Below, piece by piece: positions 1 to 46,561 of a stretch of 46,561 nucleotides of DNA. The translations under genes and the position numbers were made by a program. The notes beneath the pieces were generated by a model. That model did no database searches and was not told the origin of the DNA. It saw only the letters and a list, made by a program, of their open reading frames with translations. The stretch covers positions 1-46,561 of the forward strand of contig JAILGB010000002.1 of assembly GCA_024697185.1 (NCBI GenBank), given 5' to 3'. Each line of letters begins with the position of its first letter. Position 1 is the first letter of the stretch. The DNA is from Opitutales bacterium (GTDB taxonomy: Bacteria > Verrucomicrobiota > Verrucomicrobiia > Opitutales > UBA953).

Positions 1-1
1 T

Positions 2-2026
2 GATGTCACGACTTGGGTTTATGACGCGGGAACGGGACTTCTGCTCTCCAAAATCGACGTGGCAAATCAGGCGACGGTTTACACTTACAATTCCGCCGGG
101 CTGCTTGCCACGCGCACCTGGGCTCGCGGGATCGTGACAACGTATTCCTACGATTCCTGGAATCAGCTCACATCCACGAGCTATTCCGACCCGACTCCCG
201 CCGTTTCGCGTTCCTACGACCTTCTCGGCCGCCTCATCTCCGTCACCGACTCCGCGGGAACGACAAGCAAAACCTACGATTCCTACGGGAACGTCGCCAC
301 GGAAACTTTGAGCAAGGACGGCGAAACGCATTTGATAACGGAACTTTACGACAGTTTCGGTCGTCCCAGCGGCTACACTTATTCTCGGGATTCGGTGACG
401 CTGCAAACGGCGGGAACGGCTTACGACGCGGCGACGGGACGCATTGCGACGGCGAATTTTGTTCACGGGAACGAGACAAAAACTTTTGCTTACAATTACC
501 TCGCGGGAACGGATCTTTTAGAGTCATTGGCGTGTCCGAACGGTTTGACGCTCGGGAACGCTTATGATGCCGATCGCGATTTGCTGACGGGAATTTCGAT
601 TTGCCGCGGCGAGACGGAATTGCTTTCGCGGGCTTACAGTTACGATTCGCTCGGAAGACCGACCGCGCGTTCGGTTTCAAGAAACGGCATCACTCGAAAC
701 GATTCTTTCGGCTACAATTCGCGTTCGGAATTGGTTTCGGCGACTCTCGGGAACGACAGTTACGCCTATGCGTTTGACAATGTCGGGAACCGCCAAACGG
801 CAACGGAGGCGGGAACGAGTTCGGCATATTCGGTTAATAATTTAAATCAGTATCAGGCAATTGTTGAGACGACTGCGGGAACGCCGGTTTATTTCACACC
901 GATCCACGATGCCGACGGGAACGCGATTTTGGTGCGGACAGCAACGGGAACGTGGATTGTCGCCTACAATGCGGAAAACCGTCCTGTGCGCTTTGAGAAT
1001 TGGGGAACGGATATGGTCGTTGAGATGGTTTATGATAGCCAGGGACGGCGCGTTGAAAAGAAGGTTTCTGTCGCGGGAACGACGGTTTCTTATCATCGTT
1101 ATGTTTATCGGGGCTATTTGCAGATTGCGGCATTTGATTTGTTGGGGGCGTCGCATCCGGCATTGCGTTTTGTTTTGTGGGATCCGTCGCAGCCGACGGC
1201 AACGCGTCCGCTTGCGATTCAGCAGGGTGGCACTTGGTTCACTTACGGCTATGACCTCACAAAGAATATCTGCGAAGTTTTTGACGCTTTGGGCAATATT
1301 TGCACAACTTACGACTACGCTCCCTTCGGCTCGGTCACTTCCTCCGGCAATATTTCCCAGCCTTTCCAGTGGTCGTCGGAATTTTACGACTCCGAGTTAG
1401 CCTTAGTTTACTACAACTACCGCCACTACTCCCCTTACGACGGCCGCTTCCTCTCCCGCGACCCCATCAAAGAACAGGGAGGTTGGAATTTGTATGCGTT
1501 TGTGAAAAATAATTTAGTAAAACTTATAGATTTTTTAGGTTTAAAAGAAGATTATACTCATAGGACAATAAAATGTAAAAAACCAGATAGTTGTCCGTTG
1601 TTAAAGATAAAAGCAACACAATGGATATTGCATTATTCAAAACGTCAACAAGAATTATCTCTCGATAAGTATGATTTAAAAAATAAAAATCCAATAAAAT
1701 ATAATAATCATATTGATAAAATCGAAGAAGCACATAAAAATGCACTCGTTTGCATAGAAATATTGATAAAGAAAATAAATGATTGTAAATGTGGGAATAA
1801 CCCTCCAAAGGTTCCTACATTTTCTCCGAAATCGTTACCTACAAAAGTTTTGATTCTTAAAAACAATCATGATGAAATTGATTTTGAGAAGATTGGAATG
1901 GGACTTTTATGGGGTGGTATTGCAGTCGGGTTATTACTTCTCCCATTTGATGGTCCTGTTGGCGAGACGATAGCAGCCGGAATTGCAATAGGATATATAA
2001 CAGAGGGCATTTATGAAGAAAAATAG
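2..2026 (+). CDS. Rhs/YD-repeat protein, 3' part, with variable C-terminal toxin tip
   Basis: The frame is open from the window edge, so the real start lies upstream. The product is a secreted or cell-surface YD-repeat shell protein: repeats of the form YDSxGR (for example YDSLGRPTARS and YDSQGRRVEKK) run to about nt 1400. They end in the Rhs-associated core signature near nt 1400-1510 (YYNYRHYSPYDGRFLSRDP, then GGWNLYAFVKNN). After nt 1512 base composition turns sharply AT-rich and the sequence becomes unique. This is the usual architecture of polymorphic toxins, where the shell encloses a C-terminal toxin. The tip (about 170 residues) is lysine-rich and ends in a glycine-rich hydrophobic stretch (GMGLLWGGIAVGLLLLP, then AAGIAIG) that could insert into membranes; I recognise no nuclease motif. 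The shell part carries about 14 GGGAACG copies, the tip none. Confidence 0.9.
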   Translation, partial: DVTTWVYDAGTGLLLSKIDVANQATVYTYNSAGLLATRTWARGIVTTYSYDSWNQLTSTSYSDPTPAVSRSYDLLGRLISVTDSAGTTSKTYDSYGNVATETLSKDGETHLITELYDSFGRPSGYTYSRDSVTLQTAGTAYDAATGRIATANFVHGNETKTFAYNYLAGTDLLESLACPNGLTLGNAYDADRDLLTGISICRGETELLSRAYSYDSLGRPTARSVSRNGITRNDSFGYNSRSELVSATLGNDSYAYAFDNVGNRQTATEAGTSSAYSVNNLNQYQAIVETTAGTPVYFTPIHDADGNAILVRTATGTWIVAYNAENRPVRFENWGTDMVVEMVYDSQGRRVEKKVSVAGTTVSYHRYVYRGYLQIAAFDLLGASHPALRFVLWDPSQPTATRPLAIQQGGTWFTYGYDLTKNICEVFDALGNICTTYDYAPFGSVTSSGNISQPFQWSSEFYDSELALVYYNYRHYSPYDGRFLSRDPIKEQGGWNLYAFVKNNLVKLIDFLGLKEDYTHRTIKCKKPDSCPLLKIKATQWILHYSKRQQELSLDKYDLKNKNPIKYNNHIDKIEEAHKNALVCIEILIKKINDCKCGNNPPKVPTFSPKSLPTKVLILKNNHDEIDFEKIGMGLLWGGIAVGLLLLPFDGPVGETIAAGIAIGYITEGIYEEK

Positions 2027-2717
2027 TTGTTATTTGCGTCCGAATAAATTTAGTGATCCGGAAAAAGATTTTTCGGAAAAAGAACTTTTGCAGATTTTAG
2101 GGAAAAAGGACAAAGATTTAACAACACACGACTTTATGTGTATTTTTCAAACGATTCTCCATGCGGGAACGTATGAAGAATGTGTTTATTTTTTCCCGAT
2201 TGGAATTAAGTTTTTCGAAGCGAAGAAAGATATTGATGTTTTAGATTCGTTGATTGAATGGGCGTTGGAAAATGAGATTCGACTTAGGGAGGATAAAATC
2301 TGGCAAGAATTGGAATCCTGCCTGCTTGAGGAATTGCGAGCATCTTTTTCTGATTTTTCTTTGGAAAAAACAAGTGGGGGGATTTATCCTAAAAATTATG
2401 ATTTAATATCACTGCTTGCTGAAAAAAGCATAAAGAACAGGCAGATCGATCAAATTTTTTCTCCTGTTTTCAAACAATTTGTCCGTCCTCCTTTTTCGTA
2501 TGGATCCGCGTGTTGGTTTTTTATATTTTTGAAAGATTTTTATTATGTGCAACTCAAGACCGATTTGCAGAACGATTGCGGTTTTTTATCGATGCTAAGA
2601 TCATGGGGCGATGACGACGAATTGCAAAAAAGCGCGGAAAATTTAATTCTTACGAACGCTGGCTGTAATTGGGAATTAGAGTATTGGGTTGACGTATTGT
2701 ATCGTTGCGGCAGATAA
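2013..2717 (+). CDS. Candidate immunity protein for the Rhs tip
   Basis: A 234-residue, acidic, apparently cytoplasmic protein with no signal peptide and no family I recognise. Its ATG overlaps the last 14 nt of the Rhs gene, with an AGAGGG ribosome-site-like run 5 nt upstream. Such tight coupling directly behind a toxin tip is the standard place for an immunity gene. Composition is AT-rich like the tip, so the two probably arrived together. It contains one GGGAACG copy near 2163, the only one between about 1090 and 5640. Immunity function is inferred from position alone. If the toxin is membrane-active, an immunity protein without membrane segments would be somewhat unexpected, so another role is possible. 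Confidence 0.6.
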   Translation: MKKNSCYLRPNKFSDPEKDFSEKELLQILGKKDKDLTTHDFMCIFQTILHAGTYEECVYFFPIGIKFFEAKKDIDVLDSLIEWALENEIRLREDKIWQELESCLLEELRASFSDFSLEKTSGGIYPKNYDLISLLAEKSIKNRQIDQIFSPVFKQFVRPPFSYGSACWFFIFLKDFYYVQLKTDLQNDCGFLSMLRSWGDDDELQKSAENLILTNAGCNWELEYWVDVLYRCGR

Positions 2718-2761
2718 ATTAGAAGGGTGAATGATTAATTTAACCTGAACGAAAGTTCCCG

Positions 2762-3076
2762 ATGAAAAAACTTTTTTTAGGTATTATAGTTTTATTAATG
2801 GGGCATTTTAGCATTTTCACAAAAGATATAACTGTTGTATGGGCAAACAAATGTGAATTCTCATGGGAAGCAACATTTTATTTGGAAGATGTGACTGGCT
2901 CCAACACGCCTACGCTTAAAGATTTAAAGGGAAATGTTATAGCATTTCTTTATGATGCATCTATTCATTATAATCCGTATTTTTCTCATGTGTTGAAATA
3001 CACTTTTGCTTCAAGAACGGTCGTCATGGGGGAATGGATTGAATCTGGAACAGGCTGTTGCGATAAAATACAATGA
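2762..3076 (+). CDS. Small exported hypothetical protein
   Basis: 104 residues. The N-terminus (MKKLFLGIIVLLMGHFSIF) is a plausible Sec signal peptide without a clear lipobox. The mature part has Cys residues near the start and a CC pair near the C-terminus (GTGCCDK), compatible with a disulfide in the periplasm. No family recognised. Its stop overlaps the ATG of the next gene by 4 nt, so the two are likely translationally coupled. It sits in the AT-rich Rhs-tip island and may belong to an orphan toxin or immunity module; nothing in the sequence proves this. Confidence 0.5.
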   Translation: MKKLFLGIIVLLMGHFSIFTKDITVVWANKCEFSWEATFYLEDVTGSNTPTLKDLKGNVIAFLYDASIHYNPYFSHVLKYTFASRTVVMGEWIESGTGCCDKIQ

Positions 3077-3510
3077 AAAAAATATTATTGATAGGCGGTG
3101 GAAGCATTGTCGTTGTTTTAATATACTTGATGTGGGCTTTTATTTTGAGACCACAAGACCCATTATGTAATGTGACCGATAGGAGAAATTATACGATCTT
3201 AAAAATGGATCACTCTGTTGAAGGAATATGGGGGAGTAGTTGGTCTGAGTGTTTTTTGTATCGAATAGAGAATATTCCTAATTTTGAAAAAGACCTTTTC
3301 TCTTTTTTTCAGGAAAATGCAAAAAGTGATGCGTATGTATATACGTCTTATTTTGAAGACGATGCCATATCGTTTTCTCGAGAGTATCGGATAGATTCGT
3401 TTTCTGAAAAGTCGTCTCGTATGGACAATATTATTTATGGTTATTGGTGGCGATGTATTTTTTCCGAAAAGAAAAAACTCTGCTACATACAAATTATAAA
3501 ACCGGGTTAA
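3073..3510 (+). CDS. Membrane-anchored hypothetical protein
   Basis: 145 residues with one N-terminal membrane segment (about residues 4-26, GGGSIVVVLIYLMWAFIL) followed by a soluble, aromatic-rich domain, probably outside the inner membrane. No family recognised. It overlaps the preceding gene by 4 nt (ATGA). AT-rich codon use matches the neighbouring Rhs-tip genes and differs from the chromosomal backbone. An immunity or inhibitor role is possible by location only. Confidence 0.5.
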   Translation: MKKILLIGGGSIVVVLIYLMWAFILRPQDPLCNVTDRRNYTILKMDHSVEGIWGSSWSECFLYRIENIPNFEKDLFSFFQENAKSDAYVYTSYFEDDAISFSREYRIDSFSEKSSRMDNIIYGYWWRCIFSEKKKLCYIQIIKPG

Positions 3511-3520
3511 AAAATCAATT

Positions 3521-3709
3521 ATGGCAATAATAAATCCTCAGGGAAGGTGTCGCATATGTATGGAAGGATTTACTTACAGGTGTGATAATCCAGAAATAGT
3601 CATCACGTGCGTTTACGACAGCCAAGGTTGCGGTTTTGAGAAGAAAGTTTCCGTTGCGGAAATGCTTTTTTTACAACTTAAAGCTTGTGGGAATGGCGAA
3701 ACACCTTGA
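3521..3709 (+). pseudogene. Rhs/YD-repeat remnant
   Basis: A 62-codon open frame whose middle (VYDSQGCGFEKKVSVAE) closely matches VYDSQGRRVEKKVSVAG encoded at about 1027-1077 in the intact Rhs gene, and the residues just before it (NPEIVITC) resemble the equivalent stretch there. At DNA level the match is diverged but clear over about 50 nt near 3610-3660. This is best read as a fossil piece of an Rhs shell left by earlier tip replacement. An open frame may still exist by chance, so expression is doubtful. Confidence 0.7.
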
Positions 3710-3791
3710 CAGAAAATATTTTTTTGAGGATACTGAATAAGGCTTCGGAACCCCGCCGGAATGAAAAAACAATCGTTATAAAATACTCAAA

Positions 3792-4334
3792 ATGAGACAC
3801 ATTATTTGGTTATTAAAATTGTTCTTTTATATAATTTTCAGCATCTGCGCGATTATAGGAGCCGTTTCTTTGGTGGGCGTTGGCTATACTTTCTTTTTTT
3901 ATAGAACTCATTATGAAAAAATATCTTTGACGGAGAATATTTCAGAGAAGACGCGGCAAAAAATATATGATTTTTTCCCTGTTTTTAAAACTCATACTGA
4001 TGATTTGGAACTTTACGAAGAATTGCCAGTTGGTCCTCATAGTGGGAGAAGGGTTTTTGGCCGTGTTTTGTTAACAGAAAATGAATTGGCGGAGATAGAG
4101 TCAAATTGTTTTCCGCACTTAAAATTTGTAAATTCTGTTGATTTTTCTGACAAACTGTGGGGAAAAGATAGATTGTTGATTATCGGTTATTATGGTGTAG
4201 GTGCTGTTTTTTACAGGGATCCGGATCCTGAGTCAGAAAAATTTTTATATTTTGATTTTTCACTAAATTATTTGGATGGAATTTTAGATTATAAATTTAA
4301 AATCGAAGTTCAAAAATCGCAATTGCCACAATAA
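3792..4334 (+). CDS. Membrane-anchored hypothetical protein
   Basis: 180 residues. A long hydrophobic N-terminus (about residues 5-37) looks like one or two membrane segments, followed by a soluble domain of about 140 residues. No family recognised. A TAAAAT box at 3779-3784 lies 7 nt before the ATG, like the promoter arrangement of other genes here, although no good -35 box is visible. AT-rich and free of the GGGAACG motif, it lies between two Rhs fossils and so is probably cargo of a displaced Rhs tip. Confidence 0.5.
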   Translation: MRHIIWLLKLFFYIIFSICAIIGAVSLVGVGYTFFFYRTHYEKISLTENISEKTRQKIYDFFPVFKTHTDDLELYEELPVGPHSGRRVFGRVLLTENELAEIESNCFPHLKFVNSVDFSDKLWGKDRLLIIGYYGVGAVFYRDPDPESEKFLYFDFSLNYLDGILDYKFKIEVQKSQLPQ

Positions 4335-4368
4335 TAAATTTTCTATTTAAAGTTGATCTTCACAAAAC

Positions 4369-4470
4369 TTGCCGACAGAAATCGCTTATAATGGCAGCGT
4401 GAGCAGCCTCCTCGCAAAACGGGATTATACTTACGACTCGCTCGGGCGTGTCGTGTCGCGCACGCGAGCG
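4369..4470 (+). pseudogene. Rhs/YD-repeat fragment
   Basis: Read in the frame containing 4378-4380, this stretch gives EIAYNGSVSSLLAKRDY and then TYDSLGRVVSRTR, a textbook YD repeat. No start or stop belongs to it, and composition is GC-richer than the preceding 2.8 kb. It is a broken-off piece of an Rhs shell and marks the right edge of the Rhs region; the next gene's promoter begins about 20 nt later. Confidence 0.75.
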
Positions 4471-4489
4471 CGTGGGAGATTCTTCGTTG

Positions 4490-4519
4490 TTGCTCTTGCT
4501 TCTTGGTGGCAAGTATAAT
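4490..4519 (+). promoter_or_regulatory. Promoter of DUF3737 gene (leaderless)
   Basis: TTGCTC (4490-4495), an 18-nt spacer and a perfect TATAAT (4514-4519). The ATG at 4526 follows after 6 nt, so the expected transcription start falls on or next to the start codon. Confidence 0.65.
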
Positions 4520-4525
4520 GTTAGC

Positions 4526-5395
4526 ATGGATGATAAGAAGATTTTTACGGTGATCGCAAATCGGCAATTTGGCGGCGAGCGTCCCTTGTTCGGGCTTAAG
4601 GATTCCCGCTTGGAGTCGTTGACGGTTGTTGACGGCGAGAGTGCGGTCAAGCAATGTGAGAACATTGTTGTTGCCGACTGTAAATTTTTTGGCAAGTATC
4701 CGTTGTGGCATGTTAAGGGTTCTTTGATCGAGCGTTGTTATTTTGCGGCGGGCTCCCGTTCGGCGGTTTGGTATAGTGACGATATGACGATGCGGGACTG
4801 CGTTATCGACGGCCCTAAATTTTTTAGGGAGATGAACGGTTTGACGCTTGAGAATGTGGTGATCAAAGATGCGGATGAAGTGTTTTGGCGGGTGAACGGT
4901 TTGCGGGCGAAAAATCTTGTGCTCAAGGGCGGGACGTATCCGTTTATGTTTTGTCGGGATTTAGAGATTGACGGTTTGGATACGGACTCCAATTATGTTT
5001 TTCAGTACTGTAAAAATCTTGTGCTGCGCAATGCCAGGATCAATACGAAGGATGCGCTTTGGGAGTGTGAGGATGTGACGATTTATGATTCGGAGCTTTC
5101 GGGCGAATATCTTGCGTGGCATTCTAAAAATGTGCGTTTGGTGCGCTGTCGCATTTCGGGGGAGCAGGTTTTGTGTTATGCAAAAAATTTGCAGTTGGAG
5201 GATTGCAGTTTTGATGCGTCTTGCGATCGGGTTTTTGAGTATTCGGACGTTTGTGCGGAGATTCGTGGGAGCATCAGCAATATTAAGAATCCTCTAAGCG
5301 GTCGGATTGTCGCCGACAAAATCGGCTCGGTCACATATGATGAATTTTTGCCGCGCGGTGCGGATTGTAAAATTGAAGAAAGGAAAGCGTTATGA
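4526..5395 (+). CDS. DUF3737 family right-handed beta-helix-like protein
   Basis: 289 residues. The protein is a run of short repeating units with alternating hydrophobics and phrases such as WHVKGSLIERC, YSDDMTMRDC and CEDVTIYDSEL. This is typical of the DUF3737 family, thought to form a beta-helix; the biochemical role is unknown. I chose the ATG at 4526 because a TATAAT box ends 6 nt before it and upstream codons belong to the Rhs fossil. The gene overlaps the following aminotransferase by 4 nt (ATGA), so the two form an operon. No GGGAACG copies. Confidence 0.75.
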   Translation: MDDKKIFTVIANRQFGGERPLFGLKDSRLESLTVVDGESAVKQCENIVVADCKFFGKYPLWHVKGSLIERCYFAAGSRSAVWYSDDMTMRDCVIDGPKFFREMNGLTLENVVIKDADEVFWRVNGLRAKNLVLKGGTYPFMFCRDLEIDGLDTDSNYVFQYCKNLVLRNARINTKDALWECEDVTIYDSELSGEYLAWHSKNVRLVRCRISGEQVLCYAKNLQLEDCSFDASCDRVFEYSDVCAEIRGSISNIKNPLSGRIVADKIGSVTYDEFLPRGADCKIEERKAL

Positions 5396-6546
5396 AATAT
5401 GACTTTGACAAAATGATAGATCGTCGCGGGAGCGGTTCTTGCAAGTGGGACGAGGATCCGCGCGATGTGATTCCTTTGTGGATCGCCGATATGGATTTTG
5501 AAGCGGCGCCGTGCATTATCGAGGCTTTGCGGCGCCGGGTCGAGCATGGGGTTTTCGGTTATACGCATGTCGGGGATGATTTTTATAATGCGCTGACAAA
5601 TTGGTTTAGGCGTCGCCATGGTTGGGAGATCGGGCGTGAGCAGGTGCTTTATACGCCGACGGTCGTTCCCGCGGTGTCCGCGACGATCAAGGCTTTGTGC
5701 GCTCCCGGTGATGCGGTCGTGGTTTTGACGCCGGTTTACAATTGCTTTTTTTCATCCATTCGCAACAACGGTTGCAGGGTCGAGGAGTGCCCCTTGGTTT
5801 ACGGGAACGGCACTTATACGATTGATTTTGAAGATTTTGAGCGTCGCTTGTCGGATCCGGGCGTTAAAATGTTTTTGCATTGCAATCCGCACAATCCGGC
5901 GGGCAGGGTGTGGACCTTGGAGGAACAGACGCGCATCGCCGAGCTTTGTAAAAAATATGGCAAATATGTTGTGAGTGACGAAATCCATTGTGAGCTTGTG
6001 ATGCCGGGCTGTCGTCATCTGCCGTTCGCGACCGTTCCTGCTGTCGATCGCGCGCGCTTAGTTTCTCTGGTGTCTTCTTCAAAAGCTTTTAACACGGCGG
6101 GGCTTCAAATTGCCTGTGCGGTCGTTCCCGATGCGCAGGTTCGTGCAAAAATCAATCGGGCTATTAACATCAATGAAGTTTGCGATGTCAATCCGTTCGG
6201 CGTTCTCGGTCTGATCGCCGCTTACAACGGTGGCGAGGACTGGCTTGAAGAGCTGATTTCCTATGTGCGGGACAACTATCGTTTTTTGTGTGAATTTTTT
6301 AAGGAGCATTTCCCGCAATTTGAAGTCTGCAAGTTGGAGGCGACTTATCTTGCCTGGGTGAACATCAAGAGTAGCGGGAAGACTTCGCAGGAATTGACGG
6401 ATTTTTGGCGGGAACGCGCGCGCGTCCGCGTCGCGCCGGGAGCGATTTACGGGAACGCCGGAGAGGGTTTTGTCCGGATCAATCTCGCATGTCCGCGGGA
6501 ACGCTTGAAAACGGCGCTTGAGCGCCTGGCATCTGTTTCTTGCTAA
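5392..6546 (+). CDS. patB: PatB/MalY-type PLP-dependent aminotransferase / C-S lyase
   Basis: 384 residues, the usual length for the MalY/PatB group of fold-type I PLP enzymes, which cleave cystathionine or cysteine (beta-C-S lyase). Visible features: the N-terminal WIADMDF signature (residues 30-36), the HNPAGR motif (167-172), SDEIH with PLP-ring Asp196, and the predicted Schiff-base Lys231 in SSSKAFN. The C-terminal GxGFVRINLACPRE provides the substrate-carboxylate Arg. The start overlaps the stop of the DUF3737 gene, with AGGA 8-10 nt upstream, one of the few Shine-Dalgarno-like sites in the window. The precise substrate (cystathionine, cysteine or another amino acid) cannot be told. Confidence 0.88.
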   Translation: MKYDFDKMIDRRGSGSCKWDEDPRDVIPLWIADMDFEAAPCIIEALRRRVEHGVFGYTHVGDDFYNALTNWFRRRHGWEIGREQVLYTPTVVPAVSATIKALCAPGDAVVVLTPVYNCFFSSIRNNGCRVEECPLVYGNGTYTIDFEDFERRLSDPGVKMFLHCNPHNPAGRVWTLEEQTRIAELCKKYGKYVVSDEIHCELVMPGCRHLPFATVPAVDRARLVSLVSSSKAFNTAGLQIACAVVPDAQVRAKINRAININEVCDVNPFGVLGLIAAYNGGEDWLEELISYVRDNYRFLCEFFKEHFPQFEVCKLEATYLAWVNIKSSGKTSQELTDFWRERARVRVAPGAIYGNAGEGFVRINLACPRERLKTALERLASVSC

Positions 6547-6585
6547 AAAATCATTGTCTCTGCACCGTCGCGGGAACGATTGTTC

Positions 6586-6613
6586 TTGACGATATTAAAA
6601 GATTTGATAAAAT
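6586..6613 (+). promoter_or_regulatory. Promoter of tRNA-His
   Basis: TTGACG (6586-6591), 16-nt spacer, TAAAAT (6608-6613), about 40 nt before the mature tRNA 5' end. A GGGAACG copy lies just upstream. Confidence 0.6.
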
Positions 6614-6654
6614 AGATTGAACATGGTGCGTTACGCATCGTTATTTCGATGATG

Positions 6655-6731
6655 GGGAAGATAGCTCAGTTGGTTAGAGCATCGGATTGTGGTTCCGAGG
6701 GTCGGGGGTTCGAACCCCCTTCTTCCTCCCA
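6655..6731 (+). tRNA. tRNA-His (GTG)
   Basis: Complete cloverleaf. The acceptor stem GGGAAGA pairs with TCTTCCT (6721-6727); D-arm GCTC/GAGC; anticodon stem TCGGA/TCCGA with loop TTGTGGT, anticodon GTG; T-arm with loop TTCGAAC. An encoded G at -1 (6654) can pair with C73 (6728), the hallmark of bacterial tRNA-His. CCA is encoded (6729-6731). Confidence 0.97.
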
Positions 6732-6771
6732 TCGGATTAACAAAATTTAACACGCGGGGAACAAGTAAAAA

Positions 6772-6800
6772 TTGTCAATTGCCGGCGGGCAATTTATAAT
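6772..6800 (+). promoter_or_regulatory. Promoter with internal inverted repeat (operator candidate) for TPR operon
   Basis: TTGTCA (6772-6777), 17-nt spacer, TATAAT (6795-6800), ATG 6 nt later at 6807. The spacer is almost entirely an inverted repeat: AATTGCC (6777-6783), GGCG, GGCAATT (6788-6794). A repressor dimer bound there would block RNA polymerase. Confidence 0.6.
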
Positions 6801-6806
6801 AAGACT

Positions 6807-9533
6807 ATGCGGTTTTCGTTGAGGGCTCTCATTGTGGCGGGTCTGCTGGCTTTTGGCAGTCAGGCGGGAGCGCAGTCCGATATTTTGCCGTCTTTGGAAA
6901 CGGAGTCTGCGGCGTTGGTCAAAATGCGTTTGGCAAACGACACGCTGCAAATGGGTTTGACGGATTTGGCGGAACTGTTTTCCAAGGACGCGTTATCGTC
7001 TTCCGGGAACGACTTGGACCGCAGTCGAATGTCGATTTTGTTGGCAACGGCGCAGATGAGCCAGGGCAAGCTTGACGAGGCGCAAAAAACGCTGGATCTG
7101 GCGCAGGGATCTCCGCAAAAATCCTTGCGGCTTGCGATTTTGAATCTCGAAAAAACGGGAGATTGGCGCGCGGCTCAAGACAATTTGGCGTCTTTTGCGG
7201 TAGATGAATTGACGCAAAATGATTTGCCGTGGTTTTATTTGGCTCGCGGGATTGTTGCGGCTTACGCCGGGGAATTTTTGGCGATGCGCAATGATTTTGA
7301 CCAGGCGGTCCGCTTGGCGGTTTCTCAGGAGCAGGCGATGCATTTCAGATATTATCGTTTGCGTTGCGAACTGATTTTTTGCAAAGATTTTGTGAACGAT
7401 GAGCGTTTGGCGAGCCTGCGCGAGGAGGCTATGCGTTCCCGCGGGACGAGTGAAGGCATCAATTTTACCAGGCTTTATATTGAGGCTTTGGCTGTGGCGG
7501 GAAGGCTTGAAGAGGCGCGGGAAGCGTTTTCGCTCCTGGGGGAAGTCCCGTCCGGCGAGCGTATTAATTTTGATCTTTTGGAGGCTTTGCTTCAGGATTC
7601 GCCGGGAACGGCGGAGGCGCAGCAGGCTTTTATGAATGTGATTCGCGGCCGTCCGGATCGGGAAATTCAGGAAATCGCTTTTACGGGGCTTTGGTTGGGC
7701 GTGACGGCAAATGCGGAGGCGGGCAGGACGGAGTTGGCGCGGAGTTTGGCGGCAAATGTTGAAAATTTTTTGAGCGACAATGTGCAAACCTTGCCGACGG
7801 GAACGCCTTTGCCGCCGGACAGTCGCGTTGAAGATCTGGAGTTGCTGACGCGAATGCGGATTGCCGTCGAGACGGGTGAAGATTTGCGGGCGGAGCATCT
7901 GGCGCAAGAATTGCTCGCAAAATATCCGTCGAGCCCGTTGGGGAAAGACGCCTTGCAGTTTTTGGTCTCGACGGCTTATCGTCAGGGTGATTTTGTAAAA
8001 CTGTCCCATTGTTTTGAGCGTCTGATGGCCTTGTCCGCGAACGAACCGGAGCGCTTGCAGATCTATCAGGTCGCTTTGGCGGACTGTTATGCCAATGTCG
8101 GCGATTATGCGCATGCGGCGACCCTTTACACCGAGGCGGGACAAAGTATTCGCGGGAACGAAAAACAGGCGGCGTTGCTGATGTTCCAACGCGTTTTCTC
8201 ATATGTGCGCAACAAAGATTTTTCGCAGGCGATAATGCTTTTGGATTTGCCCAGTCAGGAAAACGAATCTGAGGATATGCGTTCTTGGAAGATGCGCGCA
8301 GAATGCGTGCTCATTTCGGCTTTGCGCGATTCGGGGCGTCTGGAACAGGCGTTGACGCGCTCTAAGACTTTTTTGGAAAACCGCGATTTGTGGGTTGATT
8401 TTCGTGTTCGTGCGCTTTGGTTGCAGATGTTGACGGTGGTAGAGCTGAAGTTGCCGGACATGATCCAAAAGACGACTAACGACCTGATTGAAATCCTAAC
8501 GGATTTGCCGGAAGGCGCATCGGAGACGATCATAAGGTTGCGCGAGGATTTCTTGGCTTGGACCTATTTGCAAAAGGTGCGCGGGTTTTTGATCGCCGGC
8601 GAAGAATCGGAGGCCTTGGCTCAGTTGAAATTTTTGCGCGGCAGATTTGAAAACAGCGTTCCCGCGGCGATCTCGTATATCGATGAGGCGCGTTTTTATG
8701 CGGATCGTTCGCAGCATACGGAGGCGTTGCGGGCGTATGAAAATTTGATAGTTATTGCTGCCGGTCATGAGGATTTGCAGCCTTACGCGACGATAGCATA
8801 TTTTGAGTCCGCCCAGCAAAATGTGGCTTTGGGACGGGAACGCGAGGCCGCCAACAATTATGAGCAGCTTTTGAAAAATTATCCGGATTCGCCGTTTGTT
8901 TTTTATGCGCGTTCCCGCCAGGCGGATTTGTTGCGCGCGCAAAATGAGTTTGATGCGGCACTTGCGGTTTATGATGCGCTGATCAATGATTTTGCGGACC
9001 ACAACGATATTCACCGCATCGAGATTGCGCGGGCGGACTGTCTGCTCGCGTTGGCGTCCGAGTCGCGTGTCGCGGGAACGTCGCTAAAGGAGCAGTTGGC
9101 CAAAATCGACCGGGCGATTATCGCTTACGAACGGCTTTATTCTTTGCCGGACGGAGATTGCGCGCTGATGGCGGAGTCGGGCAACAAATGGGCATACGCG
9201 CTTTTGCAAAAGGCGAGTTTGTTGGCGGGAACGGAAAAATCGGACGCGGAGCGTCTGGTGCAGGAGGCAAAAAAACTTTATTGGACGGTTGTTGACGCAG
9301 TCGTCCACAAATCCGGCGACAGCGAAGACGGTAAAATTTCGGAAAAGCTCGGGACGACCGGCGGTTATTGGCTCGCCCGCTCGCTTTTTAATCTGGCGGC
9401 GGAATATGAAAAGGGGCAAGACTTCAAAAGTGCCCGCGACATCTATGCGTTTATCGTCGATTTGGCGGACGATGACAAAATCCCGGGAAAAGAATATGCG
9501 CGCACACGATTGGCGGCGATTAAGGACAAATAA
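6807..9533 (+). CDS. Exported TPR-repeat protein
   Basis: 908 residues. The N-terminus (MRFSLRALIVAGLLAFGSQA, then GAQS) is a signal peptide with an AxA-like cleavage site, so the protein acts in the periplasm. The rest is nearly all alpha-helical tetratricopeptide-like repeats: A/L-rich helix pairs such as EAAN-NYEQLLKNYPDSPF and the EALRAYENLI unit, resembling YbgF/CpoB or BamD scaffolds. It leads a tight operon with an ExbB/TolQ-like channel 6 nt downstream, so it probably assembles or senses envelope structures coupled to that motor; this is inference. The ATG lies 6 nt after a perfect TATAAT box, so the mRNA is probably leaderless. It carries several GGGAACG copies. Confidence 0.75.
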   Translation: MRFSLRALIVAGLLAFGSQAGAQSDILPSLETESAALVKMRLANDTLQMGLTDLAELFSKDALSSSGNDLDRSRMSILLATAQMSQGKLDEAQKTLDLAQGSPQKSLRLAILNLEKTGDWRAAQDNLASFAVDELTQNDLPWFYLARGIVAAYAGEFLAMRNDFDQAVRLAVSQEQAMHFRYYRLRCELIFCKDFVNDERLASLREEAMRSRGTSEGINFTRLYIEALAVAGRLEEAREAFSLLGEVPSGERINFDLLEALLQDSPGTAEAQQAFMNVIRGRPDREIQEIAFTGLWLGVTANAEAGRTELARSLAANVENFLSDNVQTLPTGTPLPPDSRVEDLELLTRMRIAVETGEDLRAEHLAQELLAKYPSSPLGKDALQFLVSTAYRQGDFVKLSHCFERLMALSANEPERLQIYQVALADCYANVGDYAHAATLYTEAGQSIRGNEKQAALLMFQRVFSYVRNKDFSQAIMLLDLPSQENESEDMRSWKMRAECVLISALRDSGRLEQALTRSKTFLENRDLWVDFRVRALWLQMLTVVELKLPDMIQKTTNDLIEILTDLPEGASETIIRLREDFLAWTYLQKVRGFLIAGEESEALAQLKFLRGRFENSVPAAISYIDEARFYADRSQHTEALRAYENLIVIAAGHEDLQPYATIAYFESAQQNVALGREREAANNYEQLLKNYPDSPFVFYARSRQADLLRAQNEFDAALAVYDALINDFADHNDIHRIEIARADCLLALASESRVAGTSLKEQLAKIDRAIIAYERLYSLPDGDCALMAESGNKWAYALLQKASLLAGTEKSDAERLVQEAKKLYWTVVDAVVHKSGDSEDGKISEKLGTTGGYWLARSLFNLAAEYEKGQDFKSARDIYAFIVDLADDDKIPGKEYARTRLAAIKDK

Positions 9534-9539
9534 AAATTT

Positions 9540-10175
9540 ATGGATCAGCAAATTGTTCAGTTTTCACTTATTACGGACGGCGGACCGTTCGTTTGGCTTT
9601 TACTTTTGATTTTGGCTTTCGGTGTTGTTTTTGTCGCGGAGCGGATTGTGTTTTTGCATCGTGCCCAAATCAATGCGCCGATGTTTGTCGAGGGAGTTTG
9701 CAACAATTTGAAAGGCGGGCGTCTGATGGAGGCGCTGACGGTTTGTGAAAATACGCCCGGTCCGGTAGCGCGCGTTTTGAAGGCGATATTGTTGCACAGC
9801 GGCGAGTCGGAGTCCCGGATGCGGATTGCGGCGGAAGAGGCGGCAATGCTTGAGCTGCCGGTTTTGCATCGTCGCACGACATCGTTGTCCACATTGGCGC
9901 GCGTCGCACCGCTGGTGGGGCTCGCGGGAACGGTGTTTGCGTTGTTGCGGGCATTCTTTTTGATGAAAATGGCGGGGCATTATGCGACCGCGGATCTTTT
10001 TTCGGGAGATGTGGCATCGGCATTGACGGCAACGGGTTTGGGACTGATTGTCGCGATTATTTTTTATCTCGGTCACACTTTTATCATGGGGCGGGTGGAA
10101 AATATCAGCAACGACATTGAAGTTTCCGCCGTCGCGTTGATTCGCTTTATCGTTTACGAAAACAAAAAGTCGTAA
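9540..10175 (+). CDS. MotA/TolQ/ExbB proton channel family protein
   Basis: 211 residues with three membrane segments (about 14-36, 115-140 and 160-182), the ExbB/TolQ layout. The conserved region with LARVAPLVGLAGTV and the later ALTATGLGLIVAI helix match the family. These proteins form pentameric inner-membrane channels that couple proton flow to work in the envelope with an ExbD/TolR partner. Here the next gene, 2 nt downstream, is recD2, and no ExbD/TolR gene is in the window. The 5' partner is the periplasmic TPR protein. The missing partner must be encoded elsewhere or the channel works differently. Confidence 0.85.
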   Translation: MDQQIVQFSLITDGGPFVWLLLLILAFGVVFVAERIVFLHRAQINAPMFVEGVCNNLKGGRLMEALTVCENTPGPVARVLKAILLHSGESESRMRIAAEEAAMLELPVLHRRTTSLSTLARVAPLVGLAGTVFALLRAFFLMKMAGHYATADLFSGDVASALTATGLGLIVAIIFYLGHTFIMGRVENISNDIEVSAVALIRFIVYENKKS

Positions 10176-10177
10176 TC

Positions 10178-12409
10178 ATGGCGGAACGGTTGGTCGGCGT
10201 TCTCGAGAAAATCGTTTGGAGCAATGAAGACACGCATTTTACCATCGCGGAGATTCATTGCGAGGGAAGCGATGTCTTTGGCGGCGATGTGACGATCAAA
10301 GGAATTTTGCCGGGCGTGCAGTGCGGCGAGACGCTCGAGTTGGAAGGCGAATGGATCTCCGATCGAAAATACGGCAGGCAGTTCAATGTCAAAACTTTTA
10401 AAAGCAAATTGCCGGCGAGCGTTCACGGAATCCGTAAATATTTGAGCAGCAAATTTGTCGAAGGCATCGGGAAAACCTATGCCAACCGCATCGTGGACAG
10501 ATTCGGTGCCGACACCTTCCGGATTATCTCGGAAGAGGCCGGCAGGCTGCGCGAGATCAAGGGCATCAGCGATCAGCGGATTTTGCGAATCCGGCGGGCA
10601 TGGGACCGGCATAGACGACTGCACGAGATTTTTTCGGAGATGCAGATTTACGGCATCAATATCAGCCAGTGTTCCAAGATTTTGGACCGTTACGGCGACG
10701 CGACGATGAAGACGATTCGCGCCAATCCCTATCGGCTGGCTTACGATATTCGCGGGATCGCGTTTCCGACGGCGGACAAAATCGCTCGCAACATGGGGCT
10801 CGGGAACGAAAATCCCTATCGGATCGATGCCGGAATTTTTTATACGCTCGAGGAAATCGAGTCGGAGGGACATACGGCGGCTCCCTGCGCTTTTTTGCGG
10901 GAACGCGCTGTGGAAAAATTGGACGTTCCCGCGACATTGGTGACGGCGGCGTTGGAAATATTGGTCCAAAAGGGAAAATTGCGGATCTTTGGCGGGCAAA
11001 GCGCGCTTCATGACGAGAGCCTTCTGTTGCGACCGAGTTTGGACTTGGCGGAAAAAGAGATTGCCGATTGCATTGCGAGGATTCGGGAGGCTTCGGGACG
11101 CTTGCCGGCGATAAAGGTGGAAATCGCGCTTGCTTGGGCACAGGATCGCGCCGGATTTGATTTCGCTCCCGAACAAATGGCGGCGATCAGGGCGGCTTTG
11201 CTCGAAAAATTTTCGGTGATTACAGGCGGTCCGGGAACGGGGAAAACGACAATTTTGAGCGCGCTTTGTGCGATTTTGAAGGCTAAAAAGACGACGATAA
11301 TGCTGGCGGCGCCGACGGGCCGGGCGGCGCAGCGGATGGCGGAGGCGACAGGCGTTCCCGCGCAGACAATCCACCGTATGCTCAACATCGGTGCGGGAAC
11401 GCGAAAAGACAGCGACGAAGAGTTGCGGGAACTGATTGCCGGCGGGAACGAGGAGGAGTCGGAGGATTTTTTGAAGGCGGATTTTGTGATCATTGACGAG
11501 GCTTCGATGTTGGACGCATCTCTGGCGGCGCAACTACTGCGGCGCATCGCTCCCGAGACGCATCTCGTCCTTGTCGGAGACGTTCATCAGCTGCCGAGTA
11601 TCGGTGCCGGAAATGTTTTGAGTGACATTATCCGTTCGGGAACGGTGGCGACAACGACCTTGCAGGCGGTTTTTCGTCAGGGTTCCCGTTCCGGCATCGT
11701 CACGACGGCGCACAATATTTTGAGGGGGGTGACGACACCTCCGCCCGAAGTTTTGAGTTTTGGGGAAATCGATACGGGGCGGGATATTTTCTTTTTGCCC
11801 TGCGAAAGCCCGGAGGAAACGAAGCGCAAGGTGCTTGAACTGGCGACAAAAGTGATTCCCAAACTCTTTGCCGTCGATCCCGTGAACGACATTCAGATTT
11901 TGACAGCGATGCACAAAGGGGAAGTCGGAGTGCAGGCGCTTAACGCGTATTTGCAAAAAGCCTATAAAAACATTCCTGCGGAAAATGCGACGATCAGTCA
12001 GCATCTCGAGCAGGGCGACAAAGTCATCCAGACGCGCAACAATTACGAAAAAAGCGTTTTTAACGGCGATATGGGAACGGTCGCTTCGATTGACAAAGAG
12101 ACGGGAACGGTCGTTGTAAAATTCGACAAGGCGACGGCAGAATATACAAAAAATGAAGCGCAGAGCGAATTGCAACTCGCCTATGCGATTACGATTCACA
12201 AATCGCAAGGCTCGGAGTTTCCCGTTGTCATCGTCCCGCTCGTCAAAGGCCAGTTTATGATGCTGCGCCGCAATCTCATCTATACGGCGATCACGCGCGG
12301 CAGAAAAAAAGTTTTTGTCGTCGGGCAGTCCGGCGCCTATTTTATGGCGGTCAAAAATGTCGAGGCGACCCGACGGATCACGACTTTGCGGGAACGGCTT
12401 TGCCGATAA
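10178..12409 (+). CDS. recD2: RecD2-type ATP-dependent DNA helicase
   Basis: 743 residues, the size of RecD2-type superfamily 1B helicases, which move 5'-3' on DNA without RecBC. The N-terminal OB-like and helix-hairpin-helix region (about 80-200, with EGIGKTYANRI and IKGISDQRIL) is followed by the helicase core: Walker A GGPGTGKTT (about 350), DEAS Walker B (VIIDEASMLD), GDVHQLPSIG, a late AITIHKSQGSEF motif and the YTAITRGRKKV motif VI. It is the last gene of the TPR-ExbB operon, its start 2 nt after the ExbB stop, without a Shine-Dalgarno. It holds about 11 GGGAACG copies. Confidence 0.92.
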   Translation: MAERLVGVLEKIVWSNEDTHFTIAEIHCEGSDVFGGDVTIKGILPGVQCGETLELEGEWISDRKYGRQFNVKTFKSKLPASVHGIRKYLSSKFVEGIGKTYANRIVDRFGADTFRIISEEAGRLREIKGISDQRILRIRRAWDRHRRLHEIFSEMQIYGINISQCSKILDRYGDATMKTIRANPYRLAYDIRGIAFPTADKIARNMGLGNENPYRIDAGIFYTLEEIESEGHTAAPCAFLRERAVEKLDVPATLVTAALEILVQKGKLRIFGGQSALHDESLLLRPSLDLAEKEIADCIARIREASGRLPAIKVEIALAWAQDRAGFDFAPEQMAAIRAALLEKFSVITGGPGTGKTTILSALCAILKAKKTTIMLAAPTGRAAQRMAEATGVPAQTIHRMLNIGAGTRKDSDEELRELIAGGNEEESEDFLKADFVIIDEASMLDASLAAQLLRRIAPETHLVLVGDVHQLPSIGAGNVLSDIIRSGTVATTTLQAVFRQGSRSGIVTTAHNILRGVTTPPPEVLSFGEIDTGRDIFFLPCESPEETKRKVLELATKVIPKLFAVDPVNDIQILTAMHKGEVGVQALNAYLQKAYKNIPAENATISQHLEQGDKVIQTRNNYEKSVFNGDMGTVASIDKETGTVVVKFDKATAEYTKNEAQSELQLAYAITIHKSQGSEFPVVIVPLVKGQFMMLRRNLIYTAITRGRKKVFVVGQSGAYFMAVKNVEATRRITTLRERLCR

Positions 12410-12437
12410 TTTTTGTTCCCGCGACAAGTCTTATAGA

Positions 12438-12466
12438 TTGAAAAACAGGACTTGCTTTTTTATAAT
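12438..12466 (+). promoter_or_regulatory. Promoter of M60 peptidase gene (leaderless)
   Basis: TTGAAA (12438-12443), 17-nt spacer, TATAAT (12461-12466), then 6 nt to the ATG at 12473. Confidence 0.7.
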
Positions 12467-12472
12467 AATTCT

Positions 12473-14239
12473 ATGATTTTTTCTAAAATCCCCTTGATCG
12501 TCGGAGCGCTCGGCATTCTTGCTTTTGGAACAATTACCTCATTTGCGGCTCCCAAATCTTCAAAAGGAGAAAGTGAAATTCCTCTTGAGGAGGTTTTGTC
12601 GCATCCGGTTTTTGCACCGATGAACAACGATAAGATTCCCGCTGCCAAAGATAAAATCATCGGGCAGTGGACTTGGGCGGACTGTCCCAAGGAGGAGGTG
12701 GATTTGCCGACAACGGAAAAACCTTGGAAGGACAAGGGGAAAATCTTAAGCCTGATTTCTAAAATCGACGAATATTTGCAGGGCGATCCCAAAAAGACAA
12801 AGGCTTTTCCCGCCGCAGAAATTTTCCCGGGCGTCCCTACCGGCGAATGCGATCTGTTGGCGCGGACGGTCGAGCTCGATCCGACGATCGGGGGATGGCA
12901 CAGCGTCGGGCTTTATGCGCCTCCCGGTCAAAAAATCAAATTGTCCCCTGTCGGGAAAAACCGTTGGCCGGTGACCCTGCGTATCGGATGCCACACGGAT
13001 TTTTTGACCATGAACCATATCGAAAAAAATCATAACGGCGAGTTGAAGCGCGCGCCCAAAATGACAAATACGATTCGCTTGGAAGCAGGCAAAAAATCGG
13101 TTGAACTGGCAAATCCTTTCGGCGGCTTGATTTATATTGATGTCCCTATTCAAGAAGGGAAACTGGCAAAACCGCAAAAATTTCTCATCGAAGGCGGGAT
13201 TATGTCGCCGCTTTATATCATGGGACCCAAGGATAAAAAAGGCGTCGAGATCGCAATCACTTCGCGGGAAGAATGGCAGCGCCAACTCCAGGAAACGCAT
13301 GCGCCTTGGGGCGAAATCGCCACGCCGCGACTGATTTTTACGCTGCCCAACAAATATTTGCAGATGATGAAAATCCCGCGCCGGGTCTGCAAAAATCTGC
13401 AAAACGGAATGGCGATGTGTGACTGGCTGATCGGTTGGGACGTTTATCATCCCAGACAAATTTACACGCCAATGCGTTTTGTAATCGACGTTCAAATTTC
13501 CGTCGGATGGGGGCACTCCGGTTATCCGGCAATGGGGTATATGGCGTGGGGCAATTGTATTCAAAACGGCAGTTTGGTCAAAGAGGGCAGTTGGGGACTT
13601 TTCCACGAACTCGGACATAATCACCAGTGGGCGCCATTCCGCTTTGAAGGCTGTGGCGAGGTCACCGTCAACTTGTTTTCTATAATCGCGCAAACGCACG
13701 GCGTCGGAGTCCCTTATGAACGCGCCTGGGACGGGACGGATGTTTCCGGACGCAGCATGTATGCTCCTGTGAATGAGTTCATCAAAAGCAAAAAAACATT
13801 TGACGAGGAGGAAGATGCCCGCCTCAAACTTTACTTTTTTGTCGAACTGATGCGCAGCTTGGGTTACGAGTCTTTTCGTAATGTCGCCTTGCGCCACCAC
13901 AAGGAAAAACCGAAGCTTTCGACCAATCAGGAATGCTGGGATTATTTCTTCCTGACACTCTGTGATGTGACGGATAAAAATTTAACGCCGTATTTTGAAC
14001 TTTGGAAAATTGACATTTCCCAAAAAGCGAAACAAAAAGCGAAGCGTTATAGGGAAGAATGGCTGCCGTGTCCCTCCTATCCGGCAAAAATGCCCGCCTA
14101 CAAAGAGGAAAACGCTGCGATAGCCGCCCGTATTCAGACTGCTGACGATGTCCAAAAGTCCAAACGGGACAAGGCTGCCGCCGAGAAGGCGGAGCAAGAA
14201 AAGAAGGAACGTCGCCGTAAAATGCTCGAAGCAATCTGA
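12473..14239 (+). CDS. Secreted M60-like (enhancin-type) zinc metallopeptidase
   Basis: 588 residues. A signal peptide (MIFSKIPLIVGALGILAFG, then TITSFAAP) sends it out of the cytoplasm. The centre has the gluzincin motif HELGHNHQW with a downstream Glu in FEGCGEV, the HEXXH...E zinc site of Peptidase_M60; the preceding beta-rich region fits the M60 N-terminal domain. M60-like enzymes cleave mucin-type glycoproteins. The C-terminus is a charged coiled coil (VQKSKRDKAAAEKAEQEKK) of unknown use. The ATG at 12473 is chosen over an upstream TTG because it sits 6 nt after TATAAT. The gene and its flanks (12420-14240) have no GGGAACG copy although both neighbours do, suggesting more recent acquisition. 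Confidence 0.88.
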   Translation: MIFSKIPLIVGALGILAFGTITSFAAPKSSKGESEIPLEEVLSHPVFAPMNNDKIPAAKDKIIGQWTWADCPKEEVDLPTTEKPWKDKGKILSLISKIDEYLQGDPKKTKAFPAAEIFPGVPTGECDLLARTVELDPTIGGWHSVGLYAPPGQKIKLSPVGKNRWPVTLRIGCHTDFLTMNHIEKNHNGELKRAPKMTNTIRLEAGKKSVELANPFGGLIYIDVPIQEGKLAKPQKFLIEGGIMSPLYIMGPKDKKGVEIAITSREEWQRQLQETHAPWGEIATPRLIFTLPNKYLQMMKIPRRVCKNLQNGMAMCDWLIGWDVYHPRQIYTPMRFVIDVQISVGWGHSGYPAMGYMAWGNCIQNGSLVKEGSWGLFHELGHNHQWAPFRFEGCGEVTVNLFSIIAQTHGVGVPYERAWDGTDVSGRSMYAPVNEFIKSKKTFDEEEDARLKLYFFVELMRSLGYESFRNVALRHHKEKPKLSTNQECWDYFFLTLCDVTDKNLTPYFELWKIDISQKAKQKAKRYREEWLPCPSYPAKMPAYKEENAAIAARIQTADDVQKSKRDKAAAEKAEQEKKERRRKMLEAI

Positions 14240-14273
14240 GCGTGCGCCGGGAACGCTTATTTTTTGAAAAACG

Positions 14274-15146
14274 ATGCAGCTTATCGACGGCAATCAAATC
14301 GCAGGACAGATTTTTGAGGATTTAAAAATCTCGACGGCGCGCTTGTTGGCGGAAAAAAACATCGTTCCCCACATCGTCGTCCTGCGCGTCGGTAACGATC
14401 CCGCGAGTGTTTCCTATGTCAAGAGAAAGGAAAAGGCGGCGGCGGAAATCGGTTTTAGGAGCACGATAAAAGTTTTGCCGGAGACAGCCACCCAATCCGA
14501 GCTTGAGGCGCTGATTGACATTTACAACGCCGATCCCGCCGTTCATGGGATTTTGATCCAGTCGCCTCTGCCGCTCGGGATCGACGAGACGGCAATTTTT
14601 AATCGCGTTGTTCCCGAAAAGGATGTGGACGGTTTTTCAACAGTCAATGTCGGAAAACTTGTCCAGGAGCTCCCGGACGCGATGGTTCCGTGCACGCCTG
14701 CGGGGATAATGGAACTTTTGCGTCGCACGGGAACGCAGATCAAGGGTGCGCATGCCGTCGTCGTGGGACGTTCGCAGATTGTCGGCAAAGCGATCGCGAA
14801 TTTGCTGGTTGCACACGATGCAAGCGCGACAGTGACGATTTGCCATTCGGCGACAAAGGATATGGCGGCGATTACGCGGACGGCAGATATTTTGATCGTG
14901 GCGATCGGCAAGCCGCATTTTGTCCGTGCGGATATGGTCAAAGCTGGAGCCGTTGTCATCGATGTCGGCATCAACCGCGTTCCCGATGCGAGCAAAAAAA
15001 ATGGTTTCCGCCTGGTCGGCGATGTCGATTTTGACAATGTCGCGCCGCTTTGCGAACGCATTACGCCCGTACCGGGAGGCGTCGGGCCGATGACCGTCGC
15101 GATGTTGATGAAAAACACATTTAAGGCTGCAACGCGATTGGCATAA
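14274..15146 (+). CDS. folD: Bifunctional methylenetetrahydrofolate dehydrogenase/cyclohydrolase
   Basis: 290 residues, normal for FolD, which interconverts 5,10-methylene-, 5,10-methenyl- and 10-formyl-tetrahydrofolate using NADP. Clear motifs: YVKRK with the catalytic Tyr and Lys, [25 protein letters not shown], the Rossmann [16 protein letters not shown], and the C-terminal [18 protein letters not shown]. It lies 34 nt after the M60 gene with a GGGAACG copy between them. No Shine-Dalgarno is visible. Confidence 0.96.
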
Positions 15147-15170
15147 AAACTGCTACAATGAATGTTGATT

Positions 15171-17018
15171 ATGGCAACAAAACATTCATTTCAGGCAGAA
15201 GTCAAACAGGTGCTCGACATCGTCGCGCACTCCATTTATAAAGACCGCGATATTTTCTTGCGCGAATTGGTCTCAAACGCCAGCGACGCCCTCGAAAAAT
15301 TGCGTTATACGCAGCTGACGCAAAAAGAAATTTTTCAGCCTGACAAGGCGCTCGAAATCTCCATTGTGACAGATGAAGCCGCGGGAACGCTCACGATTGC
15401 GGATTCCGGCATCGGTATGACGCGCGACGAACTGGTCGAAAATCTCGGCACGGTCGCCCACTCGGGAACGAAGGCGTTTTTGAAAAAAATCCAGGAGAGC
15501 GGCGGCAGCAACGAAAATCTCATCGGACAGTTCGGTGTCGGCTTTTTCTCCGTCTTCATGGTGGCGGATTCTGTAAAATTTTATACGCATTCGTGGAAAT
15601 CGGATGCGGAGTCTCTCTGCTGGACTTCCGACGGGAACGGCGAATATGAAATCGAAGAGGCGCCGGAGCAGGACCGGGGCTCAAAATTGGTGATTTATCT
15701 GAAAGACGAATACAAGGATTTCGCCAAAAAGGACACCGTCAAAGAAGTCCTTGAGCGCTATTCCCGTTTTGTCGCCTATCCGATTTTGCTCGATGGCGAA
15801 AAATTAAACACGATGCAGGCGATCTGGCTCAAATCCAAAAGCGACGTCAGCGAGCAGGAATACAAGGATTTTTACAAAATGCATTGCCGCGCTTTTGACG
15901 AGCCGCGCGACTACCTGCATTTTTCCGCCGACGCTCCGCTGGCGATCAACGCGATTCTTTATTTCCCGACCTACAATCCGGAACAGCTGGGCTTCGGACG
16001 TTCCGAGCCGGGAGTTTCGCTGCACTGCCGAAAAGTCCTGATTGATCCGTCGCCCAAAAATCTTTTGCCGGAATGGCTGCGTTTCGCCAAGGGTGTTGTC
16101 GATTCTGCCGATTTGCCGTTGAACATTTCCCGCGAAACGCTCCAGGACAGCGCGATTATTCAAAAACTCAATCGCGTTTTGACAAAGCGCGCCATCAAGC
16201 ATCTTGAGGAAAAAGCCAAAAAATCGCCCGAACAATACGAGAGTTTTTGGAAAGATTTTGGCAACTATATCCGCGAAGGCATTGCAACCGATCCGGAAAA
16301 TCAGGAGGCTCTCGCAAAACTGTTCCGTTGCGAGTCGTCCCTTTTGGAAGCCGGCAAATTGACGTCGCTTTCAGATTATGTTTCGCGCATGAAGGATTCG
16401 CAAAAGGAAATTTATTATCTCCTCGGTTCCTGTCGCGACGCAATCGAAAAAGGTCCGTATCTTGAAGCCTTTAAATCCCGCGGGATCGAAGTCCTCTTTG
16501 TTTATGAAGGCGCCGACGATTATGTGCTCTCGCGCTTGGGCCGTTTTGCGGACAAGACGCTCGTCTCTGCGGATTCGGCGGATATCGACTTGAGTGAAGT
16601 GCCGCTCGCGGACACGGAGGGTGAGGCGCTCCCCGAAGAAGAGATGAAGGGGCTTTGCGATTGGTTCGCCGAGACGGTCGGTAAAGAAAAAATCGCGTCC
16701 TGCGCTGCGGGATCGCGACTGGTCAATTCTCCCGCCGTCGCACTCAACCAGGACAAATTCATGTCCGCCCAAATGATGCGTATGATGCGTGCGATGAGCA
16801 AGGACGCCGGGAACGCCCCGATGACGCCGGTCAAAATCGAACTCAATCCGCGGCATCCGCTGATTCACAAACTCGCGACGGCGCGGACGGCTTCGCCCGA
16901 TTTGGCGAAACTGATCGCCGAACAGATTTTCGACAACACGCTCGTGGCGGCTGGGATTCTCGAAAATCCGCGCGATATGACCGCCCGCATTTATCAGTTG
17001 CTCGAAAAACTGGTTTAA
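15171..17018 (+). CDS. htpG: Hsp90-family molecular chaperone
   Basis: 615 residues. The GHKL ATPase domain shows ELVSNASDALEK, DSGIGM, GTVAHSGTKAF and GQFGVGFFS; the middle domain has NISRETLQ; the C-terminal dimerisation domain ends after a Met-rich patch (MMRMMRAM). It is a cytosolic homodimer that remodels client proteins. I prefer the ATG at 15171 (MATKHSF) over the in-frame ATG at 15162: a TACAAT box at 15154-15159 would place transcription start near 15166, making the 5' leader only a few nt. A motif-built terminator follows 13 nt after the stop. Confidence 0.95.
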   Translation: MATKHSFQAEVKQVLDIVAHSIYKDRDIFLRELVSNASDALEKLRYTQLTQKEIFQPDKALEISIVTDEAAGTLTIADSGIGMTRDELVENLGTVAHSGTKAFLKKIQESGGSNENLIGQFGVGFFSVFMVADSVKFYTHSWKSDAESLCWTSDGNGEYEIEEAPEQDRGSKLVIYLKDEYKDFAKKDTVKEVLERYSRFVAYPILLDGEKLNTMQAIWLKSKSDVSEQEYKDFYKMHCRAFDEPRDYLHFSADAPLAINAILYFPTYNPEQLGFGRSEPGVSLHCRKVLIDPSPKNLLPEWLRFAKGVVDSADLPLNISRETLQDSAIIQKLNRVLTKRAIKHLEEKAKKSPEQYESFWKDFGNYIREGIATDPENQEALAKLFRCESSLLEAGKLTSLSDYVSRMKDSQKEIYYLLGSCRDAIEKGPYLEAFKSRGIEVLFVYEGADDYVLSRLGRFADKTLVSADSADIDLSEVPLADTEGEALPEEEMKGLCDWFAETVGKEKIASCAAGSRLVNSPAVALNQDKFMSAQMMRMMRAMSKDAGNAPMTPVKIELNPRHPLIHKLATARTASPDLAKLIAEQIFDNTLVAAGILENPRDMTARIYQLLEKLV

Positions 17019-17031
17019 TTTCAAAATCCAT

Positions 17032-17071
17032 AAAAAGCGCGTTCCCGCAAGTCACGGGAACGCGCTTTTTT
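17032..17071. terminator. Bidirectional terminator built from two inverted GGGAACG motifs
   Basis: GCGCGTTCCCG (17037-17047), a 7-nt loop, and CGGGAACGCGC (17055-17065) form a perfect 11-bp stem, flanked by A5 on the left and T6 on the right. It lies between the convergent htpG and MMPL genes and can stop transcription from both sides. Each arm contains one copy of the iterated motif. Confidence 0.9.
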
Positions 17072-17088
17072 GTTTCGGGAACAGAAAT

Positions 17089-19365
17089 TTATTTTTGCGG
17101 GAACGATATATTTTTGCCGTTCCCGTCAAGATCGACGAAATGGCTGAGCGCGTATGAAAGCACGATCCCGAAAGCGATGAGCAGTCCCATTTCGCGCGTC
17201 AGCGGGAACGCTGTAAAGGAGAGAAAACCGAAGGCGACGAAAGTTGTCACGCACGAAAGCAAAATACTGAGCGAAGCGTTGCGGGAACACACCGCATTTT
17301 CTGCCCGATGAATAATATAGTCAATGCCGAATCCGAAAATCAAAAAGAGGGCGAGGAGATGAAAGAGGGAGAGTGAAAATCCGCAGGCGGTGATAAAGGC
17401 TGCCGTTCCCGCGAGCGCGCCCAAGGTCGGCAAAATCATACGCGCGCCCGTGCGAATCCCGTGACGAAGGCAAAAAATCAAAAGCGTTCCCGCGACGGCG
17501 ACCAAAAGATAAAGCGCGCAACGATTGCGGCATTTTTCCAAAAAAAGATTCGTTTCGGCAATAAAATCGAGATTGAGAACTTTGTTTGTTCGCGCGATCT
17601 CCTGAATGATTTTTTTGTCCGCGTTCCTGACGGTGACAATCGCGTAAAATTCTTCGTTCCCGCCGCCGAAAAGCAATGACAGTTCGGGCAGCAAAGCGTT
17701 GTTCTCGAGTTTTGACGGTTTGAGGACTTCCATCGCCGGAAGATTTTTGATGCGGATGGGAAAAGCGGCAGGCGGATTGTTGAGGGCTTTGCAGGCGAGG
17801 TAAAAGTTTTGCAGCTGTTTTTCGAGCGGCGGGACGATTTGCGCGATGCTGCCGACGCCGGCATCTGGATTTTTTTTAAGGATCGCGTCTTCAAAATCGC
17901 TGCATTTGTCGAGCAGTTCAAGTTCCGTCTGCGCGACGACAAGAAAATTTTGTGAGTTTTGATAATCCAGGATTCGAGCGCAATGTTTTTCAGCAATTTT
18001 CAAATCCTCGCCCGGCTCATAAAGATTTTTCAAATCCTCGCTATAATTCCCGCGCGCGATCCCGATAAGTCCCGCGATAAAAAGAAAGGCGAAAACCCAA
18101 ATTTGCGCATTTTTTTTCGTTCCCGCAGCTTTTAAGGTCCCGGCGATTTGTCCGGCAAGCTCTTGGGCTTTATTGCGCGCAAAGGATTTTTTGAGAAAAT
18201 CGAATCTTGCCAGAACACCGAGCGTGAGGGAAACGGCGGTCGCGATCCCGATGAGGGTGAAAGTCGCGATTTGCCGCAGGAGTTCGACATCGACGAAGAG
18301 GAAGACGGCAAAAGCCAGGCAGGTCGTTCCCGCGGAAAAAATGAGAGCTCTTGCGAGTGGTTTTGTCAGCGTTCCCGCGATGACGAGATGAAGGATGTAA
18401 TCGACGGCGATGCCGAGCAGCGAACAGCCGAAAAGCAGGGTGAGCGTGTGAATGCTCCCGAAGATCGCGTTTGTCCCGGCAAAAGCGAGCGTTCCCGCGA
18501 GCACAAGCGTTCCTGTGCCGACAAAAAAAGTTTTTAGCGAGCGAAAAACGGCGAAGAAAATCGCAAAGAGAAAAATGAGGGAAGCGACGGAGAGCAGATT
18601 GATTTCGTTCAAACTTTTTGACGCGGAGATCGCTGTATGGACGGGAACGCCGGCAAGTTCGACGCGGACGTTCCCGTCGCTAAATTTTTCTTGGAGGGCT
18701 TGAAGGCGCCCGATGTTCCCCACGATTTCGCTTAACGCATTGGTGTTGTTGAGACGCAGCGGCAGATAGGCGGCGGTGACGCCGTCTTCTATGTTGGCGA
18801 CGGGAACGCCGTCAATAAAACGGAAGGGCGCGCGCAGGAGCGGATTTTCGGCAAAAAAAGCGGTAAGAAAACCGTAGGGGTCGTCCCGCACGGGCAGGAG
18901 GCGCGCCGTCACGGGCGCGTTGAGTTCCGCGAGCGCTGTTTCGGCGAGTGCGTCAAGACGGCCTTCTTCGAGCAAAGTCGCGTGGGTTTGGGAGAGCAGT
19001 TGGAGGCGATAGGGTTTAAAAAGGGCGGCGATCGCCTTGAGTTTTTTAGGGTCGGGATCGGCGATTTTGTCGGGAACGGCAATTCCGGATTCCGTTACGG
19101 CGCGCGCAAAAGTTTTTTGCCGTTCGAGGGCGTCGAGGGTGTGTTCCGCATCGGCGGGAACGAAGATGGCGTGAACAAGTCCGGCGGAGTTCCGGGAGAT
19201 TTTTTCGATCGCTTCACGCTTGACGGCGGAGTTTTGCGAGAGGGGGAGAAGGGAGAAAAAACTGCTTTCGATTTTTACGGGAACGGCAAAAAACAGCCAT
19301 GCCGTTCCCGCGGAAACGGCGAGGAGAATCGGAAGCCAAAGCCAGTGGAAAATTCGCGCGAGCAT
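17089..19365 (-). CDS. MMPL/RND-type exporter of aryl-polyene-like cluster
   Basis: 758 residues with the RND half-transporter layout duplicated: an N-terminal membrane helix, a periplasmic domain, then a bundle of five to six helices (about 245-400), followed by a second copy (helix near 420, periplasmic domain, helices about 620-750). The bundles carry related motifs, GIAVDYILHL and FGIDYIIHRA. In aryl polyene and flexirubin clusters such a protein is thought to move the lipid-linked pigment across the inner membrane; the cargo here is inferred from the operon. Its ATG overlaps the LolA-like stop by 1 nt. It is very dense in the iterated motif, giving many Val-Pro-Ala, Ala-Gly-Thr and Gly-Asn triplets. 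Confidence 0.85.
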   Translation of the reverse strand: MLARIFHWLWLPILLAVSAGTAWLFFAVPVKIESSFFSLLPLSQNSAVKREAIEKISRNSAGLVHAIFVPADAEHTLDALERQKTFARAVTESGIAVPDKIADPDPKKLKAIAALFKPYRLQLLSQTHATLLEEGRLDALAETALAELNAPVTARLLPVRDDPYGFLTAFFAENPLLRAPFRFIDGVPVANIEDGVTAAYLPLRLNNTNALSEIVGNIGRLQALQEKFSDGNVRVELAGVPVHTAISASKSLNEINLLSVASLIFLFAIFFAVFRSLKTFFVGTGTLVLAGTLAFAGTNAIFGSIHTLTLLFGCSLLGIAVDYILHLVIAGTLTKPLARALIFSAGTTCLAFAVFLFVDVELLRQIATFTLIGIATAVSLTLGVLARFDFLKKSFARNKAQELAGQIAGTLKAAGTKKNAQIWVFAFLFIAGLIGIARGNYSEDLKNLYEPGEDLKIAEKHCARILDYQNSQNFLVVAQTELELLDKCSDFEDAILKKNPDAGVGSIAQIVPPLEKQLQNFYLACKALNNPPAAFPIRIKNLPAMEVLKPSKLENNALLPELSLLFGGGNEEFYAIVTVRNADKKIIQEIARTNKVLNLDFIAETNLFLEKCRNRCALYLLVAVAGTLLIFCLRHGIRTGARMILPTLGALAGTAAFITACGFSLSLFHLLALFLIFGFGIDYIIHRAENAVCSRNASLSILLSCVTTFVAFGFLSFTAFPLTREMGLLIAFGIVLSYALSHFVDLDGNGKNISFPQK

Positions 19366-19982
19366 TATTTTTCAAATTTTTTAAAAGCTTCGAGGCTTTC
19401 GTTCCGGTCCCGTTGAATATTTTTGAGTTTGATATGGGTGGACTCGTCCTTGCTGTCGTTGAGAAAGTGGATGTCGCTTACTTCGCCGCCGTTCCCGCAG
19501 ATTGTGATGGCGCTAAACGGCAAAGACGATTCTTTGGGGCTGAGTTCGAGACGCCAGCCGCCGTTTTCCGTTTGGGCGTTCAGTTCAAAATATTTTTCGA
19601 GCGCCGCAACGTCTCCAAGCATGGCGTCGTTGATGATTTGGACGATTTCCTGCGCCATCGCGCTGGCTCCGATTTTGATTTCCTGGACGATCTTGTCTTC
19701 TTTGTCAAAAAAAGTCAGGCTTTCCTTGCTGATCAAAATCGTTGCTTTCGCGGGAACGTCCGTTTGCCAGAGCGCGCCGTCGTTTTTTGAAAAAACAAAT
19801 TTTCCGGCGGACTTCAAGTCGATTTCGAGATCGAGCATCGTTTTCGTCTGCTCAAAATCTCCGGCGACAATCCGGTTTTGCGGAATAAGTTTGAGGACTT
19901 GTCCGGCGGGAACGGGCTCGGCGAAAATCGGCATCGCGGGAACGAGGCAGACGAGGGCGATGAAATTGATAATTTTAGTCAT
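19365..19982 (-). CDS. LolA-like outer-membrane lipoprotein carrier protein
   Basis: 205 residues, starting at the ATG at 19982, which follows a frame shared with the upstream gene's end; the next residues (MTKIINFIALVCLVPAMPIF then AEP) are a signal peptide. The mature part has the LolA pattern: VAGDFEQTKTMLDLEIDLKS, GKFVFSKNDGALWQTDVP, later LTFFDKEDK. Canonical LolA shuttles lipoproteins; the version in aryl-polyene clusters is thought to carry the pigment-lipid. The gene overlaps the acyltransferase by 8 nt and the MMPL gene by 1 nt, so all three are probably co-translated. Confidence 0.8.
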   Translation of the reverse strand: MTKIINFIALVCLVPAMPIFAEPVPAGQVLKLIPQNRIVAGDFEQTKTMLDLEIDLKSAGKFVFSKNDGALWQTDVPAKATILISKESLTFFDKEDKIVQEIKIGASAMAQEIVQIINDAMLGDVAALEKYFELNAQTENGGWRLELSPKESSLPFSAITICGNGGEVSDIHFLNDSKDESTHIKLKNIQRDRNESLEAFKKFEK

Positions 19983-20916
19983 TTTTCCAAAACTTAAAGA
20001 AATTGAACCACTGATACGGGTGTTCGAGCGCCATGGATTCGAGGCGGCAGACAAATTGTTTTTGCAGTTGCGCGGCGCGTTCCCGTGCCGACGTTGTTGC
20101 GGGAACGTTTTCGAGTTCGTAAACATAGATCGCTCCGCCGTCGTTTTCCGGGAGCGTAAAGATAGCGAAAACGGGGCAGTCGAGCGAGGCGGCAAAACGG
20201 AAGACCCCGTTGGGGAAATCGGCGGGAACGCCGAGGAAGGGCAATGTTGTTGCGGTTTTGGAAGTGATCCTCCCGAGCACGCGGTCGCCCGCCATGATGA
20301 TCATTTCGCCGCGTTTGATTTTTTCCTCCAAAATCATCGCGGTATCGATGCCGAGCGTGAGGACTTCGATGAGGCGGTCGCCGGCGTTCCGGTTGATCGT
20401 TTGCATCGCCCGGGCAAAAGTTGAGGAGATCGCCGTCGCGATGACGATGTTGATTTTGAGGTTTTTTGAAATTTTATCGTTGAGGAATGCCGCCCTGAAA
20501 AGTTCGATATTGCCCAAATGCGAACAGACGACAAATGCGCCTTTCTTCTCGTGATAGACTTTGTTGATCGCCTGCCAGCCTTCGTCCGTCTTGATCGCGA
20601 GTTTGTTCATGCCGATGGCTTGAGACCAGCCTGCAACTTTGTCGAGGAGCGAAAAAGTGAAGGTGAGCAGATGGCGGAAACTGGAATATTTTTTGGCGGG
20701 AACGCCACGGATTTTCGCGATTTTGTCAAGAAAATCGCGCGAATGCCTTCTCGGTCCCCTCAAGAACGGGAACGCGCAGCAAAAGAGAATCCCGACGATG
20801 GCGCGCGTGATCTGCCGTCCGAGGATTTTGTAGCAGTAAAAAATGATGAGAATCCGCCAGAGCCCCGCGCCACGTTCGCGAGCGGTCTGCCAATCGTTGT
20901 CGGAGGATGCGGACAT
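19975..20916 (-). CDS. LpxL/HtrB-like lysophospholipid or lipid A acyltransferase
   Basis: 313 residues. An N-terminal hydrophobic segment anchors it to the inner membrane (about 18-50). The catalytic HX4E site is SHLGNIELF, followed by the later MAGDR motif of the LpxL/HtrB family (IIMAGDRVLGR). Family members move acyl chains from acyl-ACP to lipid acceptors. Within this operon it most likely attaches the polyene acyl chain to a lipid head group; a role in ordinary lipid A synthesis cannot be excluded. It starts 5 nt after the thioesterase stop. Confidence 0.85.
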   Translation of the reverse strand: MSASSDNDWQTARERGAGLWRILIIFYCYKILGRQITRAIVGILFCCAFPFLRGPRRHSRDFLDKIAKIRGVPAKKYSSFRHLLTFTFSLLDKVAGWSQAIGMNKLAIKTDEGWQAINKVYHEKKGAFVVCSHLGNIELFRAAFLNDKISKNLKINIVIATAISSTFARAMQTINRNAGDRLIEVLTLGIDTAMILEEKIKRGEMIIMAGDRVLGRITSKTATTLPFLGVPADFPNGVFRFAASLDCPVFAIFTLPENDGGAIYVYELENVPATTSARERAAQLQKQFVCRLESMALEHPYQWFNFFKFWKND

Positions 20917-20921
20917 TCGGC

Positions 20922-21341
20922 TTAGGCCTCAGGAAAAACGCGATGGAGGTGGTCGCGAAAAATTTGCGGGATCGTAAAAAGGGTTTCGCGGGAACGCAAA
21001 TCGACGCAAATTTGGGAAATGTCGCCGATTGTCAAAAGTTCGCCGTCCTCGCTTTTGACAAAAAATTTGAAGCGCAGGAAATTTTCAGCATCGACCAAAC
21101 GCGCCGTCACGAGGATTTTTTGTCTGAACCGGACGGGGCGGATATATTTGACATTCATTTTGACGACGGGAAAGGAATAGTGGTTTTCCGCCATATGCGC
21201 ATATGAAAAATCGATTTTGTCGAGAAATGCGCAACGTGCCGCTTCAAAGAATTTGACATAATTGCCGTGCCAAACGATGTTCATCGGATCGAGATCGTAA
21301 AACTCGGCGGTGATCGCGATTGTGATTTCCGGAGGATTCAT
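20922..21341 (-). CDS. 4-hydroxybenzoyl-CoA-type (YbgC-like) hotdog thioesterase
   Basis: 139 residues, single hotdog domain. The motif YDLDPMNIVWHGNYVKFFEAAR has the catalytic Asp and the HGNY segment of the 4HBT/YbgC group. These enzymes hydrolyse acyl-CoA or acyl-ACP thioesters in the cytoplasm. Position between the dehydratase (9 nt upstream) and acyltransferase (5 nt downstream) matches the thioesterase of aryl-polyene clusters. Confidence 0.85.
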   Translation of the reverse strand: MNPPEITIAITAEFYDLDPMNIVWHGNYVKFFEAARCAFLDKIDFSYAHMAENHYSFPVVKMNVKYIRPVRFRQKILVTARLVDAENFLRFKFFVKSEDGELLTIGDISQICVDLRSRETLFTIPQIFRDHLHRVFPEA

Positions 21342-21350
21342 AATTTTGGA

Positions 21351-21827
21351 TTATTTTTTTAAAAGCGCGAGAGCGTCTTCGATTTTGTCATTTTGGGTGA
21401 GATAAACATTGAGTTCGGATTCGGCGACGGGCGTTCCCTCGGAGCTGTTTTCGAAGATGCGGCAGTGTGTTTTGCCAAATCCATCGAGAAAATAAGTCTG
21501 GCGGACATGAATAAAATATTTTTTGCCGGTTTCAAATTTTGAAAGGCTGTTTTTGTAAGTGCGCGCTCCGAGGAGAAAGCCGATGCGCGGCGCGCGATTT
21601 TCACGTTCCCGGGCGAAGATTCCCGAAAAAAGTCCGACGCTTTGCGCCATCAGTTCGATACCGACATAGGCGGGAACGCCGTCGATTTCGGGATCGTAAA
21701 AGATGGAGTTTTTGTCAAAACACGCCCAGGCCGTCAGGGAGTAATCGTCCAAGTCGCAGTTTTCGATCCCGCCGACCAGAATCATCGGTTTGCGGTGCGG
21801 CAAAAGTTCTTCGAGCGAATAATCCAT
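21351..21827 (-). CDS. FabZ-like 3-hydroxyacyl-ACP dehydratase (ApeP-type)
   Basis: 158 residues. LLPHRKPMILV near the N-terminus and the helix GVPAYVGIELMAQSVG match FabZ-like hotdog dehydratases and the aryl-polyene ApeP/ApeI group. It would remove water from the 3-hydroxyacyl-ACP intermediate to build conjugated double bonds. It starts 2 nt after the ketosynthase stop. As in other ApeP-like proteins the classical FabZ active site is only partly conserved, so activity may depend on a partner. Confidence 0.8.
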   Translation of the reverse strand: MDYSLEELLPHRKPMILVGGIENCDLDDYSLTAWACFDKNSIFYDPEIDGVPAYVGIELMAQSVGLFSGIFARERENRAPRIGFLLGARTYKNSLSKFETGKKYFIHVRQTYFLDGFGKTHCRIFENSSEGTPVAESELNVYLTQNDKIEDALALLKK

Positions 21828-21829
21828 GG

Positions 21830-23008
21830 TTATTTACCCAAAATGACGGAAACGTTGCTGCCGCCAAAAGCGAAGGAGTTGCTGAGAATCGTTTTCACGG
21901 GAACGCTTTTCCCTGCCGCCGCTCTCGGGATCGCCGGCAATGCGGGATCGGGTTCGTCGATTTCGATGTGATAAGGCAGATGTTGTTGTGGGTTGTATTT
22001 TTCAGACAATGTCAGCCAGCAAAGTGCGGCTTCGAGTGCGCCCGAGGCTCCGAGCGTGTGGCCGAAAAAGGGTTTTGAGGAACTGCACAGCGGCATTTGC
22101 GCGCCGAAAACATCGGCGACGGCTTTGGATTCCATCGCATCGTTGGCGGGCGTTCCCGTGCCGTGGAGATTCAGATAATCGATGTCTCCGGCTTGCAAAT
22201 TCGCGTTTTTGAGCGCATCGCGCATAGAGGCTGCCGCTCCGGAGCCTTCGGGATCGGGCGAGGTGAGGTGGTAGGCGTCGGAGGATTCGCCGACTCCGAG
22301 CAGGCGGACCGGCTCGTTCCCGGGCAGGACTTCCCGCGTCATTATGAAAAGTGCGGCTCCTTCGCCGATGTTGATGCCGTCGCGGCGGGCGGAAAGCGGG
22401 CTCGCCTGATGTTCTGAAATGATGCCGAGCGAATCAAATCCTCCTTGGACAAAGGGTGAAAAAGAATCCGCACCGCCGACGAGAACCGCGTCGCAAATGT
22501 CTCCGTCAAGCAGTTCCTGCGCGGTCGCAAACGCTTTTCCCGCCGAGCTGCAGGCGGTGGAAATGGCGATGGCGGGACCTTCGATCCCAAGCGTCTTTTT
22601 TATAAAGTCCGTCGGATGACAAAGCGCCATCTGCTCAAGCCGGATGCTGTCGGGAGAGTCCGGATTTTCAACTTTCGCCTTCACCTGTTTTTCGATTTCG
22701 CGAACTCCGGTGTTGCTTGTTCCCAAAACGACAGCGATACGCGTTCCCGCAAAAAGTTTTTTTACCATGTTCCAATCTTCCTGAATCTGCGGGAGCGCCG
22801 CTAATATCAGCCGGTTGATGCGCGTATCGTCCGCGGGATTGTCGATTGTCGGGAGCGGCGAGGAGACTTCGCCGACGGGAACGGTTTTTTCACCGCAGGC
22901 GACCATCGCCAGGGGAAGGGCGTTCCCGTGGAGCAGGTTTTGCGCGAGGGCTTCGCGGGAAGAGCCTTGTGCCGTAACGACGGCGGGTTTGGAAAGATAG
23001 TAATTCAT
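21830..23008 (-). CDS. Beta-ketoacyl-ACP synthase (FabF/ApeO-type)
   Basis: 392 residues from the ATG at 23008; the longer upstream frame overlaps the lipoprotein gene and is rejected. All three catalytic residues of KAS I/II enzymes are present: Cys153 (STACSS), His282 (HGTGTP) and His317 (FGHTLGASG). The C-terminal NSFAFGGSNVSVI is standard. It catalyses the decarboxylative condensation that extends an acyl-ACP chain. Its neighbours (DUF3261 lipoprotein 4 nt upstream, FabZ-like dehydratase 2 nt downstream) match the aryl-polyene ApeN-ApeO-ApeP arrangement rather than fatty acid synthesis. Confidence 0.9.
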   Translation of the reverse strand: MNYYLSKPAVVTAQGSSREALAQNLLHGNALPLAMVACGEKTVPVGEVSSPLPTIDNPADDTRINRLILAALPQIQEDWNMVKKLFAGTRIAVVLGTSNTGVREIEKQVKAKVENPDSPDSIRLEQMALCHPTDFIKKTLGIEGPAIAISTACSSAGKAFATAQELLDGDICDAVLVGGADSFSPFVQGGFDSLGIISEHQASPLSARRDGINIGEGAALFIMTREVLPGNEPVRLLGVGESSDAYHLTSPDPEGSGAAASMRDALKNANLQAGDIDYLNLHGTGTPANDAMESKAVADVFGAQMPLCSSSKPFFGHTLGASGALEAALCWLTLSEKYNPQQHLPYHIEIDEPDPALPAIPRAAAGKSVPVKTILSNSFAFGGSNVSVILGK

Positions 23009-23012
23009 AAAA

Positions 23013-23606
23013 TCAGTCAATTGGGGAGAGGGAGTAGTCGTAATGCCATTTGTGGCAGACGACGGAGATTGTTTGTTTTTGCACGGGAACATCGGCTGGC
23101 GAGTAGTTGATCGTCAGGAGCGGTTCGCCGTTTTCAAAAATTTTGCGGGAACGGCTTTTTGTCGCGGGAACATCGTTTTCCTCCGCCCGATAAATGCCGC
23201 CGTCAGCGATTTGTTGCGGGGAATAAAAAATAAATTGGAAATCGCGAAGGGCGAAATGAAGGTTTTTTCGCGCTTCTTCCGGCAAGAATGCCGCCGCGAA
23301 CTGCTCGGAGCTGTTGTCGTTTTTCAGAACGATTTTACAAAGTCTTCCCATATCACCCGTTGCAATCAGCGTAAGCGCGTTTTGATCCCATTTGGCAAGG
23401 GCGACATAACCGGCGGCGTTTTTGCCGTTGTCAAAACGGGCGTCGATGCGATGTTTGAAAAGCGCCGTTCCCGCGAGAGGACTTTCGTAGTTCAAAAATC
23501 GGAAATCCGCGTTCCCGCCCGTCGTTCTTGTCATCATACACGCGCTCATGCTCGCGCACGCGACAAAAATAAGAAAAGCTTGAACGGATTTTGAAAAAAA
23601 CGACAT
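23013..23606 (-). CDS. DUF3261-like lipoprotein of aryl-polyene cluster
   Basis: 197 residues. The signal peptide ends in SMSAC, giving a lipidated Cys at residue 23. The mature part is beta-rich and Trp/Phe-containing, consistent with the DUF3261 family, whose members sit next to the ketosynthase in aryl-polyene clusters; molecular role unknown. It is the first gene of the seven-gene minus-strand operon. Its ATG follows a TATAAT box by 8 nt. Confidence 0.75.
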   Translation of the reverse strand: MSFFSKSVQAFLIFVACASMSACMMTRTTGGNADFRFLNYESPLAGTALFKHRIDARFDNGKNAAGYVALAKWDQNALTLIATGDMGRLCKIVLKNDNSSEQFAAAFLPEEARKNLHFALRDFQFIFYSPQQIADGGIYRAEENDVPATKSRSRKIFENGEPLLTINYSPADVPVQKQTISVVCHKWHYDYSLSPID

Positions 23607-23614
23607 TGTGATTA

Positions 23615-23643
23615 ATTATAACAAAGCGACTTTATTTTTTAAA
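23615..23643 (-). promoter_or_regulatory. Promoter of aryl-polyene-like operon
   Basis: On the minus strand: TTTAAA (23638-23643), 17-nt spacer, perfect TATAAT (23615-23620), then 8 nt to the ATG at 23606. The predicted mRNA is almost leaderless. Confidence 0.6.
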
Positions 23644-23693
23644 GGGCAATTCCATCGGGTTCCCCGACGATTGTCGCGTTTGCAAAAAAAATC

Positions 23694-23722
23694 TTGACTT
23701 GTCGTTGTCGAGAGCGCAAAAT
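23694..23722 (+). promoter_or_regulatory. Promoter of rpmF
   Basis: TTGACT (23694-23699), 17-nt spacer, CAAAAT (23717-23722). Unlike many promoters here it leaves a leader of about 30 nt before the rpmF ATG. Confidence 0.55.
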
Positions 23723-23760
23723 GGAGGGACATAACAAATTAACTCAAACTTTTAAAAATC

Positions 23761-23934
23761 ATGGGTCAACCAAAACGTAAGCAATCCAAACGTCGCTCGG
23801 CACTCCGTCGCGGAGCGAATCAGTATAAGGCTCCGACGCTCGCTAAGGCGAAAGACGGCTCGGCTTGCCTTTCCCACCGCGTCAACCCCGTCACGGGCGA
23901 ATATCGCGGTCGCAAAGTTATCGAAGTTGACTAA
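23761..23934 (+). CDS. rpmF: 50S ribosomal protein L32
   Basis: 57 residues, too short for a default ORF list. The start (MGQPKRKQSKRRSALRR) is the basic N-terminus of L32, followed by the LSHRVNPVTGEYRGRKVI segment in the place of the zinc-ribbon half. It packs against 23S rRNA in the large subunit. The rpmF-plsX order is common in bacteria. No GGGAACG copies, as expected for a slowly changing gene. Confidence 0.95.
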   Translation: MGQPKRKQSKRRSALRRGANQYKAPTLAKAKDGSACLSHRVNPVTGEYRGRKVIEVD

Positions 23935-23961
23935 TATCGACACTTTTTAAACTTGCGAAAC

Positions 23962-23996
23962 AATGTCACTCTTCCCTACAATGGAATAGTGACATT
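23962..23996 (+). terminator. Stem-loop between rpmF and plsX
   Basis: AATGTCACT (23962-23970) and AGTGACATT (23988-23996) form a perfect 9-bp stem with a 17-nt loop, followed by TTCGTTTT. Possibly a leaky terminator that lowers plsX expression relative to the ribosomal protein. It has no GGGAACG motif. Confidence 0.6.
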
Positions 23997-24048
23997 TTCG
24001 TTTTATCTCGAATGCTTTTTTGAGTATTCGGCAACTTTTTAAAAAGTA

Positions 24049-25119
24049 ATGGCGGAAGAAAAATCATTTCGTTTGGCGGTCGATTGCATGGGCGGCGACA
24101 AAGGGCCCGGCGAGGTCATTCATGCGGTGGCATTGGTTTTGCCGCAGTTGAATCCGGGGGACCGCCTTTTTGTCGTTGGGCAGGAGCCTGTTATCCGTCC
24201 GTGCATGCGCGCGGCGGGAATTGAGAATCATCCGCAGCTGACAATCGTTCACTCTCCGGACGCGATTTTGATGACGGACAAGCCGATGCAGGCGCTCAAG
24301 TCCAAAAAATATGCATCGATGATTCGCTGTTTTGAACTTTTGAAGGCCGGCGATGTCGATGCGGTCATTTCGACGGGCAACACCAAAGTGCTCGTGGGCG
24401 CAGGAACAATCAAGCTGCGGATGCTCCAAGGCTGTCAGCGTCCGGCTTTGACGGCGATTTTGCCGCGCAAGTTCGGCTACACGATCATGGTTGATGTCGG
24501 CGCCAATCCGGAAACAACGCCGGAGCAGTTGATTCACAACGGAATTTTGGGCGCATTGTATGCCAACGGCCTTTTGGGAATTGAAAAACCGAGTATCGGT
24601 CTCTTGACGGTCGGCACGGAAGAAGGCAAGGGAGGCGAGCGCATCAACAAGGCGAATCTCTATATGAAGGAAATCTCAAAGAAAATGGATTTCTTCAAAT
24701 ATGCCGGTCCGATTGAAGGTTTTGATATTTTCCAAGGTGATGTCGATGTCATCGTTTGCGACGGGTTTACGGGCAATATTACGCTCAAGTCGATCGAAGG
24801 TCTGGTGCATATGCTCAAAGATATTTTATCGACGCGCATTAAACGAAACCCCTTGTATATCGCGGCGGTTTTGATGATGATTTCGCTTTTGAAGAGTTTG
24901 AAATCCCAGTTGCGTCCCGAACGTTTCGGCGGCGCGCCGCTTTTGGGACTGAGCGGAATGGTGCTCAAGGCTCACGGCTCGAGCAACCGTCATGCGATCG
25001 CGTCGGCGATTTTGATGGCAAAGTCCGCTTTGACGACGGGTATTATGGATCGGGCTCCCGGGATGTTGCAGGATGTGAATGCGATAATTGAGGAATTTAA
25101 TGAAAATTCGTCAATTTAG
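24049..25119 (+). CDS. plsX: Phosphate acyltransferase PlsX
   Basis: 356 residues. N-terminal AVDCMGGDKGPGEV and later STGNTKVLVGAG, DVGANPETTPEQL and VCDGFTGNITLKS are diagnostic of PlsX, which makes acyl-phosphate from acyl-ACP for phospholipid synthesis at the inner membrane. About 15-20 residues at the C-terminus overlap the next gene by 20 nt. No GGGAACG copies in over 1 kb. Confidence 0.95.
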   Translation: MAEEKSFRLAVDCMGGDKGPGEVIHAVALVLPQLNPGDRLFVVGQEPVIRPCMRAAGIENHPQLTIVHSPDAILMTDKPMQALKSKKYASMIRCFELLKAGDVDAVISTGNTKVLVGAGTIKLRMLQGCQRPALTAILPRKFGYTIMVDVGANPETTPEQLIHNGILGALYANGLLGIEKPSIGLLTVGTEEGKGGERINKANLYMKEISKKMDFFKYAGPIEGFDIFQGDVDVIVCDGFTGNITLKSIEGLVHMLKDILSTRIKRNPLYIAAVLMMISLLKSLKSQLRPERFGGAPLLGLSGMVLKAHGSSNRHAIASAILMAKSALTTGIMDRAPGMLQDVNAIIEEFNENSSI

Positions 25120-25993
25120 CGCCGCGCTTTTGTGCTCGGGCTTATTCGGCGTTCCCGCGACGGCATCGTCGGCATTGGATTTTTTTAATAATTTTTGGGA
25201 CGGCGCGCATATGCGTTCCGGCACGCAATTTTCCCAGAGCGTTCCCGCGAGCATCGGCGACGGCGGAAAGATTTCAAAAACGAGCGCCGGGATCGACCTT
25301 GAGTTGGTCTCCGTAAGTCCTTCGGAACGGTTTTTGACGGTTTGCGATTTGTCTTATCGGCGCAATCATTATCATTTTAGCGGCGTTCCCGCGGCATTTA
25401 AGGCGATCGATGAATTTTCTGTTTTTGCCTGGCAGGAACTTATTTATGACAAGGATAACGGTCGCGCCGTTGCAGGTTTGCTGTCGCTGAGGTCTGCGAC
25501 GGCGGACACGACGGATTTTTCGCACGGGCTGGGAGCGTCGTTCGGGATCGGTTTCAAACAATATTTTTCGCGCGACGAATTTGTCTGGCTCGGCATGACG
25601 GCGACCTATTCGCAGTTGCGCCAACGGATGTATTATTGGCCGGCACTCTCGGTCAATTGGAATTTGCGCGACGACTTGAAACTTTCCCTTTCCAACGGAG
25701 CGGAGTTGACGTGGGCGGTCGATTCCCAAAAACGCTGCTTGCTCCACGGAAAAATTTCCTATCAGCCCAAAGAGTTCCAAGTTCAAAAAAACATCGGCTG
25801 GCAGGAGACTGCCGTTCCCGTCGATTTCAGTCTGGAATATCGTTTTTCCGAGCATTTTTATGCCATAGGGACATTTTCGTTGCTCACGTGGCAATATTAT
25901 CGTCGTTGGGATAAGGGCCATCGGCGCAATTCGACAAAATTCACCGCGGAGCCGACGGTCGCATTCGGCATAGAAATGGGATGTCGTTTTTAA
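25100..25993 (+). CDS. Outer-membrane beta-barrel protein (DUF6268-like)
   Basis: 297 residues. I place the start at 25100 (MKIRQFSAALLCSGLFGVPA), which gives a clean signal peptide; an upstream in-frame start at 25088 is less likely. The mature protein is rich in alternating beta strands (LSLSNGAELTWAV, FSLEYRFSEHFYAIGTFSLL) and ends in Phe (GIEMGCRF), the outer-membrane insertion signal. Function unknown; the layout is that of small barrels such as DUF6268. It overlaps plsX by 20 nt and ends 1 nt before the ABC ATPase gene, so the three are probably co-transcribed. Confidence 0.7.
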   Translation: MKIRQFSAALLCSGLFGVPATASSALDFFNNFWDGAHMRSGTQFSQSVPASIGDGGKISKTSAGIDLELVSVSPSERFLTVCDLSYRRNHYHFSGVPAAFKAIDEFSVFAWQELIYDKDNGRAVAGLLSLRSATADTTDFSHGLGASFGIGFKQYFSRDEFVWLGMTATYSQLRQRMYYWPALSVNWNLRDDLKLSLSNGAELTWAVDSQKRCLLHGKISYQPKEFQVQKNIGWQETAVPVDFSLEYRFSEHFYAIGTFSLLTWQYYRRWDKGHRRNSTKFTAEPTVAFGIEMGCRF

Positions 25994-25994
25994 G

Positions 25995-26780
25995 ATGGCA
26001 ATTTTGACCGCCAATAATATTGTTGTTAATTTTGAACGGCGCGGGAACGGTTTTTTTGCAAAAAAAGAAAAGTTTCAGGCGCTCAAAGGCGTTTCCGTCG
26101 CCATTGAGCCTGGGCAGACTTTGGGGCTGGTCGGCGAAAGTGGCAGCGGCAAATCGACTTTGGCGCGTGCGATTATGCGTTTGCAGGCGATTGACGCGGG
26201 AACGGTTTTTTACGGGAACGATGATGTGAGCGCCTATTCGGCGAGGATGCCGTTGGCGTTGCGCCGTCGGGTGCAGATGGTTTTTCAAAATCCCGACGCT
26301 TCCCTCAATCCGCGTCAGACGGTCGCCGCCATCTTGAGCGAGCCGCTTGAAATTCATTTTCCGCAAATGGATAAGACCGCCCGGCGGGAACGCGTTGCAG
26401 AATTACTGGAGATGGTTGAGTTGCCGGTGTCGATGGCGCAGCGTTTCCCGCATGAATTTTCGGGTGGTCAGCGTCAGCGGATCGCGATCGCCCGTGCGTT
26501 GGCGACGCAGGCTCAAGTTGTGATTTGTGACGAGCCGGTTTCGGCGCTCGATGTTTCCGTGCAGGCGCAGATCATCAAACTGCTCCAATCGCTGCAAAAG
26601 CATTTGGGGCTTGCGTATCTTTTTGTCGGGCACGATCTGGCGGTCGTCAAGGAACTCGCGGACTGTGTCGCAGTGATGTGCAGGGGCGAAATTGTTGAGA
26701 CGGGAACGCCCGACGATGTGTTTTATCGTCCGCAACATCCCTACACGCAACATTTGCTCGCCGCCGTCCCGAGAATTTAG
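25995..26780 (+). CDS. Oligopeptide-type ABC transporter ATPase (OppF/DppF-like)
   Basis: 261 residues. Walker A GESGSGKST, Q-loop VFQNPDASLNPRQTV, signature FSGGQRQRIAIARAL, Walker B VVICDEPVSALD, H-loop VGHDL, and the C-terminal HPYTQHLLAAVP tail, which is specific to Opp/Dpp/Nik ATPases. It powers uptake of peptides or related solutes. No permease, binding protein or second ATPase is in the window; the gene follows an outer-membrane protein instead. Confidence 0.9.
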   Translation: MAILTANNIVVNFERRGNGFFAKKEKFQALKGVSVAIEPGQTLGLVGESGSGKSTLARAIMRLQAIDAGTVFYGNDDVSAYSARMPLALRRRVQMVFQNPDASLNPRQTVAAILSEPLEIHFPQMDKTARRERVAELLEMVELPVSMAQRFPHEFSGGQRQRIAIARALATQAQVVICDEPVSALDVSVQAQIIKLLQSLQKHLGLAYLFVGHDLAVVKELADCVAVMCRGEIVETGTPDDVFYRPQHPYTQHLLAAVPRI

Positions 26781-26873
26781 CGTTCCCGCGGATTTTGCCG
26801 TTCCCGTGAAAAATGCTTGAAAAGTTCGGGAGTCAATTTCAAAATGATAAAATCAATTCTCTAAAAAAATACT

Positions 26874-28109
26874 ATGAAAATTCTCCTCGCATATTCTGGT
26901 GGTTTGGACACTTCGGTGCTCCTTTCGTGGATTAAGGAAAAATACAACGCTGAAATGATTGCATTTTGCGCGGATGTCGGACAAAAAGAAGAAGTCGCCG
27001 GCCTTGATGAAAAAGCCAAGAAAACCGGCGCCTCCAAGATTTACATCGACGATCTGCGTGCAGAGTTTGCAAAAGATTTCATTTACCCGATGATGCAGGC
27101 GGGCGCGATTTATGAAGGCCAATATTTCTTGGGCACTTCGATTGCGCGTCCGTTGATCGCCAAGCGCATGGTTGAGATTGCTCGCGCCGAGGGTTGTGAT
27201 GCGATCGCTCACGGTGCGACGGGCAAGGGCAACGATCAGGTGCGTTTTGAACTGACCATCGCGGCGCTCGCTCCGGATATCAAGATGATCACGCCTTGGC
27301 GCGACGACAGTTTCCGCGCGCAGTTCCCTGGCCGCAAAGAGATGATCGACTATTGCGTGGCGCAAGGTCTGCCCGTTGAGGCGAGTATGAAAAAACCCTA
27401 CTCGATGGACCGCAATCTGCTGCACATTTCCTACGAAGCCGGCATTATGGAAGACCCGTGGTTTGACGCGTTCAGTCCGGAAAACAAGGAAATGTTCAAA
27501 CTCTCTGTCGCTCCGGAAGACGCTCCCGACACAGCGGAATACGTCACCCTCGATTTTGAAAAAGGCGATTGTGTCGCGATCGACGGGGTTAAGATGACTC
27601 CGCTCGAAGTGATGCTCAAGCTCAACGAATTGGGCGGCAAACACGGTATCGGCCGCGTCGATATGGTCGAAAACCGTTTTGTGGGCATGAAGTCCCGCGG
27701 CGTTTATGAAACTCCCGGAGGAGCGATTCTCTATTTTGCACACCGCCAAATCGAGTCCATTACGATGGATCGCGACACGATGCACTTGCGCGATTCGCTG
27801 ATCCCCAAATATGCGGAACTCGTTTATAACGGTTTCTGGTATGCGCCGGAACGTCTGGCGCTCCAGGCGTTTGTGACGGAGACGCAAAAAAATGTCACGG
27901 GAACGGTGCGCGTCAAGCTCTACAAGGGCAATTGCTATGTCTCCGGGCGCAAATCCCCGAACTCGCTCTACAGTCCGGCGATCGCGACAATGGAAGCCGA
28001 TCCGACCAACGCCTATGACCAAAATGACGCAACGGGATTCATCCATCTCAACGCTTTGCGCCTCAAAGTCAATGCGCGCGTCAACGGACCGGAAAACCTT
28101 ATGAAATAA
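26874..28109 (+). CDS. argG: Argininosuccinate synthase
   Basis: 411 residues. The ATP pyrophosphatase P-loop [12 protein letters not shown] is at residues 5-16, followed by [19 protein letters not shown], and [14 protein letters not shown]. The enzyme joins citrulline and aspartate in arginine synthesis. Only one GGGAACG copy (near 27898). It is preceded by a weak promoter-like TAAAAT 20 nt upstream and followed by a motif-built terminator. argH is not in the window. Confidence 0.97.
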
Positions 28110-28132
28110 ACGGTTTCGAAAACCGACAAAAG

Positions 28133-28168
28133 CGCGTTCCCGAAAAGTTTCACGGGAACGCGTTTTTT
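28133..28168 (+). terminator. argG terminator built from two inverted GGGAACG motifs
   Basis: CGCGTTCCCG (28133-28142), 10-nt loop, CGGGAACGCG (28153-28162), then T6. A perfect 10-bp stem with one motif copy in each arm, 23 nt after the argG stop. Confidence 0.88.
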
Positions 28169-28201
28169 ATTTTTGCGGGAACGGCTATTCGAGCCGCAGT
28201 C

Positions 28202-28230
28202 TTGAAAAAAAATCGCGGGAGTGTTAAAAA
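28202..28230 (+). promoter_or_regulatory. Promoter of MmcQ/YjbR gene
   Basis: TTGAAA (28202-28207), 17-nt spacer, TAAAAA (28225-28230); ATG follows after 11 nt. Confidence 0.45.
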
Positions 28231-28241
28231 AAAGATTTGAG

Positions 28242-28901
28242 ATGATCGACGATTATTTTAAAGACCGTAAATTTTCGCGGGAACGCGCGCTCGCTTTCGG
28301 TTTCAAGCGCGCCGGCGATGGTTATGAGTTGAAAAAGGAATTTGAGGACAGCCGATTCCTGTTCGTGGCGCGCATTTCAAAATCCGGTAAAATTCATGCG
28401 GAAGTCTTGGATGATTTCGGCGAAGCCTACACCTTGCACCTTATGGACGGCGCAGTGGGAAAATTTGTCGGGCGCGTCCGCGACGACTATGAGCGGACGC
28501 TCGCCGCAATCGCAAGCCGATGTTTCGTTCCCGACGCATTCCATTCCGGGGATTCCAAAAAAATTTTGCAGGTTGTCTTAAAAAAATACGGCGACGAATT
28601 GGAATTCCCGTGGGACGATTTGGAAGCGGGAATTTTCAGACGCAGGGACAGCCGGAAATGGTACGGGCTTTTGATGCGGATCGGGCGCGACAGGCTGGGC
28701 TTGTCGGGCGAGGGTAAAATCGAAGTTTTAAACCTTCACGGCGTTCCCGCGGAAAATGAAAAATTGTGGGACGAAAAATCCATTTTCCCGGCTTATCATA
28801 TGAATAAAAAACATTGGATCAGCATTTTGCTCGACGGTGGCGTTCCCGCCAGGAAGATTTTCGGGCTGATCGAAAAAAGTTACGAACTGGCTAAAAAATA
28901 G
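28242..28901 (+). CDS. MmcQ/YjbR family protein
   Basis: 219 residues from the ATG at 28242; an earlier GTG (28221) would lie inside the promoter and is rejected. The N-terminal 100 residues resemble the extension of some YjbR proteins. The C-terminal domain carries HMNKKHWISILLDGGVP, the hallmark of the MmcQ/YjbR (DUF419) fold, a CyaY-like fold. Biological role unknown; a nucleic-acid-binding function has been suggested for the family. Confidence 0.8.
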   Translation: MIDDYFKDRKFSRERALAFGFKRAGDGYELKKEFEDSRFLFVARISKSGKIHAEVLDDFGEAYTLHLMDGAVGKFVGRVRDDYERTLAAIASRCFVPDAFHSGDSKKILQVVLKKYGDELEFPWDDLEAGIFRRRDSRKWYGLLMRIGRDRLGLSGEGKIEVLNLHGVPAENEKLWDEKSIFPAYHMNKKHWISILLDGGVPARKIFGLIEKSYELAKK

Positions 28902-28939
28902 TTCCCGCGACAGCTCGTTCCCGCCGTTGCCGTTTTGTT

Positions 28940-28968
28940 TTGCAATTTTTTGTGCCAAGATTGATAAT
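28940..28968 (+). promoter_or_regulatory. Promoter of NahK-like kinase gene
   Basis: TTGCAA (28940-28945), 17-nt spacer, GATAAT (28963-28968). It leaves a leader of about 20 nt with no Shine-Dalgarno. Confidence 0.55.
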
Positions 28969-28993
28969 GAAAGTGTAACCCCTATTACTTATC

Positions 28994-30103
28994 ATGGCTT
29001 CAGAAAAGAAATACAATGTGAAAGCGGTGGCATCCCAATTTGCCATTTATGGCGATTTTGTGGACGCGTTCCCGTATGGCAGCGGTCATATCAATGACAC
29101 TTATTGCGCGGTTTACGATCAGGGCGCGACACGTGTCCGCTATATTATCCAGCGCGCCAACACCAACATCTTTAAAAATCCGGAAGGATTGATGGACAAT
29201 GTGGCTCGCATTTGCGACCATTCGATTGCAAAACTGAAGGAAGTCAACGCTCCGGACGCCTCGCGCCGTTCGCTGACGATGCTGCCGACACGCGACGGCA
29301 AGAAATGGTATGTCGATGCCGAAGGCAACTATTGGCGTTGCTATATCTTTATCGAACGCGCCCGCGGCTACGATGTCATCGAGACGACAGAACAGGCCTA
29401 TCAGGCGGCACGCGCCTTCGGCAATTTCCAAAAACTGCTCGTCGATATTCCCGGCGAACGTTTGACGGAGACGATCCCGAATTTCCATAACACCCGCCAA
29501 CGTTTCGAAAATTTCCAAAAATCCCTTGCCGCCGACAAAATGAACCGCGCTGCCGGGATTAAAAAAGAAATCGAATTTCTGATGGCTCGCGAGGCCGACT
29601 GTTCGATTGTCTTGGACGCGATGGCAAAGGGCGAAATCCCCGAACGCATTGCGCACCAGGATACGAAACTGAACAATGTGCTCATCGACGATTACACGGC
29701 GGAGGGCATTTGCGTCATCGACCTCGACACCTCTATGCCGGGTTCGGCTCTTTATGACTTTGGCGACATGGTGCGCACCTCGACTTCGCCGGCAAAAGAA
29801 GACGAACAGGATGTTTCAAAAGTCGCGATGCAGTTCAAATATTTTGAAGCGCTCGCCAAGGGCTACATCAGTTCCGCGGGCGAATTTTTGAACGCGAAGG
29901 AACGCGAACTGCTGCCGTTTTCCGGCAAGTTGCTGACTCTCGAGTGCGGAATGCGTTTCTTGACGGACTACCTCGACGGCGATGTGTATTTTAAAACACA
30001 CTACGAAGACCACAATTTGGTCCGCGCCCATACGCAGTTCCGCCTTGTCGAATGCATCGAGGAGCAAATGGACGCGATGAATAAACTCGTGGCGTCGCTC
30101 TAA
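28994..30103 (+). CDS. NahK-like N-acetylhexosamine 1-kinase (APH-fold phosphotransferase)
   Basis: 369 residues, the length of NahK. N-terminal YGSGHINDTY and RYIIQRANTNIFKNPEGLM are characteristic of this group; the catalytic loop HQDTKLNNVLID and the metal-binding VIDLDTSMPGSALYDFGD are those of aminoglycoside-phosphotransferase-fold kinases. NahK phosphorylates GlcNAc or GalNAc at C1 during use of mucin and milk glycans. Together with the M60 peptidase it fits a glycoprotein-degrading life. The exact sugar is not provable from sequence; homologues are sometimes mislabelled as mucin-desulfating sulfatase. Confidence 0.82.
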   Translation: MASEKKYNVKAVASQFAIYGDFVDAFPYGSGHINDTYCAVYDQGATRVRYIIQRANTNIFKNPEGLMDNVARICDHSIAKLKEVNAPDASRRSLTMLPTRDGKKWYVDAEGNYWRCYIFIERARGYDVIETTEQAYQAARAFGNFQKLLVDIPGERLTETIPNFHNTRQRFENFQKSLAADKMNRAAGIKKEIEFLMAREADCSIVLDAMAKGEIPERIAHQDTKLNNVLIDDYTAEGICVIDLDTSMPGSALYDFGDMVRTSTSPAKEDEQDVSKVAMQFKYFEALAKGYISSAGEFLNAKERELLPFSGKLLTLECGMRFLTDYLDGDVYFKTHYEDHNLVRAHTQFRLVECIEEQMDAMNKLVASL

Positions 30104-30122
30104 TTCAAAAAAAATCGAAAAG

Positions 30123-30155
30123 CCCGTTCCCGCAGAAGCGCCGGAACGGGTTTTT
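30123..30155 (+). terminator. Terminator of NahK-like gene, with one intact and one decayed motif
   Basis: CCCGTTCC (30123-30130) pairs with GGAACGGG (30143-30150), then T5. The left arm contains an intact CGTTCCC; the right arm reads CCGGAACG, one base off the motif. Confidence 0.75.
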
Positions 30156-30157
30156 GT

Positions 30158-30186
30158 TTGTAAATTTTCGGGGGCGACTTTATCAT
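30158..30186 (+). promoter_or_regulatory. Promoter of pseudophosphatase gene
   Basis: TTGTAA (30158-30163), 17-nt spacer, TATCAT (30181-30186). A GTG at 30199 and the preferred ATG at 30205 follow. Confidence 0.5.
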
Positions 30187-30204
30187 AATATTAGCATTGT
30201 GTTT

Positions 30205-31365
30205 ATGGTTTTCAGAATTTTTTTTGCGGCAATGGCGGTGATTTTGTTCCCGCGGATGGTGACTGCAGCCATCGTTCCCGTGACTCCGCACGAAACGGAT
30301 GCCGTTTCCGGTGTCGCGCCGATTTTAAAAAATTTTCTCTTAATGCCGCCGGAGGAACGTCAAGTTTTGTTTGACAATAAGGATTATCGGCAAAAACTCA
30401 ACGATTTGCGCGATGCGGAGCCGACACTTTTTACATGGGAATGCACGGACGGCGAGACGGGGACATTTGAGCTCGTGCTTTCGACCGCCGAGGATTTGAG
30501 CGAGCCGACTGATGTTTTTGTTTATCCCAAAACTCCCGACGGGAATGTTATTCGCGCTGTCAATTTTCGCACGGGAACGACTTATTATTGGCGGATTCGC
30601 TGTAAAAGCGACGACGGGACTGTGACAGAGTCGCCGATCTCAAAATTTACAAGCGATGAAAAAATGCCGCGGCTGATGAGACTCAACGGGATCGGAAATG
30701 TCCGCGATTTGGGCGGACGAAAAGCGCTTCGCGGCGTTCCCGTAAAACAGGGGATGATTTTTCGCTCCGCCACCCTTGTTGAAAATTCCCCGGACTTTAA
30801 AAATTCGGCGGAGACATCCAAGTCGCTTTCCGATTTTGAACGCGGCAAAGTTTTGCTCGATCCCGCCGCCGCCACTTATGCCGTCGAGATTTTGAAATGG
30901 CGGACGGAACTTGATTTGCGTTGCGATGCCGAGCTCGGCGGGCAAAACGCTTCGGCGATCCCGGGCGTCAATTACATCAATATTTTCACTCCCGAATATT
31001 GCAAAATCTTCTCAGCGCATTTTTCTCCGTCAAAACAGGCGCTGTCGCGGGCATTTCGTGTTTTTTGCGACGAAAAAAACTATCCGGTTCTTTTTCACTC
31101 CTATCAAGGTGCCGATCGCGCGGGAACACTCGCTTTTATTTTGAACGGACTTTTGGGCGTCAGTCCCAACGAATTGCAAAAAGATTGGGAGATCAGTGCG
31201 GGAACGCATTTGAATTATAAGGATTTTTTCACCTTGCTTCATTGCTTTGATGATTTTGGCGATCGCGAAACCTTGCTGTCGGTAAAAATTGAGCGGTATT
31301 TGAAAACTTGCGGAATTACGCAAGGGGAAATCGATGAATTCCGTAGAATAATGTTGAGTAATTAA
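30205..31365 (+). CDS. Exported tyrosine-phosphatase-like protein with Cys-to-Ser active site
   Basis: 386 residues from the ATG at 30205 (MVFRIFFAAMAVILF, signal peptide ending near TAA). An FN3-like beta domain (about 30-150, with FTWECTD and YYWRIRCKS) precedes a Y_phosphatase3-type domain: GIGNVRDLGG, GMIFRSA, ELDLRCDAEL. The active-site loop reads FHSYQGADRAG, so the nucleophilic Cys of HCxxGxDR is Ser299 (codon TCC at 31099) while Arg305 remains. The protein is therefore predicted to bind but not hydrolyse phosphotyrosine-like groups. The helicase gene starts 10 nt downstream. Confidence 0.82.
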   Translation: MVFRIFFAAMAVILFPRMVTAAIVPVTPHETDAVSGVAPILKNFLLMPPEERQVLFDNKDYRQKLNDLRDAEPTLFTWECTDGETGTFELVLSTAEDLSEPTDVFVYPKTPDGNVIRAVNFRTGTTYYWRIRCKSDDGTVTESPISKFTSDEKMPRLMRLNGIGNVRDLGGRKALRGVPVKQGMIFRSATLVENSPDFKNSAETSKSLSDFERGKVLLDPAAATYAVEILKWRTELDLRCDAELGGQNASAIPGVNYINIFTPEYCKIFSAHFSPSKQALSRAFRVFCDEKNYPVLFHSYQGADRAGTLAFILNGLLGVSPNELQKDWEISAGTHLNYKDFFTLLHCFDDFGDRETLLSVKIERYLKTCGITQGEIDEFRRIMLSN

Positions 31366-31374
31366 AAAATAAAG

Positions 31375-32574
31375 ATGAGTAGTTTTTCGGATTTGAATCT
31401 GCCGGAGATTTTGTTGAAAACGGTTGAATCTCTCGGTTACAAGGAGCCGACGCCGATTCAGGAAAAGGCGATCCCGTCGATGTTGCAGGGACGCGATGTG
31501 ATCGGCGCGGCGCAGACGGGAACGGGCAAGACCGCCGCGTATGCGTTGCCGACGATTGTTCACCTGACGGCGGCGAGAGAAGAGCTCGCGAAGCCGTTCC
31601 CGCGGGCGCTTATTTTGGTGCCGACGCGCGAGTTGGCGATTCAGGTGGATGAAGCCTTTAAAAAATTTGCCGCGGGAACGCCGATAAAATTGGCGCTGAT
31701 TTACGGCGGCGTTTCTTATGGCGCGCAGTTGGCGGCGTTGAAGGAAGGCGCCAATGTCGTCGTGGCGACGCCGGGACGTCTTTTGGATCTCCAAGAACGT
31801 CGGCAAATCGATTTGTCAAAAATCGAAGTTTTGATTTTGGACGAAGTCGATCGCATGCTCGACATGGGCTTTATTGAGGATGTTTCACGGATTATCCGTC
31901 TTTGCCCGCGGGAACGCCAAACGCTGCTTTTTTCGGCGACGATCAACAGGACGATTCGCGAAATCGCCGGCTGGGCATTGCGCGAACCGGTCGAGATTGA
32001 CGTGCGTTCGAGCGCCTTGACGGCGGATACGATTTCCCACGCGATCTATCCTGTGCCGATTTTTCAAAAATACGATTTGCTGCTGGCGCTGCTCGAGCGG
32101 ACAAGATACAACAGCGTTATCGTGTTCACGCGCACAAAACGCGATGCCGACCGCATAACGGAATGGCTGCAGGCCAACAGAATCTCTGTGACAACAATGC
32201 ATGCGGACCGTTCCCAGAACGAACGCATCGCGGCGCTCAAAGGTTTTCGTGACGGCAAATACAATGTGCTCGTGGCGACCGACATCGCTTCGCGAGGACT
32301 CGATATTTCGGGTGTTTCGCATGTGATCAACTACAACGTTCCCGAACATCCGGAGGATTATGTGCACCGTATCGGCCGCACCGGTCGCGCCGGGAACGAA
32401 GGCGAGGCCTTCACGCTTTTTTCTCCGGACGAACTTTCCCAACTGAAAGCCATTGAACAACTGCTCGGCAAAACGATTGAGCGCAAGAAACTTGAAGGAT
32501 TCCTGTATCGCCAAGAGCCTCTGATGTTCAATTCCACTGCCGTTCCCGCAAAAAAGAAACGTCGCAATCGCTAA
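31375..32574 (+). CDS. rhlE: DEAD-box RNA helicase (RhlE-type)
   Basis: 399 residues. Q-motif with EPTPIQEKAIP, Walker A AQTGTGKT, PTRELA, TPGRLLD, Walker B with Asp-Glu-Val-Asp in place of the usual Asp-Glu-Ala-Asp (LDEVDRMLDMGF), SATI in place of SAT, and motif VI HRIGRTGRAG. It unwinds short RNA duplexes, probably in ribosome assembly or RNA decay. The C-terminal tail is short and basic (KKKRRNR). DEVD is a tolerated variant in RhlE-like proteins. Confidence 0.92.
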   Translation: MSSFSDLNLPEILLKTVESLGYKEPTPIQEKAIPSMLQGRDVIGAAQTGTGKTAAYALPTIVHLTAAREELAKPFPRALILVPTRELAIQVDEAFKKFAAGTPIKLALIYGGVSYGAQLAALKEGANVVVATPGRLLDLQERRQIDLSKIEVLILDEVDRMLDMGFIEDVSRIIRLCPRERQTLLFSATINRTIREIAGWALREPVEIDVRSSALTADTISHAIYPVPIFQKYDLLLALLERTRYNSVIVFTRTKRDADRITEWLQANRISVTTMHADRSQNERIAALKGFRDGKYNVLVATDIASRGLDISGVSHVINYNVPEHPEDYVHRIGRTGRAGNEGEAFTLFSPDELSQLKAIEQLLGKTIERKKLEGFLYRQEPLMFNSTAVPAKKKRRNR

Positions 32575-32588
32575 AATTCCGTTCCCGT

Positions 32589-33368
32589 ATGCTCGACGAA
32601 GAAAAAATTTTGGAACTGAAAAAATTTGCCGACGAACTCGCCGATTGCGCGCGCGAGATTGTCAGCGCCTACCATGCGAAGGCTTTTACGGAGATTGAAA
32701 CAAAGCCTGACGGCTCGCCGGTGACCGTCGCGGACAAGGAATGCGAGCGGCGTTTGCGCGCGATGATTCATGAACGCTATCCCGATCACGGCATCATCGG
32801 CGAAGAGTTCGGCAATGAAAATACGGACGCGGAATTTGTCTGGTCGCTCGATCCGATCGACGGCACAAAATCATTTGTCAGCCGTGTCGCGCTTTACGGA
32901 ATTCTCTTTGGTGTCTTGCACGAGGGCAAGCCCTGCATCGGAGTGATCGATCAGCCGATTTCGCGGGAACGCATTGTCGGTGACGGCAAAAGCGCTTTTT
33001 ACAACGGCAGAAAAGTGCAAGTCGCGGGAACGCGAAATGTCGAAGAGGCGCTCTTGTTGACGACGGATTTGATCGATTGCGAAAAAGAACATCCGCAGGA
33101 AAACTGGCAGGCGCTTTTGCATCGTGCAAAACTTTTCAGAACCTGGGGAGACTGCTACGCCTACATGATGGTTGCCAACGGTCGCGCCGACATTATGGCG
33201 GATCCTGTTTTGTCACCGTGGGATCTTTATCCGCTTTTGCCGATTTTGCGCGGTGCGGGAGCCGTCGTTAGCGATTGGCGCGGGAACGATCCTTTGCATG
33301 CGACATCCATTCTCGCCGCAAATCCGGTTTTGCACGAAAAAGCCTTGGAGATTTTGGCAAATCGTTGA
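32589..33368 (+). CDS. Inositol-monophosphatase-family phosphatase (HisN-like)
   Basis: 259 residues. Metal-binding motifs of the IMPase superfamily: GEEFG (about 74), DPIDGTKSF (about 91-99) and the C-terminal SPWDLYPLLPIL. Phrases such as KPDGSPVTVADKECE and DPIDGTKSFV resemble histidinol-phosphatase HisN of actinobacteria, but inositol-phosphatase or CysQ-like activity remains possible. It starts 14 nt after the helicase stop with a GGGAACG complement just before the ATG. Confidence 0.82.
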   Translation: MLDEEKILELKKFADELADCAREIVSAYHAKAFTEIETKPDGSPVTVADKECERRLRAMIHERYPDHGIIGEEFGNENTDAEFVWSLDPIDGTKSFVSRVALYGILFGVLHEGKPCIGVIDQPISRERIVGDGKSAFYNGRKVQVAGTRNVEEALLLTTDLIDCEKEHPQENWQALLHRAKLFRTWGDCYAYMMVANGRADIMADPVLSPWDLYPLLPILRGAGAVVSDWRGNDPLHATSILAANPVLHEKALEILANR

Positions 33369-33380
33369 GCTTGCGGGAAC

Positions 33381-33420
33381 AAAAAAAACGCCGGGGCAAG
33401 ATCGCCTCGGCGTTTTTTTT
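33381..33420. terminator. Bidirectional terminator without the iterated motif
   Basis: A8-CGCCGGGGC (33381-33397) pairs with GCCTCGGCG-T8 (33404-33420), loop of 6 nt, one mismatch. It separates the convergent HisN-like and EF-hand genes. It shows that not every terminator here uses GGGAACG. Confidence 0.88.
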
Positions 33421-33434
33421 TTTTGACGGGAACG

Positions 33435-35600
33435 TCAGTTCGTTGCTTCCGCGGGAACGGCTGCTTCTTTCGCCGTCGGCGCGGGAACGCTGTTTTCTGT
33501 CGTGACAGTCTCGCAGTTTTGGCATTCGTCGTTCCCGCCAAAAGCGAGGGAACGGCAATACGGACAAAATGCGAGCGCGAGTCCGGCGACAATCAAAACG
33601 ATCAGCGCGATGACGCCACAGATTTTGAGAGCCTTCCCGGAACTTTCATTTTTGGAATTCGCCGGTTTTACGGGAAGTTCCGTGTAGCTTTTGCAGAGAC
33701 GGATGCTCAGGCGCGCATCCGTGTTGATCGCCCAACTGTTCGCGTTGAGAATAGGCGAGATCGTGCGCTTGCGCAGTTTCATCGCCGTCAGGAAAACGGA
33801 GGGCAGGGAGATGATCAGGACGAGCAGGGCAAATGCGATCGGCAAGACCCACCAAGGCTGTTCGGCAATGGCGCTGGCAAACGCGGCAAACGCGGCGCCG
33901 ATTGCGCCCAACGCCAAGCCGGCTGCGGCGATCACGCCCATAAATTTGCCGATGTCAAACGGCGTTTTTGCCGGAGCGGCGGCAGGAGCTTTGCTGACCG
34001 TTGCCGTCAGTTCCCCGTCCACTTTTTTCTCTCTGTCGGCAGCAAAATTGTTGATTTGCTTTTCGATAAATTTACCGATTTTGACATAGGGCGACCAAAA
34101 AGCCTGCCGGAGCGAAATCGACTGTTCGACGACTTTTACAACCGTGGCGTCGTAGTCGTAGCCGTTTTTGTCGATAAAAATACCGTTGGTGCCGACTTGG
34201 ACACCGCCGTTCCCATCGCCGAGCATCGCGCAGATCGTTTGCGTTTTGCCGTCGCTTTTGCGGACACATTTGGCATAAATCAGATAAGCGTTGGAGGCCG
34301 ATCCCGCAAGCGCCGAGTGCGCGCCGACATCGTTGACATTGATACAGAGCGAAAGCGCCCGCCCGTCAATATAAAGCTTGCCATTTAAGAAAACGGTTTT
34401 CGGGTCTTTGTTGTAAAAGTCCGCGAAGGAAACAAAGTTGTGCAGGAGGGCGACCAAATCGCGCGAATAGCGCGAAAGGCGGATGAGCGTTTTGAGAGTG
34501 TTGCGGCGCGGCGTCGCTTCGGCGTCGCGGGCAAAAAGCGGTGCAAAAAGCGTGAGCGGATCCGCTGCGATGATTTCCGCCAGCCGTTCGGGAGCGAGAG
34601 ACGCTTTGAGCGCCTTCGGTTCTGTCGCGGCATAGGAGAAATACGGCGCAAAAGTCTCCTTGATCTTCTCCCAATCTTTTTCCGTTAACGTTTGCGTCGA
34701 GAGTTTCAAGGGCTCCAAAACGGTGTTTTTTAAAGTTTCGACTGCGGCAGTCCAAGCGGGATTGATGCCGGCATCGAGATTGAGAACGGCTTCACCGCAG
34801 CGAATATGCGCAATCGGCATTGCGCCTGTTTCCGTTCCCGTGAGATCGCCAGTTATGGCGACGGCTGCGATGTCGCTGTCCGCGGGATTGAGCTTGGCGA
34901 CGCTGGCGTTGTCAAAATTTGCCAAATGCACGCGGGCAAAATAGTCGTCAATCTTTGCGCGAACGGCATTAGCAGCAGTCGCGGCGGGAACGGTTTTTTC
35001 CGCCAACGGAAGAATTTTGTCGCGATTGTCGTCGTTGATGCCGTTGCACCAGTCAATTTTGGCTTGGGCGTTTTTCAGGAAATCTTTGACATCGTCGGCT
35101 GAAATTGTCTCGTTCCCGCAGGCGGCGGCGATATCGCCGATCAGCGCGGCGACTTGTGCGTCGTCGCCGGCGGCAGCCTTCGAGAGGGTGCCGTTCCCGC
35201 AAAAAGGAAGGCTTTCAAAATCCGCGAAGGTTTTTTCGAGTGTCGCCAAATCCAGTTCCCGGGCGTCGCCAAAAATTGTTTTTGCGATTTTGACGATTTC
35301 GGCATCCTTGATGTTGTCGAGTGCCAATTTGTCCGTTCCCGCAAAGAGCGGTGTCGTGTCGATCATTTGTTCCCGGACAAATCTGACGGCGGCGCGCAGT
35401 TCGGGAACGCGGATTCTGCCGTCGTTGTCGCTGTCGATGTATTCGAGGGTTTTGGCGTCAAAGTCGATGCCGGCCGTCGGCATACTGGTCGCGAGCCAAA
35501 GTTTTGTGTCGAGGGTCTCAACAGCCTCAAGATCTGCGGGAACGGCAATTTTCAACTGATTAACGCTGCCGGCTTTGAAGAAACGGAATTCAGTGGCCAT
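33435..35600 (-). CDS. Large membrane protein with EF-hand loop and Cys-pair tail
   Basis: 721 residues, no recognised family. The long N-terminal part (1-520) lacks a signal peptide and is probably cytoplasmic; it includes a perfect EF-hand loop, D56-S-D58-N-D60-G-R-I-R-V-P-E67. Two hydrophobic segments follow (about 545-575 and 580-605) and a third near 655-675. The C-terminal tail has CPYC and CQNC pairs typical of a zinc ribbon, then a low-complexity Ala/Pro/Glu stretch. Five or more GGGAACG copies lie in the tail region, which may have shaped its Val-Pro-Ala repeats. The cyclophilin gene lies 21 nt upstream, so co-transcription is likely. Confidence 0.7.
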   Translation of the reverse strand: MATEFRFFKAGSVNQLKIAVPADLEAVETLDTKLWLATSMPTAGIDFDAKTLEYIDSDNDGRIRVPELRAAVRFVREQMIDTTPLFAGTDKLALDNIKDAEIVKIAKTIFGDARELDLATLEKTFADFESLPFCGNGTLSKAAAGDDAQVAALIGDIAAACGNETISADDVKDFLKNAQAKIDWCNGINDDNRDKILPLAEKTVPAATAANAVRAKIDDYFARVHLANFDNASVAKLNPADSDIAAVAITGDLTGTETGAMPIAHIRCGEAVLNLDAGINPAWTAAVETLKNTVLEPLKLSTQTLTEKDWEKIKETFAPYFSYAATEPKALKASLAPERLAEIIAADPLTLFAPLFARDAEATPRRNTLKTLIRLSRYSRDLVALLHNFVSFADFYNKDPKTVFLNGKLYIDGRALSLCINVNDVGAHSALAGSASNAYLIYAKCVRKSDGKTQTICAMLGDGNGGVQVGTNGIFIDKNGYDYDATVVKVVEQSISLRQAFWSPYVKIGKFIEKQINNFAADREKKVDGELTATVSKAPAAAPAKTPFDIGKFMGVIAAAGLALGAIGAAFAAFASAIAEQPWWVLPIAFALLVLIISLPSVFLTAMKLRKRTISPILNANSWAINTDARLSIRLCKSYTELPVKPANSKNESSGKALKICGVIALIVLIVAGLALAFCPYCRSLAFGGNDECQNCETVTTENSVPAPTAKEAAVPAEATN

Positions 35601-35621
35601 TTTGTTTTGAAAATTTAAGGA

Positions 35622-36230
35622 TTAAATCTTATCGACGATTTTGACGGATTTGACGTTGATGCGCTTGATCGGCGAACTTTTTTCGGGACCGGTGCAGGGT
35701 GTTTCCGCGATGGCGTCAAGCACTTCGAGTCCGGAGACCAGTTCGCCGAAAGCCGTGTATTTGCGGTCGAGGAAGCGGGCGTCATCGTGGCAGATGAAAA
35801 ACTGCGAACCCGCGCTGTCGGGGTGTTGGGCGCGCGCCATCGAGAGAACGCCGCGCAGGTGAGGTTTTGTATTGAACTCCGCCTTGATGTAATAGCCGGG
35901 TCCGCCGGTGCCCCAGCGCGATTTTTGGGAATCGTCTTTGGTGAGCGGGTCGCCGCCTTGGATCATAAAACCTTTGATGATGCGGTGAAAGCAGGTGCCG
36001 TCGTAAAAACCTTTTTGGGCGAGGGTTTTAAAATTTTCAACGTGGCCGGGAGCGACATCGTTGTAAAATTTGACGACCATGTCGCCTTCGTCGGTTGAGA
36101 TGATTGCGTATTGTTCTTGTGTTTCCATAGTTTTTTCAGTTTCGTTGGAGCTTGATGTTTTTTGTTGTGCGCAGGCAAAAAGAATCGTTGCGATGATGCC
36201 AGCAATTAAAAATGTTATAATTTTTTTCAT
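35622..36230 (-). CDS. Cyclophilin-type peptidyl-prolyl isomerase lipoprotein
   Basis: 202 residues. A lipoprotein signal (MKKIITFLIAGIIATILFAC) gives lipidated Cys20, a Ser/Thr-rich linker, then a cyclophilin domain: FHRIIKGFMIQGGDP with the catalytic Arg, GSQFFIC and FGELVSGLEVLDAI. It speeds proline isomerisation, here at a membrane facing the periplasm. It follows the dihydroorotase-like gene by 12 nt. No GGGAACG copies. Confidence 0.92.
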   Translation of the reverse strand: MKKIITFLIAGIIATILFACAQQKTSSSNETEKTMETQEQYAIISTDEGDMVVKFYNDVAPGHVENFKTLAQKGFYDGTCFHRIIKGFMIQGGDPLTKDDSQKSRWGTGGPGYYIKAEFNTKPHLRGVLSMARAQHPDSAGSQFFICHDDARFLDRKYTAFGELVSGLEVLDAIAETPCTGPEKSSPIKRINVKSVKIVDKI

Positions 36231-36242
36231 AATTTTTGAGTT

Positions 36243-37532
36243 TTAGTCGTTAGCTTGATAAACCGGCGTTCCCGCGACAAAGGTCATCAGGATTTTCCCG
36301 CGCAGGCTTCTTCCGAGGAAGGGAGAGTTTTTTGCCTTGGAGAGAAATTTGTCAGCCGTCCAGGTTTGCGGAGCGTCGGGATCGAAGACGGTGATGTCCG
36401 CCGGCGTTCCCGCGGAGAGCGTTCCCGCGGCGCTCTTGATGACGGCGGCGGGACCGCAAGTGAGTTTTCCGATGACCTCGGACAGGGACATTTTGCCGCT
36501 GTGGTAGAGGGCTTCGAGGGACGCGGGCAGTAGGGTTTCGAGTCCGGTAACGCCAAAAGGCGCGTAGTCGAATTCGCAGTCTTTTTCTGTCGGCGTGCGC
36601 GGCGAGTGGTCTGAAGCGATGGCGTTGATGGCGCCGCTTTTAAGACCGTCGATCAGTGCGAGGCGATCTTTTTCGTTGCGCAGGGGCGGATTGATTTTCT
36701 TGTTGCAATCGTAGTCGCCGACATCCTTGTCGGTGAGCAAAAGATGAGCCGGAGAGACTTCGGCGGAAATCCGCACATTGTGTTTTTTCGCGTTTTGAAT
36801 CGTCTCGACTGCCCGGAAGGAACTGACGTGCTGGATGTGCAGCCGGGCTTCCGTCAGGCGCGAGAGGAGGGTGTCGGCTCCGACGACGATGTCTTCGCTT
36901 GCTCTCGGCATGCCGCGCAGTCCCAGGTGGAGGCTTTCTTCGCCTTCGTGCATGACGCCAGTTTTGGACATGGAGCTGTCTTGACAGTGGTCAAAAATCG
37001 GAATGTCGAAGAGCAGGGAGTATTCGAGCGCCCGGCGCATAATTTCGTTGTTGGAGACGCCGCCGATGCTGTCGGAGAGCGCGACGCAACCCGCTTTTTT
37101 GAGAGCTCCCGTTGGCGCGAGGGCCTCACCTTTTCCGCCGAGGGTGATGTTGCCCACGGGAACGATGCGGACGCAGGCGTCCTTGTCGCAGAGTTCCTTG
37201 ATGAGGCGGACCGTTCCCGCATTGTCAACGACTGTCCCTTCGTCCGGGGTGCAGACGACGGTTGTCACGCCGCCGTGCGCCGCCGCTTTTGAGCCGGAGG
37301 CGATGGTTTCCCGGACCGTTTTCCCAGGTTGGTAAAGATGGGCGTTGAGGTCCACAAAACCCGGGCAGACGACAGCGCCGCCGACATCGATTGTTTCGGC
37401 AAGTTTTTTTTGCGCTTCGTCCAATCCTTCGACGATGGTGCCGTCAACGATAAAAAGGCTCGCGTTTTTTTCATCGCGCTGATTAGCCGGATCAATAATG
37501 TGGGCGTTTTTGATCTCCAATATATTAGCCAT
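36243..37532 (-). CDS. Dihydroorotase-like amidohydrolase, metal site incomplete
   Basis: 429 residues from the ATG at 37532 (MANILEIKNAHIIDP); upstream in-frame starts lie in the promoter. Overall it is a type I dihydroorotase: TTVVCTPDEGTVV, FDHCQDSSMS, QHVSSFRAVETI, and ASDHSPRTPTEKD with the catalytic Asp. However, the metal-binding HxHxR motif is changed: DLNAHLYQPG has Asn63 in place of the first His and Tyr67 in place of Arg; His65 remains. It may be a non-catalytic PyrC-like partner of aspartate carbamoyltransferase, or an enzyme with altered metal use. No pyrB is in the window. Confidence 0.82.
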   Translation of the reverse strand: MANILEIKNAHIIDPANQRDEKNASLFIVDGTIVEGLDEAQKKLAETIDVGGAVVCPGFVDLNAHLYQPGKTVRETIASGSKAAAHGGVTTVVCTPDEGTVVDNAGTVRLIKELCDKDACVRIVPVGNITLGGKGEALAPTGALKKAGCVALSDSIGGVSNNEIMRRALEYSLLFDIPIFDHCQDSSMSKTGVMHEGEESLHLGLRGMPRASEDIVVGADTLLSRLTEARLHIQHVSSFRAVETIQNAKKHNVRISAEVSPAHLLLTDKDVGDYDCNKKINPPLRNEKDRLALIDGLKSGAINAIASDHSPRTPTEKDCEFDYAPFGVTGLETLLPASLEALYHSGKMSLSEVIGKLTCGPAAVIKSAAGTLSAGTPADITVFDPDAPQTWTADKFLSKAKNSPFLGRSLRGKILMTFVAGTPVYQAND

Positions 37533-37539
37533 AAAGATA

Positions 37540-37568
37540 ATGATACTCTTGAAAAAATATTCCCGCAA
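37540..37568 (-). promoter_or_regulatory. Promoter of dihydroorotase-like gene (leaderless)
   Basis: Minus strand: TTGCGG (37563-37568), 17-nt spacer, TATCAT (37540-37545), 7 nt to the ATG at 37532. It lies between the hprK stop and the downstream gene, giving that gene its own promoter. Confidence 0.6.
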
Positions 37569-37571
37569 AAC

Positions 37572-38633
37572 TCAAATTTCTTCGTTCCCGCCGCCGGGTT
37601 CCTGACGGCGGTTGTTGGAGATTATCCTGTTGTTGAATTCGACGGCGGGATCGTGCCCACCTTTGCGGAGAGAGTGTGCCATGACAGCGATGAGCACCAG
37701 GCGCGCGACATCGCGTCCCGGACGCACGGCGATCTGCATCCAGGGAATTTCCTTTCCTAAAATGTTGACGGTGTGTTGTTCAAGTCCGGTGCGCTCTTCG
37801 TCGAGGCCTTCCTTCCAATCGACAAAAGAGATGACGAGATCGATTTTCTTTTCTTTTTCGACCGCGCGAATGCCGAACATGCTGGCGACATTGATAATGC
37901 CGATCCCGCGACATTCCATAAAGCCGAATCCGACATCTTTTCCCGTGCCGATCAGGCGGTTGTCGTCCACGAGGCGGATTTTGACCATATCGTCGGCGAC
38001 CAGGGCGCATTTGTTGCGTTCAATCAAAGAGAGGGCGCATTCGGATTTGCCGGCGCCGCTGTCGCCGCAGAGCAGGACACCGACGCCCGTCACATCGATT
38101 AAAGTGGCGTGGATGATGGCTTGCGGTGCAAAAAGTTCATTGAGGACGATTGTCGCGTTGGTGGCAAAAACATCCTGGTGGGAACGGAAAATAGGCACAT
38201 TGTATTTGTCCGCCAACTCGACCATCGTCTGCGTCGGCGCCAAGTCTCGCGAAACGACAATCGCGGGAACGCCTTTTGAGAAAAATGTTTCCAACACCGA
38301 ATGCTGGATTTCGCTGCGCAAATCCGAGAGATAGGAGATTTCGCCAGCGCCGAAAAGCTGGAGCCGTCCGCGCGCGAAATGCTTGTAATAGCCGGTGAGC
38401 GCCAGAGCCGGGCGATTGACGACTTTTTCGAGAATCAGTTTCCCCATGCCGTTCTTTCCGGCGATGAGTTCGAGCCCCAAAAGATTTTTCCCCGCTTCAT
38501 AAAATTGATTGACCGTGATTTGTTTCGGGACGCTTTCCGAAGTTGACGCGGGAACTTTGAAAAGAGGTGGAGTGGTTTTTCGCGAACTCAAGCCGCTGAT
38601 ATCGTTCGCAGAAGGGGTATTTTTGCTTTCCAT
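37572..38633 (-). CDS. hprK: HPr kinase/phosphorylase
   Basis: 353 residues, somewhat longer than the usual 310-330 because of an N-terminal Ser/Pro-rich extension. The P-loop GDSGAGKSECALSLI and the conserved IIHATLIDVTGVGVLL and MECRGIGIINVASMFG segments identify HPrK, which phosphorylates HPr on serine. In Gram-negative bacteria it often acts in incomplete PTS systems that regulate rather than transport. No PTS gene is in the window. It is divergent from uvrB, each with its own promoter. Confidence 0.93.
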   Translation of the reverse strand: MESKNTPSANDISGLSSRKTTPPLFKVPASTSESVPKQITVNQFYEAGKNLLGLELIAGKNGMGKLILEKVVNRPALALTGYYKHFARGRLQLFGAGEISYLSDLRSEIQHSVLETFFSKGVPAIVVSRDLAPTQTMVELADKYNVPIFRSHQDVFATNATIVLNELFAPQAIIHATLIDVTGVGVLLCGDSGAGKSECALSLIERNKCALVADDMVKIRLVDDNRLIGTGKDVGFGFMECRGIGIINVASMFGIRAVEKEKKIDLVISFVDWKEGLDEERTGLEQHTVNILGKEIPWMQIAVRPGRDVARLVLIAVMAHSLRKGGHDPAVEFNNRIISNNRRQEPGGGNEEI

Positions 38634-38643
38634 ATTTTAAATA

Positions 38644-38672
38644 AGTTTAAAAGCCGTTCCCGCGCTCGGCAA
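38644..38672 (-). promoter_or_regulatory. Promoter of hprK
   Basis: Minus strand: TTGCCG (38667-38672), 17-nt spacer containing one GGGAACG copy, TAAACT (38644-38649), 10 nt to the ATG at 38633. Confidence 0.5.
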
Positions 38673-38704
38673 TGTTTAATTCCCCGTTCCCGCGAAAATC
38701 TCAT

Positions 38705-38733
38705 TTGTCAATCCCTATGAAGAAAATTAGAAT
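38705..38733 (+). promoter_or_regulatory. Promoter of uvrB (leaderless)
   Basis: TTGTCA (38705-38710), 17-nt spacer, TAGAAT (38728-38733), 7 nt to the ATG at 38741. I see no convincing LexA-type palindrome. Confidence 0.6.
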
Positions 38734-38740
38734 GATTATT

Positions 38741-40717
38741 ATGTCAGAAAAACGATTTCGGCTTTGTTCCGACTATTCGCCGACGGGAGATCAGCCGCAG
38801 GCGATTGACCGTTTGGTGCGCAGCGTGCAAAAGGGCAACCGTTATCAGACGCTTTTGGGCGTGACGGGATCCGGCAAAACTTTTACGATGGCGAATATTA
38901 TCGAAAAAGTCCAACGGCCGACTTTGATCATTTCTCACAACAAAACGCTGGCGGCGCAACTTTACAGTGAGTTCAAGCATTTTTTCCCGGACAACGCCGT
39001 CGAATACTTTACGAGTTATTACGACTATTATCAGCCGGAGGCTTACGTTCCCGCGACGGATACGTATATTGAAAAAGATTCGCAGGTCAATGACGATCTC
39101 GAACGCCTGCGCATCGCCGCGTCGTCGGCGCTGATTTCGCGGCGCGATGTCATTGTCGTCGCGTCGGTTTCCTGCATTTACGGTTTGGGCTCGCCGGAGG
39201 ATTTTAAGGAAATGATGATCCCGATGCGGACGGGAATGCGGCTGGATCGCGAACAATTGCTCGAACAGCTCGTCGCAAACGCCTATACGCGCAACGACGT
39301 CGATTTGGCGCGATGCACTTTTCGCGTTCGCGGCGACACCGTGGACATTTTCCCCGCCTATATGGAGACCGCGATCCGGATTGTCTTTTTCGACGATGAA
39401 GTGGAGTCGATACGGGAACTCGATCCGCTTTTGTCAAAAGTCGGCAAAAAATTGGAGCGCTTTGATCTCTATCCCGCGACACAATGGGTGACGACAAAAG
39501 AGCGGCTCGCCCGCGGGATCAAAAAAATCCAGGCGGAACTCGAAGAGCGCGTCGCGACGTTTGAAAAAGAGGGAAAATTGCTTGAGGCGCAACGTATTCG
39601 CATGCGCACGGAAAACGACCTCGAACTTTTGCGCGAGACGGGATTTTGTTTCGGGATCGAAAATTATTCGATGCACATCGGCGGTCGCAAACCGAATCAG
39701 CGCCCGTGGTGCCTGCTGGACTTTTTTCCCGACGATTTTCTGATGTTTATCGACGAATCCCACGTGACGCTCCCGCAGATTTACGGAATGTCCCACGGGG
39801 ATCGTTCCCGCAAGGAAAAACTGGTGGAATTCGGCTTCCGTCTGCCGAGCGCGCTCGAAAACCGCCCGTTGCGCCCGGAAGAATTTAACGCTGTCGCCAA
39901 ACAAATCGTTTTTGTCTCGGCGACGCCGGCGCCTTTCGAACTGGAACATTCCGCCGTTGTCGCCGAGCAAATCATCCGCCCGACGGGATTGCTCGATCCC
40001 GAAATGGAAGTCCGTCCGATCGAAGGTCAGGTCGAAGACGTAATCAACGAAGCCGTCGAAGCCGCAAAAAAAGGCGAGCGCACGCTCGTGACGACTCTCA
40101 CCAAACGGATGGCGGAAGACATTTGCGAGTTTATGAAGGAACGCGGTTTGCGCGCCGATTATCTTCATTCGGATATCGATGCGATTGAGCGCGTGGAAAT
40201 CCTCAGACGGCTGCGCCGGGGCGACTTTGACGTTTTGATCGGCGTCAACCTTTTGCGCGAAGGACTCGATATTCCCGAGGCAGCGCTGGTGGCGATTCTC
40301 GACGCCGACAAGGAAGGTTTTCTGAGGAGCCAAACCTCACTCGTCCAAACGGCGGGACGCGCCGCACGCCATGAAAACGGGCGCGTCATCCTCTACGCCG
40401 ATGTGATGACCGACTCCCTCAAACGCGCCATTGCCATTTGCAAAACGCGCCGCAGCGCCCAGCAAGCCTATAATCGCGAACACAAAATCACTCCGCGCGG
40501 CGTCAAACGGGACGTGCAGGAAAGTCTTTTGCCCTACGGAGAGAAAAAAGGCGCGATGGGAAAAGCCCTCCCGGACACGACAAAATCAAAGGCGGGAGAA
40601 ATCACCGCCCTTATTGCCGAACTTCAAACGGAAATGCTCGCCGCAGCCGACGCACTACAATTTGAAAAAGCCGCGTTGCTTCGCGATCAGATCGCAATTT
40701 TGCGCGGCAAAAAATAA
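38741..40717 (+). CDS. uvrB: Excinuclease ABC subunit B
   Basis: 658 residues from the ATG at 38741 (MSEKRFRLCSDY), chosen because the promoter lies just before it; three upstream in-frame starts would be untranscribed. Walker A GVTGSGKTF, the beta-hairpin region YYDYYQPEAYVP, DESHVTLPQ, RPTGLLDP, the late helicase motif QTAGRAARH and the C-terminal UVR coiled coil (LQTEMLAAADALQFEKAALL) are all present. It verifies DNA damage and positions UvrC in nucleotide excision repair. Two GGGAACG copies in 2 kb. Confidence 0.97.
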   Translation: MSEKRFRLCSDYSPTGDQPQAIDRLVRSVQKGNRYQTLLGVTGSGKTFTMANIIEKVQRPTLIISHNKTLAAQLYSEFKHFFPDNAVEYFTSYYDYYQPEAYVPATDTYIEKDSQVNDDLERLRIAASSALISRRDVIVVASVSCIYGLGSPEDFKEMMIPMRTGMRLDREQLLEQLVANAYTRNDVDLARCTFRVRGDTVDIFPAYMETAIRIVFFDDEVESIRELDPLLSKVGKKLERFDLYPATQWVTTKERLARGIKKIQAELEERVATFEKEGKLLEAQRIRMRTENDLELLRETGFCFGIENYSMHIGGRKPNQRPWCLLDFFPDDFLMFIDESHVTLPQIYGMSHGDRSRKEKLVEFGFRLPSALENRPLRPEEFNAVAKQIVFVSATPAPFELEHSAVVAEQIIRPTGLLDPEMEVRPIEGQVEDVINEAVEAAKKGERTLVTTLTKRMAEDICEFMKERGLRADYLHSDIDAIERVEILRRLRRGDFDVLIGVNLLREGLDIPEAALVAILDADKEGFLRSQTSLVQTAGRAARHENGRVILYADVMTDSLKRAIAICKTRRSAQQAYNREHKITPRGVKRDVQESLLPYGEKKGAMGKALPDTTKSKAGEITALIAELQTEMLAAADALQFEKAALLRDQIAILRGKK

Positions 40718-40767
40718 GTTTTTGGCGTTCCCGCAAACGCGCCCGTTCCCGCGGGACCGAAATTTTT

Positions 40768-42030
40768 TCAGGGACGCGTCTGCCCGTTCCCGAAAATGAG
40801 ATATTTGTAAGTGGTGAGAGCGTCAAGCCCCATGGGACCGCGCGCGTGAAGTTTTTGGGTCGAAATCCCGATCTCCGCGCCAAATCCGAACTGCCCGCCA
40901 TCCGTAAACGCGGTGGATGCATTGGCGTAAACGCAGGAGGCATCGACGTTTTTTTGAAATTTTTCAATCGCCGCGGGATCGTCGGAGACGATGGCTTCGC
41001 TGTGTTTGGAGCCGTGTCGCGCGATGTGCTCGAGCGCGTCTTCAAGACTGTCAACAACGCGGACGCTCATTTTGTAGTCCAAAAACTCCATGCCGAAACT
41101 TTCCTCAGTCGCCGGCAAAAGGAGCGTCGCGGGATAATGTCCCGAGAGAGCGGGAAGAGCTCGTCCGTCGGCAAAAATCGTGACGTTTTTGCTCTCGAGC
41201 TTTTCGCAGATTTGCGGCAAGTCGTCGAGCCTGTCCTTGTGGACGATGAGACAGTCGAGCGCGTTGCAGACGCTGACGCGGCGGGTTTTCGCGTTAAAGA
41301 CGAGTTCCCGCGCCATCGCGGCGTTCCCGTGACGGTCAAAATAAAGATGGCAGACGCCGGCACCGGTTTCAATGACGGGAATCCTGGCGTTGTCGCGGAC
41401 GAAATCGATGAGCGCGCGCGAACCTCTCGGGATCGCCAAATCAACTTTGCCGACGGCGTTGAGCATTAGGACGGTCGCTTCGCGTTCGGTGGGCAGCAGT
41501 GCGCAGACGGCGGGATCGAGCCCCTCTTTTTGAAGCGTTTCGCGGATAATCCGCACGAACGCGACATTGCTGGCTTCGGCATCGTGCGAGCCTTTGAGAA
41601 GACAGACGTTCCCGCTTTTGAAACAGAGCGAAAAAACATCGACGGTCACATTGGGCCGCGCTTCGTAAATGACGCCGATGATGCCGACGGGAACGGAAAT
41701 TTTGACGATGTGCAGTCCGTTGGGGCGTGTGTTCTCCGCAAGCGTTTTCCCGAGAGGCGAGGGCAGGGCGGCGACGCGGCGCAGATCATCGGTGATGGCC
41801 TTGAGGCGTTCCCGTGTCAGCAGCAGGCGGTCGTATTTGGGATTTTGCGGGGACATTCGCGCACAATCGTGGGCGTTGGCTTCGAGGATTTTTGTCGTTC
41901 CCGCGTCCAAGGCGTCGGCGACGGCGACGAGCGTTCCCGCGATTTTGCGGTTGTCCAATTGCGCAAGCTGCCGGGAGGCTTTTTGCGCTTCGGCAAAAAT
42001 GCGTTCACAGTTTTCAGTCAAGGTTTCCAT
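40768..42030 (-). CDS. proA: Glutamate-5-semialdehyde dehydrogenase
   Basis: 420 residues from the ATG at 42030; the longer upstream frame overlaps proB and is rejected. Catalytic Cys is in [10 protein letters not shown], with [17 protein letters not shown] and [12 protein letters not shown] typical of ProA; C-terminus [13 protein letters not shown]. It reduces gamma-glutamyl phosphate to the semialdehyde in proline synthesis. It follows proB by 10 nt. Convergent with uvrB across a 50-nt gap that holds two CGTTCCC copies in the same orientation (a third lies just inside the 3' end of proA), so they do not form a hairpin. Confidence 0.96.
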
Positions 42031-42040
42031 TTTTTTTAGA

Positions 42041-43105
42041 TTATTCCAGGAACAGAAAATCGCTGCGAATGACGGTTTGTGGAGCCGAGTTGGGATTTTC
42101 GAGCAGGGAAGCGAGTTCGGCGCTGCTGCAGGCGGCTTTGCCGACGCCGATGGCTTTGCCGTTCCCGTCGAGCACGCTGATGAGTTCGTCGCGGAAAAAT
42201 TCGCCGGTGTAGTGAATGATATCTTTTGAGTTGATGTCCCGCGGAGCTCCGATTTTGGAGAGTTCGCCGACGATTTGGGAATCCACGGCAACGGTCCGCT
42301 TGGTGTAGGTGCGATTTTCGCGTGCCGTTTTGGGCGGAGTGAGAAAACGTGTGCTGCGCGTCGTTTCGGGATGGTCGATCAGATCGACAAGGATGTTTTC
42401 GCGTTTGCCGTTGGCGATGATGACGGGAATGCCTTCGGAGGCGATGCGGCGGGCGATATTGCACTTCGTAATCATGCCGCCGCGACCGAATTTTGATTTT
42501 TTGGTGGTGACGCACATTGAAAAATCTTCGCGGTCGGCTTCGATTTCCCGAATGAGCTCCGCGCCTTCGTTGCTGGGATTGTCTGTAAAAATGCCGTCAA
42601 CGTTGGAGAGGATGATGAGCATGTCGGAGTTCATCATTTCGGAGATAAGCCCGGAGAGTTCGTCGTTGTCCGTGAACATGAGCTCTGTGACGGAGATTGT
42701 GTCGTTTTCGTTGACGATGGGAACGACTTTGTTTTCCAACATGATATCCATGCAGCGCTTGATGTTGCGATAGTGCGAACGGATGGTAAATTCTTCCTTG
42801 GTCGTCAAAACCTGCCCGCAGGCGCTGTTGTTGTTGCGAAAGAAGTCGAAGTAGTGGTTCATCAGTTTCGCTTGCCCGACGGCGGAAAAAAGCTGTCGGG
42901 CGGAAACGGCGTCGAGACTGTCGGTCGGGATCTTAAGTTCGCTGCGCCCGGAAGCGACGGCGCCGGACGAAATGACGATGATTTCGAGCCCGCGGCGGTT
43001 GAGACAAACGATTTGATCGACGAGCGCGGACATGCGCGTGACGTCGAGAGTGCCGTCCTCTCGCGTGAGGACGTTGGAGCCGATTTTGACGGTGATACGT
43101 TTCAT
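42041..43105 (-). CDS. proB: Glutamate 5-kinase
   Basis: 354 residues from the ATG at 43105 ([16 protein letters not shown]); the much longer open frame upstream runs into proC and is a shadow. Amino-acid-kinase domain with [25 protein letters not shown] and the regulatory FGRGGM segment, then a C-terminal PUA domain (about 275-354). It phosphorylates glutamate and is normally inhibited by proline. The first gene pair proC-proB is separated by 16 nt. Confidence 0.96.
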
Positions 43106-43121
43106 GGGGTAAAAATAAAAT

Positions 43122-43901
43122 TCAATTTGACGCTTTGAGCCCGGCGATGACTGCCGGAGTGAATCCTGCCGCTTCCATCGCGTTGAGACCGCGAATGGTA
43201 AAGCCGCCGGGCGTGGTGACCCGGTCAATCGCCTCTTCCGGATGTTGGCCTGACTGTTCCAAAATCTCGACGGCGCCGCGCAGGGTTTGCAAAACGACAG
43301 CCTCGGCTTCCTTTGCGGTAAAACCAAGTTCGACGCCACCTTCAGTCGCCGCGCGCACATAACGCATGGCATAGGCGATCCCGCAAGAGGCGAGCGCCAT
43401 TCCCGCCGACATTTTTTCTTCGCCGATAATTTTTGTTTTGCCCAAATCGTCAAAAAGCCCGCAAACGGTTTTAAGCGCGGCTTCATCGGCTCCGGCGTGG
43501 CAGAGGAATGTCATGCTTTGGGCGCAGGCGACTGCGGTGTTCGGCATCGCCCTAAAAACATTTTTTGCGGGAACGCCGAAAAATTTTGCCAAATCCTCCA
43601 AAGAAATTCCGGCGACGACGCTGACGATTTTAGTCGAGATTTTGAGCGTTCCCGCGATTTGTGCGGCGACGGTTTCGACAAGCCAGGGTTTGACGCAGAC
43701 AAAAACAAAGTCCGCGTCAGCGCAGGCGGTTTTGTTGTCGAGACTCGTGGCGATGCCGGGAAGGTCCGCTTGGAGGCGTTCGAGCGTCGCCGGACTTTTT
43801 GCCGTGCAGGTGAGATCAGCGGGAACGACGCTTTTGGCGTTCACCCAGGCGCGCGCCAAGGCGCCGCCCATATTGCCGCTGCCAATAATTGTGATTTTCA
43901 T
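43122..43901 (-). CDS. proC: Pyrroline-5-carboxylate reductase
   Basis: 259 residues. The NADPH-binding start IIGSGNMGGALA and the C-terminal signature VTTPGGFTIRGLNAMEAAGF are diagnostic. It performs the last step of proline synthesis. The order proC-proB-proA on one strand gives the complete pathway in one operon, behind the small FmdB-like gene 24 nt upstream. Confidence 0.96.
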   Translation of the reverse strand: MKITIIGSGNMGGALARAWVNAKSVVPADLTCTAKSPATLERLQADLPGIATSLDNKTACADADFVFVCVKPWLVETVAAQIAGTLKISTKIVSVVAGISLEDLAKFFGVPAKNVFRAMPNTAVACAQSMTFLCHAGADEAALKTVCGLFDDLGKTKIIGEEKMSAGMALASCGIAYAMRYVRAATEGGVELGFTAKEAEAVVLQTLRGAVEILEQSGQHPEEAIDRVTTPGGFTIRGLNAMEAAGFTPAVIAGLKASN

Positions 43902-43925
43902 GATTTAAATTTTGTTAGAAAAAAG

Positions 43926-44324
43926 TCAGTGTTCGTGCCCGTTCCCGCGACAATGGCTGCAATTGCAGTCCGGACCGTGGATAAGGTGGTCTTCGTGAGG
44001 CAAAAGTTCGTTCCCGGCGGGTTTGACAAAGGATTCGGGAGCGGCGGGATCGTTCCCGGCTGTCTTGTGGTAGCGGCCTGTCGCGGGATCGCGTTCGTAG
44101 CGCGTGAATCCGAGTTTTGCGAGTTCCCGCTCATCGTTGACCTTGCGCTTGATTTCACCCTCTCCGTAACGCAACACCAGCCCGGCAGGCGTGTGGACAC
44201 GCTGCAAAGCTTCACCGGTCAGCGGATGCCGCGTCAACGGCGCATCGTTGATCGATTGCTCAATCTCGAGGGTCTCACCTTGGCTGCCGTCGGGGTTGAT
44301 GACAACATAAACAAAAGTAGCCAT
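43926..44324 (-). CDS. FmdB-like small protein with Cys/His-rich tail
   Basis: 132 residues. The N-terminus (ATFVYVVINPDGSQ, then DAPLTRHPLTGEALQRV) resembles FmdB-family zinc-ribbon proteins, which start with a Tyr-rich strand and a CxxC; here those Cys are missing. Instead the last 25 residues hold HEDHLIHGPDCNCSHCRG and HEH, a likely metal-binding tail. It probably heads the proline operon, but its role is unknown. Confidence 0.6.
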   Translation of the reverse strand: MATFVYVVINPDGSQGETLEIEQSINDAPLTRHPLTGEALQRVHTPAGLVLRYGEGEIKRKVNDERELAKLGFTRYERDPATGRYHKTAGNDPAAPESFVKPAGNELLPHEDHLIHGPDCNCSHCRGNGHEH

Positions 44325-44699
44325 ATACTATAAGTAAAAGTATGAATCTTCGCCGCGGGAACGACAAGGGGAAAAATTTTTTAGCAATCGGGGCGGATGA
44401 AACACAAACGGGCGTCCGGGCGCGGGAACGGCGGGAACGGGAACAAAGTTTTAACACAAAGGCACAGAGACGGGATGGGGACGGTTTTTTATGATTCACA
44501 GATTTTAGGATTTAAGGGTTTTATTTGGGATTCCCGCGGCATGCCTCTTTAAGCTTTAAACTCTAGTTAAAACTATTTTTATTTTTGTTTAAATTGCGCG
44601 AATTTGCCCTTGTTTTTTAATTTGTGTTTTTTTTTTTTACACAAATCATAATTAGGTGTTGCAACGTGGAATAAATGAATTTCTGCGTTCCCAACACAT
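44325..44699. other. Intergenic boundary region, backbone to AT-rich island
   Basis: 375 nt without a convincing gene; an antisense 74-codon frame here is low-complexity and unsupported. The left part holds a cluster of GGGAACG copies (44357, and two in tandem at 44423-44440). From about 44500 the sequence becomes strongly AT-rich and holds a poly-T hairpin (see next entry). This is the left edge of the methyltransferase island. I see no clear promoter or integrase site. Confidence 0.6.
44620..44646. repeat. Perfect inverted repeat with all-T loop
   Basis: ATTTGTGT (44620-44627), eleven T (44628-44638), ACACAAAT (44639-44646). It lies 53 nt before the methyltransferase start and could be an operator, for example for autoregulation, or a terminator reading leftward. 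Confidence 0.6.
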
Positions 44700-45800
44700 A
44701 TGAGTTTAAAGAAAAATAAAAAGAAATATTGTATTCCCGATTCTCCGATAAAAAAATTTAAAGAGGCTCAAGCTGCATTTTGTGAAAAATTAACAGATGA
44801 ACAAAATCAGATACTTGAGGAAATCATCCCTTTCCCGCCGCCTCAAAATTTTAAATTTACATTTATCGATTTGTTTGCTGGAATAGGTGGTTTTCGTATA
44901 GCGCTTCAAAATCTCGGCGGGAAGTGCGTTTTTTCGTCAGAGTGGGATGCTCAAGCGCAAAAAACATATTTTCACAATTTTGGGGAAATGCCCCATGGAG
45001 ATATTACGCTTGAAAAAACAAAGGCTGCGATTCCTGATAATTTTGATATTCTTTGCGCAGGGTTCCCGTGTCAGGCCTTTTCTATTGCTGGACATCAAAA
45101 GGGATTCGAGGATACAAGAGGAACACTTTTCTTTGATGTTGCGGAAATTATCCGTAGAAAGAGACCGCGCGCTGTTTTTCTTGAAAATGTAAAAAATTTG
45201 CAGACCCACGATAACGGTAAAACATTTACAGTTATTAAATCCACCTTGGAAAATCTTGGGTATGCTGTATATTTTAAGGTGATGAATGCGATGGAATTCG
45301 CGAATGTTCCACAAACTCGCGAACGAATTTTTATTGTTTGTTTTGATAAAAGTCGCATTATAAATCATGAAAAATTTTCGTTCCCGAAAGCAGAAAATTT
45401 GACCCGAACAATACACGATTGTATTGACGAGCTAACGGCAAGTTCGGATCTTTATTACACAAAAAAAATGGGGCATTACCAAGATTTGGTTGAAGGAATC
45501 AAGTCGAAAGATAGCATTTACCAATGGAGAAGAATGTATGTCCGTCAAAATAAAAGCCATGTTTGCCCAACACTTACGGCGAATATGGGAACGGGTGGGC
45601 ACAATGTGCCATTAATTTTGACTTCTTCAGGAATCCGGAAATTGTCCCCAAAAGAATGTTTGAATTTCCAGGGATATCCTCAAAAATATTCGTTCCCGCA
45701 AAGTATAGCAAATTCATCGAAATATAAGCAGGCTGGTAATTCGGTAGTTGTCCCTCTTATTCAAAAAGTATGTCAGAAAATTTGTCAGATATTGTTTTAA
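44700..45800 (+). CDS. DNA (cytosine-5) methyltransferase
   Basis: 366 residues with all main m5C motifs: I FIDLFAGIGGFR, IV GFPCQAFS with the catalytic Cys, VI FLENVKN, VIII QTRERIF, and the C-terminal IX-X segment ending in KQAGNSVVVPLI. The target-recognition region is short (about residues 230-300), typical of type II enzymes. It modifies a specific cytosine; the site cannot be read from sequence. It overlaps the next gene by 31 nt. The codon use is AT-rich, unlike the backbone, so it is probably acquired; yet it carries a few GGGAACG copies, suggesting some time in this genome. Confidence 0.93.
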   Translation: MSLKKNKKKYCIPDSPIKKFKEAQAAFCEKLTDEQNQILEEIIPFPPPQNFKFTFIDLFAGIGGFRIALQNLGGKCVFSSEWDAQAQKTYFHNFGEMPHGDITLEKTKAAIPDNFDILCAGFPCQAFSIAGHQKGFEDTRGTLFFDVAEIIRRKRPRAVFLENVKNLQTHDNGKTFTVIKSTLENLGYAVYFKVMNAMEFANVPQTRERIFIVCFDKSRIINHEKFSFPKAENLTRTIHDCIDELTASSDLYYTKKMGHYQDLVEGIKSKDSIYQWRRMYVRQNKSHVCPTLTANMGTGGHNVPLILTSSGIRKLSPKECLNFQGYPQKYSFPQSIANSSKYKQAGNSVVVPLIQKVCQKICQILF

Positions 45801-46561
45801 ATTTTAAAGAAAATTGGAAAGACAATTCTAAATATATTGATGCTCTTGCAAAAATTGCAGGTTTGTCGAATTTATTTTCTGAGAACGATGCTCCTTATTT
45901 GGATTATCGCTTGGCGGAAAATCTCTTTATAAAATTTTTTAACGCAATAAATGATGCCCGCTCGTGTAAGGCGTTTGACGCTCGTCTTGGCGAAATGGGA
46001 ATTGGAATAAAGACTTTTTTGTTAAAAAATTCTGCGTCGATAGAAAAAATTGCGGAATTTAATAAATGTAGACCCAAATTGGAGTCATTAACAGGTATGG
46101 ACTTGGCAAGACGTCTTGCGGAGTTTAGAAATAAAAGGTTTGAGTCTCCCGAAGATTTTAAAAAACTCAACGCAAAAATCCGGGAGGAGCTCCCGGCGCT
46201 GGCGTGGTGGCTCGACGAGTATTTTACCGTTCCCGCGGAAGCGGTGCCAACCCCGGGCTGTCTCTACGAGATACGCAACGGTATGCGCTGCTACTGCCAC
46301 CGGGACTGCGAGGCGCTGCTGGCGGAGAACGACCGCTCGCTGATCCTCCTCGAGCAATACGACGCCGCCGCCTTTGCGTCGGACGGGACAAAAGCGTGGT
46401 CGTCGCGGTCGCAATATTACAACTGCCGCCGCTTGGCGAAGGAAATCGGCACGGCTGCGGGATTTGATAAGACGTCGCCGGAGCAAATCTCGGCGTGGCT
46501 GCGGTCGCTTGCGTCGCGTCCGGACACGGGCGCCCGCGTCGAAGCGGCGCGCGACAACGGC
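45770..46561 (+). CDS. Restriction-endonuclease-like N-terminus fused in frame to primase-like tail (partial)
   Basis: Open for 264 codons from the ATG at 45770 to the window edge, without a stop. Residues 1 to about 125 are AT-rich and resemble type II restriction enzymes of the NgoFVII/PLD kind (LAENLFIKFFNAI, DARLGEMGIGIKTFL, KIAEFNK, LARRLAEFRNKRFE). From about nt 46175 GC content jumps and the protein (REELPALAWWLDEYF, then YEIRNGMRCYCH) looks like the C-terminus of a phage or plasmid primase/helicase. So the nuclease seems truncated and joined to an older element gene. Family assignments of both halves rest on pattern memory. Confidence 0.6.
   Translation, partial: MSENLSDIVLNFKENWKDNSKYIDALAKIAGLSNLFSENDAPYLDYRLAENLFIKFFNAINDARSCKAFDARLGEMGIGIKTFLLKNSASIEKIAEFNKCRPKLESLTGMDLARRLAEFRNKRFESPEDFKKLNAKIREELPALAWWLDEYFTVPAEAVPTPGCLYEIRNGMRCYCHRDCEALLAENDRSLILLEQYDAAAFASDGTKAWSSRSQYYNCRRLAKEIGTAAGFDKTSPEQISAWLRSLASRPDTGARVEAARDNG

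Follow-up and report, generated by a model that had tools for sequence, protein, structure and literature searches.

What process would write the same short word, GGGAACG, again and again into an Opitutales genome? The question arises from a stretch of 46,561 nucleotides (the window, meaning the whole of this stretch), in which an initial annotation had proposed a candidate DNA-uptake or HIP1-like element. The window contains 99 copies of GGGAACG on the forward strand and 82 read as CGTTCCC, 181 words in all, compared with a mean of 9.6 and a maximum of 18 in 100 dinucleotide-preserving shuffles. The annotation's hand count was therefore exact for the first orientation and one short (81) for the second; the strong enrichment that it reported is real, but its figure of about 30-fold over some 6 expected copies comes down to about 19-fold. 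A leading C is present on 170 of the 181 words, giving CGGGAACG, and 104 extend to the full GCGGGAACG. The flanks of the window copies have no extended consensus, information falling to about 0.1 bit or less by five bases upstream and two downstream of the seed. Because GCGGGAACG and its 8-base core each differ from their own reverse complement, the word is non-palindromic, as described.

The annotation had allowed that the enrichment might be limited to the window. It is not: the whole genome (G000) contains 3,488 copies of GCGGGAACG (1,662 and 1,826 on the two strands) and 48 (21 and 27) of a reversed control word. An order-3 Markov model, a test that the annotation had suggested, predicts 146 copies in 1.585 Mb, far below the 3,479 observed, and the word has the top z-score among 9-mers. 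The density is 3.3 per kb for the 8-mer and 2.2 per kb for the 9-mer. The consensus is strong genome-wide, with mismatches tolerated mainly at positions 6 and 8, and the words cluster at short range (gap CV 1.56).

Words occur within and between genes and in both orientations, and they avoid constrained sequence. Intergenic density (4.43 per kb) exceeds genic density (3.10 per kb). All six frame classes are occupied genome-wide, so the annotation's "every codon frame" is right, but occupancy is uneven, from 234 to 1,371 words per class; 2,270 in-gene words (57%) are sense and 1,722 antisense. Words are absent from conserved gene clusters. In the window they are dense in the Rhs gene (6.6 per kb) and in the ketosynthase/acyltransferase operon (Table 1), and rare in plsX and the M60 gene (none in either) and argG (one), much as first noted. 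Outside the origin region only 6 of 508 3-kb windows are word-free. Inverted word pairs are predicted to form terminator-like hairpins: 161 pairs lie 9-26 bp apart genome-wide, 129 intergenic and 69 beside a T-run, and the opposite arrangement occurs 78 times, with 33 intergenic and 4 beside a T-run.

Table 1. Word-related features of the window.
Feature	Position	Strand	Basis or remark
Word population, 181 GGGAACG/CGTTCCC	1..46561	both (99 +, 82 -)	counts and shuffles
Cluster of 14 words, all +; 13 inside Rhs-repeat gene (59-2026)	28..1081	+	word counts
Word-free stretch, DUF3737 gene and neighbours	2172..5663		word positions
Word-free stretch with M60 peptidase gene (12452-14239)	12397..14248		word positions
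Terminator-like hairpin behind Hsp90 (HtpG) gene; inverted word pair (17040 -, 17056 +) as predicted stem, T-run at end	17032..17070	+	-26.9 kcal/mol, z -5.64
Operon with 39 words (6.0 per kb); includes ketosynthase, thioesterase and lipid A acyltransferase-like genes	17089..23606	-	word counts; "aryl-polyene operon" is the initial annotation's label
Terminator-like hairpin behind argG; inverted word pair (28135 -, 28154 +), T-run at end	28128..28167	+	-23.2 kcal/mol, z -5.43
uvrB, 3 words	38672..40717	+	anchor for named relatives
C5-cytosine methyltransferase gene, 37% GC, 3 words	44700..45800	+	not conserved together with the word

We compared assemblies, taking one genome per species. CGGGAACG is present in 5,192 to 6,550 copies (2.7-3.9 per kb) in six of the eight members of the genus, with 75 to 105 copies of the reversed control, and its count is reduced in the other two (G001 and G006). 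Genus genomes range from 49 to 65% GC, and the form of the word is constant from 49% (L055) to 64% (L056). This word-bearing Verrucomicrobiota genus appears to include Candidatus Spyradosoma. There was no enrichment in the other genera of the family (29 of 29 genomes within 1.7 times the reversed control) or in the class sample outside the genus (233 of 233 genomes within about 2.7 times). A paired-word scan of viral contigs gave at least 120 stretches; words were counted in 80, which included no word-rich phage, the sole entries above 1.2 words per kb being two short pieces of 1.3 and 1.9 kb.

Alignments indicate that the words are maintained at the DNA level between congeners. At fourfold-degenerate sites, L052 and L053 are identical at 98 of 102 positions inside words (96%) and 1,610 of 2,155 outside (75%); for L054 and L055 the figures are 39 of 39 and 1,049 of 1,197. 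Whole words are identical in 48 of 56 cases between L052 and L053, compared with 49% of other 8-mers. The intergenic words of L055 have no such excess, matching L054 at 53 of 56, with other intergenic bases at 95.0%. The same kind of evidence points to origin by point mutation, not insertion. In the five comparisons with at least 69 words, 0 to 2.2% of words lay wholly within alignment gaps, and at least 92% lay outside gaps in each comparison. Overlap with a gap is nevertheless commoner for words than for other 8-mers (4.3-7.9% versus 1.9-3.7%), and between G000 and word-rich congeners so is a gap within 9 bases (12.9% versus 4.8%). Flank information and gap counts gave no sign of a longer conserved unit inserted into sites.

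G001 and G006, to judge from shared sites, have eroded copies of the word. Where G000 and a word-rich congener have a site in common, it is intact in none of 10 cases in G001 and none of 9 in G006, whereas other shared 8-mers are intact at 37% and 28%; L073, a piece of G001, keeps one of two shared sites, or 5 of 10 when counted by species pairs. Residual words stand at sites shared with G000 in 32% of 37 cases in G001 (versus 7%) and 41% of 17 in G006 (versus 6%). The identity of the word and these residual sites argue for loss rather than double gain. No single replacement word was seen in 176 kb of G001 or 133 kb of G006; GGTTGGTGG, considered as a new dialect in G006, was rejected because those words are clustered repeats. 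Of the annotation's two suggestions for relatives, sharing thus holds within the genus, and in place of a dialect with another word there is erosion in two congeners. The rooting is unsettled: concatenating four pilus proteins with DprA gave an unrooted tree that supports G001 with G006 at 51%, and the UvrB tree, which is rooted, has probably been distorted by uvrB transfer.

The explanation that we favor, at about even chances, is that GCGGGAACG is a genus-wide DNA uptake sequence, a self-mark favoring own-kind DNA in natural transformation. Genomic uptake words are known in two families, the Pasteurellaceae and the Neisseriaceae, which are both named in PMC1939737. The genus word resembles the Neisseriaceae DUS, especially kingDUS, in its length of about 10 bases, its thousands of genic and intergenic copies, its inverted pairs at terminators, its preference for permissive regions and its presence in relatives (PMC3630211). 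It differs in sequence and phylum, and we found no ComP-like receptor or ComEA. The kingDUS of Kingella oralis, with 5,918 copies in 2.4 Mb, or about 2.5 per kb, is given there as the highest DUS density reported, and the density of G000 is at or above this value, which tells against the uptake reading. With the Pasteurellaceae USS the word has in common a 9-base core, an orientation preference in reading frames, origin by substitution and weakening in some relatives. Known uptake sequences are reported to prefer one orientation in reading frames (PMC2346458), and the USS to arise by substitution, not insertion, and to be weaker in H. ducreyi, a species with broken competence genes (PMC1626085). 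Unlike the USS, the genus word has no extended flanking consensus in window copies, and its density is higher.

In such a system, a protein of the genus's type IV pilus, either a pilin or one at the pilus tip, would bind the word, and fragments with the word would enter the cell more frequently than others. As alleles with the word replaced resident ones over and over, point mutations would be driven in its direction at every site where the encoded protein permits them, and once specificity was lost the words would decay, which would account for G001 and G006. At the likely origin, the GC-poor region devoid of words would be one in which resident sequence is seldom replaced by imported DNA. 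Somewhat more tentatively, we propose that DNA uptake sequences arose a third time, independently, in Verrucomicrobiota: an Akkermansia-type pilus would sort self by GCGGGAACG, the density of the word would have reshaped the proteome, and words and GC would record replacement by import at each locus, the replication origin being a cold spot. If true, this separate case in a remote phylum would allow recurring features of uptake systems to be told apart from accidents, and it would suggest that gut bacteria for which assemblies are the main source of knowledge exchange DNA in a sequence-specific way. The genus also has built-in controls in its six word-rich and two eroded genomes, its range of GC and the sharp trough at the likely origin. 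A literature search, whose coverage leaves subscription journals mostly outside, gave no report joining Verrucomicrobi*, natural transformation and uptake sequence; one paper mentions Spyradosoma, the 15 matches listed of 98 for the string GCGGGAACG look unrelated by title, and among the papers listed there was no report of this word.

Several of the genes expected of an uptake apparatus were found. ComEA, ComEC and type IV pilus genes had been suggested as things to look for, and ComEC and a number of pilus genes turned up: PilT, ComEC and DprA occur in all eight congeners, and the genus also has PilB-, PilC- and PilM-like proteins, a secretin (with no match in the fragmented G002 assembly) and prepilins, with seven prepilin-like genes in G000 as candidates for a sequence-specific receptor. 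ComEA was not found in the eight genomes; the strong PF12836 match in each lies in a frame of 773-831 aa, and there are five further sub-cut-off matches, one of which, in G002, has a frame of 186 aa. A regular-expression search for a prepilin peptidase gave no convincing match. ComEC is also found in wordless sister genera, and the same search also matches E. coli. G000 has a single secretin match, which groups with the Amuc_1098 family and has Amuc_1100-like and PilM-like (Amuc_1101) neighbors, a likeness to the Akkermansia type IV pilus (Amuc_1098-1101), but the scores are below the curated equivalog cut-offs, making these relatives and not equivalogs. Because the eroded G001 and G006 retain PilT, the PilB-like pair, ComEC, DprA and the small prepilin, erosion cannot be put down to a lost machine and would have to reflect a changed receptor. 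The idea that the switch was the small prepilin, PilT or DprA being gained or lost was rejected, since each is in all eight genomes; a protein search with the small prepilin returned only two relatives besides itself.

Alternatively, the word might be made and kept by an internal process such as methylation-linked repair or a chromosome function, as a HIP1-like site, which we consider unlikely. According to PMC4390886, cyanobacterial HIP1 and alternate HIPs are likewise iterated to an extreme and lineage-restricted, with exceptional low-copy members; the word's density is like or above theirs, about 1,000-2,000 per million bases, and its sites too are conserved between relatives. HIP sites, however, are palindromes tied to methyltransferases, each HIP-bearing genome having one predicted to recognize part of the site (same source), and the genus word is not a palindrome. 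The C5 methyltransferase of the window was rejected as the word's cause because it has no match in G002 and G005, two of the six word-rich genomes. PF01555 enzymes occur in all eight genomes, but by frame length the sole ones of G004 (277 aa) and G007 (401 aa) look like different types, and neither search, with the window enzyme or PF01555, found a methyltransferase conserved with the word. Of the two possibilities first annotated, the HIP1-like one is thus weakened, and uptake gains from a word that is genome-wide, genus-shared and endowed with most sequence-testable DUS/USS features.

The longest run of sequence without words spans 15 kb and is a trough in GC. On GC alone it could pass for a foreign island, a reading that we rejected because its genes and skew indicate the likely replication origin. 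Words and GC covary (r = 0.57 over 589 overlapping 5-kb windows) and collapse together there, and the four windows below 38% GC elsewhere keep their words; the gap may mean that words follow recombination. A Chi-like recombination or repair landmark, or a conversion-biased word spreading by internal recombination, would fit these observations and also explain the gap, but we think it distinctly unlikely. Chi and KOPS are strongly oriented, and known Chi sites are far sparser than about 3.3 per kb. Here the G-rich strand carries only 56.1% of 4,907 words, bearing out the annotation's view that strand bias is too weak for Chi or KOPS, and near the likely origin the arms are mixed (left, 22 + and 28 -; right, 6 + and 13 -), with no such orientation along the replichore. 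This alternative would also leave unexplained why the word is confined to the genus and why it has eroded in two of its members.

The genome-wide spread, the short-range clustering and the strong consensus, relaxed mainly at two positions, would suit a site bound by some abundant, genus-specific protein of the nucleoid or of chromosome segregation. We give this little credence: orientation bias is weak, words are absent from conserved gene clusters and the origin, and we know of no candidate protein. The word is almost certainly neither a dispersed mobile repeat nor a side effect of codon usage or of some protein motif: despite the excess of certain tripeptides and the nearness of words to gaps, these are ruled out, in line with the annotation for codon usage and a single motif, by synonymous shuffling, which leaves 353 of the 3,992 words observed in genes, by the occupation of six frames and intergenic DNA, by the short consensus and by the few words lying wholly in gaps. 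The most over-represented tripeptides, AGT, VPA and RER, owe their excess to the words, which have left an unusually strong imprint on proteins: AGT is found about 1,075 times where 180 are expected, and 961 of 1,076 carry the word.

Counting in the window returned 99 copies of GGGAACG and 82 of CGTTCCC, close to the roughly 99 and 81 of the initial annotation, versus a mean of 9.6 copies of the two together in shuffled sequence. When these 181 copies were aligned with their flanks, as that annotation had proposed, an 8-base core, CGGGAACG, emerged: its leading C is present in 94% of copies, a G is preferred ahead of the core (59%), and further upstream C or T is weakly favoured at -4 and A weakly avoided at -3, with little beyond that. 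G000, the genome that contains the window (1,589,236 bases in 32 contigs), has 3,488 copies of the 9-base form GCGGGAACG, against 48 for the same letters reversed. Over 1,584,868 of these bases we found 5,310 copies of CGGGAACG where an order-3 Markov model, another check proposed there, expects 409, a figure inflated by the word itself; the best unrelated 8-mers show an excess of at most about 440 under this model. Among one-base variants, the largest enrichments fall at position 6 (A to T, 765 versus 132 expected; A to G, 522 versus 100) and at position 8 (G to A, 598 versus 72); variants elsewhere reach at most 2.3 times expectation. This spectrum is a sharp recognition profile. Fifty word pairs in G000, 10 of which lie between genes, abut head to head, forming the 16-base palindrome CGTTCCCGCGGGAACG.

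Enrichment is not limited to the window: the word is found genome-wide and in the genomes of relatives. By the UvrB of the window, the nearest named relatives are Opitutales gut assemblies and Candidatus Spyradosoma merdigallinarum, whose genus is placed taxonomically in Verrucomicrobiota, Opitutia. Among the six closest named loci, L052-L056 carry 2.6 to 5.1 words per kb and L073 carries 0.96 per kb; 18 further loci examined (L057-L072, L074 and L075) have 0 or 1 copy each. Six of the eight members of the window's genus hold 5,192 to 6,550 copies of CGGGAACG per genome, and the word-poor congeners G001, to which L073 belongs (100% match across 1,600 bases), and G006 hold 1,362 and 546, with reversed controls at 75 to 145 across all eight. 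Counts in 29 genomes from other genera of the family do not exceed 1.7 times their own reversed controls, and of 236 genomes sampled across the class only the 3 that belong to the genus are enriched, the rest staying within about 2.7 times controls. The genus is therefore the limit of the word and, judging from L056, we infer that it includes Ca. Spyradosoma. The word is unaltered from 49% GC (L055) to 64-65% (L056 and pieces of the congener G002).

The word is a DNA-level feature. Genes of G000 contain 3,992 copies, of which 353 were left after synonymous codons were shuffled within each gene. Enrichment extends to all six frame and orientation classes, and copies are more densely spaced between genes (4.43 per kb, versus 3.10 per kb in genes, by a simple gene caller that misses genes). 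The initial annotation was thus right that words occur in every frame and both orientations, between genes as well, and that neither codon usage nor a single protein motif explains them. Proteins are affected by the word: the three most over-represented tripeptides in G000 are AGT (1,075 versus 180), VPA (808 versus 135) and RER (338 versus 85), and the word underlies 961 of 1,076 AGT tripeptides. The same three occupy ranks two to four in pieces of word-rich congeners, are enriched in part in the word-poor ones (AGT, 84 versus 34), and show no enrichment in genera elsewhere in the family or in further Opitutales.

The word is also maintained. Between L052 and L053 (90.2% identity across 15 kb), 48 of 56 word sites are unchanged, versus 49% of other 8-mers; at fourfold sites with the amino acid unchanged, 98 of 102 are identical inside words versus 1,610 of 2,155 outside. 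For fourfold sites of L054 and L055 the figures are 39 of 39 and 87.6%, and intergenic words of this pair show little or no excess conservation. At greater distance, G000 words are identical at 23-38% of alignable sites in word-rich congeners (eight comparisons with at least 20 sites), against a baseline of 7-10%, and in small samples at 71% of sites in L055 (7 sites) and 56% in L056 (9 sites); one-mismatch states fall below baseline (4.8-9.8% versus 16.5-21.7%). Word sites between word-rich species are mostly "perfect or gone".

In G001, 5.6% of G000 word sites are identical and 16.7% have one mismatch; in G006, 3.9% and 15.5%. Of the sites common to G000 and a word-rich species, none of 10 distinct ones in G001 and none of 9 in G006 keeps the word intact, 7 and 3 of them, respectively, being one mismatch away; 8-mers shared elsewhere are intact at 37% and 28%. 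These low identities and shared-site losses therefore make the two genomes natural controls for maintenance, and, on these small numbers, the force maintaining words seems to have stopped in both. In L073, 37.5% of 16 G000 word sites are identical, 1 of 2 such shared sites is intact, and L052 words are identical at 3 of 8 sites, near the 31% of other 8-mers. The UvrB of G001 (L073:9977-12037), at a locus with 3 words in positions matching L052, is 96-97% identical to those of L052-L055; the PilT and PilB-like proteins of G001 share 79-83% identity with their G002-G005 and G007 counterparts. Transfer of this uvrB between species is probable, if L052-L055 are assumed to be part of the G003-G007 group. 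Several G006 loci (L034-L036, L234-L243) carry clusters of GGGTTGGTGGTGG-type repeats, of which several lie at the ends of contigs, and GGTTGGTGG has 113 copies in 133 kb of G006.

The search for uptake machinery suggested by the initial annotation turned up pilus-type genes and ComEC, but no ComEA in the eight genus genomes. PilT, ComEC, DprA and a small prepilin occur in all eight, and a secretin in seven, none being matched in the fragmented G002. One cluster encodes PilC-, PilT- and two PilB-like proteins; the only secretin match in G000, which groups with the Akkermansia Amuc_1098 family, and the adjoining Amuc_1100-like and PilM-like (Amuc_1101-like) genes fall below curated cut-offs. 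G001 and G006 each have an additional secretin, which in G001 is GspD-like though below cut-off, and a further ATPase of the PilB/PilT family. ComEC is present in 35 of 38 genomes searched, and sister genera lacking the word are among those that have it, so the presence of machinery is not enough to predict the word.

Pairs of the form CGTTCCCG...CGGGAACG, spaced by 9-26 bases, number 161 in G000 (129 intergenic, 69 beside a T-run), versus 78 in the reverse arrangement (33 and 4); the window has two, one following htpG and one argG, with good predicted folding. Such terminator-like hairpins are a likeness to DNA uptake sequences, for which inverted pairs are likewise reported in PMC3630211. 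A DNA uptake sequence would best fit all the evidence, and we give it an even chance, since the word is non-palindromic, genus-limited, born by substitution, conserved at synonymous sites, paired in terminator-like hairpins, accompanied by genes for a pilus and ComEC, and eroded in relatives. That it is a HIP-like site is rather unlikely, although HIP sites are likewise spread by a DNA-level process, itself unsettled: one of their marks is missing from the word and another is unproven.

Locations of the largest word-free gap and of pilus-related genes
Feature	Location	Description
Largest word-free gap, 15 kb	G000 C15:15.7-30.7 kb (L027, L169)	V-shaped GC trough
Akkermansia-type pilus genes	G000:C18:111-120 kb (L143:12891-19808)	Amuc_1098-like secretin, Amuc_1100-like and Amuc_1101-like proteins
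Extra secretin / PilB/PilT-family ATPase of word-poor congeners	G001:C36:62072-62560, G006:C62:12870-13358, G001:C66, G006:C75	

Outside the likely origin region of G000, only 6 of 508 3-kb windows lack words: three lie within gene clusters with rpoB, ribosomal-protein and fusA genes (first residues, by eye), two lie at the end of contig C28, where the neighbouring genes scanned are for glycan synthesis, and one is the GmrSD locus on contig C18. At 141.8-151.8 kb C18 has low GC, methyltransferase motifs (by eye) and two GmrSD-type proteins, and 146.3-151.8 kb is word-free. The largest gap holds genes matching ExbB, MnmG, MnmE, ArgS, DnaN and signal peptidase. GC falls there from 54% to 30%, centred between argS and dnaN on the point, at about 25.25 kb, where GC skew, negative before it, becomes positive; 8 DnaA-box-like sites (one mismatch) lie in the 18 kb examined, 3 of them in a 220-base stretch separating argS from dnaN. 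Of eight genes measured, seven have a GC3 of 0.24-0.33 and ExbB one of 0.43, versus a mean of 0.63 for called genes. The four other windows below 38% GC keep 4 to 13 words each, so a low GC content is not enough to keep words out. We infer that the trough is likely the replication origin and would be a cold spot of whatever process installs words. No trough surrounds argS in one sister-genus genome (L051), where the gene may not adjoin an origin. A Chi-like or conversion-driven word would also account for the trough, but it leaves the weak strand bias unexplained and is less probable still than a HIP-like site.

In the otherwise word-rich window, the M60 peptidase gene (12452-14239), where the initial annotation had called words rare and we counted none, and the DUF3737 gene (4448-5395) are word-free; both are perhaps recent arrivals. 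GTAC occurs only 211 times in 1.585 Mb of G000 and CGGGTACG only twice; both are strongly avoided, as a restriction target would be.
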